Shown here one piece after another: positions 1-47,187 of a stretch of 47,187 nucleotides of DNA (its first letter is position 1; each line of letters starts with the position of its first letter). The DNA lies in the NCBI GenBank assembly GCA_902778105.1, contig CACYWN010000016.1, positions 1 to 47,187 of the forward strand, read 5' to 3'. The notes below the pieces were generated by a model. That model searched no databases. It was not told where the DNA came from and worked only from the letters and a program-made list of their open reading frames with translations. The DNA is from an uncultured Bacteroidia bacterium. Lineage in GTDB: Bacteria; Bacteroidota; Bacteroidia; Bacteroidales; UBA932. A program made the translations under genes and the position numbers.

Positions 1-1
1 G

Positions 2-1673
2 ATGTACTATTCCTCCCGTTACGTCGTTTATCATTTCGAGCGTAATGCGGACGGAACGGCCACCATCTACATGCCGCTTCCGGTCGGTGAGATTCCCGCC
101 GGCACCACGGTGGATTTCTTCGACAGCGAACTGGAGAACGTCCTTTATTCCCGGACCATCCGCGGTGCGATTCCCATCTCCCGCAACAAGGTGACCGAGG
201 TGGCTTCCTTCAGCGCCGCTCCCAGCGACAATTGGGAGGATATCGGCACGGGCGCCTACTATGACCTCCTTCCGTTCTACTACATGAACAGCGACGTGAA
301 GACGTTCGTGGGCGTGGAGTTCTACAAGAATGCGGATATGCCGGGTGTATATCGGATCGATAACCCCTATCCGCTCGCCGCCGAGGACCGCGGCTACACC
401 ATCCCGTCCGACTATGAACTTCCTGAATACCTGGAATTCACCATCCTGAAGGACAACACCGTCATCTATGACGACATCCACACCGGTTACACGGATGAGG
501 AAGATTCCGCAACGTATGGCGACTGGTTCGGTGGCTGCCCGGCTTCCTGGGGCGAGGACAACTCCTTCAACTTCGTCGCCAAGTACCACGAGGACGGCAC
601 TCCCGACCTGGTAGTTCTTTCTCCGCTGTATCTCTATCAGGCCAATGGCGGCTATTATTACGCCTACAGCTCCACCACTTGGAAGAATATGTGGGTGACC
701 ATCTACTTCCCGGGAGCTGACCTGGAGCATCAGTATGACCTGTCCTGCACCGTCGAACTGACCGAGGTCTCCGACGACAATCCCGCCCAGCCGCTGGGTT
801 CCGTGGAACTGGATCTGGGAGACAGCTATGCCGGTGCCTATCTGGTCATTGCCAAGGACAAGGCTTCCGCTGCCGAGATGTTCGAGGCCGGCCTGGGTGT
901 CCAGGTTTCCGAGTCCGGTACGTATGACGCGCCGTTCCCGGCCGATGCTCCTACCGGCGAGTACTATGCTTTCGCCAAGACCATCCCGGCCGAGGGCTTC
1001 ACCGAGAACTGTGCCCTCATCATTGATTCCGATGAAGAGTTTGACTATTTCCGCAGCGATGAGGACCGTCAGCTCACGATCGATGATATCGCCGGTTCCT
1101 ATACCGGCAACAACTACTACCGTACATCTTCTGCAGGATGGACTGCCAGTCCTGTAGACATGACCCTCGCGATCGAGGAGAGCGATGATCCTCTTTCCGG
1201 TTACGACATCATGTTCACCTCCCTGTGCCCTGAGATTGCCAATGCCATTGCTGGCCGTGCCGGTTCTGCGACGCCTCTACGCCACCTTCGATACCGCCCA
1301 TGGTATCGTGACCATCCCTGCCGGACAGATTGCCTATACCATCAAGCAGCGTACGCAGACTTACAACCTGACCACCGGTGACGCGAATGGGGAGGATATC
1401 GTCATGTACCTGAAGGAGGACGGTTCCTTGCAGAACAAAAAGAACATCGTTTTCTTCAACGGCACCGAACGGGCTGGCTTTACGAACGTGAACACGACGT
1501 TCTATCGTAACGGCACGTCCAATGCTCCCGCCCGTGGCGCTGCCCGCAAGAGTTTCAGAATCAGTCCCGTCGGTAAGACTTATACGGAGAACCTCAATGT
1601 GTATCCCGGCCTGGACATGGCACCCGTCGAAAGGGTTCCGTTTACCGGAAACCGCGCGAAGGTCGGACGTTAA
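2..1673 (+). pseudogene. Secreted or surface protein of unknown function, 5' partial, frameshifted
   Basis: The reading frame is already open at the window edge, so the true start and any signal peptide lie upstream. The protein is acidic and rich in Tyr, Asp and Gly, with beta-type segments, as in many Bacteroidales surface lipoproteins; I recognise no named domain. The frame running from base 2 makes sense up to about base 1268 and then turns into Arg/His/Pro-rich nonsense ending at 1381. The next frame continues sensibly from about base 1272 (LYATFDTAHGIVTIPAGQ...) to the TAA at 1671-1673. Removing one base in the stretch around 1268-1274 restores a smooth join reading SATLYATFD. The break may be a real mutation, a phase-variable site or an assembly error. 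A strong terminator follows the stop. The function is unknown; the frameshift is directly visible. Confidence 0.75.
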
Positions 1674-1691
1674 GTCCTGGCCTTGACCAAG

Positions 1692-1732
1692 AGAACCCCG
1701 AGCCGTCACATATGGCCCGGGGTTCTTCTTTT
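1692..1732 (+). terminator. Intrinsic terminator after the first gene
   Basis: AGAACCCCG (1692-1700) pairs with CGGGGTTCT (1718-1726) around a 17-base loop, followed by a T-rich tail. It lies 18 bases after the stop of the plus-strand gene. Read on the minus strand, the hairpin has no T-run, so it probably serves only the plus strand. Confidence 0.8.
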
Positions 1733-1748
1733 ACCGTATCGGGAATCC

Positions 1749-3101
1749 TTACAGCGTATCCTGCTTCAACTTCTCCACGTACTGGTTGATGCGCTGGAGT
1801 TGCCGCGGGATGTTGATGGACTGCGGGCAGTGGGGGAGGCATTCGCCGCAGTGGATGCAGTGGTCGGCCTGGCGGAGGGTCGGGATGGCCCGGTCGTAGC
1901 TCACGAGGTAGGCCCGTTTGAGTTTCCGGTAGTCCTCCTGCTCCCTCGACTGCGGATAGCGGCCTTCCGTGACGGACGTGTTGTAATGCTTGAAGATGCC
2001 GGGGATGTCGATGCCCCACGGGCACGGCATGCAGTATTTGCAGTCCGTGCAGTTCACGATCGGGTATTCCATCATCTGGGTGGCCATGCGCTCCAGGAAC
2101 TCGAGCTCCTCTTCGGTGAGTGGCTTGAAGTGGGTGAAGGTCTTGACATTGTCCAGAAGCGGGTCCATGCTGGTCATGCCGCTCAGGGCGCACAGGACGC
2201 GCGGGTGGGTGCCGCAGAAGCGGAAGGCCCACGACGCGATGGACTTGTCGGGCTCACGTTCCTTCATCTGCCGGGCGATGGCGTCCGGCACGTTGGCCAG
2301 GCGGCCGCCCAGGAGGGGCTCCATGATCACGATCGGGATGCCGCGCTTGTCCAGTTCTTCATACAGGTACGATGCGTTGGCGTTCCGCCGCCCGTCGGCA
2401 TGGTTCCAGTCGACGAAGTTCATCTCGATCTGGACGAAGTCCCAGTGGTATCTCCCGCTGTCATGGAGGCCGATGAGTTCGTCGAACTCTCCGGGCGCGC
2501 CGTGGAAGGAGAAGCCCAGGTTGCGGATGCGGCCCGCCTCTTTTTCCTTGACGAGGAATTCCATCATCCCGTTCTGCACATAACGCTGTTCGAAAGCCGC
2601 GACACCGCCGCTTCCGATGGCGTGCAGGAGGTAATAATCGAAATAGTCGGTCTTCAGCTGCTCGAAGGAGTCCTTGTACATCTGGATGGAGGCCTCCGGC
2701 GTGGCGTTGTTGAAGTTGGACAGTTTGGTGGCGATGAAATACTTGTCCCGCGGATGACGGCTCAGGGCGATGCCCGCGGCCTTCTCCGACTGGCCCATCA
2801 GGTAGGCGGGGGAGGTGTCGAAGTAGTTGATTCCGTGTTCGATGGCATAGTCCACCATCTCGTTCACGGCTTCCTGGTCGATGACCCGCTGGCCGTCTTT
2901 CTCAATCATGGGCCACCGCATGCAGCCGAAGCCGATGAGGGACACTTTGTCGCCGTTCACGGGATTCTCCCGGTAAACCATCTGTTCCGGCCCTTCGTCA
3001 GTAGAGGGTGTTGCGGTTTTCTTCGGGGCGCAGCCGACGGCTGCGGCACCCAGGGCGAGCGCTCCCGCGCCCGTTATCTTGATAAAGTCTCTGCGTTCCA
3101 T
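1749..3101 (-). CDS. Tat-signal aldo/keto reductase with C-terminal 4Fe-4S domain
   Basis: A predicted NADPH-type aldo/keto reductase fused to a ferredoxin domain, 450 residues. The N-terminus ERRDFIKITG followed by an Ala/Gly-rich stretch and VGC looks like a twin-arginine signal with a possible lipoprotein cysteine. The AKR catalytic tetrad is visible as D95 and Y100 in FDTSPAY, K126 in ATKL and H160 in LLH. Two cysteine clusters follow, CTDCKYCMPC from residue 351 and CIHCGECLPHC from 415, consistent with two 4Fe-4S centres. I chose the ATG at 3101, which gives MERRDF; an in-frame ATG at 3110 lies inside the preceding repeat and would only add MTS. It sits directly downstream of the polyferredoxin gene, so the two are probably co-transcribed and may share electrons. 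The substrate is unknown. Confidence 0.9.
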   Translation of the reverse strand: MERRDFIKITGAGALALGAAAVGCAPKKTATPSTDEGPEQMVYRENPVNGDKVSLIGFGCMRWPMIEKDGQRVIDQEAVNEMVDYAIEHGINYFDTSPAYLMGQSEKAAGIALSRHPRDKYFIATKLSNFNNATPEASIQMYKDSFEQLKTDYFDYYLLHAIGSGGVAAFEQRYVQNGMMEFLVKEKEAGRIRNLGFSFHGAPGEFDELIGLHDSGRYHWDFVQIEMNFVDWNHADGRRNANASYLYEELDKRGIPIVIMEPLLGGRLANVPDAIARQMKEREPDKSIASWAFRFCGTHPRVLCALSGMTSMDPLLDNVKTFTHFKPLTEEELEFLERMATQMMEYPIVNCTDCKYCMPCPWGIDIPGIFKHYNTSVTEGRYPQSREQEDYRKLKRAYLVSYDRAIPTLRQADHCIHCGECLPHCPQSINIPRQLQRINQYVEKLKQDTL

Positions 3102-3104
3102 ACT

Positions 3105-3131
3105 TGTCATTTCGAGCTTGCCGAGAAATCT
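3105..3131 (+). repeat. Family A palindromic repeat, single copy
   Basis: Reads TGTCATTTCGAG on the left and CCGAGAAATCT on the right, a short palindrome of the same type as the copies at 3745-3858, 7968-7996 and 11354-11445. Here the stem is ATTTC/GAAAT instead of ATTCC/GGAAT, so both arms changed together. It fills nearly all of the gap between the polyferredoxin stop (3130-3132) and the aldo/keto reductase start. Confidence 0.8.
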
Positions 3132-4698
3132 ATTCCTCGATATGGTTGTAGCGTCCGTTCACCGTAATCGCGCTGATCGGGCGTGCCGGGCACAGGTTCT
3201 CGCAGGCACCGCAGCCGATGCAGCGTTCCTCGTTGACGACGGGCCGGCGGTAGCCGGTTTCTTTGTCCTTCACCAGCATGATGGCGCCGGCAGGGCAGTG
3301 GCGGGCGCAATTGCCGCATTCGACACCCGTTTCGACGACGCACAAGCTGGGGTTCACATGGGCCGTACCCACGTGATACTGCGTCTTTTCCTCCTTGGTA
3401 ATCCTGACAATGGCACCGGCGGGGCAGAGCTCCGAACAGCGGGTGCATTCGGGGCGGCAGTAGCCACGCTCATAGGACATTTCGGGCTGCATGAAGTGCT
3501 TGAGGTCCGTCGAAGGACGGAGCACGTTGTTCGGGCACTCGGCCACGCACAGCTGGCAGGCGGTGCAGCGGCGGTAGAAGTCCTTCACGCTCCGCGATCC
3601 GGGCGGCGTCAGGGGAATGTCGCGCTCCGGTATCTCCTTGTCCAGGATGGCGGCGAAACCGCCGTCCACTTTCTTTTCCTGCGCCTTCAGCGCCGCCGTT
3701 CCCACGGCCAGCGCCGCGCCGGTGATGAAGGCCCGGCGGCCTTGGGACTCCTTCGCTCCGTTCGGAGTGACAGGGGAATTCTCGGACGTGACAGGGGAGT
3801 TCTGGGGTGTGGCGGGGGTATTGTCATTCCGAACCGGCGCAGCCGGTGAAGGAATCTCACCCTTTCCCCACGCATACCGGTACTTCAGCGCCCCGAACTT
3901 GCAGGTGTCGATGCAGTTGAAGCAGTCCACGCAGCGGGAGTAGTCTATCTTGTGTTCGGCGATGTTGATGCAGGAGGCTTTGCACTGGTGTTCGCACTGC
4001 TTACAGTTCTTGCACTTCTCTGTGTTGATGACCGGGCGGAACATGGCGAAGCGGGAGAAGAAGCTCAGTGTCGTTCCCACCGGGCAGATGGTGTTGCAGT
4101 AGGTGCGGCCGCCCTTCCACGCCAGCACGACAACCACGATCAGCGTGACGATGGCCACGATGAAGGTAGGCAGGCTGCGCAGCCATACTTCCTTGTCATA
4201 GAACGCATAGCTGTCCGCCCTTTCCGCCAGGGAGGCAAAGAGGTTGTTGAACCAGAGATATACCGGCTGGAACAGATTCTGGACGATGCGTCCCCAGGCG
4301 CTGTATGGTGCCAGGAGGGCCACCAGGGCCTGGATACCGGCGATGACCGCAATGACAAAGACGGCCCAGACCCCGTAGCGGAGCCATTTCATTTCAGGGC
4401 TGTAGCCATAGGGTTTGCGGTCCTTGTTCTTCCGTTTACGGGCGACACTGAGGTGTGCCACCCCGTCCTGGAACACGCCCAACGGGCAGATGACGGAGCA
4501 GTAGACCCGTCCGAAGATGAGAGTCAGCAGGACCAGGCCGACGATGACGGCTGCATTCAGGGCCAGGACGGCAGGCAGGAATTGCACTTTCGCCATCCAG
4601 CCGAGCCATCCGTGCAACGCTCCCGTGAAATCCAGGAACAGCAGCGTGATGCCCAGCCAGAAGAGGACGGCCAGTGCGACGCGGATTTTCTTAAGCAT
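3130..4698 (-). CDS. NapH/NosR-like polyferredoxin membrane protein fused to a Tat-type ferredoxin
   Basis: 522 residues with a two-part build. Residues 1-275 hold about four to five membrane segments, the two NapH/NosR-type motifs GRVYCSVICPLG (about 63-74) and GRTYCNTICPVG (about 197-208), and ferredoxin cysteines at about 229-266. Residues 320-522 begin with GRRAFITGAALAVG, resembling a twin-arginine signal, and carry four more cysteine clusters of the CxxCxxxC..CP type. This looks like a NapH-like protein joined to a NapG-like one. The linker (about 281-318, Pro/Ser/Asn-rich) is encoded by an inverted pair of family A repeats. The likely role is electron transfer from quinol or across the membrane to the adjacent Tat-type aldo/keto reductase; that pairing is inferred from position only. 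Confidence 0.85.
   Translation of the reverse strand: MLKKIRVALAVLFWLGITLLFLDFTGALHGWLGWMAKVQFLPAVLALNAAVIVGLVLLTLIFGRVYCSVICPLGVFQDGVAHLSVARKRKNKDRKPYGYSPEMKWLRYGVWAVFVIAVIAGIQALVALLAPYSAWGRIVQNLFQPVYLWFNNLFASLAERADSYAFYDKEVWLRSLPTFIVAIVTLIVVVVLAWKGGRTYCNTICPVGTTLSFFSRFAMFRPVINTEKCKNCKQCEHQCKASCINIAEHKIDYSRCVDCFNCIDTCKFGALKYRYAWGKGEIPSPAAPVRNDNTPATPQNSPVTSENSPVTPNGAKESQGRRAFITGAALAVGTAALKAQEKKVDGGFAAILDKEIPERDIPLTPPGSRSVKDFYRRCTACQLCVAECPNNVLRPSTDLKHFMQPEMSYERGYCRPECTRCSELCPAGAIVRITKEEKTQYHVGTAHVNPSLCVVETGVECGNCARHCPAGAIMLVKDKETGYRRPVVNEERCIGCGACENLCPARPISAITVNGRYNHIEE
3745..3858. repeat. Family A inverted repeat pair inside the polyferredoxin gene
   Basis: Two family A copies face each other: 3745-3772 (minus orientation, stem ACTCC/GGAGT) and 3822-3858 (plus orientation, stem ATTCC/GGAAT with an added inner ACCGG/CCGGT stem). 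The spacer contains a repeated half-unit, GTGACAGGGGAGTTCT-like, at about 3767-3804. The whole unit is translated in frame on the minus strand as a low-complexity linker between the two halves of the protein. Confidence 0.8.
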
Positions 4699-4722
4699 TT
4701 GTCCTTATATTGGTTGCGGGGA

Positions 4723-4730
4723 CAAAGATA
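4723..4730 (-). promoter_or_regulatory. Bacteroidetes -7 box for the polyferredoxin gene
   Basis: TATCTTTG on the minus strand matches the TAnnTTTG consensus and lies 24 bases before the start at 4698. No clear -33 TTTG is seen at the usual spacing. Confidence 0.6.
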
Positions 4731-4741
4731 GCAAAAAATGC

Positions 4742-5398
4742 TCAATCCACCACGACCAGCGCCCGGGAGGGATGCGAGAAAGTGAGACGCACGATGTCCT
4801 CCGTCGCCCGGTTGAGCGTTGCCGGCCACCAGTTGTCAAAAACGACGGAATCCGTAGGCCATTGTAATCCTTCGGACTTGATTGTCAGGGAATTGTCGGG
4901 AGAAAAAAGAGAAACGCGACGGCCTTTTCCCAGGTGCAGTTCACAACTGTCGGTGATGGCGAAGGCGGTGGAGTAGTCGGAGACCATTTCCACCCTGACC
5001 TCGCCCAGGTCAAACAGGCGGGTATACTCCATCAGGAGCCCCAGGTTGCCGACCGTATGGTCCTCCCTCCGTCCGCCCGCACCGAGGATATGGATGTCCG
5101 TCACGTCCGGATGCTTGGCGAGCACATACCGCATCGCCTTCGTCAGGTCGTTGTCATCCTGCTCGCTTTCACGGACGATCAGGTTCTTCAGCCGCTTCTG
5201 CCACTTTCCGGACAGCGTGTCCATGTCGCCCACCACCGCTTCCGGCATCCGCTCTTCGCCGAATTTTTTCAGCGTATGCCGCAGGTACTTCATCACCGAC
5301 CCGTCGCAGCACACGACCGCATCGGCACTGTCCAGCAGGTACAGCGGGTAATCTTTCCGGGGGAACTCCCCGTCGCAGAGGATCACGATAGTCTTCAT
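4742..5398 (-). CDS. thiN: Thiamine pyrophosphokinase
   Basis: 218 residues, the usual length for the family. Cytosolic enzyme transferring pyrophosphate from ATP to thiamine to make thiamine diphosphate. Visible family features are the N-terminal VILCDGEFP, the CCDGS segment near 31-35, VVGDMDT (about 56-62), ESEQDDNDLTKA (about 77-88) and LGAGGRREDHTVGN (about 104-117), followed by a beta-rich C-terminal thiamine-binding part. It follows the lptG-fmt fusion gene on the same strand and is separated from it by the family B element at 5415-5528. It is probably the last gene of the alaS/lptG-fmt unit. Confidence 0.9.
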   Translation of the reverse strand: MKTIVILCDGEFPRKDYPLYLLDSADAVVCCDGSVMKYLRHTLKKFGEERMPEAVVGDMDTLSGKWQKRLKNLIVRESEQDDNDLTKAMRYVLAKHPDVTDIHILGAGGRREDHTVGNLGLLMEYTRLFDLGEVRVEMVSDYSTAFAITDSCELHLGKGRRVSLFSPDNSLTIKSEGLQWPTDSVVFDNWWPATLNRATEDIVRLTFSHPSRALVVVD

Positions 5399-5414
5399 GA
5401 TGTCTGGGTATTTC

Positions 5415-5528
5415 TGGTGGCAGGCCCTCTCTTTTCAAACCTGTGCCACCCTCGGCACATAAGAGGGAGGGGCCCATTTATGGGAGGGGTCGCAGAGCGA
5501 CGGTTTGAAAAGAGAGGGCCTGTCACCA
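5415..5528. repeat. Family B cloverleaf-like element, intergenic copy (B1)
   Basis: Terminal arms 5415-5441 and 5502-5528 are inverted repeats matching at 26 of 27 positions; the inner 20 bp are perfect. Between them lie three small hairpins: GTGCC/GGCAC with a six-base loop, CCCAT/ATGGG, and GTCGC/GCGAC. The element fills the gap between the fmt stop (5529-5531) and the thiN start (5398). Its minus strand shares the loop and linker sequences of copies B2 and B3, but not their arm sequence. Confidence 0.85.
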
Positions 5529-7967
5529 TCATTCGTCGGCCGGCTTGGTCTTGAGGATTTCGGCCTTGGAGGTGCCTCGGGAGGTCCCATAGGTCTCCGG
5601 CTCCCGGAAGCCGAGGAGGAAGGACTTGACGTCCATCCGTTTCTTGCCGGCGAGCTGGATGTCGGTGAGGGAGAGGGCGCCGTCGGCCGTGGCGATGGCC
5701 AGGTAGGTCTTTCCGTCGGAAAGGACGGTGCCGGGTGCGGCGTGGAGGTCGGCCCGCATTTCGCCGAAGAAGACCTTCAGCTGGATGGCCTGGCCGTCTT
5801 TCGTGAGTTCGGTGAAGGCGCCGGGGAACGGGGAGAGGCCACGGACCAGGTTGTATACGTTCTGGGTGGTGTCGTCCCAGTCGATATGCTGGAGTTCGCG
5901 GGTGAGCTTGGGTGCCGGTTTGAGCTGTTCGGAACCTTGGACGAAGCTGCGCTGGACGCGGGTTTCGATATTCTTCTGGATGAGTCCTTCGACCGTCTGG
6001 ACCACCAGGTCGGCACCGAGGGCCATCAGCTTGTCATGGACGTCGCCGGCCGTGTCGGTCGGGGCTATCCGGCATTCCTCGCGGAGGAGGATGCCGCCGG
6101 TGTCGATCTGCCTGTCGATCATGAAGGTGGTCACGCCTGTGAGGTGCTCGCCGTTGATGACGGCCCAGTTGATCGGGGCGGCGCCGCGATACTGCGGCAG
6201 GAGGGCCGCATGGAGGTTGAAAGTGCCCATCTTGGGCATCTTCCAGACCACTTCCGGGAGCATCCGGAAGCCTACGACCACGAACAGGTCCGCCTTCCAG
6301 GCTGCGAGGGCCGTCAGGAACTCCGGATCCTTGAGTTTGTCCGGCTGGAGGACGGGGATGTCATGGGCGACGGCGTATTTCTTCACGGCGCTTTCGTTCA
6401 TCTTGAGGCCGCGGCCGCTGGGCTTGTCCGCCACGGTGACCACGCCGACCACCTTGTACCTGCCCTGGACCAGGGCGTCAAGCGGGGCAACGGCGAATTC
6501 CGGCGTGCCCATGTACACGATGCGAGTCTTGCGGAAAAGGGACATGATCTTGCTGAAAATCCGGCGCCTCCAGGTCTTGAAGGCATCGAGGTTGATGGCT
6601 TTTTCCCGGATGGCCATCCAGGTAAGGAAGGCACCGATCGGAATGAGGACGAAGGCAGATATGAACACGCCGACGAACGGGGCGGCGGCACCGTCCCGGG
6701 CCAGCTTCGTTCCCGAGATGTCCACGACCCAATACAGGACGAAGAACAGGATGGAAACGACAGCCGGGGTTCCCAGACCGCCCTTGCGGATAAGGGACCC
6801 GATGGGCGCGCCGATGAAGAAGAGGATGAAGCAGGCGAGGGCCTGGGCGAATTTCTTCCAGATTTCCACGTTGCTCCACCTCAGGAGCCGGGTGTATTCG
6901 TAGGCGTCCATTCCCTGGGTCTCCAGGGTGGACTGAAGCATCTGGGCGTTGGAAGCGGCCCCTTCCAAGGCTCGTTTGTAGTCCCTGGGATTCTCCCATT
7001 TTGCGGGTCTGAGTTCCAGCTCCATCGGTTTTTTCCCACCCTCTTTCCAGTTGGTGTCCAACTGGTTCCGGAACATCAGGGCGCTGGAGCCGCGGAGTTC
7101 CGCCAGGTGTTTGGCCAGGCCGGCGGCGGCCAGCTCGCCCAGCGAGTCGCGCCCGTGCTTGAGCTGCTCGTTGGACATGGAGCGGACCTGTTCGCCGTAA
7201 CGGGCGGAATCGGAGTGCTGGAACGAGTAGTTCTCCAGCGGGATCACCAGTTCCTGGCGGGAGAAGTGGATCTTCTGCAGGGCCAGGGTGGTGTCGCGGT
7301 ATTTGCGGGTGTTGGTCTCCTGGTAGTTGGTCCCGTCGTACAGCTGGAAGGTCAGGTAATCCTTGGCCTTGGACATCTTCATCATGCCGCTGTCGGCGAC
7401 GGTGAGCCGGGTGTTCCCTTTGTTGGACAGGTGGTCGTACACCATCACCCCGTACATCATTCCGGTTTCGTCATTCCGCTCGTCGATCCGGAGAATGTAA
7501 CCCTCGATGCCGTCATAGAAGGTGCCCTCCGGGATCTTGATCTCGGACTTGGTCCGGCCGATGTCGTCACGCATCGTATAGATCTGGTTGATCGAGTAGG
7601 GGACCAGCCGGTCGTTGATGAAGAAGGCGGCGATGCTGATCAGGGCGCTGGCGATGATCACCGGCGCGAGGATGCGGGCGAGGGAAATGCCGGCGGCCTT
7701 CATCGCCGTGAGCTCGTAGTTCTCGCCCAGGGCTCCGAACGTCATCATGGACGAAAGGAGCGTGGCAAGCGGCATGGCGATGGGCAGCACCTGGCAGCTT
7801 CCCCACATGAGGAATTCCAGGATGACCTTGAGTTCCAATCCCTTGCCGACCAGTTCATCGATGTACAGCCAGAGGAACTGCATCACCAGGATGAAGATGA
7901 CGATCGCCAGGATCGCAAAGAACGGTCCTATGAACGACTTCAATATGAACTGGTCCAGTTTCTTCAT
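5529..7967 (-). CDS. Fusion of LptG/LptF-family permease and methionyl-tRNA formyltransferase
   Basis: 812 residues without a stop between two complete proteins. Residues 1-470 are a YjgP/YjgQ (LptF/LptG) permease of the lipopolysaccharide export machine: membrane segments near 12-35, 55-80 and 98-118, a periplasmic domain (about 120-360), then three membrane segments (about 370-455). Residues 475-812 are a full-length Fmt, which formylates initiator Met-tRNA. Visible Fmt features are RIVYMGTPEFAV at the start, FNLHAALLPQYRGAAPI with the catalytic Asn and His, and MIDRQIDTGGIL with the catalytic Asp. The ATG at 6543-6545 (Met475) could also start a free Fmt. The gene starts immediately after a family A repeat whose GAAGGAATCTC abuts the ATG. 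Both domains look intact; the fusion itself is unusual. Confidence 0.9.
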   Translation of the reverse strand: MKKLDQFILKSFIGPFFAILAIVIFILVMQFLWLYIDELVGKGLELKVILEFLMWGSCQVLPIAMPLATLLSSMMTFGALGENYELTAMKAAGISLARILAPVIIASALISIAAFFINDRLVPYSINQIYTMRDDIGRTKSEIKIPEGTFYDGIEGYILRIDERNDETGMMYGVMVYDHLSNKGNTRLTVADSGMMKMSKAKDYLTFQLYDGTNYQETNTRKYRDTTLALQKIHFSRQELVIPLENYSFQHSDSARYGEQVRSMSNEQLKHGRDSLGELAAAGLAKHLAELRGSSALMFRNQLDTNWKEGGKKPMELELRPAKWENPRDYKRALEGAASNAQMLQSTLETQGMDAYEYTRLLRWSNVEIWKKFAQALACFILFFIGAPIGSLIRKGGLGTPAVVSILFFVLYWVVDISGTKLARDGAAAPFVGVFISAFVLIPIGAFLTWMAIREKAINLDAFKTWRRRIFSKIMSLFRKTRIVYMGTPEFAVAPLDALVQGRYKVVGVVTVADKPSGRGLKMNESAVKKYAVAHDIPVLQPDKLKDPEFLTALAAWKADLFVVVGFRMLPEVVWKMPKMGTFNLHAALLPQYRGAAPINWAVINGEHLTGVTTFMIDRQIDTGGILLREECRIAPTDTAGDVHDKLMALGADLVVQTVEGLIQKNIETRVQRSFVQGSEQLKPAPKLTRELQHIDWDDTTQNVYNLVRGLSPFPGAFTELTKDGQAIQLKVFFGEMRADLHAAPGTVLSDGKTYLAIATADGALSLTDIQLAGKKRMDVKSFLLGFREPETYGTSRGTSKAEILKTKPADE

Positions 7968-8028
7968 GAGATTCCTTCGCTGCGCTCGGAATGACAGAGG
8001 GTTAGGCTGAATGACAGGGACTTAGGCT
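7968..8028. repeat. Family A repeat plus tandem 20-bp tail at the alaS/lptG-fmt junction
   Basis: A family A copy (7968-7996, minus orientation) is followed by two near-identical 20-bp units, 7989-8008 and 8009-8028, each starting GAATGACAG and ending TTAGGCT. The second unit overlaps the alaS stop codon (8022-8024), and the palindrome ends at the base before the lptG-fmt ATG. The repeat therefore forms the entire intergenic leader. Confidence 0.8.
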
Positions 8029-10640
8029 GTCGCCAATTCGACGAGTTTGTCAAGGGCGGCCTTCAGGTTCGTGGTGTCGCGGCCGCCGGCCGTCGCGAGG
8101 CCGGGCTGTCCGCCGCCGCCGCCCTGGATGAGCTTGGCAGCCTCGCGGATGTCCTTGCCGGCGTTCTTGCCCCCCGCAACAAGGTCGTTGGAATACATCA
8201 GGACGAGGTTCGGCTTGCCGCCGAACTCGAAAGCGCCGCATACCGCCAGGTTCTCGGCCTTCTTCTGGAGAAGGAGGCCGATGTTCCGGGCCATGGCCGG
8301 ATCGACGGACATGTCGAAGCGGGCCACGCGGATGCCGTTCACTTCCTGGGCGTTCGCGCTCACGCGATCGGCCAGCTGGGCGGCCTTCTCGTTCGCGGCG
8401 GCCTCCAGCTGCTTGCGGGCTTCGGCATTCTCTTCCACGAGGCGCTGGATGGCGCCGGCGAGGTCGGGCACGTTGTTGAAGAAACCGCGGGCGGTCTTGA
8501 GCGTGGCTTCCATCGCGTGGACGTAGTTCTCGGCCGCTTCGCCCGTGAGGGCCTCGATCCGGCGGACACCGGCGGCGATGGCGCTCTCGGAGACGATCTT
8601 CAGCAGGCCGATGTTGCCGGTCGCGGAGGTGTGCGTACCGCCGCAGAGTTCCACGGAGTCGCCGAAGCGGACCACGCGGACCACGTCGCCGTACTTTTCG
8701 CCGAACAGGGCCATCGCGCCCATGGACTTGGCTTCGTCCATCGTCGCGTCACGCTTTTCCCAGAGCGGGAAGTTGCTGCGGATGAGGGCGTTGACCTTCC
8801 TTTCAGTGGCGAGGAGCTCCTCGTCGGTCATCTTGGCGAAGTGGGAGAAGTCGAAGCGGAAGTAGTCCGGGCCCACGAAGGAACCCTTCTGCTCCACATG
8901 GGTGCCCAGCACCTCGCGCAGGGCTTCGTGGAGAAGGTGCGTCGCGGAGTGGTTCGCGGCGATTTTCGCACGGCGGGCGGCATCGACGTGCAGGTCGAAG
9001 GACTCGGTCCCGTCGGCGGGCAGGCGCTCGGCGAGGTGGATGGTGAGGTTGTTCTCCTTGACGGTGTTCAGGATGGCGATCTTCTCGCCGGAGGCGCTGA
9101 CGATGCAGCCGGTGTCGCCCACCTGGCCGCCCATTTCGGCGTAGAAGGGGGTCTTGTCGAAGACGAGCTGGTAGAGCTCCTTGTTCTTCTGCTTGACCGT
9201 GCGCTGCTTCAGGAGCGTGGCGCCCTCATAGTCCAGCAGGTCATAGCCCAGGAATTCCACCTCGTCGCCGGAAGCGAATTCCACCCAGTCGCCGAACTCG
9301 TTGGCGGTCGCGTTGCGGGCGCGTTCCTTCTGCTTGCCCAGCTCCACCTGGAAGCCGTCGAGGTCCACGGTATAGCCCTTCTCGGTGGCAATGAGTTCGG
9401 TCAGGTCGATCGGGAAACCGTAGGTGTCGTAGAGGACGAAGGCGTCCACGCCGGAGATGACCTTGGTGGCGGCGCTGCGGTCCATGGTGTCCTCCAACAG
9501 GCGGATGCCGCGGTCCAGCGTGCGCAGGAAGGCATTCTCTTCCTCGCGGATCACGCTTTCAACCAGCTTCTGCTGGGCCTTCAGTTCCGGATAGGCCTCG
9601 CCCATGTCTTCCACCAGCTGCGGGACCAGGCGGGTCAGGAACGGCTCGGTGAAGCCGAGGAAGGTGTAGCCGTAACGGACGGCGCGGCGGAGGATCCGGC
9701 GGATCACGTAACCGGCCTTCACGTTGGACGGGAGCTGTCCGTCGGCGATGGAGAAGGCGATGGCACGGATGTGGTCGGCGCAGACGCGCATGGCCACTTC
9801 CACCTTTTCATTCTCATGGTACTTGTGTCCGGAGAGTTCCTCCAGCTTGCCGATGAGGCCGCTGAACACGTCCGTCTCGTAGTTGGACGTCTTGCCCTGC
9901 AGGACCATGCACAGACGCTCGAAGCCCATGCCGGTGTCAATGTTCTTGGCGGGCAGCGACTCCAGATGGCCGTCGGCCTTGCGGTTGTACTGCATGAACA
10001 CGAGGTTCCAGATCTCGATGACCTCGTCGTTGTCCGTGTTCACGAGTTCCCGCCCGGGAACTTTCGCGATTTCCTCGTCGGAGCGCAGGTCGATATGGAT
10101 TTCCGAGCAGGGGCCGCAGGGACCCGTGTCGCCCATCTCCCAGAAATTGTCATGCTTGTTGCCGAGGAGGACATGGTCTGCCGGCATGTGCTTCAGCCAG
10201 GCGGCCTGCGCCTCGGTGTCCAGGGTGGTGCCGTCCTCGGCCGCGCCCTCGAAGACCGTCGCGTAGAGCTTGGTCTTGTCGATCTTGTACACCTCGGTGA
10301 GGAGCTCCCAGGCCCAGTCGATGGCCTCGGTCTTGAAATAGTCCCCGAAGCTCCAGTTGCCGAGCATCTCGAACATCGTGTGGTGGCGGCCGTCGTGGCC
10401 CACCGCCTCCAGGTCATTGTGCTTTCCGCTCACGCGGAGGCACTTCTGGCTGTCCGTGGCCCGGGGGAACTTGGGTTGGGTATTGCCCAGGAAAATATCC
10501 TTGAACTGGTTCATTCCCGCGTTCGTGAACATCAGGGTGGGGTCGTTCTTGATCACCATGGGGGCGCTGGGAACGATGGTGTGTCCCTTGGAAGCGAAGA
10601 ATTCCAGGTACTTCTGTCGAATCTCTTTTGCAGTCATCAT
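8022..10640 (-). CDS. alaS: Alanyl-tRNA synthetase
   Basis: 872 residues, the normal length. Charges tRNA-Ala in the cytosol. The class II catalytic domain begins [19 protein letters not shown]; the editing domain carries the zinc-binding [11 protein letters not shown] and [10 protein letters not shown] motifs; the C-terminal part ends in the [14 protein letters not shown] oligomerisation/C-Ala region. The open frame runs further upstream to 11084 across the MATE gene, but homology begins at the ATG pair at 10635-10640, 22 bases after a good -7 box, so I start at 10640 (MM; the second Met may be the true start). A family A repeat with a tandem tail begins at its stop codon. Confidence 0.96.
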
Positions 10641-10661
10641 AATCACACTTATAATATCCTG

Positions 10662-10669
10662 CAAATATA
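10662..10669 (-). promoter_or_regulatory. -7 box for alaS
   Basis: TATATTTG on the minus strand fits TAnnTTTG, 21 bases from the alaS start, in the AT-rich gap between alaS and the MATE gene. It supports the short alaS start. Confidence 0.7.
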
Positions 10670-10687
10670 CGGATTTTATATGGAATT

Positions 10688-12142
10688 TCAAGCATTTGGA
10701 ATGGCCTTCCGCCACCGGAGGGTCAGGTAGAGGGCACGGACGGCAAGATGGGTGAAATAGGCGCCCATCAGGATGTGGATGGCGAGCGTCTCGGGAACGG
10801 CTCCGAGGAGGGCTTTTGCCAGGCTGATGCCCGCGAACCAGACCCCGAAAAAGCCCACGACACACCAGGCGGTGGAGTTCCGCAGGTCCTTTGAGGCGGT
10901 GGCTCCGGTGAAGATGCCGTCCCAGGTGAAGGCCGGGCAGCCGATGACGGGCATCAGCAGCAGCCAGGGAATGAATTCCCGTCCCGCTTCCACGACGTCC
11001 GGGTCCGAAGTCATGAGCTTCAGCAGGGGCACGCCGCCCACCCCGTACACCAGGAAAAACACGCCCGTCACACCCAGGCTCCAAAGGAAGGTCTGACGGA
11101 TGGTGGACATCACCCCTTCATGGGATCCTTCTCCGATGAAACGCCCCGTCAGCGCCTCCCCGGCATAGGCAAACCCATCGGTGAAGTAGCTGAAAATCAT
11201 CAGTAATTTCATCAGGATCGCCCCCACGGCCAGCATCATGTCGCCATACCGGGCCGATATCATCGTGAACCCGATGTACACGGCGATCATGCACATGGAC
11301 CGGAGGAACAGGTCGCGGTTCAGCACGAAGAATGCCCGCCAGCCTTTTCTGTCGAGATCCCTTCGTCGGTCTTCGACCTCCTCGGGATGACAGTCTGTCA
11401 TTCCGGCGTTCCCTTCTGTCATTCCGAGCGAAGCGAAGGAATCTCCCGCCTCCCGGAAAATCCGTCCATACCGCCGCCGGACGGCGATGGCTGCATAGGT
11501 GAATCCCGTCCACTGGGCGATGAGCGTGCCGTAGGCGACACCGGCAAAGCCCAAGGCCGGGAGGCCGGCATAGCCGAAGGCCAGCCCCACGGACAGGAGG
11601 ATGTTCGTGAAATTGACGATCAGGTCGCAGGCCATGGGCCGGACCGTATCCTGCATGCCGATGAACCAGCCCTTGAAAGCGAACAGCGAGAGGGTGGCGG
11701 GCGCCGCCCAGATGCGGATGTAAAAGTATTGGGTAGCAAGGGTCTGCACCTCCGGAGAACAGTCTACCAGCAGGAATGCGACCTGCACGACCACCCATTG
11801 CAGCGCCACCAGCGCCAGGCCAGACCCGAAGGCGATTCCCAGTGCCCGTTTCAGCGTCACGGCGATCTCGCGGACCGCTTCGGGAATCCCGCTCCGCCAT
11901 CTTCCGTAGGCCTGAGCCGTCAGGCCGCCCGTGCCACCCCGCAGGAATCCGAAATTCCAGTAGAGCATGTCGAAGAGCATCGTGCCGATGGAGATGCCGC
12001 CGATGAGGGTGGCGGCGGGGATGGCGCCCGAAGCGCCCAGGTGGCCGGCCACGGCGATGTCCACCATGCCCACGAGGGGGACGGTGATGTTCGCGAAAAT
12101 GCTCGGGACGGCGAGCTTCAGGATGTTCCGGTGGAGGTTCAT
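10688..12142 (-). CDS. MATE-family efflux transporter (DinF-like)
   Basis: 484 residues with about twelve hydrophobic segments, an inner-membrane drug/cation antiporter by family. The start [19 protein letters not shown] and the motif [13 protein letters not shown] are typical of the DinF branch. Residues about 232-265, in the cytoplasmic loop between the two six-helix halves, are foreign to the family and are encoded by a head-to-head pair of family A repeats (11354-11445). The frame is kept, so the transporter may still work with a longer loop. The start codon overlaps the rsgA stop (ATGA), so the two genes are translationally coupled. The substrate cannot be told. Confidence 0.9.
11354..11445. 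repeat. Family A inverted repeat pair inside the MATE gene
   Basis: Copy one, 11354-11392 (minus orientation), has stem ATCCC/GGGAT and an inner GGTC/GACC stem. Copy two, 11417-11445 (plus orientation), has stem ATTCC/GGAAT. A partial copy starting TGTCATTCCGG lies between them at 11396-11406. The arrangement matches the pair at 3745-3858. On the minus strand it is read in frame as about 34 residues of polar loop. Confidence 0.85.
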
Positions 12143-13071
12143 CGGAATTTCTGGTCTTCCTCGAGCATGCCGAGATAGGAATTGTAGCGCTGAGCGGAGA
12201 TGGTCCCCGCGTCCACGGCGGCTTTTACGGCGCAGCCGGGTTCGTGCGTATGGGTGCAGGGCGTGAACCGGCAGCCTTCGGAAGCGCGGAGCATTTCGGG
12301 AAAGTATTTCCCGATCTCCTCTTTCTCGAGGTCTACGAGTCCGAAGCCACGGAGCCCCGGTGAGTCAATGACATAGCCACCGCTTGCCAAAGGGTACATT
12401 TCGTAAAGGGAAGTGGTATGCTTCCCCTGCAGGTGGGCCGTGGAGATCTGCCCGATCTTGGGGTCCAGCGCCGGATCCAGCGCCTTGATGAGGGAAGACT
12501 TTCCTACGCCCGATTCCCCAGAGAACAGGTTGACCTTTCCCCGGCAGGATTCCCGCAGGGTGTCAATGCCTTCTCCCGTGATGACCGAGGTGTCGATGAC
12601 CGGATATCCGGCACCCTCGTAGATGGCGTGGAAGGCGTCGATTCCGTCTTGTGCTATGTTTTGGTACAAGTCTTTTTTCGACAGGACGATGGTGGCGGGG
12701 ATCCCGTACACCCCGCAGGTGACGAGGATGCGGTCCAGGAAGGGCAGTTTGATTTCCGGGAAATACAGCGACACGACCAGGTAAGCCCTGTCCACGTTGG
12801 CCGCGATGATGTGGGCCTGCCGGGACAGGTTCGTGGAGCGGCGGATGACGTAATTCTCCCGCGGCAGCACTTCCGTGATCACGGCGGTGGCCTCTCCCTC
12901 CGTCCATTCGTACCGCACCCGGTCACCTACGGCGACCGGATTGGTAATCTGGCTGGCTTTCAGACGGATACGCCCCCGGAGAACGGCCGGGAACAGCCGC
13001 CACTCCGGCAAGGCGGAGAGTTCGTAGTGACTTCCCGCGTTTTTGACAACCGTCGCTTCTCCCCGTGTCAT
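12139..13071 (-). CDS. rsgA: Ribosome small-subunit-dependent GTPase RsgA
   Basis: 310 residues, a circularly permuted GTPase that helps late 30S maturation. The N-terminal OB fold is followed by LSKKDL (G4), then GESGVGKSSL (P-loop, G1) and DSPGLRGFG (G3), and the C-terminal zinc finger Cys/His residues in CRFTPCTHTHEPGC. The open frame extends upstream to 13242, but the homologous start MTRGEATVVK at 13071 lies just after a -7 box, so I use that. Its stop overlaps the MATE start by the ATGA pattern. Confidence 0.95.
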   Translation of the reverse strand: MTRGEATVVKNAGSHYELSALPEWRLFPAVLRGRIRLKASQITNPVAVGDRVRYEWTEGEATAVITEVLPRENYVIRRSTNLSRQAHIIAANVDRAYLVVSLYFPEIKLPFLDRILVTCGVYGIPATIVLSKKDLYQNIAQDGIDAFHAIYEGAGYPVIDTSVITGEGIDTLRESCRGKVNLFSGESGVGKSSLIKALDPALDPKIGQISTAHLQGKHTTSLYEMYPLASGGYVIDSPGLRGFGLVDLEKEEIGKYFPEMLRASEGCRFTPCTHTHEPGCAVKAAVDAGTISAQRYNSYLGMLEEDQKFR

Positions 13072-13100
13072 TCGTCGTGCTTTTTGAACAGTTCGTACCG

Positions 13101-13108
13101 CAAAGATA
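13101..13108 (-). promoter_or_regulatory. -7 box for rsgA
   Basis: TATCTTTG on the minus strand, 29 bases before the rsgA ATG. It is divergent from the malQ promoter just to its right. Confidence 0.65.
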
Positions 13109-13140
13109 AGGGTTTGTTTTGAAACTCCGTCCCGATTCCG

Positions 13141-13148
13141 TAATTTTG
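13141..13148 (+). promoter_or_regulatory. -7 box for malQ
   Basis: TAATTTTG fits TAnnTTTG and lies 32 bases before the malQ ATG. TTTG motifs occur about 20-25 bases upstream (13113-13121), as expected for a -33 box. Confidence 0.6.
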
Positions 13149-13180
13149 CTTCAACACGAAACGATAACCGATTTGACATT

Positions 13181-15607
13181 ATGAATATCCGAATTACGAT
13201 CCAATACCATACCGAGTGGGGCGAGAGCCTGGTGCTCCGCATCGGCAGGCGGCGTTTTCAGATGACCCCGGACTTTGCCGGCATGTGGCATGTGGTGCTG
13301 ACGGGCCGGAACCTTCGGGACGGAGACCGCTATGCGTTCGAGGTGGAACGGGATGGGAAGACGGTCCGTCGTGAATGGCGCGACCACCTGTACACCGCTC
13401 CTGCGAATGCGGCCTCCTTGATCCTTCGGGAGCGCTGGATTTCCCGTCCGGCCGATTCCGCGTTCTATTCCGCCGCGTTCAGCGATGTCATTCTCCGCCG
13501 TCCCGACGGTGCTTCTTTCCGCCATCCCAGGGCGGAGGCTCCCGGGAAGGGGAACGTCTCGTTCCGGGTGGCCGCCCCCCAGGTACGCACCGGGGAATCG
13601 CTGGCCCTCTCGGGCAGCGGCCCGCTCGGCGACTGGAAGGTGTTCCATCTGATGGACGACGGCGCCTTCCCGTATTGGCGCATGTCGCTGGATGTCCATG
13701 AACCCTTCGAATTCAAGTTCGTCATCGTGGACACGGAGACCCGCCGTCCCCTGCTGTGGGAAGAGGGGCCGAACCATTTCTTCGGGGAAGTCCCGGCTGC
13801 GGGAACGCATCTGTCTGTCGCCGATCTCGTTCCGGAGTTCCGGAGCATTCCCTGGAGGGGCGCCGGTGTCGCCGTCCCGGTCTTCGCCCTCCGGACGGAG
13901 GACAGTTTCGGGGTGGGAGAGTTCCACGATATCAAGAAACTGGTGGACTGGGCCGTCGCGACCGGGCAGCACATCATCCAGCTCCTGCCCATCAATGACA
14001 CTACGATGACCCATACCTGGCAGGATTCCTATCCTTACAACGCCGTCAGTTCCTTCGCCCTTCATCCGCAGTTCCTGCACCTGCCGGACGCCGGTGTCCG
14101 GAAAGATGCGAAATACAAGGCCCTCAAGGCTGAGCTGGAGGCCCTTCCCCAGATTGATTACGAGAAGGTCAACCAGTCGAAACTGGCGCTGCTCCGGAAA
14201 GCCTATGCGAAAAGCGGTGCGGAGGTGATGCAGACACCGGCCTACCACGATTTCGTAGCGGCCAATGTCGAATGGCTGATGCCCTACGCCGTCTTCTCGG
14301 TCCTCCGGGACCAGAAGGGTTCCTGCGATTTCTCTACGTGGGGCGAATTCGCCACATATGATCCACGCCGGGTCGATGCCTTCGCTGCCGCCCATGTGGA
14401 TGAGGTGAACTTCTATTGCTATGTCCAGTTCCTCCTGGACCGGCAGCTTCACGAAGCCGTTTCCTATGCGCATGCGAAGGGGGTGGCCCTGAAGGGCGAC
14501 CTGCCCATCGGTGTCAGCCGCCTCAGCGCGGATGCCTGGCAGCACCCGGAGCTCTTCCATATGGACAGCCAGGCCGGTGCCCCGCCGGATGCCTTTGCCG
14601 CCGACGGACAGAACTGGGGCTTCCCGACCTACAACTGGGAAAAGATGGCGGAAGACGGCTATGCCTGGTGGAAGGCCAGGATGCGCAAGATGGCGGAGTA
14701 TTTCGACGCCTTCCGCATCGACCACATCCTTGGCTTCTTCCGGATCTGGGAGATCCCCGTCCCGTACAAGAGCGGCCTGATGGGGCATTTCAATCCGGCC
14801 TTGCCGTACAGCGGGGAGGAACTCAGGAACAAGGGGTTCAATCCGGTGGTGACCGGCGATACCAACGTTCTCTTCGTGGAGGATCCGCGTCTGAAGGACT
14901 GCTGGCATCCGCGGATTTCCGCCCAGTACACCGATGCCTATGCCCAGCTTCCGGTTTGGCTGAAGGACCGCTACAACGAGCTGTACAACGATTTCTTCTA
15001 CCGCCGTCACAACCAGTTCTGGAAGGAGTCGGCCTACCGGAAACTCCCGGCCCTGGTCCGCTCCACGGGCATGCTCTGCTGCGGCGAGGACCTCGGGATG
15101 ATTCCGGACAGCGTCCCCGAGACGATGGCCGACCTCAACATCCTGAGTCTCGAGATCCAGCGGATGCCCAAGGATCCCCGGGACAAGTTCGCCGATCCGG
15201 CCGGCTATCCGTACAACTGCGTCTGTGCTACCGGAACCCACGACACGGCACCGCTGCGCGCCTGGTGGGAGGAAGACCGCGCCCTTACGCAGGAGTATTA
15301 CAACACGATGCTCCATTGCGGCGGGGATGCACCGGCCTTCTGCGAGCCCTGGATCGCCGACCTGGTGATCGGCGCTCACCTGAAATCGCCGGCGATGCTC
15401 GTCATCCTGCCCCTGCAGGACTGGCTGGCCACCGACGGGGAAGTCCGCTATCCGGGCAATCCGGCCGACGAGCGCATCAACGTTCCCGCCATTCCGCGTT
15501 ACTACTGGCGCTATCGGATGCACTGCACCCTTGAATCCCTGATCGCCAACGATGCCCTGAACGCGCACATCAAGGGCATGGTGGATGCTTCTGGAAGGAA
15601 CAGATAA
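13181..15607 (+). CDS. malQ: 4-alpha-glucanotransferase (amylomaltase), GH77 with N-terminal starch-binding modules
   Basis: 808 residues. Transfers alpha-1,4-glucan chains between malto-oligosaccharides, in the cytosol (no signal peptide). Residues 1-110 and about 118-210 look like two CBM20-type starch-binding modules (FQMTPDFAGMWHVVL; LSGSGPLGDWKVF). The GH77 barrel starts near 225 (FGVGEFHDIKKLVDWA). Likely catalytic residues are the Asp in FRIDHILGFFRIWE (about 514), the Glu in CCGEDLGM (about 635) and the Asp in TGTHDTAPLRAWW (about 687). The family has this plant DPE2-like form in Bacteroidetes. The stop overlaps the next start (TAATG), so expression of the next gene is coupled. Confidence 0.93.
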   Translation: MNIRITIQYHTEWGESLVLRIGRRRFQMTPDFAGMWHVVLTGRNLRDGDRYAFEVERDGKTVRREWRDHLYTAPANAASLILRERWISRPADSAFYSAAFSDVILRRPDGASFRHPRAEAPGKGNVSFRVAAPQVRTGESLALSGSGPLGDWKVFHLMDDGAFPYWRMSLDVHEPFEFKFVIVDTETRRPLLWEEGPNHFFGEVPAAGTHLSVADLVPEFRSIPWRGAGVAVPVFALRTEDSFGVGEFHDIKKLVDWAVATGQHIIQLLPINDTTMTHTWQDSYPYNAVSSFALHPQFLHLPDAGVRKDAKYKALKAELEALPQIDYEKVNQSKLALLRKAYAKSGAEVMQTPAYHDFVAANVEWLMPYAVFSVLRDQKGSCDFSTWGEFATYDPRRVDAFAAAHVDEVNFYCYVQFLLDRQLHEAVSYAHAKGVALKGDLPIGVSRLSADAWQHPELFHMDSQAGAPPDAFAADGQNWGFPTYNWEKMAEDGYAWWKARMRKMAEYFDAFRIDHILGFFRIWEIPVPYKSGLMGHFNPALPYSGEELRNKGFNPVVTGDTNVLFVEDPRLKDCWHPRISAQYTDAYAQLPVWLKDRYNELYNDFFYRRHNQFWKESAYRKLPALVRSTGMLCCGEDLGMIPDSVPETMADLNILSLEIQRMPKDPRDKFADPAGYPYNCVCATGTHDTAPLRAWWEEDRALTQEYYNTMLHCGGDAPAFCEPWIADLVIGAHLKSPAMLVILPLQDWLATDGEVRYPGNPADERINVPAIPRYYWRYRMHCTLESLIANDALNAHIKGMVDASGRNR

Positions 15608-15951
15608 TGAAAGACAACGACTGGAAATCCCGCCTGGGCGTGGTCTATTCCACGAATCCCGACTTTCAATATGAGACGGCCGGCACGGAGGAAGCCCAGA
15701 CGCTTCCCCCTGAAAAACAGCGGCTTATCGTTGCCATCGACCGGCGGAACCGCGGGGGAAAACAGGTGACGCTCGTGACCGGATTCGCAGGGACCCAGGA
15801 CGACCTGAAAGAACTCGGGAAGACCCTCAAGACCCGGTGCGGCGTGGGCGGAACGGCCAAGGACGGAGAGATTACCATCCAGGGGGATTTCCGGGACAAG
15901 GTGGTCGCCCTGCTCCGGGAAATGGGGTATAACGCCAAACGGGGGAACTGA
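15607..15951 (+). CDS. SUI1/eIF1-like translation initiation factor family protein
   Basis: 114 residues, similar to bacterial YciH. The SUI1 core is seen as RLIVAIDRRNRGGKQVTLVTGF, then LGKTLKTRCGVGGTAKDGEITIQGD, where the basic loop and GVGGT..(D/N)GEI.IQGD are the family signature. The N-terminal 35 residues are a variable tail. The role in bacteria is poorly known; ribosome P-site binding is inferred from the eukaryotic relatives. It overlaps malQ upstream by one base and DUF4271 downstream by one base, so the three are coupled. Confidence 0.9.
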   Translation: MKDNDWKSRLGVVYSTNPDFQYETAGTEEAQTLPPEKQRLIVAIDRRNRGGKQVTLVTGFAGTQDDLKELGKTLKTRCGVGGTAKDGEITIQGDFRDKVVALLREMGYNAKRGN

Positions 15952-16652
15952 TGCTGCAGGACGTGTTCAAATCGGGCCGGTTGCTGTTGCCGGACACTCC
16001 TCCGGATGCTCCGGCACCGGTGGAGGAGGTGCCCTTGACGGGAACCCTCCTGGTGGTGGCATCCATCCTGCTGTTCCTCCTGATCCTGCGCAGTTTCCTG
16101 ACCGTCCTGCCTTATCTGCGGGACACGGTGCTCCGTGCCCGCGGCAGCGCCGCCCTGGAGAACAGCGTCAAGGTGAGCCGCGACCGGAACCTGGTGGCCG
16201 CCGTTTTCCTGCTTCCAGCGGTGCTGCTCATCTTCCGCTATCGGCTTTACGACCCCGCCTTCCTGCAGGGACTGGGACCCGACCTCCGCCTGGGGGTCAT
16301 CGCCGGCGTCTTTTTCGGCTACCTGCTCCTCCGCTTCCTGCTGTCGCGGTGGGCAAGGCCCCGGCGCCGCTATGACGATTACCAGATGGCGTACCGGGCG
16401 GGATATACCTTCTTCATCCTGCTGATGATGCTCTTGCTCGCGACGGTGGGCATCCTGTACCTTGCCGGGGTCGACGACCTCGTTATCAGCCGGTTCCTTC
16501 TGGTCGAAACCGGTATCGTCTATTTGATCTACGTGCTGCGCCGCGGACAAATTTTGTCGGTATCTTGCAATCCTTTGACAACTTTTTTGTACCTTTGCGG
16601 CCTTGAATTGCTGCCGACCGGCCTGCTGGTCGCTTCGGCCGTGATCCTTTAG
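15951..16652 (+). CDS. DUF4271 membrane protein
   Basis: 233 residues with about six hydrophobic segments (near 28-50, 80-97, 110-130, 155-175, 180-200 and 210-232). Matches the Bacteroidetes-specific DUF4271 family by build and by its place immediately before hemD. The function is unknown. The last 100 bases carry an internal promoter for hemD. The basic motif RWARPRRRYDDYQMAYRAG lies in a cytoplasmic loop. Confidence 0.8.
   Translation: MLQDVFKSGRLLLPDTPPDAPAPVEEVPLTGTLLVVASILLFLLILRSFLTVLPYLRDTVLRARGSAALENSVKVSRDRNLVAAVFLLPAVLLIFRYRLYDPAFLQGLGPDLRLGVIAGVFFGYLLLRFLLSRWARPRRRYDDYQMAYRAGYTFFILLMMLLLATVGILYLAGVDDLVISRFLLVETGIVYLIYVLRRGQILSVSCNPLTTFLYLCGLELLPTGLLVASAVIL
16590..16597 (+). promoter_or_regulatory. 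-7 box inside the DUF4271 gene, for hemD
   Basis: TACCTTTG matches TAnnTTTG and lies 71 bases before the hemD start within a locally T-rich stretch. It would allow hemD-rnpA-yidD to be transcribed apart from malQ. Confidence 0.55.
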
Positions 16653-16668
16653 GTTAGTAGTATAGTAT

Positions 16669-17412
16669 ATGCCAGTCAAGAACATCCTGATTTCCCAGAA
16701 CACGCCCCGTGTTCTCACGCCCTATCAGGCGGTTTCGGAGAAGTATGGCGTTGAATTCGATTTCCGCCCCTTCTTCCTGATCGAACCGCTGACATCCCGG
16801 GAATTCCGTGCCCAGCGGATCAACATCCTTGATTACACCGCCATCGTATTCTCTTCCCGCCATGCCATCGATGCATTCTTCTCCCTGGCGGAGGAACTGC
16901 GGTGCAAGATTCCCGAGACGATGAAGTATTTCTGCACGACCGAGGTCGTCGCGATGTATCTCCAGAAGCACATCGTCTACCGCAAGCGCAAGATTTTCTA
17001 CGGTACCGGTACGCCGGACAGCGTCATCGCGCTCGTCGGTCCCAAGCACAAGGGTGAGAAGTTCCTGATCACCACGTCGGATTCCTCCAACAACGAGGCC
17101 CTTACCCGGCTTTTCGATGCGCAGAAGCTGAATTACACGACGGGTGTTTTCGTCAAATCCGTCCCCCAGGACCTCTCCGGCGTGGACCTGCACGCCTATG
17201 ACATGATTGTCCTGTACAATCCTTCCGATGTCAAGTCCCTCTACGAGAACTTCCCCGCGTTCGAGCAGGGCGACATCAAGTTCGTCTCCTACGGCCGTTC
17301 CATCGTGAAGGCGATGGAGGAGGCCGGTCTCACGATCGAAGTCAAGGCACCGTCCCCCGAGGTCCCGTCCGTGGCCCGCGCCATCGAACTGTATCTCGAA
17401 AACCAGCAGTAG
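16669..17412 (+). CDS. hemD: Uroporphyrinogen-III synthase family protein
   Basis: 247 residues. Bacteroidetes-type HemD, which closes and rearranges hydroxymethylbilane to uroporphyrinogen III. The two-lobed HemD fold is suggested by the repeats ILISQNTPRVLTPYQAVSEKYGVEFDFRPFFLI and FLITTSDSSNNEALTRLFDAQKLNYTTGVFVKSVP, with the late motif KFVSYGRSIVKAMEEAGL. HemD sequences are weakly conserved, so the call leans on the order DUF4271-hemD-rnpA. No other heme gene is seen in the window. Confidence 0.85.
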   Translation: MPVKNILISQNTPRVLTPYQAVSEKYGVEFDFRPFFLIEPLTSREFRAQRINILDYTAIVFSSRHAIDAFFSLAEELRCKIPETMKYFCTTEVVAMYLQKHIVYRKRKIFYGTGTPDSVIALVGPKHKGEKFLITTSDSSNNEALTRLFDAQKLNYTTGVFVKSVPQDLSGVDLHAYDMIVLYNPSDVKSLYENFPAFEQGDIKFVSYGRSIVKAMEEAGLTIEVKAPSPEVPSVARAIELYLENQQ

Positions 17413-17414
17413 CC

Positions 17415-17801
17415 GTGGCCCCGGCCACCCTTCCCAAGTCCGAGCGCCTGTGCGGGAAAAAACCCGTCGCAGCGCTCATGGATCGTGGCAGAGGGGGCGT
17501 TTCGGGCTGTCTCCGCTACCGTTTCCTGCGACGGGAAGGCATCGAGGCCGATGCTCCCGCGCGCATCCTTGTCTCCGTTCCCAAGCGCAATTTCAAGCGT
17601 GCCGTCAAACGCAACCTCCTGAAGCGCCGCATCCGGGAATCCTACCGCCTCCAGAAGGAACTTCTTCCCGCCGGGGTCGACATCATGTTCGTGTACCTGC
17701 CCCGCGAGGTCCTTCCTTCCGCCGAAATTTATGCCGCGATGACCGCCGTCCTCTCAGCCATTGCCTCTGCCTGTGGCAGACAACTGCTTGATAGTCAATG
17801 A
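17415..17801 (+). CDS. rnpA: Ribonuclease P protein component
   Basis: 128 residues. Protein subunit of RNase P, which trims tRNA 5' ends. The RNR motif is clear in KRAVKRNLLKRRIRESYR (about 56-73), with the central cleft SVPKRNFK just before. The start is a GTG at 17415, two bases after hemD, since no ATG fits. The order hemD-rnpA-yidD is usual in this phylum. Confidence 0.93.
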   Translation: MAPATLPKSERLCGKKPVAALMDRGRGGVSGCLRYRFLRREGIEADAPARILVSVPKRNFKRAVKRNLLKRRIRESYRLQKELLPAGVDIMFVYLPREVLPSAEIYAAMTAVLSAIASACGRQLLDSQ

Positions 17802-17808
17802 TTCAAGG

Positions 17809-17843
17809 GGTGGTGCCCTGTGACGGGATGCACAGGGCTTACC
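17809..17843 (+). other. Hairpin between rnpA and yidD
   Basis: GCCCTGTG (17815-17822) pairs perfectly with CACAGGGC (17831-17838), and GGT/ACC extends the stem past a small internal loop. No T-run follows, so it is not a classic terminator. It may stabilise or process the rnpA-yidD transcript. Confidence 0.55.
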
Positions 17844-17882
17844 TATTAAGTAACTGACAACGTGTAATTTAAGTGCCACGGT

Positions 17883-18119
17883 ATGAATAAAGGCTGGTTG
17901 AAAAGCATTTTGATATTTCCCTTCGTGCTCCTGATCAAGTTCTATCAGGTGTGCGTCAGTCCGTTCACCCCGCCGGCCTGCCGGTTCACGCCCACCTGTT
18001 CCCAGTACGCCCTCGAGGCTTTCCGTAAGTATGGACCGTTCAAGGGCTTGTACCTCGCCGTCCGCCGCATTCTCCGCTGTCACCCCTGGGGAGGCAGTGG
18101 CTACGATCCTGTTCCGTAA
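17883..18119 (+). CDS. yidD: Membrane protein insertion efficiency factor YidD
   Basis: 78 residues. Small inner-membrane-associated protein that aids YidC/Sec membrane protein insertion. The family signature is complete: [50 protein letters not shown]. The stop overlaps the next ATG (TAATG), giving coupling to the methyltransferase gene. Confidence 0.95.
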
Positions 18120-18817
18120 TGCCGAAGAAAGAAAAGGTGCAGCAGATGTTCGACAACATCGCACCGACGTATGACAGGCTGAATCATCTGATGTCGATGA
18201 ATGTCGACAAGTTGTGGCGCAGGCATGCGTTGAAGGAGATCGTCGACGGTACTCCCCAGCGGATCCTGGACGTCGCCTGCGGAACCGGGGATTCCACCAT
18301 TTCCATCGCCAGGGCTGCCGCGGAAGGGACAACCGTCACCGGGGCCGATATTTCCGAAGGGATGATGGCTCTCGTCATGGAGAAGGCCGAAAAGGCCGGA
18401 GTGGGGGACCGTATTGACCTGCAAGTGGCTGACGGAGAAAATCTTCCGTATGGGGAAGGGACTTTCGACCGCGTTACCTGCGCCTTCGGCATCCGCAATT
18501 TCGAGCACAAGGAAAAGGCCTTGCAGGAGTTCCTGCGGGTACTCAGGCCGGGCGGCCGGGCAGTTATCCTGGAACTCTCCGTCCCGCAGAACAAGGTCGT
18601 CCGTTGGGTTTACGACCTGTATTTCCTGCACATCCTGCCTTGGGTGGGCGGTTCCATCTCCGGCGACAAGGCCGCCTACAAATACCTGCCCGCTTCGGTC
18701 CACAACTTCCCGGCTCCGAAGGATTTCTGTAAGATGATGGAAGCCGCCGGCTTCCGCAGTGTCCGCTGCAAGACCTTCACCCTGGGCCTGTGCCGGATGT
18801 ACGTGGGGGAGCGTTAG
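18119..18817 (+). CDS. ubiE: Demethylmenaquinone methyltransferase (UbiE/MenG)
   Basis: 232 residues. SAM-dependent C-methylation of demethylmenaquinone in the last step of menaquinone synthesis; menaquinone is the usual Bacteroidales quinone. The UbiE signatures are MFDNIAPTYDRLNHLMS near the start, DVACGTGDSTISIA (SAM motif I), GADISEGMM, and FDRVTCAFGIRNFEHKEKALQEFLRVLRPGG. The C-terminus ends GLCRMYVGER as in the family. Confidence 0.94.
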   Translation: MPKKEKVQQMFDNIAPTYDRLNHLMSMNVDKLWRRHALKEIVDGTPQRILDVACGTGDSTISIARAAAEGTTVTGADISEGMMALVMEKAEKAGVGDRIDLQVADGENLPYGEGTFDRVTCAFGIRNFEHKEKALQEFLRVLRPGGRAVILELSVPQNKVVRWVYDLYFLHILPWVGGSISGDKAAYKYLPASVHNFPAPKDFCKMMEAAGFRSVRCKTFTLGLCRMYVGER

Positions 18818-18841
18818 TTTGTCCGTCCGGGGTTTTTTCGC

Positions 18842-18849
18842 TACCTTTG
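18842..18849 (+). promoter_or_regulatory. Promoter of the AMP-ligase/ACP operon
   Basis: -7 box TACCTTTG at 18842-18849 with a -33 TTTG at 18818-18821, spacing 20, one of the best matches in the window. The start codon follows 29 bases on. Confidence 0.75.
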
Positions 18850-18878
18850 CGTTCCGAAAACCAAAACCTATCCAGAGA

Positions 18879-20369
18879 ATGTCGAATTATTTCTATGACA
18901 TGGTCCCCCGTGAGGAGATGGAGCGGATGCCCTATCTGCCCACGATGGGGGAATTTGTGGAATGGATGGAGAAGACCTATGCCGACAGGCCGGCCCTCTC
19001 CGACCTCGCCCACACCATCACTTACAAGGAATTAGGGGAGCGCGTCGCCCGCCGCCGCGCCTTCATCGAAGGACTCGGTCTTCCGAAAGGGGCCCATATC
19101 GCCATCTTCGACCGCAACAGCCAGGATGCCATCGAACTGTTCCTCGCCGTCACCAGCGCCGGTTACGTCGCGATGAACTTCCCGGCCTCCCTCCCGGAAA
19201 TGGCCGTCATCGGCTCCTGCATGAAGTTCGATATCGCCGCCATCTTCGTCCGCGAGGAGTTCATGCCCCTCACCGCGAAGCTGCAGGGCGTGAAGGTCCT
19301 TCCTGCCGCAAGCATCGCTGATGTGCAGGCTCCCGTCACCATCGTGGACAAGGAGCAGCCTGCCGCCATCTTCTTCACCGGCGGCACCACCGGTACCCCG
19401 AAGGGGGCCGTACTGAGCCACCGCGCGCTGATGCGCGGCTCGTTCAACGCCATCTTCAAGCCGGGCAAGGTCATCGGCGTCCACCGCTATATCGCCCTCC
19501 TGCCCCTGAGCCACGTGTTCGGCCTCATCGCCGGAACGATGGGTTGCTTCTACACCGGCAACCTCCTCTTCACCTGCGAAGACATGAAGGGTACCATCGG
19601 CAAGCTCCCGATGATCAAGCCGACGGTTCTTGTGATCGTTCCGGGTATCTGCGACATCCTCGCCGGCCTGTGCAAGATGTACGGCCCGCAGTTCCTCGGC
19701 GGCAGCCTCCGGATGATCATCACCGGTGCCGCGAACGTTCCTCCGCGCCTGGTGGACATCTTCACCAAACTCGGCGTCGAGTTCTGCTTCGGCTACGGCC
19801 TCACCGAGACCGCGAACCTCACCTCCGCCAATGCCGACGCCGTCACCCATCCCACCTCCATCGGCAAGGTCTATCCCGGCCAGGAGGTCAAGGTCGTGGA
19901 CGGTGAACTCTGGGTGAAGGGGGACAATCTCTTCTCCGGCTACTACAAGGACCCCGAAAAGACCGCCGAAGCCTTTACGGAGGACGGCTGGTTCCGCACC
20001 GGCGACCTGATGCGCATCGACGGGGACGGCTTCCTGTACATCACTGGCCGTATCAAGAACCTCATCATCCTCTCCAACGGTGAGAATGTGAGCCCCGAGA
20101 GCCTGGAAGAGCCCTTCTATGCCGATCCCTGTGTCCGCGACGCCATGGTGAAGGAGGACGAGCTGAACGGAGCTGCGGTCATCGCCGTGGAGATCCTTCC
20201 GTTCATGCCGGCCTTCGAAGGTAAGCCCTGGGAAGAGGTGGAAGCCTACATGAACGCCTTGGTGGACAAGGTCAACGCCTCCCTGCCTTCCACCCACCAG
20301 ATCCGTAAAGTGACCGTGCGCACGGAGGATTTCAAGCGCACCGGCAGCATGAAAGTCGCCCGCGTATGA
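18879..20369 (+). CDS. AMP-forming acyl-CoA/acyl-ACP synthetase
   Basis: 496 residues of the ANL superfamily; activates a carboxylic acid as acyl-AMP and passes it to a thiol. The P-loop-like core is AAIFFTGGTTGTPKGAVLSH (about 165-184). A5-type GYGLTETANLTS, the ATP-binding FRTGDLMRIDGDGFLYITGRIKNLI and a final Lys near the C-terminus (RTGSMKVARV) are present. The start MSNYFYDMVP at 18879 follows a strong promoter. It overlaps the ACP gene by ATGA, so the ACP is its likely acceptor. Convergent with a YghO-like acyltransferase; together they suggest a lipid N-acylation module (inferred). The substrate is unknown, probably a fatty acid. Confidence 0.88.
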   Translation: MSNYFYDMVPREEMERMPYLPTMGEFVEWMEKTYADRPALSDLAHTITYKELGERVARRRAFIEGLGLPKGAHIAIFDRNSQDAIELFLAVTSAGYVAMNFPASLPEMAVIGSCMKFDIAAIFVREEFMPLTAKLQGVKVLPAASIADVQAPVTIVDKEQPAAIFFTGGTTGTPKGAVLSHRALMRGSFNAIFKPGKVIGVHRYIALLPLSHVFGLIAGTMGCFYTGNLLFTCEDMKGTIGKLPMIKPTVLVIVPGICDILAGLCKMYGPQFLGGSLRMIITGAANVPPRLVDIFTKLGVEFCFGYGLTETANLTSANADAVTHPTSIGKVYPGQEVKVVDGELWVKGDNLFSGYYKDPEKTAEAFTEDGWFRTGDLMRIDGDGFLYITGRIKNLIILSNGENVSPESLEEPFYADPCVRDAMVKEDELNGAAVIAVEILPFMPAFEGKPWEEVEAYMNALVDKVNASLPSTHQIRKVTVRTEDFKRTGSMKVARV

Positions 20370-20608
20370 CCCGGGAAGAAGTCTTTGCGGGACTGAAGGA
20401 AGTCCTTACGGTCCTGCGTCCGCATACGGACCTGTCCAACGTGACTTATGAGACCGAACTCGTCCGCGGGCTCGGAATCGACTCCCTCACGATGATGCTC
20501 CTCTCCCTCGCAGTGGAGGAGAAGTTCAAGATGCGTTTTCCCGACGGCGAGCCGATGCCCGTCACCGTGGGTGATGTGTGTGACAATGTGCTGAAGGCTC
20601 TGGCCTAA
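20366..20608 (+). CDS. Acyl carrier protein
   Basis: 80 residues. Phosphopantetheine attachment site is S40 in the GIDSLTMMLL motif. It differs from the housekeeping ACP (DSL preceded by LGI rather than LGAD), so it is probably dedicated to the ligase it overlaps. Its stop codon (20606-20608) overlaps the stop of the convergent acyltransferase gene by two bases. Confidence 0.9.
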   Translation: MTREEVFAGLKEVLTVLRPHTDLSNVTYETELVRGLGIDSLTMMLLSLAVEEKFKMRFPDGEPMPVTVGDVCDNVLKALA

Positions 20609-21723
20609 AGTTCCATTACATAGCTGCGGCGCCGCTGGAACGGCTTCGGGTCGTATTCCCCGAACAGGGACTGGACCTTGTAGTTTTCCTCGAGCTGCGG
20701 ATTCAGCAGCATCCGTTTGATTCCCAAACGGATGCAATTTTCATGGATATACTTGAACATGAGGACGTTCGCGCCCTTCCCCTGGTATTCCGGGAGAACG
20801 CCGATGAGGAGCGCCTCGATCGTGTCGTTGTGCCGGAGGGACCGGAGGATGGGGATGAAGCCGAAGGGGAAGAGACGGCCCTTCGCCTTCCGGACGGCCC
20901 GGGAGATGGATGGCATCGTGACGGTGAAGCCCACCAGTTTGTCTTCCTCGTTCACGCAGAATGCGACGAGGTCCTTGTTCATGATGGGAACGTACTGTTT
21001 CACGTATCCGTCGATCTGTTCTTCGGTGAGCTTGGAGTATTCGTACAGGGGAGCAAACGCGTCGTTCAGGACATGGAACATCTCCCGGCCGCGCTTGGCC
21101 ATTTCGCGGATGTTCTTTCCCCGCCAGATGTGCAGGCCGTACCGTTTTTCCACGAGGTCCGCGTACTGGAACATCGGGGGAAGGGTGTCGGGCAGGTCGA
21201 TGTACCGCTGGGTCCAGTCCACGTCCTTGCGGAAGCCCATGCGCTCCAGGTACTCGCCGTAGTAGGGGAAGTTGTAGATGACCGTGAAGGGGGAGTCGTG
21301 CTCGAAGCCTTCCACCAGGAGGCCTTCGCGGTCCATGTCGGTAAAACCGAGGGGGCCCTTGACCTTGGTCGCCCCCCGTTCGCGGCCCCACGCGACGACC
21401 GCATCGACAAGGGCTTTCGCCACGTCGAAGTCTTCGATGAAGTCGATCCAGCCGAAGCGGACGGTCTTCTCGCCCCACTTGTCATTGGCCTTGTGGTTGA
21501 TGATGGCGGCCACGCGGCCGACAATCTTCCCGTCCCGCCGGGCGAGATACAACTCCCGTTCACAGAAAGCGAGGGAAGGGTTTTCGTCGGAAAGGGACTT
21601 CATCTCGTCGTCCTCGAAGGCGGGAACCCACTGGGGGCAGTCCTTGAACAGGTCGAAGGGGAAACGGATGAATGCTTTCAGCATGCGCCGCCCCCGGACG
21701 GGGATGGTTTCGACGGTTTTCAT
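20605..21723 (-). CDS. YghO-like GNAT-fold acyltransferase
   Basis: 372 residues. Resembles the YghO/GNAT-like family: N-terminal MKTVETIPVRGRRMLKAFIRFP, central KVKGPLGFTDMDREGLLVEGFE and SPFTVIYNFPYYGEYLERMGF, and a C-terminal GNAT motif A-like IGVLPEYQGKGANVLMFKYI followed by LNPQLEENYKV. The start at 21723 follows a -7 box; the open frame extends ten codons further without support. Proteins of this type have been tied to bacterial ceramide synthesis in other phyla, which would fit the facing ligase and ACP, but this link is inference. Cytosolic or membrane-peripheral; no signal peptide. Confidence 0.75.
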   Translation of the reverse strand: MKTVETIPVRGRRMLKAFIRFPFDLFKDCPQWVPAFEDDEMKSLSDENPSLAFCERELYLARRDGKIVGRVAAIINHKANDKWGEKTVRFGWIDFIEDFDVAKALVDAVVAWGRERGATKVKGPLGFTDMDREGLLVEGFEHDSPFTVIYNFPYYGEYLERMGFRKDVDWTQRYIDLPDTLPPMFQYADLVEKRYGLHIWRGKNIREMAKRGREMFHVLNDAFAPLYEYSKLTEEQIDGYVKQYVPIMNKDLVAFCVNEEDKLVGFTVTMPSISRAVRKAKGRLFPFGFIPILRSLRHNDTIEALLIGVLPEYQGKGANVLMFKYIHENCIRLGIKRMLLNPQLEENYKVQSLFGEYDPKPFQRRRSYVMEL

Positions 21724-21750
21724 AGGTTCGTACACATTGGTTTGGCAACA

Positions 21751-21758
21751 CAAATATA
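21751..21758 (-). promoter_or_regulatory. -7 box for the YghO-like gene
   Basis: TATATTTG on the minus strand, 27 bases before the ATG at 21723. It is divergent from the promoter at 21773-21780. Confidence 0.65.
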
Positions 21759-21772
21759 ACGAGAATTATTCG

Positions 21773-21780
21773 TATCTTTG
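21773..21780 (+). promoter_or_regulatory. -7 box for the DUF2723 gene
   Basis: TATCTTTG, 22 bases before the ATG at 21803. Confidence 0.65.
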
Positions 21781-21802
21781 CAAAATATAGCGAAAGAAGT
21801 AC

Positions 21803-24800
21803 ATGGACAAGAAGAAATTCAACCTGTGGAACCGGATCGTCGCGTGCGTGGTTTTCGTCGTCGCCGCGGTGACCTACCTTTCCACCATAGAGCCGACCGC
21901 CTCCTTCTGGGACTGCGGTGAATTCATCGCATCATCCTACAAGCTGGAGGTGGGCCATCCCCCGGGAAACCCCGTGTTCCAGCTGTTTGCACGCATCTTT
22001 ACCCTGCCTGTCCCGCCGGAGAAGGCGGCTGTGACGGTGAATGCGATGAACGCCATCCTGTCGGCCCTCACGATATTCTTCCTGTACCTGACGACGGTGT
22101 TCTTCGGCAAGCGGCTCGTGAAACCCGGAAAGGAGGGGGAATACAGTCCGGCCCAGGCCATCGCCATCTTCGGAGCCGGCGCCGTGGGCGCCCTGGTCTA
22201 CTGTTTCTCGGATACCTTCTGGTTCTCCGCGGTGGAGGGCGAGGTCTACGCGATGTCCTCCCTGTTCACGGCCCTGGTGTTCTGGGCGATGTGCCAGTGG
22301 TATGAGCAGGCCGACGAACCCCATGCGAACCGGTGGATCGTCCTGATCGCCTTCCTGATGGGCCTCAGTATCGGCATTCATCTGCTGAACCTCCTCACCA
22401 TTCCGGCCTTCGTGTTCATGTACTACTACCGGAAGAACGAGGGGAAGGAACTGCCTTTCAAGAAGCTGCTGGGCATTTTCCTGATCGGCGTGGTGATCGA
22501 GGCGCTGCTTGTCTTCCTGTTCATCCCGTACCTGCCGAAACTGGCGGCCTTCTTCGACCGGATTTTCGTGAACGGTTTCGGCCTGCCGTACAACAGCGGG
22601 TCCCTGTTCTTCATGGTGGCCCTGCTGGGCCTTTGTTTCTGGGCGCTGTTCTATACGCTCAAGAAAGACAAGGTGTTCTGGAATACGGTGATGCTGTGCG
22701 TGACGACCCTGGTCATCGGCTTCTCGCTGTTTTCCATCGTGATCATCCGCTCCGCGGCCAAGACCCCGACCAACGAGTACCAGCCGGACAATGCCTATAC
22801 CCTTGTCCGCTACCTGTCCCGGGAGCAGTACGGCTCCACGCCGCTGCTGTACGGCCAGTATTTCGACGCGCCCTATGACCTTAAGTCCGGCAAGTACTGG
22901 GCGCCGCTGAACGGGAAATATGTCAAGGTGGACGCTCCCGCCGATGCCGAATACCTTCCGGAAGGGAAGATGCTTTTCCCGCGGATGTGGTCCAGCGCCA
23001 GCCCTTCCCACGTGGACTTCTACGAGTCCTACATGAACGGAAAGGGCATCCGCGTGAAGGGGGCGACCCACAAGAAGCCCACCTTCGGGGCCAATCTCCG
23101 TTTCTTCTTTGATTATCAGCTCAACTGGATGTACTGGCGGTACTTCATGTGGAATTTCGTCGGTCGCCAGAATGACATCCACAGCCCTTCGCCGGGCGAA
23201 CTTTTCTACGGAAACTGGGAAAGCGGCGTCGGATTCATCGACCGGCTCCGTCTGGGCGACCAGGAGGATGCCCCGGCCATCCTTGCGGAGAACAAGGGGA
23301 AAAACCACTATTTCTTCCTTCCGCTCCTGCTGGGCCTGCTGGGCCTCGTGTTCCAGTTCGACCGCGACAAGCGCGGATCCTGGATCGTGTTCCTGATGTT
23401 CTTCATGACGGGCATCGCCATCGTCCTGTACCTCAACCAGCCGCCTTACCAGGTGCGCGAGCGGGACTATGCGTATGCGGGATCCTTCTATATGTTCGCC
23501 ATCTGGGTCGGACTGGGTGTGGCGGCCCTCTATGAGTGGCTCAATGATGTGTCCAAGGGCAAGGCCTCCAAGGTGGTGGCTGTGGGCACTTCCGTCCTTT
23601 GCCTGGGCGTTCCCGCCCTGATGGCGGAGGAGAACTGGGACGACCATGACCGTTCCCATCGCTACACCTCCACCGAAATGGCGGCGAACTACCTGAACTC
23701 CGTCGGCGAAAACGGAATGCTCGTCACCCACGGTGACAACGACACCTTCCCGCTCTGGTACGCCCAGGAAATCGAGGGCATCCGGACCGACGTCCGCGTC
23801 GTGAACACCTCCCTGCTGGGCACCGACTGGTACATCGACCAGATGAAGTGGGCCTGCAACGAGTCCAAGCCGCTGCCGCTCAGCATCCCGCAGGCGCAGT
23901 ACCTGTACGGTACGAACGAGTACGTGTTCATTGCCTATGACGACGGCTCCCCGATGTATATCAAGGACGTGATGGACGTGTTCAAGGATCCGAAGATGAA
24001 GGTGGAACTGAGTTCCGGCCGCAAGGTGGACTTCATCTGCGCCCGCAAGATCGTCGTCCCGGTGAACAAGGAGAACTGCCTGAAATACGGCATCGTTCCG
24101 GAGTCGCTCGCCGATGAGATCCCCGAGTCCATCACCCTCACGATGTCCGAGGACAAGAGCTACCTGTCCAAGCCGGAGCTCTTCATGCTGGACCTCCTGT
24201 CGGGCTATGAGTGGGACCGTCCGCTGAACCTCCTGAACATGGGCGGCGACCTGAATGTCGGCATCAAGGACTACCTGATGTTCGACGGCTTCTCCTACCG
24301 TTTCACGCCGGTCAAGAACCGTCCCGCCACCACCGACCCCGGCAAGGTGGATGCCCTGGAACTGTATAGGAAGATGAAGGAGACCTTCAAGTGGGACGCC
24401 CTCAGCCGGACCGACTATTTCGTGGACTACCAGAACCTGTACACCTTCATGGGGGTCCTTTCTCAGCGCCAGATGTTCCTAAACGTCGCGAACGCCCTCA
24501 TCGATGCCGGCGAGGACGACAAGGCCCTGGAGATCCTGGACCTGTGCCAGAAGAACTTCCCGGAGCAGAACTTCCCGCTGGAAAGCATCCCGATCGGATT
24601 CAGCGCCAATGACTATATGGTCATCCAGATGGTGGAGAACTACTACTACCTGGACGCGGACGACCAGGCGCGGGAACTGGGTCTCAAGATGTCGGAAGAG
24701 CTCTTGGAGACCGCGCGCTTCTACCTGGAATTCTACGAGTATGCCGGTTCCAGCTTCGAAACCACGCACCGGTGCATCGTCTACCTCGCCGACGTGTTCA

Positions 24801-24922
24801 AGCAGTATGGCGACCAGGAACTGTCCGACCGGCTCCTGGACGCGTACGAAATGCTGATGCGCGTCGCTACCGGCCGCGTCGAACCCGAAGGGACGCCCGC
24901 CGACACGACGGCTGCAGAGTAA
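21803..24922 (+). CDS. DUF2723 membrane protein, probable glycosyltransferase (GT-C type)
   Basis: 1039 residues. The first half carries about a dozen hydrophobic segments; the second half (from about 600) is soluble and ends in helical, TPR-like repeats. The DUF2723 signature is clear near the start: LSTIEPTASFWDCGEFIASS and KLEVGHPPGNP, where the Asp and Glu of the first loop resemble the catalytic acid of GT-C enzymes. YQVRERDYAYAGSFY (about 548-562) and TNGD-like VTHGDNDTFPLWYAQE (about 637-652) are also typical. The family is linked to protein O-glycosylation in Bacteroidetes by similarity to O-mannosyltransferases; the donor and target are unknown here. It is a single-gene unit between its own promoter and a terminator. 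Confidence 0.85.
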   Translation: MDKKKFNLWNRIVACVVFVVAAVTYLSTIEPTASFWDCGEFIASSYKLEVGHPPGNPVFQLFARIFTLPVPPEKAAVTVNAMNAILSALTIFFLYLTTVFFGKRLVKPGKEGEYSPAQAIAIFGAGAVGALVYCFSDTFWFSAVEGEVYAMSSLFTALVFWAMCQWYEQADEPHANRWIVLIAFLMGLSIGIHLLNLLTIPAFVFMYYYRKNEGKELPFKKLLGIFLIGVVIEALLVFLFIPYLPKLAAFFDRIFVNGFGLPYNSGSLFFMVALLGLCFWALFYTLKKDKVFWNTVMLCVTTLVIGFSLFSIVIIRSAAKTPTNEYQPDNAYTLVRYLSREQYGSTPLLYGQYFDAPYDLKSGKYWAPLNGKYVKVDAPADAEYLPEGKMLFPRMWSSASPSHVDFYESYMNGKGIRVKGATHKKPTFGANLRFFFDYQLNWMYWRYFMWNFVGRQNDIHSPSPGELFYGNWESGVGFIDRLRLGDQEDAPAILAENKGKNHYFFLPLLLGLLGLVFQFDRDKRGSWIVFLMFFMTGIAIVLYLNQPPYQVRERDYAYAGSFYMFAIWVGLGVAALYEWLNDVSKGKASKVVAVGTSVLCLGVPALMAEENWDDHDRSHRYTSTEMAANYLNSVGENGMLVTHGDNDTFPLWYAQEIEGIRTDVRVVNTSLLGTDWYIDQMKWACNESKPLPLSIPQAQYLYGTNEYVFIAYDDGSPMYIKDVMDVFKDPKMKVELSSGRKVDFICARKIVVPVNKENCLKYGIVPESLADEIPESITLTMSEDKSYLSKPELFMLDLLSGYEWDRPLNLLNMGGDLNVGIKDYLMFDGFSYRFTPVKNRPATTDPGKVDALELYRKMKETFKWDALSRTDYFVDYQNLYTFMGVLSQRQMFLNVANALIDAGEDDKALEILDLCQKNFPEQNFPLESIPIGFSANDYMVIQMVENYYYLDADDQARELGLKMSEELLETARFYLEFYEYAGSSFETTHRCIVYLADVFKQYGDQELSDRLLDAYEMLMRVATGRVEPEGTPADTTAAE

Positions 24923-24963
24923 AGCCTCGGCTCGGATAACCGATTGCCTGTCAGGTGTTTATT

Positions 24964-25000
24964 AAAAAGACCCTGAGGATGAACTCCCCAGGGTCTTTTT
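24964..25000. terminator. Bidirectional terminator between the DUF2723 gene and pgk
   Basis: AAAAAGACCCTG (24964-24975) pairs with CAGGGTCTTTTT (24989-25000). It has A- and T-runs on both sides, so it can stop transcripts of both convergent genes. Confidence 0.9.
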
Positions 25001-25041
25001 CGTAAGCGACTGGCTTTCCGCCAGATAGGCGAACCGCCTTT

Positions 25042-26298
25042 TTAGTCCTCCTGGATTGCGGCGATGCCGGGGAGGATCTTGCCTTCGATGGCCTCGAGCA
25101 TGGCGCCACCGCCGGTGGAGACGTAGGAGACCTTGTCGGCGTATCCCATCTGGGTCACGGCTGCGACGGAGTCACCGCCGCCCACGAGGGTGTAGGCGCC
25201 CTTCGCGGTAGCCTCGGCGAGGTCTTCGGCGATCTGGAGGGTACCCTTTGCGAAGTTCGGGAGTTCGAACACGCCCACGGGGCCGTTCCAGAGGATGGTT
25301 TTGGAGGAGAGGATGATCTTCTTCCAGTTCTCGAGGGATGCCGGGGAAGCGTCCATGCCCTCCCAGTCGTCCGGGATGTTGTAGATGTCGAAGATCTTCT
25401 GCGGTGTGTCGTTGTCGAACGCCTGGCCGCAGACGGTAGCGACGGAAAGGGACACGTTCACGCCCTTCTCCTTCGCGGTGTTCAGGATCTCGAGGGCATC
25501 CGGCATGAGGTCATCCTCGTGCAGGGACAGGCCGATGTGGCCGCCCAGGGCCTTGATGAAGGTATAGCCCATGCCGCCGCCGATGATGAGGTTGTCCACC
25601 TTGCCGACGAGGTTCTTGAGGACCGCGAGCTTGGAGGAGACCTTGGAGCCGCCGATGATGGCGGTCAGCGGGCGCTGGGCGTTCTTCAGGACGTTGTCGA
25701 TGGCCTTGATCTCGCCTTCCATCAGGTAGCCGAACATCTTGTCGTTCGGGAAGTAGGCGGCGATGAGGGCGGTGGAGCCGTGGGCGCGGTGGGCGGTGCC
25801 GAAAGCGTCGTTGATGTAGCAGTCGGCATAGGAGGCGAGCTTCTTGACGAATTCCTTCTGGGATTCCTTCACGGCCTTCTTGGCAGCCTTCTTCTCCTCT
25901 TCGGAGGCGTCCTCGGCGAGGCCGCGCGGCTTGCCTTCCTCTTCGGCGTAGAAGCGGAGGTTCTCCAGGAGGAGGGCCTCACCCGGCTTCAGGGCCGCGG
26001 CCTGTGCATCGGCCTTCATGCAGTCCTCGGCGAACTGGACGGGGACGCCCAGGCACTCGGACACGTGGTCCACGATGTGCTTCAGGGAGAACTTCGGATC
26101 CACCTTCTTCGGACGGCCGAGGTGGGACATGATGATGAGGGAACCGCCCTTCTCGAGGACCTTCTTGAGGGTGGGCATGGCCCGGCGGATGCGGGTGTCG
26201 TCCGTGATCTTGAAGTTCTCGTCCAGGGGGACGTTGAAGTCGACTCTCACGATGGCCTTCTTGCCGGTGAAGTCGTAGCTGTCGATGTACTGTTGCAT
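25042..26298 (-). CDS. pgk: Phosphoglycerate kinase
   Basis: 418 residues, normal length. Glycolytic enzyme making ATP from 1,3-bisphosphoglycerate. Signature [21 protein letters not shown] near the N-terminus, SHLGRPK, the hinge region, [22 protein letters not shown] and the C-terminal GGGDSVAAV with STGGGAMLE nucleotide motifs. Lys/Glu-rich insert [14 protein letters not shown] near 135. It has its own promoter and shares a terminator with the convergent neighbour. Confidence 0.97.
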
Positions 26299-26328
26299 AT
26301 CTTAGGATTTATAGGTTTTTCCAGTCTG

Positions 26329-26336
26329 CAAATTTA
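26329..26336 (-). promoter_or_regulatory. -7 box for pgk
   Basis: TAAATTTG on the minus strand, 30 bases before the pgk ATG. Only two bases separate it from the divergent box at 26339-26346, so the two promoters probably exclude each other. Confidence 0.6.
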
Positions 26337-26338
26337 AT

Positions 26339-26346
26339 TATCTTTG
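26339..26346 (+). promoter_or_regulatory. -7 box for the methyltransferase gene
   Basis: TATCTTTG, 17 bases before the ATG at 26364; the transcript would have a leader of only about 14 bases. Confidence 0.6.
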
Positions 26347-26363
26347 CATAAAATTCAAAGGCC

Positions 26364-27353
26364 ATGACCATCGAATATCCTGCCCCGTACTGGAAAGACT
26401 ATGAACTGATTGACTCGGGCCGCGGCGAGAAACTGGAGCGCTTCGGCAAGTATGTGCTCCGGCGTCCGGAGCCCAAGGCCCTGTGGGCCCCGTCGCTCCC
26501 GGAGAGCGAGTGGAAACGGCTGAGTCACGTGGTGTTCCGTCCGGGCGCCGGCTTCGGGAAAGCCGGCAAGGAGGACAGCGGAACCTGGGAAAAGGTGCAC
26601 AGGATGGAAGACCAGTGGGGCATCGCCTACAACGGGGCGCAGGACCCGGAAACGCATGCCGCATCGGACCTTCACATCGCTCTCAGGCTGGGTCTCACCT
26701 CCTTCAAGCACGTGGGCGTGTTTCCCGAGCAGGCTGCGAACTGGGAGTATATCTTCCGGGAGACGCTGCGCCTGGGGCGTATTGCGAAGGCGAATGGCCT
26801 CGGGGCTCCCAAGGTACTTAATCTCTTTGCCTATACGGGCGCAGCTTCGCTGGCCGCCAAGGCCGCGGGCGCCGACGTCACGCACCTCGATTCCGTGCGC
26901 CAGGTCGTCACCTGGGCACGCGAAAACATGGAACGCAGCGGCCTGGACGGCGTGCGCTGGGTGGTGGAAGATGCCCTGAAGTTCGCCAGGCGGGAAGCCA
27001 GGCGGGGGAATGTCTACCAGGGTATCATCCTGGATCCGCCCGCCTACGGCCATGGTCCGGACGGCGAGAAATGGAAACTGGATGAACTTCTGTTCGACCT
27101 CCTGAAGAACGTTGCACAGATCCTTTCCCCCCGCGACTCGTTCATGGTCCTGAACCTGTACAGCAACGGCTATTCGGCGATGCTGGGCGAAACCACCGTC
27201 CGCGAGGCTTTCGGCCTGCGGCCCGAAGCCGGCTTCGAAGCTGCTCCCGGCCACGACGGCAACTACATCGCCCTCGAAAGCGGCGAGCTCGCCCTGCGGG
27301 ATTCCTTCGGCAAGGTGCTGCCGCTGAGTATTTTCGTGCGGCTCAAGCGGTAG
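26364..27353 (+). CDS. Class I SAM-dependent methyltransferase (RlmI-like)
   Basis: 329 residues. The SAM-binding motif is KVLNLFAYTGAASLAAKAAGA (about 150-170), followed by VTHLDSVRQVVTWARENMERSG and the catalytic-type IILDPPAYGHGP (about 223-234). The LDPP motif and the overall build resemble 23S rRNA cytosine methyltransferases of the RlmI/RlmK group, but the N-terminal PUA domain of RlmI is not evident. The substrate is therefore inferred. A single gene followed by the lgt promoter. Confidence 0.85.
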   Translation: MTIEYPAPYWKDYELIDSGRGEKLERFGKYVLRRPEPKALWAPSLPESEWKRLSHVVFRPGAGFGKAGKEDSGTWEKVHRMEDQWGIAYNGAQDPETHAASDLHIALRLGLTSFKHVGVFPEQAANWEYIFRETLRLGRIAKANGLGAPKVLNLFAYTGAASLAAKAAGADVTHLDSVRQVVTWARENMERSGLDGVRWVVEDALKFARREARRGNVYQGIILDPPAYGHGPDGEKWKLDELLFDLLKNVAQILSPRDSFMVLNLYSNGYSAMLGETTVREAFGLRPEAGFEAAPGHDGNYIALESGELALRDSFGKVLPLSIFVRLKR

Positions 27354-27396
27354 GGAATCGAAGGGCGGGGGCATTGCCATTATCACAGATAATGCG

Positions 27397-27404
27397 TATA
27401 TTTG
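27397..27404 (+). promoter_or_regulatory. -7 box for lgt
   Basis: TATATTTG, 36 bases before the lgt ATG at 27441. Confidence 0.6.
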
Positions 27405-27440
27405 CAAATTCGTCCGGACCAAGACCGGACAGGTTTGATT

Positions 27441-28322
27441 ATGAATGCTCTCGTCATCCATTGGCACGTCGATCCGGCCATCCTGCATATCGGTCCTTTC
27501 GAGCTCCGCTGGTATTCGCTCCTGTTCGTGAGCGGGTTCATCCTGGGATGGTTCATCTTCAAATGGTTTTTCCAGCGCGAAAAGATTGACACGAAACTGC
27601 TGGATCCGCTGCTGTACACGCTCCTCATCTGCACGATCGTGGGCGCGCGTCTCGGACATTGCCTGTTCTATCAGCCGGACTACTATCTGGGCAGCTGGAA
27701 GGGCTTCTGGGAGATTTTCATGCCGTGGAAGGGCGGCCTTGCGAGCCATGGCGGCACCATCGCCCTGCTTCTGGGCATGTGGTGGTTCGCGAAACACTAT
27801 GGGAAGAAGCACGATTTCGACTTCGTGTGGCTGCTGGACCACCTGGCCATCGCCGTGGCTTTCGCCGGCGCATTCATCCGTTTCGGCAACCTGTTCAATT
27901 CGGAAATCTACGGGGATGTGACGAATCTTCCCTGGGGCTTCATCTTCGAACTTCGCGGGGAAACCGAACCCAAGCATCCGACGCAGCTCTATGAAGGGTT
28001 CACCTACCTGCTGCTGGGATTCGCCCTCATCGCCCTGTACCGGAACCGGCTGGAGAAGATGTGGAGGGGTGAGTTCATCGGCATCTTCCTCCTGGTGTGC
28101 TTCGGCAGCCGCTTCCTCATCGAGTTCATCAAAGAGCCCCAGGTGGATTTCGAGAAGACGATGCTCCTGAACATGGGCCAGTTGCTGTCAATCCCCTTCA
28201 TCCTCCTGGGCATCGGGTTCCTCATCTGGGCTTTCGCAAAGAAGATTCCGGCCAGGGCCATCCATCCCGAAGTGCCGAAACCAAAGAAAGAGGCCACCCA
28301 TTACGCAAAACCCTTGTCCTAG
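27441..28322 (+). CDS. lgt: Prolipoprotein diacylglyceryl transferase
   Basis: 293 residues with seven or so membrane helices. Adds diacylglycerol from phosphatidylglycerol to the lipobox cysteine of lipoproteins in the inner membrane. Lgt motifs are HIGPFELRWYSLLF, GARLGHCLFY, the Lgt signature GAFIRFGNLFNSEIYG, HPTQLYEG and FGSRFLIEFIKEPQ. The open frame begins at 27402, but the ATG at 27441 fits the family start and the promoter. The Lys-rich cytoplasmic tail is variable. The next operon starts 57 bases on without a clear promoter of its own, so read-through is possible. Confidence 0.95.
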   Translation: MNALVIHWHVDPAILHIGPFELRWYSLLFVSGFILGWFIFKWFFQREKIDTKLLDPLLYTLLICTIVGARLGHCLFYQPDYYLGSWKGFWEIFMPWKGGLASHGGTIALLLGMWWFAKHYGKKHDFDFVWLLDHLAIAVAFAGAFIRFGNLFNSEIYGDVTNLPWGFIFELRGETEPKHPTQLYEGFTYLLLGFALIALYRNRLEKMWRGEFIGIFLLVCFGSRFLIEFIKEPQVDFEKTMLLNMGQLLSIPFILLGIGFLIWAFAKKIPARAIHPEVPKPKKEATHYAKPLS

Positions 28323-28379
28323 GTCTGGTTTTTGCGGTAAACAGGCGACCTCGAAATAAGATTATCAGTTAGTTAGTAT

Positions 28380-29900
28380 ATGTATTTGAAACGATTTGCC
28401 GTCCTTGCCGCAGGAGTTCTTCTGGCCCTGCCGGCCTTTGCGCAGTATCAGGACGGAACTCCGGCCGCCGGGGAAGGGAAAGTGGTCCTCACCCTGGAGG
28501 ATGCCCTCAAGATCGCCCTCAGCGAGAACACCACCGTGAAAGTCGCGGACATGGAGATCGAGCGGCAGAAGTATGCCCGGAAGGGCTCCTACGCCGCCCT
28601 GCTTCCGCAGGTCAGTGCCTCCGGGATGTACAGCTACGCTCTCAAGAAGCAGAAGGTCTATTTCGGATCCGACAAGACCAGTGACGACGGGGAGTCCTCT
28701 TCTTCCCCCGGTGGCGGCATGGCCGGGATGATGGCCGGCCTGATGGAGCCCATCATGTATTACATCATGGACCTGTACCAGGCGACCGGCACCCCGTTCG
28801 TCCCGTATGTTCCCAAACCCAGCGAGGACACCCAATCTTCCTCCGAGCCGATCGAGATGGGCCGTTCCCACTCGGTCAACTTCGGTATCAACGCGCAGAT
28901 GCCCCTGGTGAACTTCCAGCTTTGGGAGAGCCTCCGGCTCACCGGCGACCAGGTGGAACTGGCCGTGGAGCAGGCCCGGGAATCCCGCCTCGGAACCGTC
29001 TCCTCCGTCAAGCAGGCCTTCTTCGGGATCCTGTTCGCCAAGGAGGCGTACAACGTGTATAACTCCGTCTATGAGAACGCGGTGGAGAATTTCCGCCTCA
29101 CCGAGATGCGCTACAACGCCGCCAAGGCGTCGGAACTGGACCTCACCCGGGCGAAATCCAACGTCGCGGCCGCCATTCCGAACCTGTACAATGCGGAAAG
29201 TTCCGTGGAACTGGCCCTGTGGCAGCTCAAGGCCGTGATGGGCATCGACCTGGAACGGGACATCGACATCGCCGGCACCCTCGAGGATTATGCCGCCGAG
29301 ATGTTCCGCGACATCCATGAGGCGGAAGACGCCTCCCTGGACGGCAACACCCAGCTCCGCCAGCTCGCCCAGCAGGCGGAAATGCTCTCCAAGCAGATCC
29401 GGATGCAGCAGTATGCCTACCTGCCGTCCCTGGCCCTGTCCTTCTCTTATTCCTTCCTGACGCAGAGCGACATGTTCAACCTGAGCCAGTGGAAATGGTT
29501 TCCGTCCTCCACGCTGGGCCTGAGCCTCTCGATCCCGATCTTCTCCGGCGGCCAGCGCTACCACGCCATCAAGCAGACCCGCGTCCAGGCCGACGAACTG
29601 GAGCTCCAGCGCATCAACGCCGAGCGGCAGCTCCGCATCGGCATCCGCCAGAGCCTGAATACGATGGAAACGGCGATGAAGACCTACGACGCCTCCAAGG
29701 AGGCCCTCGTGAGCGCCGAGAAGGCCTACGACATCGCCACGAAGTCCTATCAGCTGGGCAAGAGCACGCTGACGGACCTCAATAACACGGAACTGGTCCT
29801 GACCCAGTCCAAGCTCGCCGTCTCCCAGGCGGTGTACAACTTCGTCATTGCGAAGACCGGCCTGGAGCAGACCCTCGGATATGATTTTAACGAGAATTAA
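28380..29900 (+). CDS. TolC-family outer membrane efflux protein
   Basis: 506 residues with signal peptide MYLKRFAVLAAGVLLALPAFA. Outer-membrane channel of a tripartite efflux pump. Two structural repeats with long coiled-coil helices (about 195-270 and 400-480) and the duplicated motif KSTLTDLNNTELVL / ASELDLTRAKSNV typical of TolC. A Ser/Gly/Met-rich stretch (about 95-125, SSSPGGGMAGMMAGLM) is an unusual low-complexity insert near the first beta strand. First gene of a four-gene operon with the adaptor three bases downstream. Confidence 0.92.
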   Translation: MYLKRFAVLAAGVLLALPAFAQYQDGTPAAGEGKVVLTLEDALKIALSENTTVKVADMEIERQKYARKGSYAALLPQVSASGMYSYALKKQKVYFGSDKTSDDGESSSSPGGGMAGMMAGLMEPIMYYIMDLYQATGTPFVPYVPKPSEDTQSSSEPIEMGRSHSVNFGINAQMPLVNFQLWESLRLTGDQVELAVEQARESRLGTVSSVKQAFFGILFAKEAYNVYNSVYENAVENFRLTEMRYNAAKASELDLTRAKSNVAAAIPNLYNAESSVELALWQLKAVMGIDLERDIDIAGTLEDYAAEMFRDIHEAEDASLDGNTQLRQLAQQAEMLSKQIRMQQYAYLPSLALSFSYSFLTQSDMFNLSQWKWFPSSTLGLSLSIPIFSGGQRYHAIKQTRVQADELELQRINAERQLRIGIRQSLNTMETAMKTYDASKEALVSAEKAYDIATKSYQLGKSTLTDLNNTELVLTQSKLAVSQAVYNFVIAKTGLEQTLGYDFNEN

Positions 29901-29903
29901 GAT

Positions 29904-30944
29904 ATGAACTGCAGATTCCTTTTCCCCGTTCTCGCCGTCTGCGCCCTGACCGCCTGCGGAAGCCGTGGCGGACAGTCCGGAACGCCCGCTCCGGGCGCCG
30001 GCGCTCCTCAGGCCGACGTCATCCCGACCGTGGAAGTGGTTGCCGCCACCGCCCGTGACGTCGCCGACGAGAACAGCTATTCCTCCACCGTGGAGGCCTA
30101 TGCCACCAACAACATCATGCCCCAGACCGGCGCCCGCATCCGCAAAATCAACGTGGAGGTGGGGGATTACGTCGTGAAGGGCCAGGTCCTTGCGGAGATG
30201 GACCATCTCCAGCTGGACCAGCTGGAACTCCAGATCCAGAACGACGAGGTCGAATACGCCCGCCTGAAGGGCCTCTATGAGGAAGGCGGTGTGTCCCAGT
30301 CCGACTTCGAGGCCGCCGAGCTCGGCTACAAGGTCCGCAAGACCAACTACCAGAATCTCCTGGAGAACACCATCCTCCGCAGCCCCATCAACGGTTTCGT
30401 GACCGCCCGCAACTTCGACGTCGGGGACATGTTCGCGATGAGCGCCCCGCTGTTCACGGTGCAGCAGGTCGTCCCGGTGAAGCTCCTCGTGGGCATCTCC
30501 GAGAGCGAGTACACCAAGGTCAAGCGGGGAGACGTCGTCACCATTACCGTAGACGCCCTCCCGGGCCGCACTTTCTCCGGCAAGGTGAACCGCCTGTATC
30601 CGACCATCAACGCCGCCACCCATACCTTCAGCGCCGAGGTCCTCGTGAACAATGCCGACAGGGCCCTCCGTCCGGGCATGTACGCCCGCGTGAGCGTGAA
30701 TTTCGGCACGAGCCACCGCATCGTCCTTCCGGACCGCTGCATCGTCAAGCAGGAGGGCACCGGCCAGCGCTTCGTGTATGTCCTGAATCCTGACGACACC
30801 GTCAGCTACGTACCCGTCACGCTGGGCAAGCACACGGCCTTCGAGTATGAGGTCATCGACGGCATCCAGGAAGGCGATCTCATCGTCCAGAAGGGCCAGG
30901 CGGCCCTCAAGGACGGCGTGAAGGTCCAGGTCCTCAACCAGTAA
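29904..30944 (+). CDS. RND efflux periplasmic adaptor, lipoprotein
   Basis: 346 residues. Signal peptide ends at a lipobox, ALTAC (Cys17), so it is anchored as a lipoprotein. The biotinyl-lipoyl halves (RKINVEVGDYVVKGQVLAEM and ILRSPINGFVTARNFDVGDMF) flank a short coiled-coil hairpin (about 90-140). Beta-barrel and membrane-proximal domains follow (KVNRLYPTINAATHTFSAEV; FVYVLNPDDTVSYVPVTLG). Joins the RND pump encoded 10 bases downstream to the TolC channel. Confidence 0.94.
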   Translation: MNCRFLFPVLAVCALTACGSRGGQSGTPAPGAGAPQADVIPTVEVVAATARDVADENSYSSTVEAYATNNIMPQTGARIRKINVEVGDYVVKGQVLAEMDHLQLDQLELQIQNDEVEYARLKGLYEEGGVSQSDFEAAELGYKVRKTNYQNLLENTILRSPINGFVTARNFDVGDMFAMSAPLFTVQQVVPVKLLVGISESEYTKVKRGDVVTITVDALPGRTFSGKVNRLYPTINAATHTFSAEVLVNNADRALRPGMYARVSVNFGTSHRIVLPDRCIVKQEGTGQRFVYVLNPDDTVSYVPVTLGKHTAFEYEVIDGIQEGDLIVQKGQAALKDGVKVQVLNQ

Positions 30945-30954
30945 GGAGGACCCC

Positions 30955-33900
30955 ATGAGCATCTACAGAACTTCCGTCAACCATCCGGTGACGACCGCCC
31001 TGGTGTTCGTGGCGTTCGCCATCCTGGGCATCTTCGCGCTGACGCGGCTCCCCGTGGACAACTTCCCGGACGTGGAGTCCAACGTCATCATGGTGATGTC
31101 CTCCTATCCCGGCGCCAGCGCCGAGGACGTGGAGAACAACCTCACGAAGGTCCTCGAAAACTCCCTGAACGGTGTCGCAAACCTCAAGGATATCACGTCC
31201 AACTCCCGGGAGAACATCTCCGTCCTCACCCTGGAATTCAACTACGAAACGGACATCGAAGTCGCGACGAACGACGTGCGCGACAAGTTGAGCATGGTTT
31301 CCCAGACGCTCCCCGACGGGGCGTCCTCCCCGACGATCTTCAAGTTCAGCGTGGACGACATGCCCATCATGATCATGTCCGCCACCGCCGACCAGAGCGT
31401 CTCCGCCCTGGACAAGATCCTGGACGACCGCGTGGCTACCCCGCTGGCCCGTGTCACCGGCGTGGGTACGGTCTCCGTGGCCGGTGCCCCGCAGCGCGAG
31501 ATCCAGGTCTATTGCGATCCCACCAAGCTGGAGGCCTACGGGCTGTCCATCGCCGCCATCTCCCAGGTAATCGCCGCCGAGAACCGGAACGTCCCTTCCG
31601 GCAACATCGACATCGGCTCCGACACCTATACCCTCCGCATCAAGAAGGAGTTCAAGGATCCGTCGGAACTGAACGACATCGTCCTGGGCTCGTTCAACGG
31701 GGGAACCGTCTATCTCCGCGACGTCGCCCGCGTGCAGGACGGCCTGGAGGAGCGTTCCCAGGAATCCTACACGAACGGGGTCCGCGGCGCGCAGATCATC
31801 ATCCAGAAGCAGTCCGGCTACAATACCGTGAACGTGATCCGCGGCGTCAAGAAGGAGATGAAGAGGCTGGAGCGGAACCTCCCTTCGGATATCAAGGTCA
31901 CGACGGTCGTGGATTCCTCCGACAACATCCTCAATACGATCAACTCCCTGAAGGAGACCATCCTCATCACCTTCCTCGTGGTGATGCTCGTGGTGTATGT
32001 GTTCCTGGGCCGGTGGAGGGGCACCCTCATCGTCATCCTGTCCATCCCGATCGCCCTCCTGGCCTCCCTGATCTACCTGTTCGCCACCGGCAACACGCTG
32101 AATATCATCTCCATGTCCGCCCTGTCCATCGCCATAGGCATGGTGGTGGACGACGCCATCGTTGTCCTGGAGAACGTGACGACGCACCTGGAACGGGGTG
32201 AAAAGCCCAAGGAGGCCGCCGTCCACGGCACCGCCGAGGTTGGTATCTCCGTCATCGCGTCCACGCTTACGATGCTGTGCGTGTTCCTTCCGCTCACGAT
32301 GATTTCCGGCATGGCCGGCATCATGTTCAAGCAGCTGGGCTGGATAGTCTCGATCATCATGATCGTGTCCACGTCCGCCGCCCTCACCCTCGTCCCGATG
32401 CTGTGCTCGCAGCTTCTCACGAACGAGAACAAGAGCGGAAAGCTCTACCACTTCATCTTCGACCCGGTGAACCGGGCCCTGGACGCTTTCTCCGCCTGGT
32501 ATTCCCGCGTGATCGCCTGGTGCATGAACCACAAGCGCATCGTCATGGTGGCGGCCGCCGTCGTCTTCGCCGGTGTCCTCGCCATCTACATGCCCCGGAT
32601 GAAGACCGAGTACTTCCCGACGCAGGACCAGGGCCGTATCCAGGTGTCCGTGGAACTGCCCATCGGCACCGCCCAGGACGTCACCCGCGACCTGGCTGCG
32701 CGCCTGTATGAGAAGATCATGGCCGATGTCCCTGAAGTCAAGGTCCTGAGCTACAATTTCGGCCAGGCCGATTCCGACAATGCCTTCGCCTCCATGCGCA
32801 ACAACGGCACCTACCTGATCACGATGAACATCAACGTCGGATCCATGGAGGACCGCAAGCGCTCCACCGCCGAGATCGCGGACCTGATCCGGGCCGACCT
32901 GAGGCAGTTCCCGGAGATCAACAAGTCCACCGTCACGGAAGGCGGCATGGGCATGGGCGGCCGTGCTTCTGTCCAGCTGGAGATCTACGGCTACGACTTT
33001 GACGAGACGGAGGATGCCGCCCGGAAGATGCGCGACAAGATGCTGGAGAATCCGAATTTCATCCAGGTGGTCCTGAGCCGCGACCAGTACACCCCGGAAT
33101 ACGAGGTCGATTTCGACCGCGAGAAACTGGCCCTGAACGGCCTGACCTCCACGACCGCGGCAGCGGCCGTGAGCGCGGCCATGAACGGTACCGTCGCGTC
33201 CTTCTACCGCGAAGACGGTGAGGAATACAACATCCGCGTCCGCTTTGCCCCGGAGTTCCGGGAGAGCGTCGCCGATATCGAGAATATCGTCATCACCAAT
33301 CCGCAGGGCCGCGGCATCCGCGTCCGTGACCTCGGCCAGGTCGTGGAGTCCCGTGTCCCGCCGACCATCACCCGCAAGAACCGCGACCGTTACATCACCG
33401 TCACCGGCATGATGGCCCGTGGCCATGCCCTGAGTGAGGGCGTGGAGGCCGTCACGGCCATGCTGGAGGCCGATCCGCTGCCCTCCGGCCTGTCCTGGGA
33501 CATCGGCGGAGACTATGAGGACCAGCAGAACATGTTCTCGGACATGATCCTGTTGATGCTCCTCATCGTCATCCTCGTGTACATGGTGATGGCTTCCCAG
33601 TTCGAGTCCTTCCTGGGCCCGCTGGTGATTATGTTCTCCATCCCGTTCGCCTTTACGGGCGTCGCCCTCGGAAACATGCTGCACGGGATGGCCGTGGGCG
33701 TGATGTCGATGATCGGCATCATCATCCTCCTGGGTATCGTGGTGAAGAACGGTATCGTCCTCATCGACTACACGATCCTGTGCCAGGAACGCGGGATGAG
33801 CGTCCGCGATTCCTCCGTGACCGCGGCCCGGAGCCGTCTTCGCCCGATCCTCATGACCACCCTCACCACCGTCCTCGGCATGCTGCCGATGGCCTGGGGT

Positions 33901-34062
33901 ACCGGCGAAGGTTCCGAAATGTGGAGGGGCCTCGGTATCACCGTTGCCTGGGGTCTGTCGATCTCTACCCTCATCACCCTCGTCATCATCCCGGTCCTGT
34001 ACTGCGGCATCACCGAACACCGTGAACGCCGCCAGGCCCGCCGGGCTGCTAAAAACAACTGA
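30955..34062 (+). CDS. RND efflux permease (AcrB/HAE1-like)
   Basis: 1035 residues, full length. Proton-driven inner-membrane pump with twelve membrane helices and two large periplasmic loops. The proton-relay Asp pair is in GMVVDDAIVVLEN (D399, D400 in TM4). Other RND motifs are YPGASAEDVENNLT near 51-64, and GIVVKNGIVLIDY with MTTLTTVLGMLPMAWGTGEG in the second half. Drug specificity cannot be read. It is followed by a PII-like protein two bases downstream, an arrangement seen in Bacteroidetes pumps. Confidence 0.95.
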   Translation: MSIYRTSVNHPVTTALVFVAFAILGIFALTRLPVDNFPDVESNVIMVMSSYPGASAEDVENNLTKVLENSLNGVANLKDITSNSRENISVLTLEFNYETDIEVATNDVRDKLSMVSQTLPDGASSPTIFKFSVDDMPIMIMSATADQSVSALDKILDDRVATPLARVTGVGTVSVAGAPQREIQVYCDPTKLEAYGLSIAAISQVIAAENRNVPSGNIDIGSDTYTLRIKKEFKDPSELNDIVLGSFNGGTVYLRDVARVQDGLEERSQESYTNGVRGAQIIIQKQSGYNTVNVIRGVKKEMKRLERNLPSDIKVTTVVDSSDNILNTINSLKETILITFLVVMLVVYVFLGRWRGTLIVILSIPIALLASLIYLFATGNTLNIISMSALSIAIGMVVDDAIVVLENVTTHLERGEKPKEAAVHGTAEVGISVIASTLTMLCVFLPLTMISGMAGIMFKQLGWIVSIIMIVSTSAALTLVPMLCSQLLTNENKSGKLYHFIFDPVNRALDAFSAWYSRVIAWCMNHKRIVMVAAAVVFAGVLAIYMPRMKTEYFPTQDQGRIQVSVELPIGTAQDVTRDLAARLYEKIMADVPEVKVLSYNFGQADSDNAFASMRNNGTYLITMNINVGSMEDRKRSTAEIADLIRADLRQFPEINKSTVTEGGMGMGGRASVQLEIYGYDFDETEDAARKMRDKMLENPNFIQVVLSRDQYTPEYEVDFDREKLALNGLTSTTAAAAVSAAMNGTVASFYREDGEEYNIRVRFAPEFRESVADIENIVITNPQGRGIRVRDLGQVVESRVPPTITRKNRDRYITVTGMMARGHALSEGVEAVTAMLEADPLPSGLSWDIGGDYEDQQNMFSDMILLMLLIVILVYMVMASQFESFLGPLVIMFSIPFAFTGVALGNMLHGMAVGVMSMIGIIILLGIVVKNGIVLIDYTILCQERGMSVRDSSVTAARSRLRPILMTTLTTVLGMLPMAWGTGEGSEMWRGLGITVAWGLSISTLITLVIIPVLYCGITEHRERRQARRAAKNN

Positions 34063-34064
34063 TT

Positions 34065-34358
34065 ATGAAAGCGATATTCATTGCCTACAACCAGGCCTAC
34101 AACCAGGAAATCGTGGAACTCCTCGAGTCCTGCGGCCAGCGGGGTTACACCGTCTGGGAGGAAATCGGCGGCCGGGGCACCGAGGACGGGGAGCCCCATC
34201 TGGGCAACCACGCCTGGCCCACGCAGAACCATGCCATCCTTACGGCCGTTCCGAACGACCTTGCACCCGTCATCATGGACCGTCTCCGCGATACGGACCG
34301 CGATAACCCGAAGCTGGGTCTGCGGGCCTATGTCCTCCCGGTGGAGGATGCACTGTGA
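34065..34358 (+). CDS. PII-like transporter-associated protein (PG0541 type)
   Basis: 97 residues with a ferredoxin-like beta-alpha-beta build: MKAIFIAYNQAYNQEIVELLESCGQRGYTVW, an acidic/Gly-rich T-loop-like stretch GGRGTEDGEPHLGNHAWP, then NHAILTAVPNDLAPVIMDRLRD and a final strand GLRAYVLPVE. Matches the small proteins found after RND pumps in Porphyromonas-type bacteria. It probably senses a ligand and tunes the pump, by analogy with PII-type regulators; this is inference. Confidence 0.8.
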   Translation: MKAIFIAYNQAYNQEIVELLESCGQRGYTVWEEIGGRGTEDGEPHLGNHAWPTQNHAILTAVPNDLAPVIMDRLRDTDRDNPKLGLRAYVLPVEDAL

Positions 34359-34369
34359 AAATAATTTGT

Positions 34370-34377
34370 TATATTTG
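34370..34377 (+). promoter_or_regulatory. -7 box for trxA
   Basis: TATATTTG, 23 bases before the trxA ATG. The gap after the efflux operon is AT-rich, unlike its surroundings. Confidence 0.6.
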
Positions 34378-34400
34378 CAAGGATATAAACGTTTTTACCT

Positions 34401-34715
34401 ATGGCAAAAGTAGCTACCAATACCAATTTCGAGGAGCTTCTCCAGGACGGGAAGCTCGTCATCGTGGATTTCTGGGCCACCTGGTGCGGCCCCTGCCGCA
34501 TGCTTTCCCCGCTTCTGGACGAGGTGGAGGAAGAGATGGCGGACAAGATCTCCGTCGTCAAGGTCAATGTGGACGACGCCGACGAGATCGCGATGAAGTA
34601 CCGCATCATGAACATCCCCACGCTGCTCTTCTTCAAGGGCGGCCAGCTGGTGGACAAGACCGTGGGCGCCATGCCCAAGAACGTCCTGGTGGACAAGATT
34701 AACGCTAACCTTTAA
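34401..34715 (+). CDS. trxA: Thioredoxin
   Basis: 104 residues. Cytosolic dithiol reductant. Active site WCGPC at residues 28-32, with the cis-Pro motif MNIPTLLFF near 71-79 and the C-terminal Gly-containing helix. No signal peptide. Nine bases before the next gene, so probably co-transcribed. Confidence 0.95.
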   Translation: MAKVATNTNFEELLQDGKLVIVDFWATWCGPCRMLSPLLDEVEEEMADKISVVKVNVDDADEIAMKYRIMNIPTLLFFKGGQLVDKTVGAMPKNVLVDKINANL

Positions 34716-34724
34716 ACGTATCAT

Positions 34725-35363
34725 ATGAAAAAGATTTTGGCCATAGCGGCCCTTTTCGCCTCGATGGCGGCTGCCAGCGCCCAGCAGTTCGGCGTGATTG
34801 GTGGACTCTCCCTTTCCACCATGGACGGTGCCAAGAATCCCGATGAAAACAAGCTGATGACCCTGTATCAGGCCGGTGTCGCCTTCAAGGCCGACCTCGG
34901 TGCCGGTTTCGCCATCCAGCCCACCCTGTCCTATTCGGTGAAAGGTGCGAACCTCAAGCAGAACAATGATGTCGTTTCCAAGACCGGCTTTGCCGAGCTT
35001 TCCGTGGGTTTACAGTGGGGACCGGACCTGCTGGCTTTCCGTCCTTACCTGTTCGTCGAACCTTTCGTGGGTTACGGCGTTACCGGCAGCGAGATTCTGC
35101 GGATGTCCGGCACCGAAACTACCGTGGCGTCCATCAACAAGGCCCTTGATGAGGCAAAGAACAAACTCGAATATGGTGTAGGCGCAGGCCTCGGTGTGGA
35201 AATCGCCTCCCATATCCAGCTGTCCTGCCAGTTGTTCCGCAATTTCGGCCCCCTTTACAAGGCCGACAGCCTGAATACCGGTGATCTGAAGGACATCAAG
35301 TCCTCTTACGTAGACCTCAAGAACTATCAGGGGGTCAAGATCAACCTGGCCATCCTGTTCTGA
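34725..35363 (+). CDS. Outer membrane beta-barrel protein
   Basis: 212 residues with signal peptide MKKILAIAALFASMAAASA followed by alternating beta strands (FGVIGGLSLST, GFAIQPTLSYSV, YGVGAGLGVEI, LSCQLFRNFG) and a C-terminal hydrophobic strand ending ILF, all typical of small PorT/OmpW-like barrels in Bacteroidetes. The function is unknown. Confidence 0.85.
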   Translation: MKKILAIAALFASMAAASAQQFGVIGGLSLSTMDGAKNPDENKLMTLYQAGVAFKADLGAGFAIQPTLSYSVKGANLKQNNDVVSKTGFAELSVGLQWGPDLLAFRPYLFVEPFVGYGVTGSEILRMSGTETTVASINKALDEAKNKLEYGVGAGLGVEIASHIQLSCQLFRNFGPLYKADSLNTGDLKDIKSSYVDLKNYQGVKINLAILF

Positions 35364-35366
35364 CCG

Positions 35367-35900
35367 ATGCCGGAGCGTAGGGCTGTCGTCTTCTGCTCGG
35401 CCAGTTACGACATCGATCCGAAGTACAATGAGGCAGCGCGTGAAGTAGTTCGCGCGCTGCGTGCTTATGGTTGGACCCTGGTCTCCGGCGGCAGTTTCCG
35501 TGGAACGATGGGAGCGGTTGCGGACGAGATGGAGCGGCTGGGAGGCTGTCACATAGGCGTGATGCCCCGTTTCATGGCCGGTCTGGAGTATCCGCGGCTG
35601 GACGAGTTGGTGTGGACGGATACGATGGCCGAGCGGAAGGAGCGGATGCGGGAGGGAGCTTCCGCCGTCATCGCCCTTCCCGGCGGCATCGGCACCCTGG
35701 ATGAACTGATTGAAACACATGTTCTGGCCAAGCTGGGCCGTTTCCAGGGGAAGATTCTTGCCCTGAACCTGGAGGGCTTCTTCGAGCCTTTCAAGGCGTT
35801 GTTGGACCACTATGAGAAAACCGGCATGCTGGATGCCCGCGACCGGGGCCTGGTGGTTTTCGCCGATACGGTGGAGGAATTGGCCGGATATCTGAAATAG
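35367..35900 (+). CDS. LOG-family protein (TIGR00730 Rossmann fold)
   Basis: 177 residues. Family members are phosphoribohydrolases acting on nucleoside 5'-monophosphates (LOG/YvdD type). The nucleotide motif VSGGSFRGTMGAVADE replaces the usual GGGxxGLMG, while M..RK-like MAERKERMREGASAVIALPGGIGTLDEL retains the PGGxGTxxE catalytic signature. Three bases after the barrel gene and six before the prenyl synthase gene. The substrate is not certain. Confidence 0.88.
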   Translation: MPERRAVVFCSASYDIDPKYNEAAREVVRALRAYGWTLVSGGSFRGTMGAVADEMERLGGCHIGVMPRFMAGLEYPRLDELVWTDTMAERKERMREGASAVIALPGGIGTLDELIETHVLAKLGRFQGKILALNLEGFFEPFKALLDHYEKTGMLDARDRGLVVFADTVEELAGYLK

Positions 35901-35906
35901 GAAAGG

Positions 35907-36884
35907 ATGGATCTGCAAGGAGTCAAAGGTTTTCTCTCCGGGCCGATGTCGGAGGTGGAGGCAATGCTGGAGGAATCCCTCCGGAGCGACATTTCGTTGC
36001 TGGACGCGACGAACCGGTCCCTTCTCACGCAGGGCGGAAAGCGGATGCGTCCCGTCCTGTCGTTGCTTTCTGCAGGGGCCTGCGGCGGCATCAACCCCGA
36101 TTCCATCCGCTTTGCGGCGGCCTCGGAACTGATCCATAATTCCACCCTCCTCCATGACGATGTCGTGGACGGGGCGACCCTGCGGCGGGGACGGCCGACG
36201 GTGATGGCGATCCTCAGCGGTCCGGCGTCGGTGCTGCTGGGAGACTTCTGGCTTGTGAAGGCCGTCCGGTGCATCCTGGACGCCTCCCGGGATAGTGAAC
36301 GGGTGATCCGCCTGTTTGCCAAGACGCTGTCCGATTTGGCGGAAGGGGAGTTGCTCCAGATGCAAAAGGCTTCCTCCGCGGATACCACCCGGGACGATTA
36401 TCTGCGCATCATCTATTCCAAGACCGCGTCCCTGTTCGAAGCGTCCGTCCTGTCCGGGGCGGTTTCCGCCGGGGCACCGGAGGAATGGACGGCGGCACTT
36501 ACCGGTTATGCCCGGAACCTGGGCCTGGCGTTCCAGATCAAGGACGATATATTCGACTATGCCGGGGAAGTTTCGTTGGGCAAGCCGGTGGGTATCGACC
36601 TTCGGGAGCAGAAAATCACCCTTCCGCTGCTGTGTGCGCTGGATTCCGTTCCGGCGGAAGAGGCGGCGGAAATCCGGTCCAAGGTCCGCCGGATTGCCGA
36701 TGCACCGGAACTGGCGGAATCGGTCCGCGACTTCGTACTGGCGCACGGCGGCGTGGATAGCGCGGCTGCCGAGATGGAAAAATACATTGAAACGGCGATT
36801 TTCTGCCTGGAGGAGCTTCCCTCTTCCACGGAAAAATCGTATCTTGCAAAGTTAGCCCGCTATGTGGGCGAAAGAGCTTATTGA
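35907..36884 (+). CDS. Polyprenyl diphosphate synthase
   Basis: 325 residues. Trans-isoprenyl chain elongation enzyme, probably making the menaquinone side chain (this links functionally to ubiE in the window). First Asp motif LLHDDVVDGATLRRG (about 81-95), second FQIKDDIFDY (about 210-219), with GGKRMRPVLSLLSA earlier. The second motif has DDIFD, as usual for long-chain enzymes. Chain length cannot be set from sequence. Confidence 0.92.
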   Translation: MDLQGVKGFLSGPMSEVEAMLEESLRSDISLLDATNRSLLTQGGKRMRPVLSLLSAGACGGINPDSIRFAAASELIHNSTLLHDDVVDGATLRRGRPTVMAILSGPASVLLGDFWLVKAVRCILDASRDSERVIRLFAKTLSDLAEGELLQMQKASSADTTRDDYLRIIYSKTASLFEASVLSGAVSAGAPEEWTAALTGYARNLGLAFQIKDDIFDYAGEVSLGKPVGIDLREQKITLPLLCALDSVPAEEAAEIRSKVRRIADAPELAESVRDFVLAHGGVDSAAAEMEKYIETAIFCLEELPSSTEKSYLAKLARYVGERAY

Positions 36885-36886
36885 GA

Positions 36887-37879
36887 ATGGATATCCTTTC
36901 CAGCAACGCACCGGTAGCGGCAGCCCTCCACCAGATGGCGGAGAGCGGCCGGATTCCGCATGCGATGCTGTTCCACGAAAACGACGGCGGGGGAGCCTTT
37001 CCCCTGATCCTCGGTTTCCTGGATGAGGTGTACGGGCATAATCCCCGTGTCACGAAACTTATCCATCCCGACATCCATTTCGTGTTCCCGGTCACCGGTC
37101 CGGCCAAAGATAAACCGGTTTCAGACCAGTTCATCCGCCCGTGGCGTGAATTGCTGCAGACGAACCCCTGTTTTTTCGAGAACGAACTCTATACCGCCAT
37201 TGGCATCGAGGGAAAACAGGGACTCATTTCGGTCAACGAGGCGCGTTCCATCCTGGACAAACTGTCCTTGTCCGCCGTGGAAGGCGGGTATCGGACGGTC
37301 GTGATGTATTTGCCCGAGAAAATGAACCAGCAGGCGGCCAACGCCCTCCTGAAGATGATCGAGGAACCGCCGGAGAACACGCTTTTCCTGTTGGTCACGC
37401 TCCAGCCCGAAAAGGTGATGACGACCATCTTCTCCCGCTGCCTTTTCCTGCGTGTGCCTCCGTTCTCCCGGGAGGAGGACCGTGCCATCCATGCGAAGGA
37501 GGTGGCGGAGATGACGGAATTGTCCGACTTGTTCCACGATCTGCTGGACGCCTTGGTCCGAAAGGACCTTCTGGGCGCACTGGAGACGGGAGAAGCCGTG
37601 GCGGCCCTGGAATCCCGGGAAAAGCAGAAAACCTTCTGCCGGGTGGCCTCGGACGGACTCCGGAACATTTTCCTGCTGCAGCAGGGGCTTCCGGATCTGG
37701 CAGACCTCCTCGGGGGCGAGCGGCCTTTCTTCGAGAAGATGGCCGGGACGCTCCGTCGCAACTTTCCCCGGCAGGCCCTTGCCGCCCTGGACAGGGCGCT
37801 TCTGCTGCTGGAGCGGAACGTTAACCAGAAAATCCTGTTCACCGACCTGGTGGACCGGCTCTATATATCAATGCTATGA
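36887..37879 (+). CDS. holB: DNA polymerase III delta' subunit
   Basis: 330 residues. Clamp-loader subunit. IPHAMLFHENDGGGAFPLILGFL near the N-terminus corresponds to the P-loop region but the Walker A is degenerate, as in delta'. Then SVNEARSILDKLSLSAVEGGYRTVVMYLPEKMNQQAANALLKMIEEPPENTLFLLVT is the classic HolB segment. I start at the ATG 36887, since the open frame's earlier TTG at 36881 overlaps the upstream stop. Overlaps ricT by ATGA. Confidence 0.92.
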   Translation: MDILSSNAPVAAALHQMAESGRIPHAMLFHENDGGGAFPLILGFLDEVYGHNPRVTKLIHPDIHFVFPVTGPAKDKPVSDQFIRPWRELLQTNPCFFENELYTAIGIEGKQGLISVNEARSILDKLSLSAVEGGYRTVVMYLPEKMNQQAANALLKMIEEPPENTLFLLVTLQPEKVMTTIFSRCLFLRVPPFSREEDRAIHAKEVAEMTELSDLFHDLLDALVRKDLLGALETGEAVAALESREKQKTFCRVASDGLRNIFLLQQGLPDLADLLGGERPFFEKMAGTLRRNFPRQALAALDRALLLLERNVNQKILFTDLVDRLYISML

Positions 37880-39042
37880 TGGATTCAAACGAAAATGTAA
37901 GATATGACTGCTTCCGCGGGTGCGTGATCAGCGGTAACGAGGATACGGGGATGGAAGAGATCCGTTACCGCCAGGGCTGCTGCAAACTGGAGGTGTACGA
38001 CTACCTCAAGGGCATCGGCCAGGAGCAGTTCGGCAATCTCTTCGAGGTCCGTTTCAAGAATACCCGGAAAGGCATTTATGTCAATGCTTCCGGCCAGAGC
38101 GTCAAGACCGGCGACCTGGTGGTCGTCGAGGCCCAGACGGGCCACGACCTGGGTATCGTGACCCTGGAAGGGCCGATTGTCGCACGCCAGATGAAGTGCA
38201 AGGGCATTGACCCGGAAAAGACGGTCTTCAAGAAGATTTACCGGAAGGCGAAGCCTTTCGACATCGAACGCTGGCAGGACGCCATCGCCCGCGAACAGGA
38301 GACGATGATCCGCTCCCGCGTGCTGGCCGCCAACCTGGGCCTGGAGATGAAGATCGGGGACGTGGAGTTCCAGGGGGACGGTACGAAGGCGATCTTCTAC
38401 TATATCGCCGACGGCCGTGTGGACTTCCGGCAGCTGATCAAGGATTTCGCCGAAGAGTTCCATATCCGCGTGGAAATGAAGCAGATCGGCGCCCGTCAGG
38501 AAGCCGGTCTCATCGGCGGTCTGGGTATCTGCGGCCGCGAACTGTGCTGCGCCAACTACATCACGGAGTTCAAGTCCATCACGACTTCCGCAGCCCGGGT
38601 GCAGGACCTTTCCCTGAATCCGCAGAAGCTGGCCGGCCAGTGCGGCAAGCTCAAGTGCTGCCTGAACTATGAGGTATCGGCCTACATGGATGCCCACTCC
38701 CGGATCCCGAAGGTGACGGAACCGCTGGAATTCGGGGATGGTCTGGCCTATCTCGTGAAGACAGACATCCTCCGCGAGACGATGTATTTCTCCTACGAGA
38801 AAGGTTCCCTGGCGAAGATGTACCCGCTCCCGGCATCCGAAGTGCGCGAAATCATCATGATGAACCGCAATGGCCAGAAGCCCGAAACGCTTCTTCCCGA
38901 GGCGGAACCGGTCGCTCCGGAATTCGTCACCGCCGTCGGCGACGATAGCATATCCCGTTTCGACGAAGCGCGCAGGAAGAAACGCCGGAACAAGGGCGGT
39001 AACCGGAACAAAGGAAAGAATAGACCAAAGAAAGATGCCTAG
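37876..39042 (+). CDS. ricT: PSP1-domain protein RicT
   Basis: 388 residues. The PSP1 domain lies at about 60-150 and the C-terminal half carries the conserved cysteine motif GGLGICGRELCCANYITEF and GQCGKLKCCLNYE (about 213-265), known in RicT/YaaT to bind Fe-S as part of the RicAFT complex affecting RNase Y. The very basic C-terminal tail (RRKKRRNKGGNRNKGKNRPKK) could bind RNA. In the order holB-ricT-gldH, common in Bacteroidetes. Its stop is four bases before the family B element B2. Confidence 0.92.
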   Translation: MMDSNENVRYDCFRGCVISGNEDTGMEEIRYRQGCCKLEVYDYLKGIGQEQFGNLFEVRFKNTRKGIYVNASGQSVKTGDLVVVEAQTGHDLGIVTLEGPIVARQMKCKGIDPEKTVFKKIYRKAKPFDIERWQDAIAREQETMIRSRVLAANLGLEMKIGDVEFQGDGTKAIFYYIADGRVDFRQLIKDFAEEFHIRVEMKQIGARQEAGLIGGLGICGRELCCANYITEFKSITTSAARVQDLSLNPQKLAGQCGKLKCCLNYEVSAYMDAHSRIPKVTEPLEFGDGLAYLVKTDILRETMYFSYEKGSLAKMYPLPASEVREIIMMNRNGQKPETLLPEAEPVAPEFVTAVGDDSISRFDEARRKKRRNKGGNRNKGKNRPKKDA

Positions 39043-39045
39043 GAC

Positions 39046-39195
39046 GGGTATGACCTCTCCCAACCGTCGCTCTGCGACCCCTCCCACGGCAAGCCGTGGG
39101 TCCCTCGAAGGAGTAGCAAACGGGGCCCCCGAAAATCTGTCGATTTTTGGGGTGTCTCGGCCGAGGGTGGCCGCAGGTTTGTGGAGGTCCTACCC
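39046..39195 (+). repeat. Family B element at the 5' end of the gldH-like gene (B2)
   Basis: Terminal arms 39046-39065 and 39176-39195 pair at 16 of 20 positions. Inside are GTCGCTCTGCGAC (39066-39078, the same arm as in B1), a CCCACGGC/GCCGTGGG hairpin with an AA loop, an extra CCCCGAAAATC/GATTTTTGGGG-type arm absent from B1 and B3, and the CGGCC/GGCCG arm with the conserved GAGGGT loop. It begins four bases after the ricT stop. Confidence 0.8.
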
Positions 39196-39610
39196 GATCT
39201 GCGTAGTACTGTCTCTATTACTGGTAACGGGGTGTCGGGAACCGATGTCGGTGGAGCGGTTCGTGAAGGGGGAGGGCCCGTATTCGTTCTTCGTCGACCT
39301 GAGCGACAGTACGGCTACCTACGATTTTGAATTCTATACACGGGTGGATGCGCCGCTGGACTCCCTGCGGAAGTTGACGGCCCTTCCGCTCCAGGTGACA
39401 TGGACCTCTCCTTCTTTCCATGTTTTCCGGGAGGAAGTGTATATGCCCATGGAGGGCAGGACTACCTTCTTCTCCCGGGAAGTCCGGACGCCCTACCGGG
39501 CGGATGTCCAGCCGGTTGAACCCGGATCCTGGACGCTGATGGTCCGGGCGGAAGACCTTCCGGAAGGATTCTGCGGACTGGGGCTGGTTGTCAAACGGAA
39601 TCGACAGTAA
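39050..39610 (+). CDS. gldH: GldH-like lipoprotein with repeat-derived 5' end
   Basis: From the only available ATG (39050, within the left arm of B2) the product is 186 residues, but the first 43 are encoded by the repeat. A lipoprotein signal follows: WRSYPICVVLSLLLVTGC. Starting at GTG 39167 or TTG 39179, also in the repeat, would give 147 or 143 residues and a proper short signal peptide, which I consider more likely. The mature part (SFFVDLSDSTATYDFEFYTRVDAPLDSLRK... and a C-terminal LPEGFCGLGLVVKR) resembles GldH, an outer-membrane lipoprotein tied to gliding/type IX secretion machinery, and its place after ricT agrees. Similarity is weak, so the name is moderate confidence. The stop overlaps the trmB start by one base. 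Confidence 0.6.
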   Translation: MTSPNRRSATPPTASRGSLEGVANGAPENLSIFGVSRPRVAAGLWRSYPICVVLSLLLVTGCREPMSVERFVKGEGPYSFFVDLSDSTATYDFEFYTRVDAPLDSLRKLTALPLQVTWTSPSFHVFREEVYMPMEGRTTFFSREVRTPYRADVQPVEPGSWTLMVRAEDLPEGFCGLGLVVKRNRQ

Positions 39611-40578
39611 TGGGACACGGTAAACTCAAGAAATTCGCGGAGAACGAGACTTTCCGCTGCCTGCTGCAGCCGGATGCCGCTTCGGTCCTGGCTAAGCCGG
39701 AAGGGTCGAAGGAACTGATACTCAGGGACCATGCCATCAAAGGCCGGTGGAATTCCGACATGTTCGAAAAGCCCCAGCCCATCGTCGTGGAACTGGGTTG
39801 CGGCAAGGGAGACTACACCATCGCCCTGGCCCGCCGGCATCCGGAAATGAATTTCATCGGGGTGGACATCAAGGGTGCCCGGTTGTGGAAAGGAGCCAAG
39901 GAAGCGACGGAGGACGCGCTCGGGAACGTGGCCTTTCTCCGCACCCGCATCGAGTTCATCGATGCTTTCTTCGGACCCTCCGAGGTTTCCGAGATCTGGC
40001 TCACCTTCTCGGATCCCCAGCTTCGCGGCAGCGAGAACGCCCGCCTCACTTCGCCGCTGTTCCTCCAGCGCTACAGTCGCTTTCTCCGTCCCGGGGGCAT
40101 CGTCCATCTGAAGACGGATTCCCGGTTCCTGTACGAATATACCCAGTCTGTCATCCGGGCCAATGACCTTGAGGTCTTGGCTTTCGGAACGGACATCTAT
40201 CATGACGGTATTCTGTCGGGGCACATCCCCGAAAACCGTTTCCACTTCGCTCCGACCCCTCCCATCGCAAGCGATGGGCCCCTCCCTCTTATGTGCCCGA
40301 GGGTGTGCACAGGTTTTCAGGGATGCGCCCCGGCAGAATACAATGCATGGGATATTAATGCCGTGTTTGAAGTGCAGACTTTCTATGAGACGATGTTCCT
40401 GAAGATGGGCCTGCCTATTACGTATCTGGCGTTCCGGCTGGACCGGGCGGAGCTTCCGCCGGGGGCGCCGTTCGCCTATCCGACGGACTTCGATGCGGCC
40501 TACTGGCGCGAGGCCGAAGGTCCCCGTCGGTCGTTCAGTCATCAGCCTGCGAAAAGGCCGTCGAATGGAAGTGATTGA
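39610..40578 (+). CDS. trmB: tRNA (guanine-46-N7)-methyltransferase with repeat-encoded insert
   Basis: 322 residues, about 70 longer than usual. SAM-dependent N7-methylation of G46 in tRNA. SAM motif VVELGCGKGDYTIALARRHPEMNFIGVDIKG; EIWLTFSDPQLRGSENARLTSPLFLQRYSRFLRPGG is the TrmB signature with its catalytic Asp. The DIYHDG motif near 195-200 is normally followed shortly by the TFYE segment, but here residues about 200-245 are encoded by family B element B3, in frame, before VQTFYETMFLKMGLPITYLAF. The last 15 codons and the stop are part of structure C. Whether the enzyme tolerates the insert is unknown; no stop or frameshift is seen. Confidence 0.9.
   Translation: MGHGKLKKFAENETFRCLLQPDAASVLAKPEGSKELILRDHAIKGRWNSDMFEKPQPIVVELGCGKGDYTIALARRHPEMNFIGVDIKGARLWKGAKEATEDALGNVAFLRTRIEFIDAFFGPSEVSEIWLTFSDPQLRGSENARLTSPLFLQRYSRFLRPGGIVHLKTDSRFLYEYTQSVIRANDLEVLAFGTDIYHDGILSGHIPENRFHFAPTPPIASDGPLPLMCPRVCTGFQGCAPAEYNAWDINAVFEVQTFYETMFLKMGLPITYLAFRLDRAELPPGAPFAYPTDFDAAYWREAEGPRRSFSHQPAKRPSNGSD
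40208..40341 (+). repeat. Family B element inside trmB (B3)
   Basis: Terminal arms 40208-40237 and 40312-40341 are inverted repeats matching at 27 of 30 positions, yet they share no sequence with the arms of B1. Inside, CCCATCGC/GCGATGGG with an AA loop (40260-40277) and TGTGC/GCACA with a GAGGGT-containing loop (40292-40311) match the arms of B1 and B2, and the linker CCCCTCCCTCTTATGTGCC is nearly identical to B1. The first arm (GTCGCTCTGCGAC in B1/B2) is altered here. Confidence 0.88.
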
Positions 40579-40667
40579 TATTGAATTAAATAAGATTAAT
40601 TGACTGGTTTAATTTGACCAGTCAATTTGTTGTAAATCGTTAGCTATCAGTCGTTTCCATTCGACGG
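40558..40667 (+). repeat. Structure C: 110-bp AT-rich hairpin element at the trmB 3' end
   Basis: Arms 40558-40580 and 40645-40667 pair along all 23 positions when G-U pairs are allowed on the plus strand (20 identical, 3 G-U). A second perfect 10-bp hairpin, AATTGACTGG / CCAGTCAATT (40598-40627), sits inside. The interior is far more AT-rich than the flanks. It covers the trmB stop and ends 22 bases before the miaA stop. It may be a miniature inserted element, a processed RNA tail, or both. Confidence 0.7.
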
Positions 40668-40689
40668 GGAAAATGGCCCGATAGGAAAA

Positions 40690-41502
40690 TTACGGTCGGA
40701 CCCAGTGGATGCGGACGCCGTCCCGTTCCATGCCGCGGAACCAGGTCATCTGCCGCTTGGCGAACTGGTGGATGGCGTTGGCGAGGAGAATGTGCATTTC
40801 CTCGTAGGAGAGTTGTCCCAGCAGGTATTGCGTAACAAATTTGTATTCAAGCCCATACCAGAGAAGGTCCTCCGGCGGGATGCCGCTGTCCAGCAGGCCC
40901 CGGACTTCTTCGATGAGGCCTTCTTCCAGTCTTTCGTCCAGGCGTCGGTCGATCCGGGCGACGCGCTCTTCCCGGGAAACCAGGGTGCCGATGTAGAAGG
41001 TTTTTTGCGGAAGCTTGTCAGCGGGAACTCCGTTCTCCTTGTCGAACTTGTAGGCGCGGGTGGCGGCTTCGATATACAGGCCCGATCCTCCGCAGAGGAT
41101 GGGGATGCGCCCCCGGGAGCGGACGTCTGCCCAGGCTTCGGCAAAAGCGGCCTGGAACTCGTAGATGTTGTATTTGCTGCCTGCCGGTACGATGTCTATC
41201 AGATGATACGGCACCTCGCCGTACTCCCCGAGGTCCTTTCCCGTGCCGATGTCCATGCCGCGGTACACCTGACGGGAGTCGGCCGAAAGGATTTCGGCAT
41301 CGCCCAGGGCGCGGGCCAGCTGCACTGCATATTTCGTCTTGCCGGAGGCGGTGGGCCCGAGGACGCAGATAAGGTCGATGTCCCCGTGGTGGCAGGCATC
41401 GGCCAATGTCCCGGCGTCAACGGTTTCGGCCTCGGGCATCGCGGCCATCGGCGGGATGCCGGGCCGGTCGGGCAGGAGATTGGTTTTGTTCGGGAGACCC
41501 AT
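40690..41502 (-). CDS. miaA: tRNA dimethylallyltransferase, compact form
   Basis: 270 residues, of which the first 42 or so are a family-foreign extension. Prenylates A37 of tRNAs reading U-starting codons. P-loop GPTASGKT (49-56), DSRQVYRGMDIGTGK, ILCGGSGLYIEA and the C-terminal FAKRQMTWFRG are clear. In E. coli MiaA about 85 residues lie between the GG(S/T).LY motif and the helix before the GYRQ-like motif; here only about 20 do, so the insertion domain that grips the anticodon stem is missing. The GYRQMW motif is changed to GLEYKFV. The start may be at a later Met (residue 19 or 22), because the -7 box is only four bases from this ATG. Confidence 0.85.
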   Translation of the reverse strand: MGLPNKTNLLPDRPGIPPMAAMPEAETVDAGTLADACHHGDIDLICVLGPTASGKTKYAVQLARALGDAEILSADSRQVYRGMDIGTGKDLGEYGEVPYHLIDIVPAGSKYNIYEFQAAFAEAWADVRSRGRIPILCGGSGLYIEAATRAYKFDKENGVPADKLPQKTFYIGTLVSREERVARIDRRLDERLEEGLIEEVRGLLDSGIPPEDLLWYGLEYKFVTQYLLGQLSYEEMHILLANAIHQFAKRQMTWFRGMERDGVRIHWVRP

Positions 41503-41506
41503 AGTA

Positions 41507-41514
41507 CAAAATTA
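41507..41514 (-). promoter_or_regulatory. -7 box for miaA, almost abutting the start codon
   Basis: TAATTTTG on the minus strand ends four bases before the first in-frame miaA ATG. Transcription from it would begin at or next to that ATG, so the message would be leaderless or use a later Met. Confidence 0.55.
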
Positions 41515-41526
41515 GAGAAATTTCCG

Positions 41527-41534
41527 TACCTTTG
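41527..41534 (+). promoter_or_regulatory. -7 box for smpB
   Basis: TACCTTTG ends seven bases before the smpB ATG, predicting a nearly leaderless transcript. Twelve bases separate it from the divergent miaA box. Confidence 0.65.
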
Positions 41535-41541
41535 CAACCCT

Positions 41542-41997
41542 ATGCCGAAAGCGAAGAGCACCATCCAGATCAAGAACCGCCGGGCCTCGTTCGATTACGA
41601 GTTCCTGGAGACCTATACGGCCGGCATCCAGCTGGTGGGGACGGAGATCAAGTCCATCCGGGCGGGCAAGGCCTCGCTCCAGGACGCGTACTGTTTTTTC
41701 GTCGGCAACCAGCTTTTCGTCCGCGGGATGAACATCGCCCAGTATCACTGGGGCTCCTGGGGGCAGCACGAACCTGTCCGTGACCGCCGGCTTCTCCTGA
41801 ACCGGAAGGAACTCAATCACCTTTTCATGGAGGACAAGAAAGCCGGACTCACCATCGTCGCCGTCAAGCTCTTCATCGCCGACAACGGCTACGCGAAGCT
41901 GCTCATCGCCCTCGCCCGGGGCAAGAAGGAGTATGACAAGCGACAGACCATCAAGGAGCGCGACGTCCGCCGCGAAATGGACCGGGGCGACTATTGA
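41542..41997 (+). CDS. smpB: SsrA-binding protein SmpB
   Basis: 151 residues. Works with tmRNA to rescue stalled ribosomes. Start MPKAKSTIQIKNRRASFDYEF, then YTAGIQLVGTEIKSIRAGKASLQDAYCFF (the SmpB signature GTE(I/V)KS.R.GK), WGSWGQHEPVRDRRLLLNRKEL and the C-terminal GKKEYDKRQTIKERDVRREMDR tail. The open frame extends far upstream, but homology and the promoter both place the start at 41542. Confidence 0.96.
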   Translation: MPKAKSTIQIKNRRASFDYEFLETYTAGIQLVGTEIKSIRAGKASLQDAYCFFVGNQLFVRGMNIAQYHWGSWGQHEPVRDRRLLLNRKELNHLFMEDKKAGLTIVAVKLFIADNGYAKLLIALARGKKEYDKRQTIKERDVRREMDRGDY

Positions 41998-42004
41998 AAT
42001 TTTT

Positions 42005-42035
42005 TTTGCAGATTCAAAAAATAGTCGTAACTTTG
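42005..42035 (+). promoter_or_regulatory. metK promoter (-33 and -7 boxes)
   Basis: -33 TTTG at 42005-42008 and -7 TAACTTTG at 42028-42035, spacing exactly 19, the best Bacteroidetes promoter in the window. Transcription would begin near 42038-42042, leaving a leader of about 125 bases that holds the riboswitch and attenuator. Confidence 0.85.
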
Positions 42036-42050
42036 CCGTCCCAAAAATAG

Positions 42051-42098
42051 ATGTGGAGAGATTTGGATTGCTTGCAACCACGTTAAAAAATGCTAAAT
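42051..42098 (+). promoter_or_regulatory. SAM-II riboswitch aptamer
   Basis: Follows the SAM-II plan closely. P1 is ATGTGG (42051-42056) with CCACGT (42078-42083). The loop contains GATTTGG and CTTGCAA; then the A-rich joint GTTAAAAAA, and the closing GCTAAAT strand (42092-42098). ATTTGG (42061-42066) can pair with CTAAAT (42093-42098) as the pseudoknot, as in known SAM-II RNAs. It lies between the metK promoter and a terminator just ahead of the SAM synthetase start, the expected place for SAM feedback control. Binding itself is inferred, not shown. Confidence 0.88.
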
Positions 42099-42126
42099 TA
42101 CATTTCATATCAGTGTTTTGTGTTTT

Positions 42127-42162
42127 TAGCCTCCGCATTCTAGCACGGGGCTAATTTTTTTT
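42127..42162 (+). terminator. Riboswitch-controlled attenuator before metK
   Basis: TAGCC(T)CCG (42127-42135) pairs with CGGGGCTA (42146-42153), followed by eight T (42155-42162), three bases before the metK ATG. The 5' arm TTTAGC (42125-42130) is also complementary to GCTAAA of the aptamer (42092-42097), giving a mutually exclusive antiterminator. Confidence 0.85.
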
Positions 42163-42165
42163 GAC

Positions 42166-43467
<1,302 letters not shown>

Positions 43468-43508
43468 TTTTCCGTTTTCAGAACTGATTGACAATCATCA
43501 ACTTGTTG

Positions 43509-43543
43509 AAAACGCTTTATGTGGAATGACATAAAGCGTTTTT
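43509..43543. terminator. Terminator after metK
   Basis: AAAACGCTTTATGT (43509-43522) pairs perfectly with ACATAAAGCGTTTT around a six-base loop, ending in a T-run. Confidence 0.9.
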
Positions 43544-43614
43544 CGTATCCGGTTGATTGTGAGGAAAAAGGGAAAAACGGTCCCGTCGGATTTCGTATTT
43601 TCCGAAAAAAGTCC

Positions 43615-43622
43615 TACCTTTG
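43615..43622 (+). promoter_or_regulatory. -7 box for the TonB-dependent receptor gene
   Basis: TACCTTTG with a near-consensus TTTC at 43591-43594, spacing 20. The leader to the ATG at 43681 is about 55 bases and AT-rich, with no clear aptamer. Confidence 0.7.
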
Positions 43623-43680
43623 CGCCCGGTTAGTAGAAGTGGATTGAAAACAACTTTTCATTCTATATCAAAATCAACTT

Positions 43681-46600
43681 ATGAAGAACGCTTTTAAAAG
43701 CCTTCTGCTCGCTATCAGCATGCTGATGGCGGGTACTGTTGCCTTTGCCCAGGTGACGACCGCCTCCCTCGGCGGCCGCATTGTGGACAATAAGGGCGAA
43801 ACCATCATCGGCGCCGCCGTCATCGCGACCCACGTCCCTTCCGGAACGACCTATGGCGCCGTTACCAACATGGACGGGCGCTACATCATCAACGGTATGC
43901 GTGCGGGTGGTCCCTATACCATTGAGATTTCCAATCTCGGTTACCAGAGCGTCCGGTTCACGGATGTCACCCTGCAGCTCGGTGAAGCTTTCACGCTGGA
44001 TGCCTGGCTCGAAGAGCAGACGGAGTCCCTTTCCGAATCCGTCGTCGTTGCCGATGCCTCCCGCTTCCGCCGGGAGCGTAACGGCGCCGCCACGAACATC
44101 GGCCGCCTAACCCTGGAGAACATCCCGACCGTCTCCCGCAGCATGAATGACGTGATGGCCCTCACGCCGCAGGCTTCCACCACCACGAGCGGTTTCGCCG
44201 TGGGCGGCGGTACCTATCGCGGCTCCTCCGTCACCGTGGACGGTGCGGCTTTCAACAACGCCTTCGGTATCGGTTCCAACCTGCCGGCCGGCGGCAGCCC
44301 GATCTCCCTGGATGCCATCGAGCAGATGTCCATCAACATCACTCCGTTCGACGTGCGTCAGAGCGGCTTCCAGGGCGGAGCCATCAACGCCGTCACGAAG
44401 TCCGGTACCAATGAGTTCCATGCCAGCGTATATGACTACTATACTTCCGAGAAACTCCGTGGTACCAAGGTGGCCGGCGAACCTTTGGCCAACACCAAGA
44501 CCCTGAGCCACACCATCGGTGCTACCCTTGGCGGCCCCATCGTCAAGAACAAGCTCTTCTTCTTCATCAATGGTGAGTACTCTTTCGATACGGTGGCCGG
44601 TTCGACCAGCGTGGCCCGTACCAGCATTAGCGAGGAGTGGGGATCCAAAGTGGCCGCCAACTATCCGACCGTGGCCCAGATGGATGAGATGAAGAAGTTT
44701 GTTGCTGACAAGTTCAATTACGATCCCGGCCGTTACCAGGGCTATTCCCTCGAGACCCCGGACTGGAAGGTCCTCGCCCGCCTGGACTGGAATATCAACG
44801 ACAGCAACCGTCTGAACGTCCGTTTCAGCCACACGCACAACTACTACTCTTCCTCTCCGTCTTCCTCCATGTCTCCCGTTGGCGGAACGAACAGCTCGTT
44901 TACCAGTCCTTCCGGTGAAGCCATCTCCTTCAACCGCTATTCCGCCGGCCGTCAGGCTGCATCCGCGCTTTATTATGAGGCTGCCCGTTACTATCAGGAG
45001 CAGAACTTCACCTCTGTAGCCGCCGAGCTCAACTCCCGCATCGGGAATGGCAATAACATGCTTCGTGTTGCCTATTCCCATCAGTTTGAGCCGCGTTCCT
45101 ACGTGGGCGATTTCTTCCCGACCGTGGACATTCTGGCCAAGGACAATGCAGCCGGTACCGATACGCATGCAATCATGACCACGATCGGCATCGACCCGTT
45201 CACTTACGGTAACCTCCGCGATGTCAGGACTGTGACTGCGACGGACGAGTTTACCTTCAATGCAGGTATCCACAACTTCATCACCGGTGCCCAGTTCGAG
45301 TGGAACCGTGCCATCAACGGCTTCATGCAGGGCGGTGCCGGCTGGTTCATCTATGACAGCTGGGATGCTTTCAAAAAGGATGTCGAGACCGGAACTTCCC
45401 AGGCCTCGGCCTTCATGATCACCCACGCCAACCTGGATGATCCCACCGCCCAGGCCTTCCCGGCCTTCGACTACACCCAGGTCTCTGTGTATGCACAGGA
45501 CGAGATGAACTTCTCCCCGTATTTCAAGCTGACTGCCGGCCTCCGTCTGGAAATGCCCATCATTTCCATCCCGACCGACAATGAGAACAAGGAATTCACT
45601 TCCCTGGGAGTCAACAATCCGAACTCTTCTTTCGCCGGTCTCAAGACCTCCGACGTGCCGGCCGCCCGGGTGAGCGTTTCCCCGCGCCTCGGCTTCAACT
45701 GGGATGTCCTCCACGACCGTACGTTCACGGTCCGTGGCGGTACCGGAATCTTTACCGGCCGTATCCCGAACGTGTGGCTGGTTTCCGCCATCGGTAACTC
45801 CAACGTCCTTCAGTATCAGCATATTGTAAAGAAGGCTGGAGAAGGTATCCCCGCTTTCTCGAACGATCGTGCCACCATCATCAACAATGTGTGGAACGGC
45901 AAGTGGGAGAAAGCCGACCTGACCGCTCCGACTGCGACGACCATCCTGGCGAAGGATCTCAAGATGCCTTCCAGCTGGAAGACGTCCCTCGCTCTGGACT
46001 ATCAGCTTCCGCTGGGCATCAAGGCGACTCTCGAAGGAATCTACAGCACCAACTTCAACGAGGTCTATGCCTCTCCGCTCGGTTACAAGCAGGAAGGATC
46101 GATCCAGCTTCCGGGAGAGCCTTCGGCCCGCAACAAGTGGGTTAAGGAAGGTATCAAGAACAGCGTTAATCGCGACGTAAACGGCTACTACGCCCAGAAC
46201 ATCTCCGGTCTCCGCGGCAACTACTGGTCCCTGACCGCCCAGGTGGCGAAGTCCTTCTCCTGGGGCCTGGACCTGATGGCCGCCTATACCCGCAGCGACG
46301 CTCAGTCCGTGTCCGACGGTAACGGTGACCAGATCTCCGAGTTCGCCAACACCTACTGTCTGAACGGTTCCAACGAGCCGGTCCTCGGCCATGCCTACTA
46401 TGTGGCTCCGCACCGCGCCATCGTCAACGCCGCCTATACTATCAAGGAAGGCCCGCGCGCAGCCACCAAGCTCAGCGCTTTCTACGAGGGCTACAACATC
46501 GGCTACATCAGTTCCTACTCCTATTCCCGCATATCCTACCTGATGAACAATGTCAGCGGTGGTTCCGGTGCTTCCCAGCTGGTCTATATCCCGACAGCCG

Positions 46601-47061
46601 ACGAGCTCAAGGGCATGCCTTTCGTGGACGATGCCAACCGCAACGCCTATGAGGAATTCATTGCCTCCGACAAATACCTCTCCAATCACCGCGGTAAGTA
46701 CAGCGTCCGTAACGGCGCTTCCGCACCCTGGCTGAACCGGCTTAATGTCCGCATCGCCCAGGATGTCTACTTCAACGTCGCCGGCCGCAGGCAGACCCTC
46801 GAAGTCGGCTTGGACATCAAGAATGTGGCTAACCTGATCAATAGTAGCTGGGGTATCTACAAGCAGCTTTCCTCGAATACTATCCTCTCCTACGACAATT
46901 ATCAGCGGGATCCCCAGACCTATAAGATCCTGACCGATGAGAATGACAAGAACCTGACCCAGGACGAGTATCGCTATACCTTTACCAAGCCGGTCTGGAA
47001 TGCGTTCAACAACTTCGCTTCCACCTGGCAGATGCTCCTGAGCGCCCGCTGGTCGTTCTAA
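43681..47061 (+). CDS. TonB-dependent receptor, Oar-like
   Basis: 1126 residues with signal peptide MKNAFKSLLLAISMLMAGTVAFAQ. A carboxypeptidase-regulatory-like domain (about 27-110: GGRIVDNKGETIIGAAVIAT...GYQSVRF) precedes the plug (about 120-240) and a large outer-membrane barrel ending WQMLLSARWSF. The Oar-type plug motif GGAINAVTKSGTNEFHAS is clear. No SusD-like partner follows within the window, so it is probably not a SusC of a polysaccharide locus; Oar-type receptors have been linked to protein or peptide export/uptake. The cargo is unknown. Confidence 0.93.
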   Translation: MKNAFKSLLLAISMLMAGTVAFAQVTTASLGGRIVDNKGETIIGAAVIATHVPSGTTYGAVTNMDGRYIINGMRAGGPYTIEISNLGYQSVRFTDVTLQLGEAFTLDAWLEEQTESLSESVVVADASRFRRERNGAATNIGRLTLENIPTVSRSMNDVMALTPQASTTTSGFAVGGGTYRGSSVTVDGAAFNNAFGIGSNLPAGGSPISLDAIEQMSINITPFDVRQSGFQGGAINAVTKSGTNEFHASVYDYYTSEKLRGTKVAGEPLANTKTLSHTIGATLGGPIVKNKLFFFINGEYSFDTVAGSTSVARTSISEEWGSKVAANYPTVAQMDEMKKFVADKFNYDPGRYQGYSLETPDWKVLARLDWNINDSNRLNVRFSHTHNYYSSSPSSSMSPVGGTNSSFTSPSGEAISFNRYSAGRQAASALYYEAARYYQEQNFTSVAAELNSRIGNGNNMLRVAYSHQFEPRSYVGDFFPTVDILAKDNAAGTDTHAIMTTIGIDPFTYGNLRDVRTVTATDEFTFNAGIHNFITGAQFEWNRAINGFMQGGAGWFIYDSWDAFKKDVETGTSQASAFMITHANLDDPTAQAFPAFDYTQVSVYAQDEMNFSPYFKLTAGLRLEMPIISIPTDNENKEFTSLGVNNPNSSFAGLKTSDVPAARVSVSPRLGFNWDVLHDRTFTVRGGTGIFTGRIPNVWLVSAIGNSNVLQYQHIVKKAGEGIPAFSNDRATIINNVWNGKWEKADLTAPTATTILAKDLKMPSSWKTSLALDYQLPLGIKATLEGIYSTNFNEVYASPLGYKQEGSIQLPGEPSARNKWVKEGIKNSVNRDVNGYYAQNISGLRGNYWSLTAQVAKSFSWGLDLMAAYTRSDAQSVSDGNGDQISEFANTYCLNGSNEPVLGHAYYVAPHRAIVNAAYTIKEGPRAATKLSAFYEGYNIGYISSYSYSRISYLMNNVSGGSGASQLVYIPTADELKGMPFVDDANRNAYEEFIASDKYLSNHRGKYSVRNGASAPWLNRLNVRIAQDVYFNVAGRRQTLEVGLDIKNVANLINSSWGIYKQLSSNTILSYDNYQRDPQTYKILTDENDKNLTQDEYRYTFTKPVWNAFNNFASTWQMLLSARWSF

Positions 47062-47088
47062 CCTTCCCATCCGGAAATCCTTCCCATG

Positions 47089-47136
47089 GAGGGTGACCAA
47101 AAAGTCAGATTGACTTAAGGTCATCCTCTTTTTTTG
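47089..47136 (+). terminator. Terminator after the TonB-dependent receptor
   Basis: GAGGGTGACC (47089-47098) pairs with GGTCATCCTC (47119-47128) with one G-U pair, and AAGTCA/TGACTT extends the stem inside; a T-run follows. The last 50 bases of the window hold no gene that I can see. Confidence 0.85.
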
Positions 47137-47187
47137 TATGATGGAGTGAGGGAGGAAGGGAGTACCCTCCCGGAGGACTCCGTTCCG

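Follow-up and report, generated by a model that had tools for sequence, protein, structure and literature searches.

The structured repeat found three times in the window (the whole stretch of DNA analyzed, 47,187 nucleotides) is probably a small non-autonomous mobile element whose core spreads and whose arms are made from the target at each site. This reading, in which the mobile unit is the core and each target supplies the arms, rests on the separate histories of cores and arms and on one clear empty site in yggS/PLPBP. The source genome has about 27 copies, including the three in the window. The element was found in 50 of 61 sampled genomes of the source genus and is thus common within one Bacteroidales group. 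The comparison stretches (at least 117) were all from uncultured Bacteroidales or Bacteroidia MAGs, many of them named for ruminant gut compartments.

The element is approximately 110-175 bp long and has four helices and a pseudoknot. The core consists, in order, of AACC, hairpin P2, hairpin P3, a linker, hairpin P4, and GGTT. Many cores start with C-GTC, the GTC being within the P2 stem, and no core-internal gene was recognized on reading any version of the element. Arms of approximately 26 nt flank the core, paired with each other within a copy and unrelated between copies.

Copy 1 (5415-5528, located here at 5416-5527, minus strand) is between the stop codon of an ORF at 5529-7967 and the start of an ORF at 4742-5398, both also on the minus strand. 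Its 5' arm (27 nt, 5502-5528, ending in AACC) and 3' arm (27 nt, 5415-5441, starting with GGTTT) match at 26 of 27 positions. Hairpin P3 (CCCATAAATGGG, 5473-5484) was identified from its sequence; the linker CCCTC (5463-5467), the 5' side of the pseudoknot, from its sequence and from covariation at this position in the family; and hairpin P4 (TGTGCC-GAGGGT-GGCACA, 5442-5459), whose loop is the 3' side of the pseudoknot, from sequence, alignment, and covariation. Copy 2 (39040-39201, plus strand) is at the stop codon of the ORF at 37876-39042. Its core (39066-39175) has an extra hairpin inside, its P3, seen in the sequence, is CCCACGGC-AA-GCCGTGGG (39083-39100), and its arms are less perfect, with the weakest match of the three copies (21 of 30 over the aligned stretch). 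Putative orthologous elements in two relatives (L249 and L260) have similar arms and outer flanks, as judged by reading.

Copy 3 (40212-40337, plus strand) is in frame within trmB (39610-40578, plus strand, 322 aa; NCBIfam TrmB equivalog NF001080, 235.5 bits), which is open through the copy. It consists of a 5' arm (40212-40237), a 74-nt core (40238-40311), and a 3' arm (40312-40337); reverse-complemented, the 3' arm agrees closely with the 5' arm, matching in 32 of 38 aligned columns, one gap included. P3 is CCCATCGC-AA-GCGATGGG (40261-40278, from sequence), and both the CCCTC linker (40284-40288) and P4 (40292-40311, with the GAGGG loop at 40299-40303) were assigned from sequence and covariation. 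The initial annotation had described three copies with common internal sequence, and its hairpins (CCCAT/ATGGG, CCCACGGC/GCCGTGGG, and CCCATCGC/GCGATGGG), linker, and GAGGGT loop are present as described. Its arm match for copy 1 stands, and that for copy 2 had been counted as 16 of 20 on a shorter stretch. We amended the strand of copy 1, the extra core hairpin of copy 2, and the location of copy 3 inside a gene.

Copies 1 and 3 fold better than expected by chance. Selection for structure in the core is plausible. The pseudoknot between the linker and the P4 loop, suggested earlier as a possible contact between CCCTC and GAGGG, was borne out by covariation: 200 of 207 distinct sequence contexts (uncorrected for relatedness, a few of them outside the family) could pair, with six pair types, compared with a mean of 131 after shuffling. 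In an alignment of 15 of 24 elements (the other nine were partial, aberrant, or missed by the search pattern), the structure paired in 93.1% of cells and in no more than 46.9% when slid by one to three columns, and 23 of 28 outer pairs had changed on both sides. Folded as single-stranded DNA, copies 1 and 3 had z scores of -8.05 and -5.31, and none of 200 shuffles matched either. Stripped of its outer arms, the copy 3 core did not differ clearly from its shuffles (z score of -1.13, 27 of 200 folding equally well). The view that this is a real, repeated, structured element and not simple copying holds.

Cores and arms had different histories. Among 51 non-orthologous pairs with similar P3 hairpins (at least 24 nt, P3 identity at least 0.85), the identity was 0.925 for cores and 0.360 for arms, the baseline for arms being 0.352 (289 unrelated pairs). 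Two copies in one genome (G037 L243 and L368) had identical 92-nt cores and an arm identity of 0.45, and recent pairs within one genome had an arm identity of 0.386, slightly above baseline. For 49 elements, the nearest neighbor by arm was an ortholog in 22.5 cases and a paralog in 2.5 (0.8 and 2.3 by chance), and the nearest neighbor by core was a paralog in 15.5, an ortholog in 9.5, and another element in 24.

These results make it quite improbable that the element is an ordinary MITE with strongly diverged terminal inverted repeats that are read by a transposase. Like a MITE, it is small and non-autonomous, with inverted-repeat ends and many copies. However, recent copies of a MITE should share these ends, and here the arms of recent pairs were at about baseline and those of paralogs at chance; moreover, reading of the yggS site, and of trmB and ygiQ, showed no direct duplication of the target. 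The MITE explanation would account for a weak motif common to the arms (AACC, YYY at positions 8-10, and RRRR at 17-20), for the copies just inside the ends of an IS1182-family IS, whose arms stay similar between IS copies, and for three copies at different places in one genome (G186) that have similar arms. One of these three (L419) adjoins a putative IS-like terminus, as judged by reading.

The arms were of narrow length and had a purine-pyrimidine pattern. The match between left and right arms was at least 0.76 up to position 26, 0.43 at position 29, and approximately 0.3 beyond position 32. Among 110 elements picked for pairing arms and required to have a regular junction, the arms ended within a few bases and there was no consensus outside them. 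Counting from the core, position 5 was a purine in 95%, positions 8-10 a pyrimidine in 94-96%, and positions 18-20 a purine in 84-88%.

At yggS/PLPBP, one arm is old coding DNA and the other is new. All comparisons of empty and filled sites were made between species. The empty site in G019 reads EEEIIAI-CEDTPSPIANIRIRG and contains one arm as coding DNA. In the filled genes of G005 and G037, the G019 host residues flank the insert on both sides, the right arm codes for CEDIPAPL and, reverse-complemented, nearly gives the left arm. Filled genes have gained the core and, with it, 23 nt copied in reverse complement from the resident arm. The arm matched the empty site at 18 of 22 positions, and the host gap was 24 nt, the length of one arm. 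A further relative, G038, does not have the element and retains EDIPAPL. The G037 arm scored 15.2 against the empty site and was beaten by 2 of 103 others, an unrelated arm (L248, 16.9) and an ortholog (L294); the own-genome copy for this site ranked 25 of 103. This was the single clear comparison of an empty and a filled site that supported a host-derived arm.

Evidence for a host-derived arm at other sites was weaker or absent. The ranking used 105 arms and 28 names, several of them duplicate names of one element, and came to 21 rows. At ygiQ the evidence was suggestive: for four orthologs, 6, 7, 14, and 29 of approximately 99 other arms were as good. At trmB it was mixed. The gene has no insert in a relative (G003), and the copy 3 5' arm plus the bases just outside it were alike with the host DNA at 17 of 27 positions. 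However, a blind local alignment chose a different placement, in which 16 of 102 other arms were as good (G000), and L249 and L260 ranked 79 and 91 of 102. There was no support at truA (55 of 103), at the copy 2 site (87 and 94 of 104), at six intergenic sites compared with G003 (ranks of 90, 78, 103, 25, 29, and 73 of 103-104 for L027, L034, L032, L036, L030, and L035), at L037 (51), or in an aminotransferase-like gene (80); the L056 arm ranked 15 at its empty site. Nor was the host arm always on one side of the core, which also counts against a host-derived arm. The empty sites in relatives proposed in the initial annotation were found in clear form once. That annotation had also considered arms that are host sequence paired by chance; host sequence it is at yggS, and the pairing appears to come from copying.

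The size of the host gaps makes it very improbable that the core enters pre-existing palindromes, with both arms being host DNA. At the empty yggS, trmB, ygiQ, and truA sites, the gaps were 13-24 nt and fit one arm or less, not two, and G019 and G038 hold a single arm at yggS. Insertion into palindromes would be consistent with a bare, coreless palindrome in G019 at the position orthologous to one site (L336) and with REP-like hairpins at several of the element's sites in relatives, but a bare palindrome can also be a deletion product. No direct target duplication was seen on reading yggS, trmB, and ygiQ. There is a possible 5-nt repeat (GAGGG) in truA of G037, and the remaining sites are too diverged to read.

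Orthologous arms changed mostly in pairs. In 81 orthologous pairs, 621 arm changes were two-sided and paired, 139 were one-sided, and 53 were two-sided and unpaired. These 81 were kept from 101 non-independent pairs (165 elements), in 42 of which the orientation of the core was flipped, so either orientation occurs at orthologous sites. We considered gradual drift of the arms and rejected it; as judged by reading, the orthologous arms in the list look either near-unchanged or mostly replaced. Orthologous arms that were identical in three species lay beside flanks 84-89% alike, a stronger conservation than would be expected of simple copies of host DNA, which counts against host-derived arms.

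The initial annotation had taken the paired, differing arms as a sign of selection for a folded RNA or single-stranded DNA, and this is probably the wrong cause for the arms. If the arms were the stem of a functional molecule that drifts with compensatory change, then the excess of paired two-sided changes, the pairing in 93% of alignment cells, and the absence of the arms from most empty sites tested would be expected. However, there was no excess of G-U among arm mismatches (on the core-sense strand, 47 G-T, 73 A-C, and 123 other in 3861 positions, from 155 distinct cores found by pattern, 143 of them with an arm score of at least 14). A separate stem measure, which halts at two consecutive mismatches, tends to overstate the paired fraction. 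Moreover, arms were unrelated even where cores were up to 100% identical, one arm at yggS is host coding DNA, and the same double changes can be produced by template switching, as described in the part of PMC8794818 that we drew on. We therefore regard selection for pairing as rather unlikely, and most likely the arms pair because one was copied from the other.

Template switching fits the later history of the element but is unlikely to have made the arms. It is described as homogenizing inverted-repeat arms and inverting the spacer between them (PMC8604942, in part) and as creating perfect stems (PMC8794818, in part), and both signatures, arm homogenization and core flips, were seen here. In one explanation, the core inserts with a short AACC/GGTT stem, and later template switching (quasi-palindrome correction) rewrites one existing flank as the other's reverse complement. 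At yggS, however, the host residues flanking the insert are intact left and right, which means that the second arm was added and did not arise by conversion of a flank. Neither the narrow arm length nor the target-like purine-pyrimidine pattern is predicted by this explanation. Template switching would account for upkeep and flips but not for how a conserved core reached dozens of sites.

In the copies read, insertion into a coding gene left the reading frame intact. The element is in frame in trmB, ygiQ, and yggS, and all 16 translated filled copies (4, 6, and 6, respectively) were stop-free, although the search patterns could show only copies with both sides in one frame. In a less selected set, 10 genomes whose yggS match was split in two, both pieces shared one open frame in all 10 (some of the ten inserts were read). 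Based on the translations, conserved proteins gain approximately 30-60 residues.

Classical insertions carry their own ends and leave direct duplications. Here, we infer that one arm is copied from the target and that the pattern at yggS extends to other sites. The core would insert beside a host stretch, X, of approximately 22-24 nt, and an empty site L-X-R would become L-X-(AACC core GGTT)-X'-R, or the mirror image, where X' is a new reverse-complement copy of X. Copying of X' from X on insertion would give each copy its own closely pairing arms. Because AACC and GGTT pair, the 3' GGTT of the inserted strand could fold back on AACC and might prime synthesis along X (snap-back), which would stop after approximately two helical turns and then join R. 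The arms could later be homogenized and the core flipped by template switching from one arm to the other, and the purine-pyrimidine pattern (R at 5 and 17-20, Y at 8-10) may reflect target preference. We tentatively suggest, at somewhat less than even odds, an undescribed mode of insertion in which a single-stranded, pseudoknotted core snaps back GGTT on AACC and a polymerase copies approximately 23 nt of flank, so that an inverted copy of the target, chosen by pattern and not by exact sequence, replaces terminal repeats and direct duplications. We found no named class of mobile DNA with such a mode. If true, an element that builds its ends backwards from each target would be an added class of DNA movement.

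We doubt that the element is moved as single-stranded DNA by a RAYT (Y1/HUH) transposase in the manner of REPs. The initial annotation had proposed a search for such enzymes. Matches to PF01797 (E of at most 1e-5) were present in 30 of 50 element-bearing and 2 of 11 element-free genomes (Fisher p = 0.018, genome completeness uncontrolled), but 0 of 20 PF01797 loci (2.7-4.3 kb each) had an R1 match (E of at most 0.1). These genomes also have REP-like hairpins of a GTC type, presumably a more natural RAYT partner. No transposase or reverse transcriptase tied to the element was found. The IS1182-family IS (NCBIfam NF033551, 425.6 bits) has related copies just inside its ends; its outer termini differ from the element arms, as judged by reading, and a search of its copies for one yielding an empty site found none.

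The element resembles several known repeats. The Rickettsia palindromic elements (RPEs) are also short palindromic repeats in frame in conserved protein genes (PMC10969869, in part), a likeness that we drew by description, and RPE-4 and RPE-6 are among the CGTC-tagged kinds that, in the part of PMC3733652 consulted, apparently lack a dedicated transposase. RPEs are from a different phylum, whereas the element here has a pseudoknotted core and site-owned arms; RPEs are also said to lose repeat identity over time (PMC6649704, in part). REPs are interspersed, high-copy hairpins, like the element, of 20-40 bp with an unpaired GTAG or CGTC tag, the CGTC families apparently being without a transposase (PMC3733652, same part). 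The C-GTC start of many cores recalls this tag and the REPtrons of REPs and RAYTs, but the element is longer, its GTC is in the P2 stem, and it was not found beside RAYT genes. Coding palindromes in Nematomorpha mitochondria are long, perfect inverted repeats in translated genes, apparently kept perfect, and the part of PMC6649704 consulted makes no mention of a common mobile core.

The arms also bear on the discovery of structured RNAs. Near-perfect covariation of a long stem can come from DNA copying without a selected fold, and the two cases can be distinguished by whether G·U pairs are in excess. The earlier view that no named element has this form agreed with our searches: no Rfam 15 family reached the gathering score on the window copies or on five element loci (the best sub-threshold match on the latter was mir-448, 40.2 of 90 bits), a phage collection had no match to the trmB region, and we recognized no description of such an element in the open-access literature. 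The only match in the window at the Rfam gathering threshold was SAM-II, located away from the element.

All three copies claimed by the initial annotation were present. Copy 1 (5415-5528, minus strand) begins directly after a stop codon, copy 2 (39040-39201, plus strand) begins at the stop of the ORF at 37876-39042, and copy 3 (40212-40337, plus strand) lies in frame within trmB. Copy 2 has an extra hairpin, GGGGCCCCCGAAAATCTGTCGATTTTTGGGGTGTC, in its core (39066-39175) and the least perfect arms of the three, and may be decaying. A DNA search of the window's genome (G000) gave 25 matches to the core, two of them on a single element. With R1, a covariance model built on 15 copies, 27 places scored E <= 2.3e-8; five of these are members of a related subfamily located at or close to an IS1182-family element. 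In Rfam, the sole match at the gathering threshold in the window was a SAM-II riboswitch (42047-42106, plus strand, 58.1 bits) away from the element copies, and matches at five element loci were all below the gathering score.

Covariation between the linker and the P4 loop gave the clearest evidence for selection of the core as a single-stranded fold. The consensus consists of approximately 22 copy-specific nt, AACC, hairpin P2 (GTCGCTNNGCGAC and variants), CCCT, hairpin P3, the CCCCTCCCTC linker, hairpin P4 (GGCC-GAGGGT-GGCC and variants), GGTT, and approximately 22 nt complementary to the first 22. The P4 loop opens with two nucleotides that pair with the two after CCC in the linker, forming a pseudoknot. 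Among 207 contexts, found with a pattern that required GGG in the loop and not linker/loop pairing, the pairs were TC/GA (163), CC/GG (20), GT/AC (10), GC/GC (5), AT/AT (1) and AC/GT (1), and seven lacked full pairing; shuffling that ignored the kinship of contexts gave a mean of 131 and a maximum of 142 (2000 shuffles). These results support the CCCTC/GAGGG loop-linker contact suggested previously. P3 (CCCA...TGGG) is highly variable in length and sequence, yet mostly paired (923 of 1011 pairs Watson-Crick, counting until two consecutive mismatches). Energy alone does not set the core apart (folding z = -1.13 for copy 3 minus its outer arms).

The core moves without its arms. For 49 elements having both orthologs and paralogs, nearest neighbors by arm comprised 22.5 orthologs and 2.5 paralogs (0.8 and 2.3 by chance), and those by core 9.5 orthologs and 15.5 paralogs; the remaining 24 were 'other' in each comparison. 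We also compared 51 non-orthologous pairs with long P3 hairpins at least 85% identical, which should therefore have recent ancestry in common. Their mean core identity was 0.925 and their mean arm identity 0.360 (0.386 for the 16 same-genome pairs), against 0.352 for the arms of unrelated pairs. Two loci in genome G037 have identical 92-nt cores and an arm identity of 0.45, and loci L012 and L013 of G000 have a 63-nt P3 at 95% and an arm identity of 0.52. Because recent cores are alike and their arms are at baseline, we conclude that spread of the core, or its homogenisation between sites, does not involve the arms.

The exceptions were copies within IS1182 ends and three copies in G186. The related subfamily (loop GGGGG; loci L047-L052) flanks an IS1182-family transposase gene, just inside the IS termini, at C40:12095-14132 and C32:31474-33539 of G000. 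Arms were nearly the same between the two IS copies, and left-end arms differed from right-end arms. A further copy with right-end arms (L050) lies ~0.6 kb from one IS. The G186 copies (L416, L418 and L419) are in three separate places and have similar arms (AAAGGGNAATRTCCTGAAAAC), unlike those of the home genus; flanking sequence is also common to at least two of them.

The arms most likely pair through copying and not through selected folding. The initial annotation took outer arms that differ but pair as selection for a folded RNA or single-stranded DNA. In an alignment of 15 copies (A1), 23 of 28 outer pairs vary on both sides, which resembles strong covariation. But a selected RNA stem should tolerate G·U, and the arm mismatches of 143 elements gave no sign of this (47 G·T against 73 A·C, with 123 others, in 3861 positions). 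Between orthologous copies (81 pairs), there were 621 two-sided paired changes, 139 one-sided and 53 two-sided unpaired. Passages in two published accounts describe template switching between inverted repeats that homogenises arms and inverts the spacer (PMC8604942), and template switching that can give multi-base compensatory changes (PMC8794818). Of 101 orthologous pairs, a number of which share a site and so are not independent, 42 had the core inverted; between L272 of G005 and L372 of G038 it was flipped with 18 of 22 arm positions unchanged on both sides.

At L359, L364 and L370 (G005, G037 and G038), all 22 compared arm positions were identical on both sides and the flanks were just 84-89% alike, an identity not accounted for by neutral drift of host copies.

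In yggS (PLPBP; NCBIfam TIGR00044, 162.1 bits), one arm predates the insertion as host DNA, and its partner was added. Empty sites in relatives had been proposed as a check, and yggS of G019 is one: it reads ...GFSEEEIIAI-CEDTPSPIANIRIRGLMGMA and keeps the coding DNA of one arm. The filled genes of G005 and G037 read GFSEDEIMAI and GFSENEIMTI, then left arm and core, then CEDIPAPL...IRIRGLMGMA, with host residues retained on both sides of the insert. The right arm, TGCGAAGATATACCTGCTCCGCT, is host coding DNA and the left arm its near reverse complement, with AACC-core-GGTT between. The G037 arm matched the empty site at 18 of 22 positions, and the host gap there was 24 nt, the length of one arm; 2 of 103 other arms scored as high (ortholog L294 and unrelated L248). 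The G000 arm fit less well (rank 25/103, the number of other arms scoring as well). The yggS of G038 has no element and retains EDIPAPL; this site may have lost the element by deletion or never have been filled. At L294 and L409 in yggS, a separate in-frame segment of ~28 residues (ALSSLKSAKMKDEVPQTASSSSFLAQNK) lies beside the element in DFFY; it is also in G038, where the element is absent.

Support at other sites varied. The empty ygiQ (TIGR03904, 435.8 bits, under the cut-off for this partial protein) of G000 has CCCCCTCCGGA, as in the G005 right arm, and the arms of four orthologs ranked 6, 7, 14 and 29 of about 99. In trmB, empty G003 matched the G000 arm at 17 of 27 positions by gene-based alignment; blind ranks were 16/102 for this arm, 79/102 for L249 and 91/102 for L260. 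L056 ranked 15/104. Host-derived arms were unsupported at truA (55/103), window copy 2 (87 and 94 of 104), L037 in G019 (51), an aminotransferase-like gene in G038 (80), and six intergenic sites compared with G003 (25 to 103 of 103-104). At five of these six, the relative's spacer is shorter than the element flanks, so the pre-insertion state is unreadable there; at intergenic L034, ~7 nt is retained in the relative. The gap at the coding empty sites (yggS, trmB, ygiQ and truA) was 13-24 nt, which corresponds to at most one arm rather than two. With the caution that it has one clear empty site behind it and a second that is suggestive, we judge this inverted-target-copy signature to be without a known class.

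At L027 (G000 C14:51367-51483), one of the six intergenic sites, host sequence is copied once more as its reverse complement beyond the arms (TGAAGAAATG / CATTTCTTCA). At L332, L337, L399, L411 and other empty or replaced sites, relatives have REP-like hairpins (GTCATTTCGAGC.., GTCATGCTGAGCGAAG..) and other palindromes, which take the same gene ends and protein loops as the element; at L412 of G005, a REP-like hairpin is apparently inside an element.

Among elements selected for pairing arms, the left/right match was at least 0.76 up to position 26, 0.43 at 29 and ~0.3 past 32, with no consensus seen outside the arms. Arm positions 8-10 are pyrimidine (94-96%), position 5 purine (95%) and positions 18-20 purine (84-88%), and the bases themselves vary. 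If the arms are target DNA, this pattern would be a target preference at the purine/pyrimidine level, probably spaced about one helical turn. We suggest that one end of the core becomes attached to host DNA and that the core's GGTT end folds onto AACC; a polymerase would then copy ~23 nt of host sequence, and the strand would finally be linked to the far flank. Later template switching during replication would correct the arms and flip the core. As for the Y1/RAYT transposase raised by the initial annotation, PF01797 (Y1) genes were commoner with the element (30 of 50 element-bearing versus 2 of 11 element-free genomes, p = 0.018, genome completeness uncontrolled), but none of 20 loci examined had an element near such a gene.

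No stop codon was seen in 16 translated filled copies, in trmB (G000, G019, G038, G057), ygiQ (G005, G037, G038, G057, G034, G019) and yggS (G005, G037, DFFY, G000, G003, JAFZOU), found with patterns that reveal just copies with both sides in one frame. Where the yggS match was split in two, both pieces were in one open frame (10 of 10 genomes). The core was reversed in three of six ygiQ copies (G038, G034 and G019). In the core-sense consensus, all frames are free of stop codons outside P3. Rickettsia palindromic elements, as described in PMC10969869, are likewise in-frame coding insertions, a likeness of behavior. Open-access literature on in-frame palindromic elements, RPEs, small inversions, pseudoknotted repeats, inverted target duplication and snap-back insertion yielded no such element, and we judge the family to be new.

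Within the genus, 50 of the 61 sampled genomes had a match to the element (E <= 0.001). Across the order, 3 of 149 genomes were positive at E <= 1e-7 with stricter filters: G000, G186 (another genus of the same family) and G088 (another family). Four copies read outside the home genus have the same architecture and the loop ACGGG. A pattern scan of named genomes gave at least 117 stretches; among the matches listed, all titles were uncultured Bacteroidales or Bacteroidia MAGs, many from ruminant gut.
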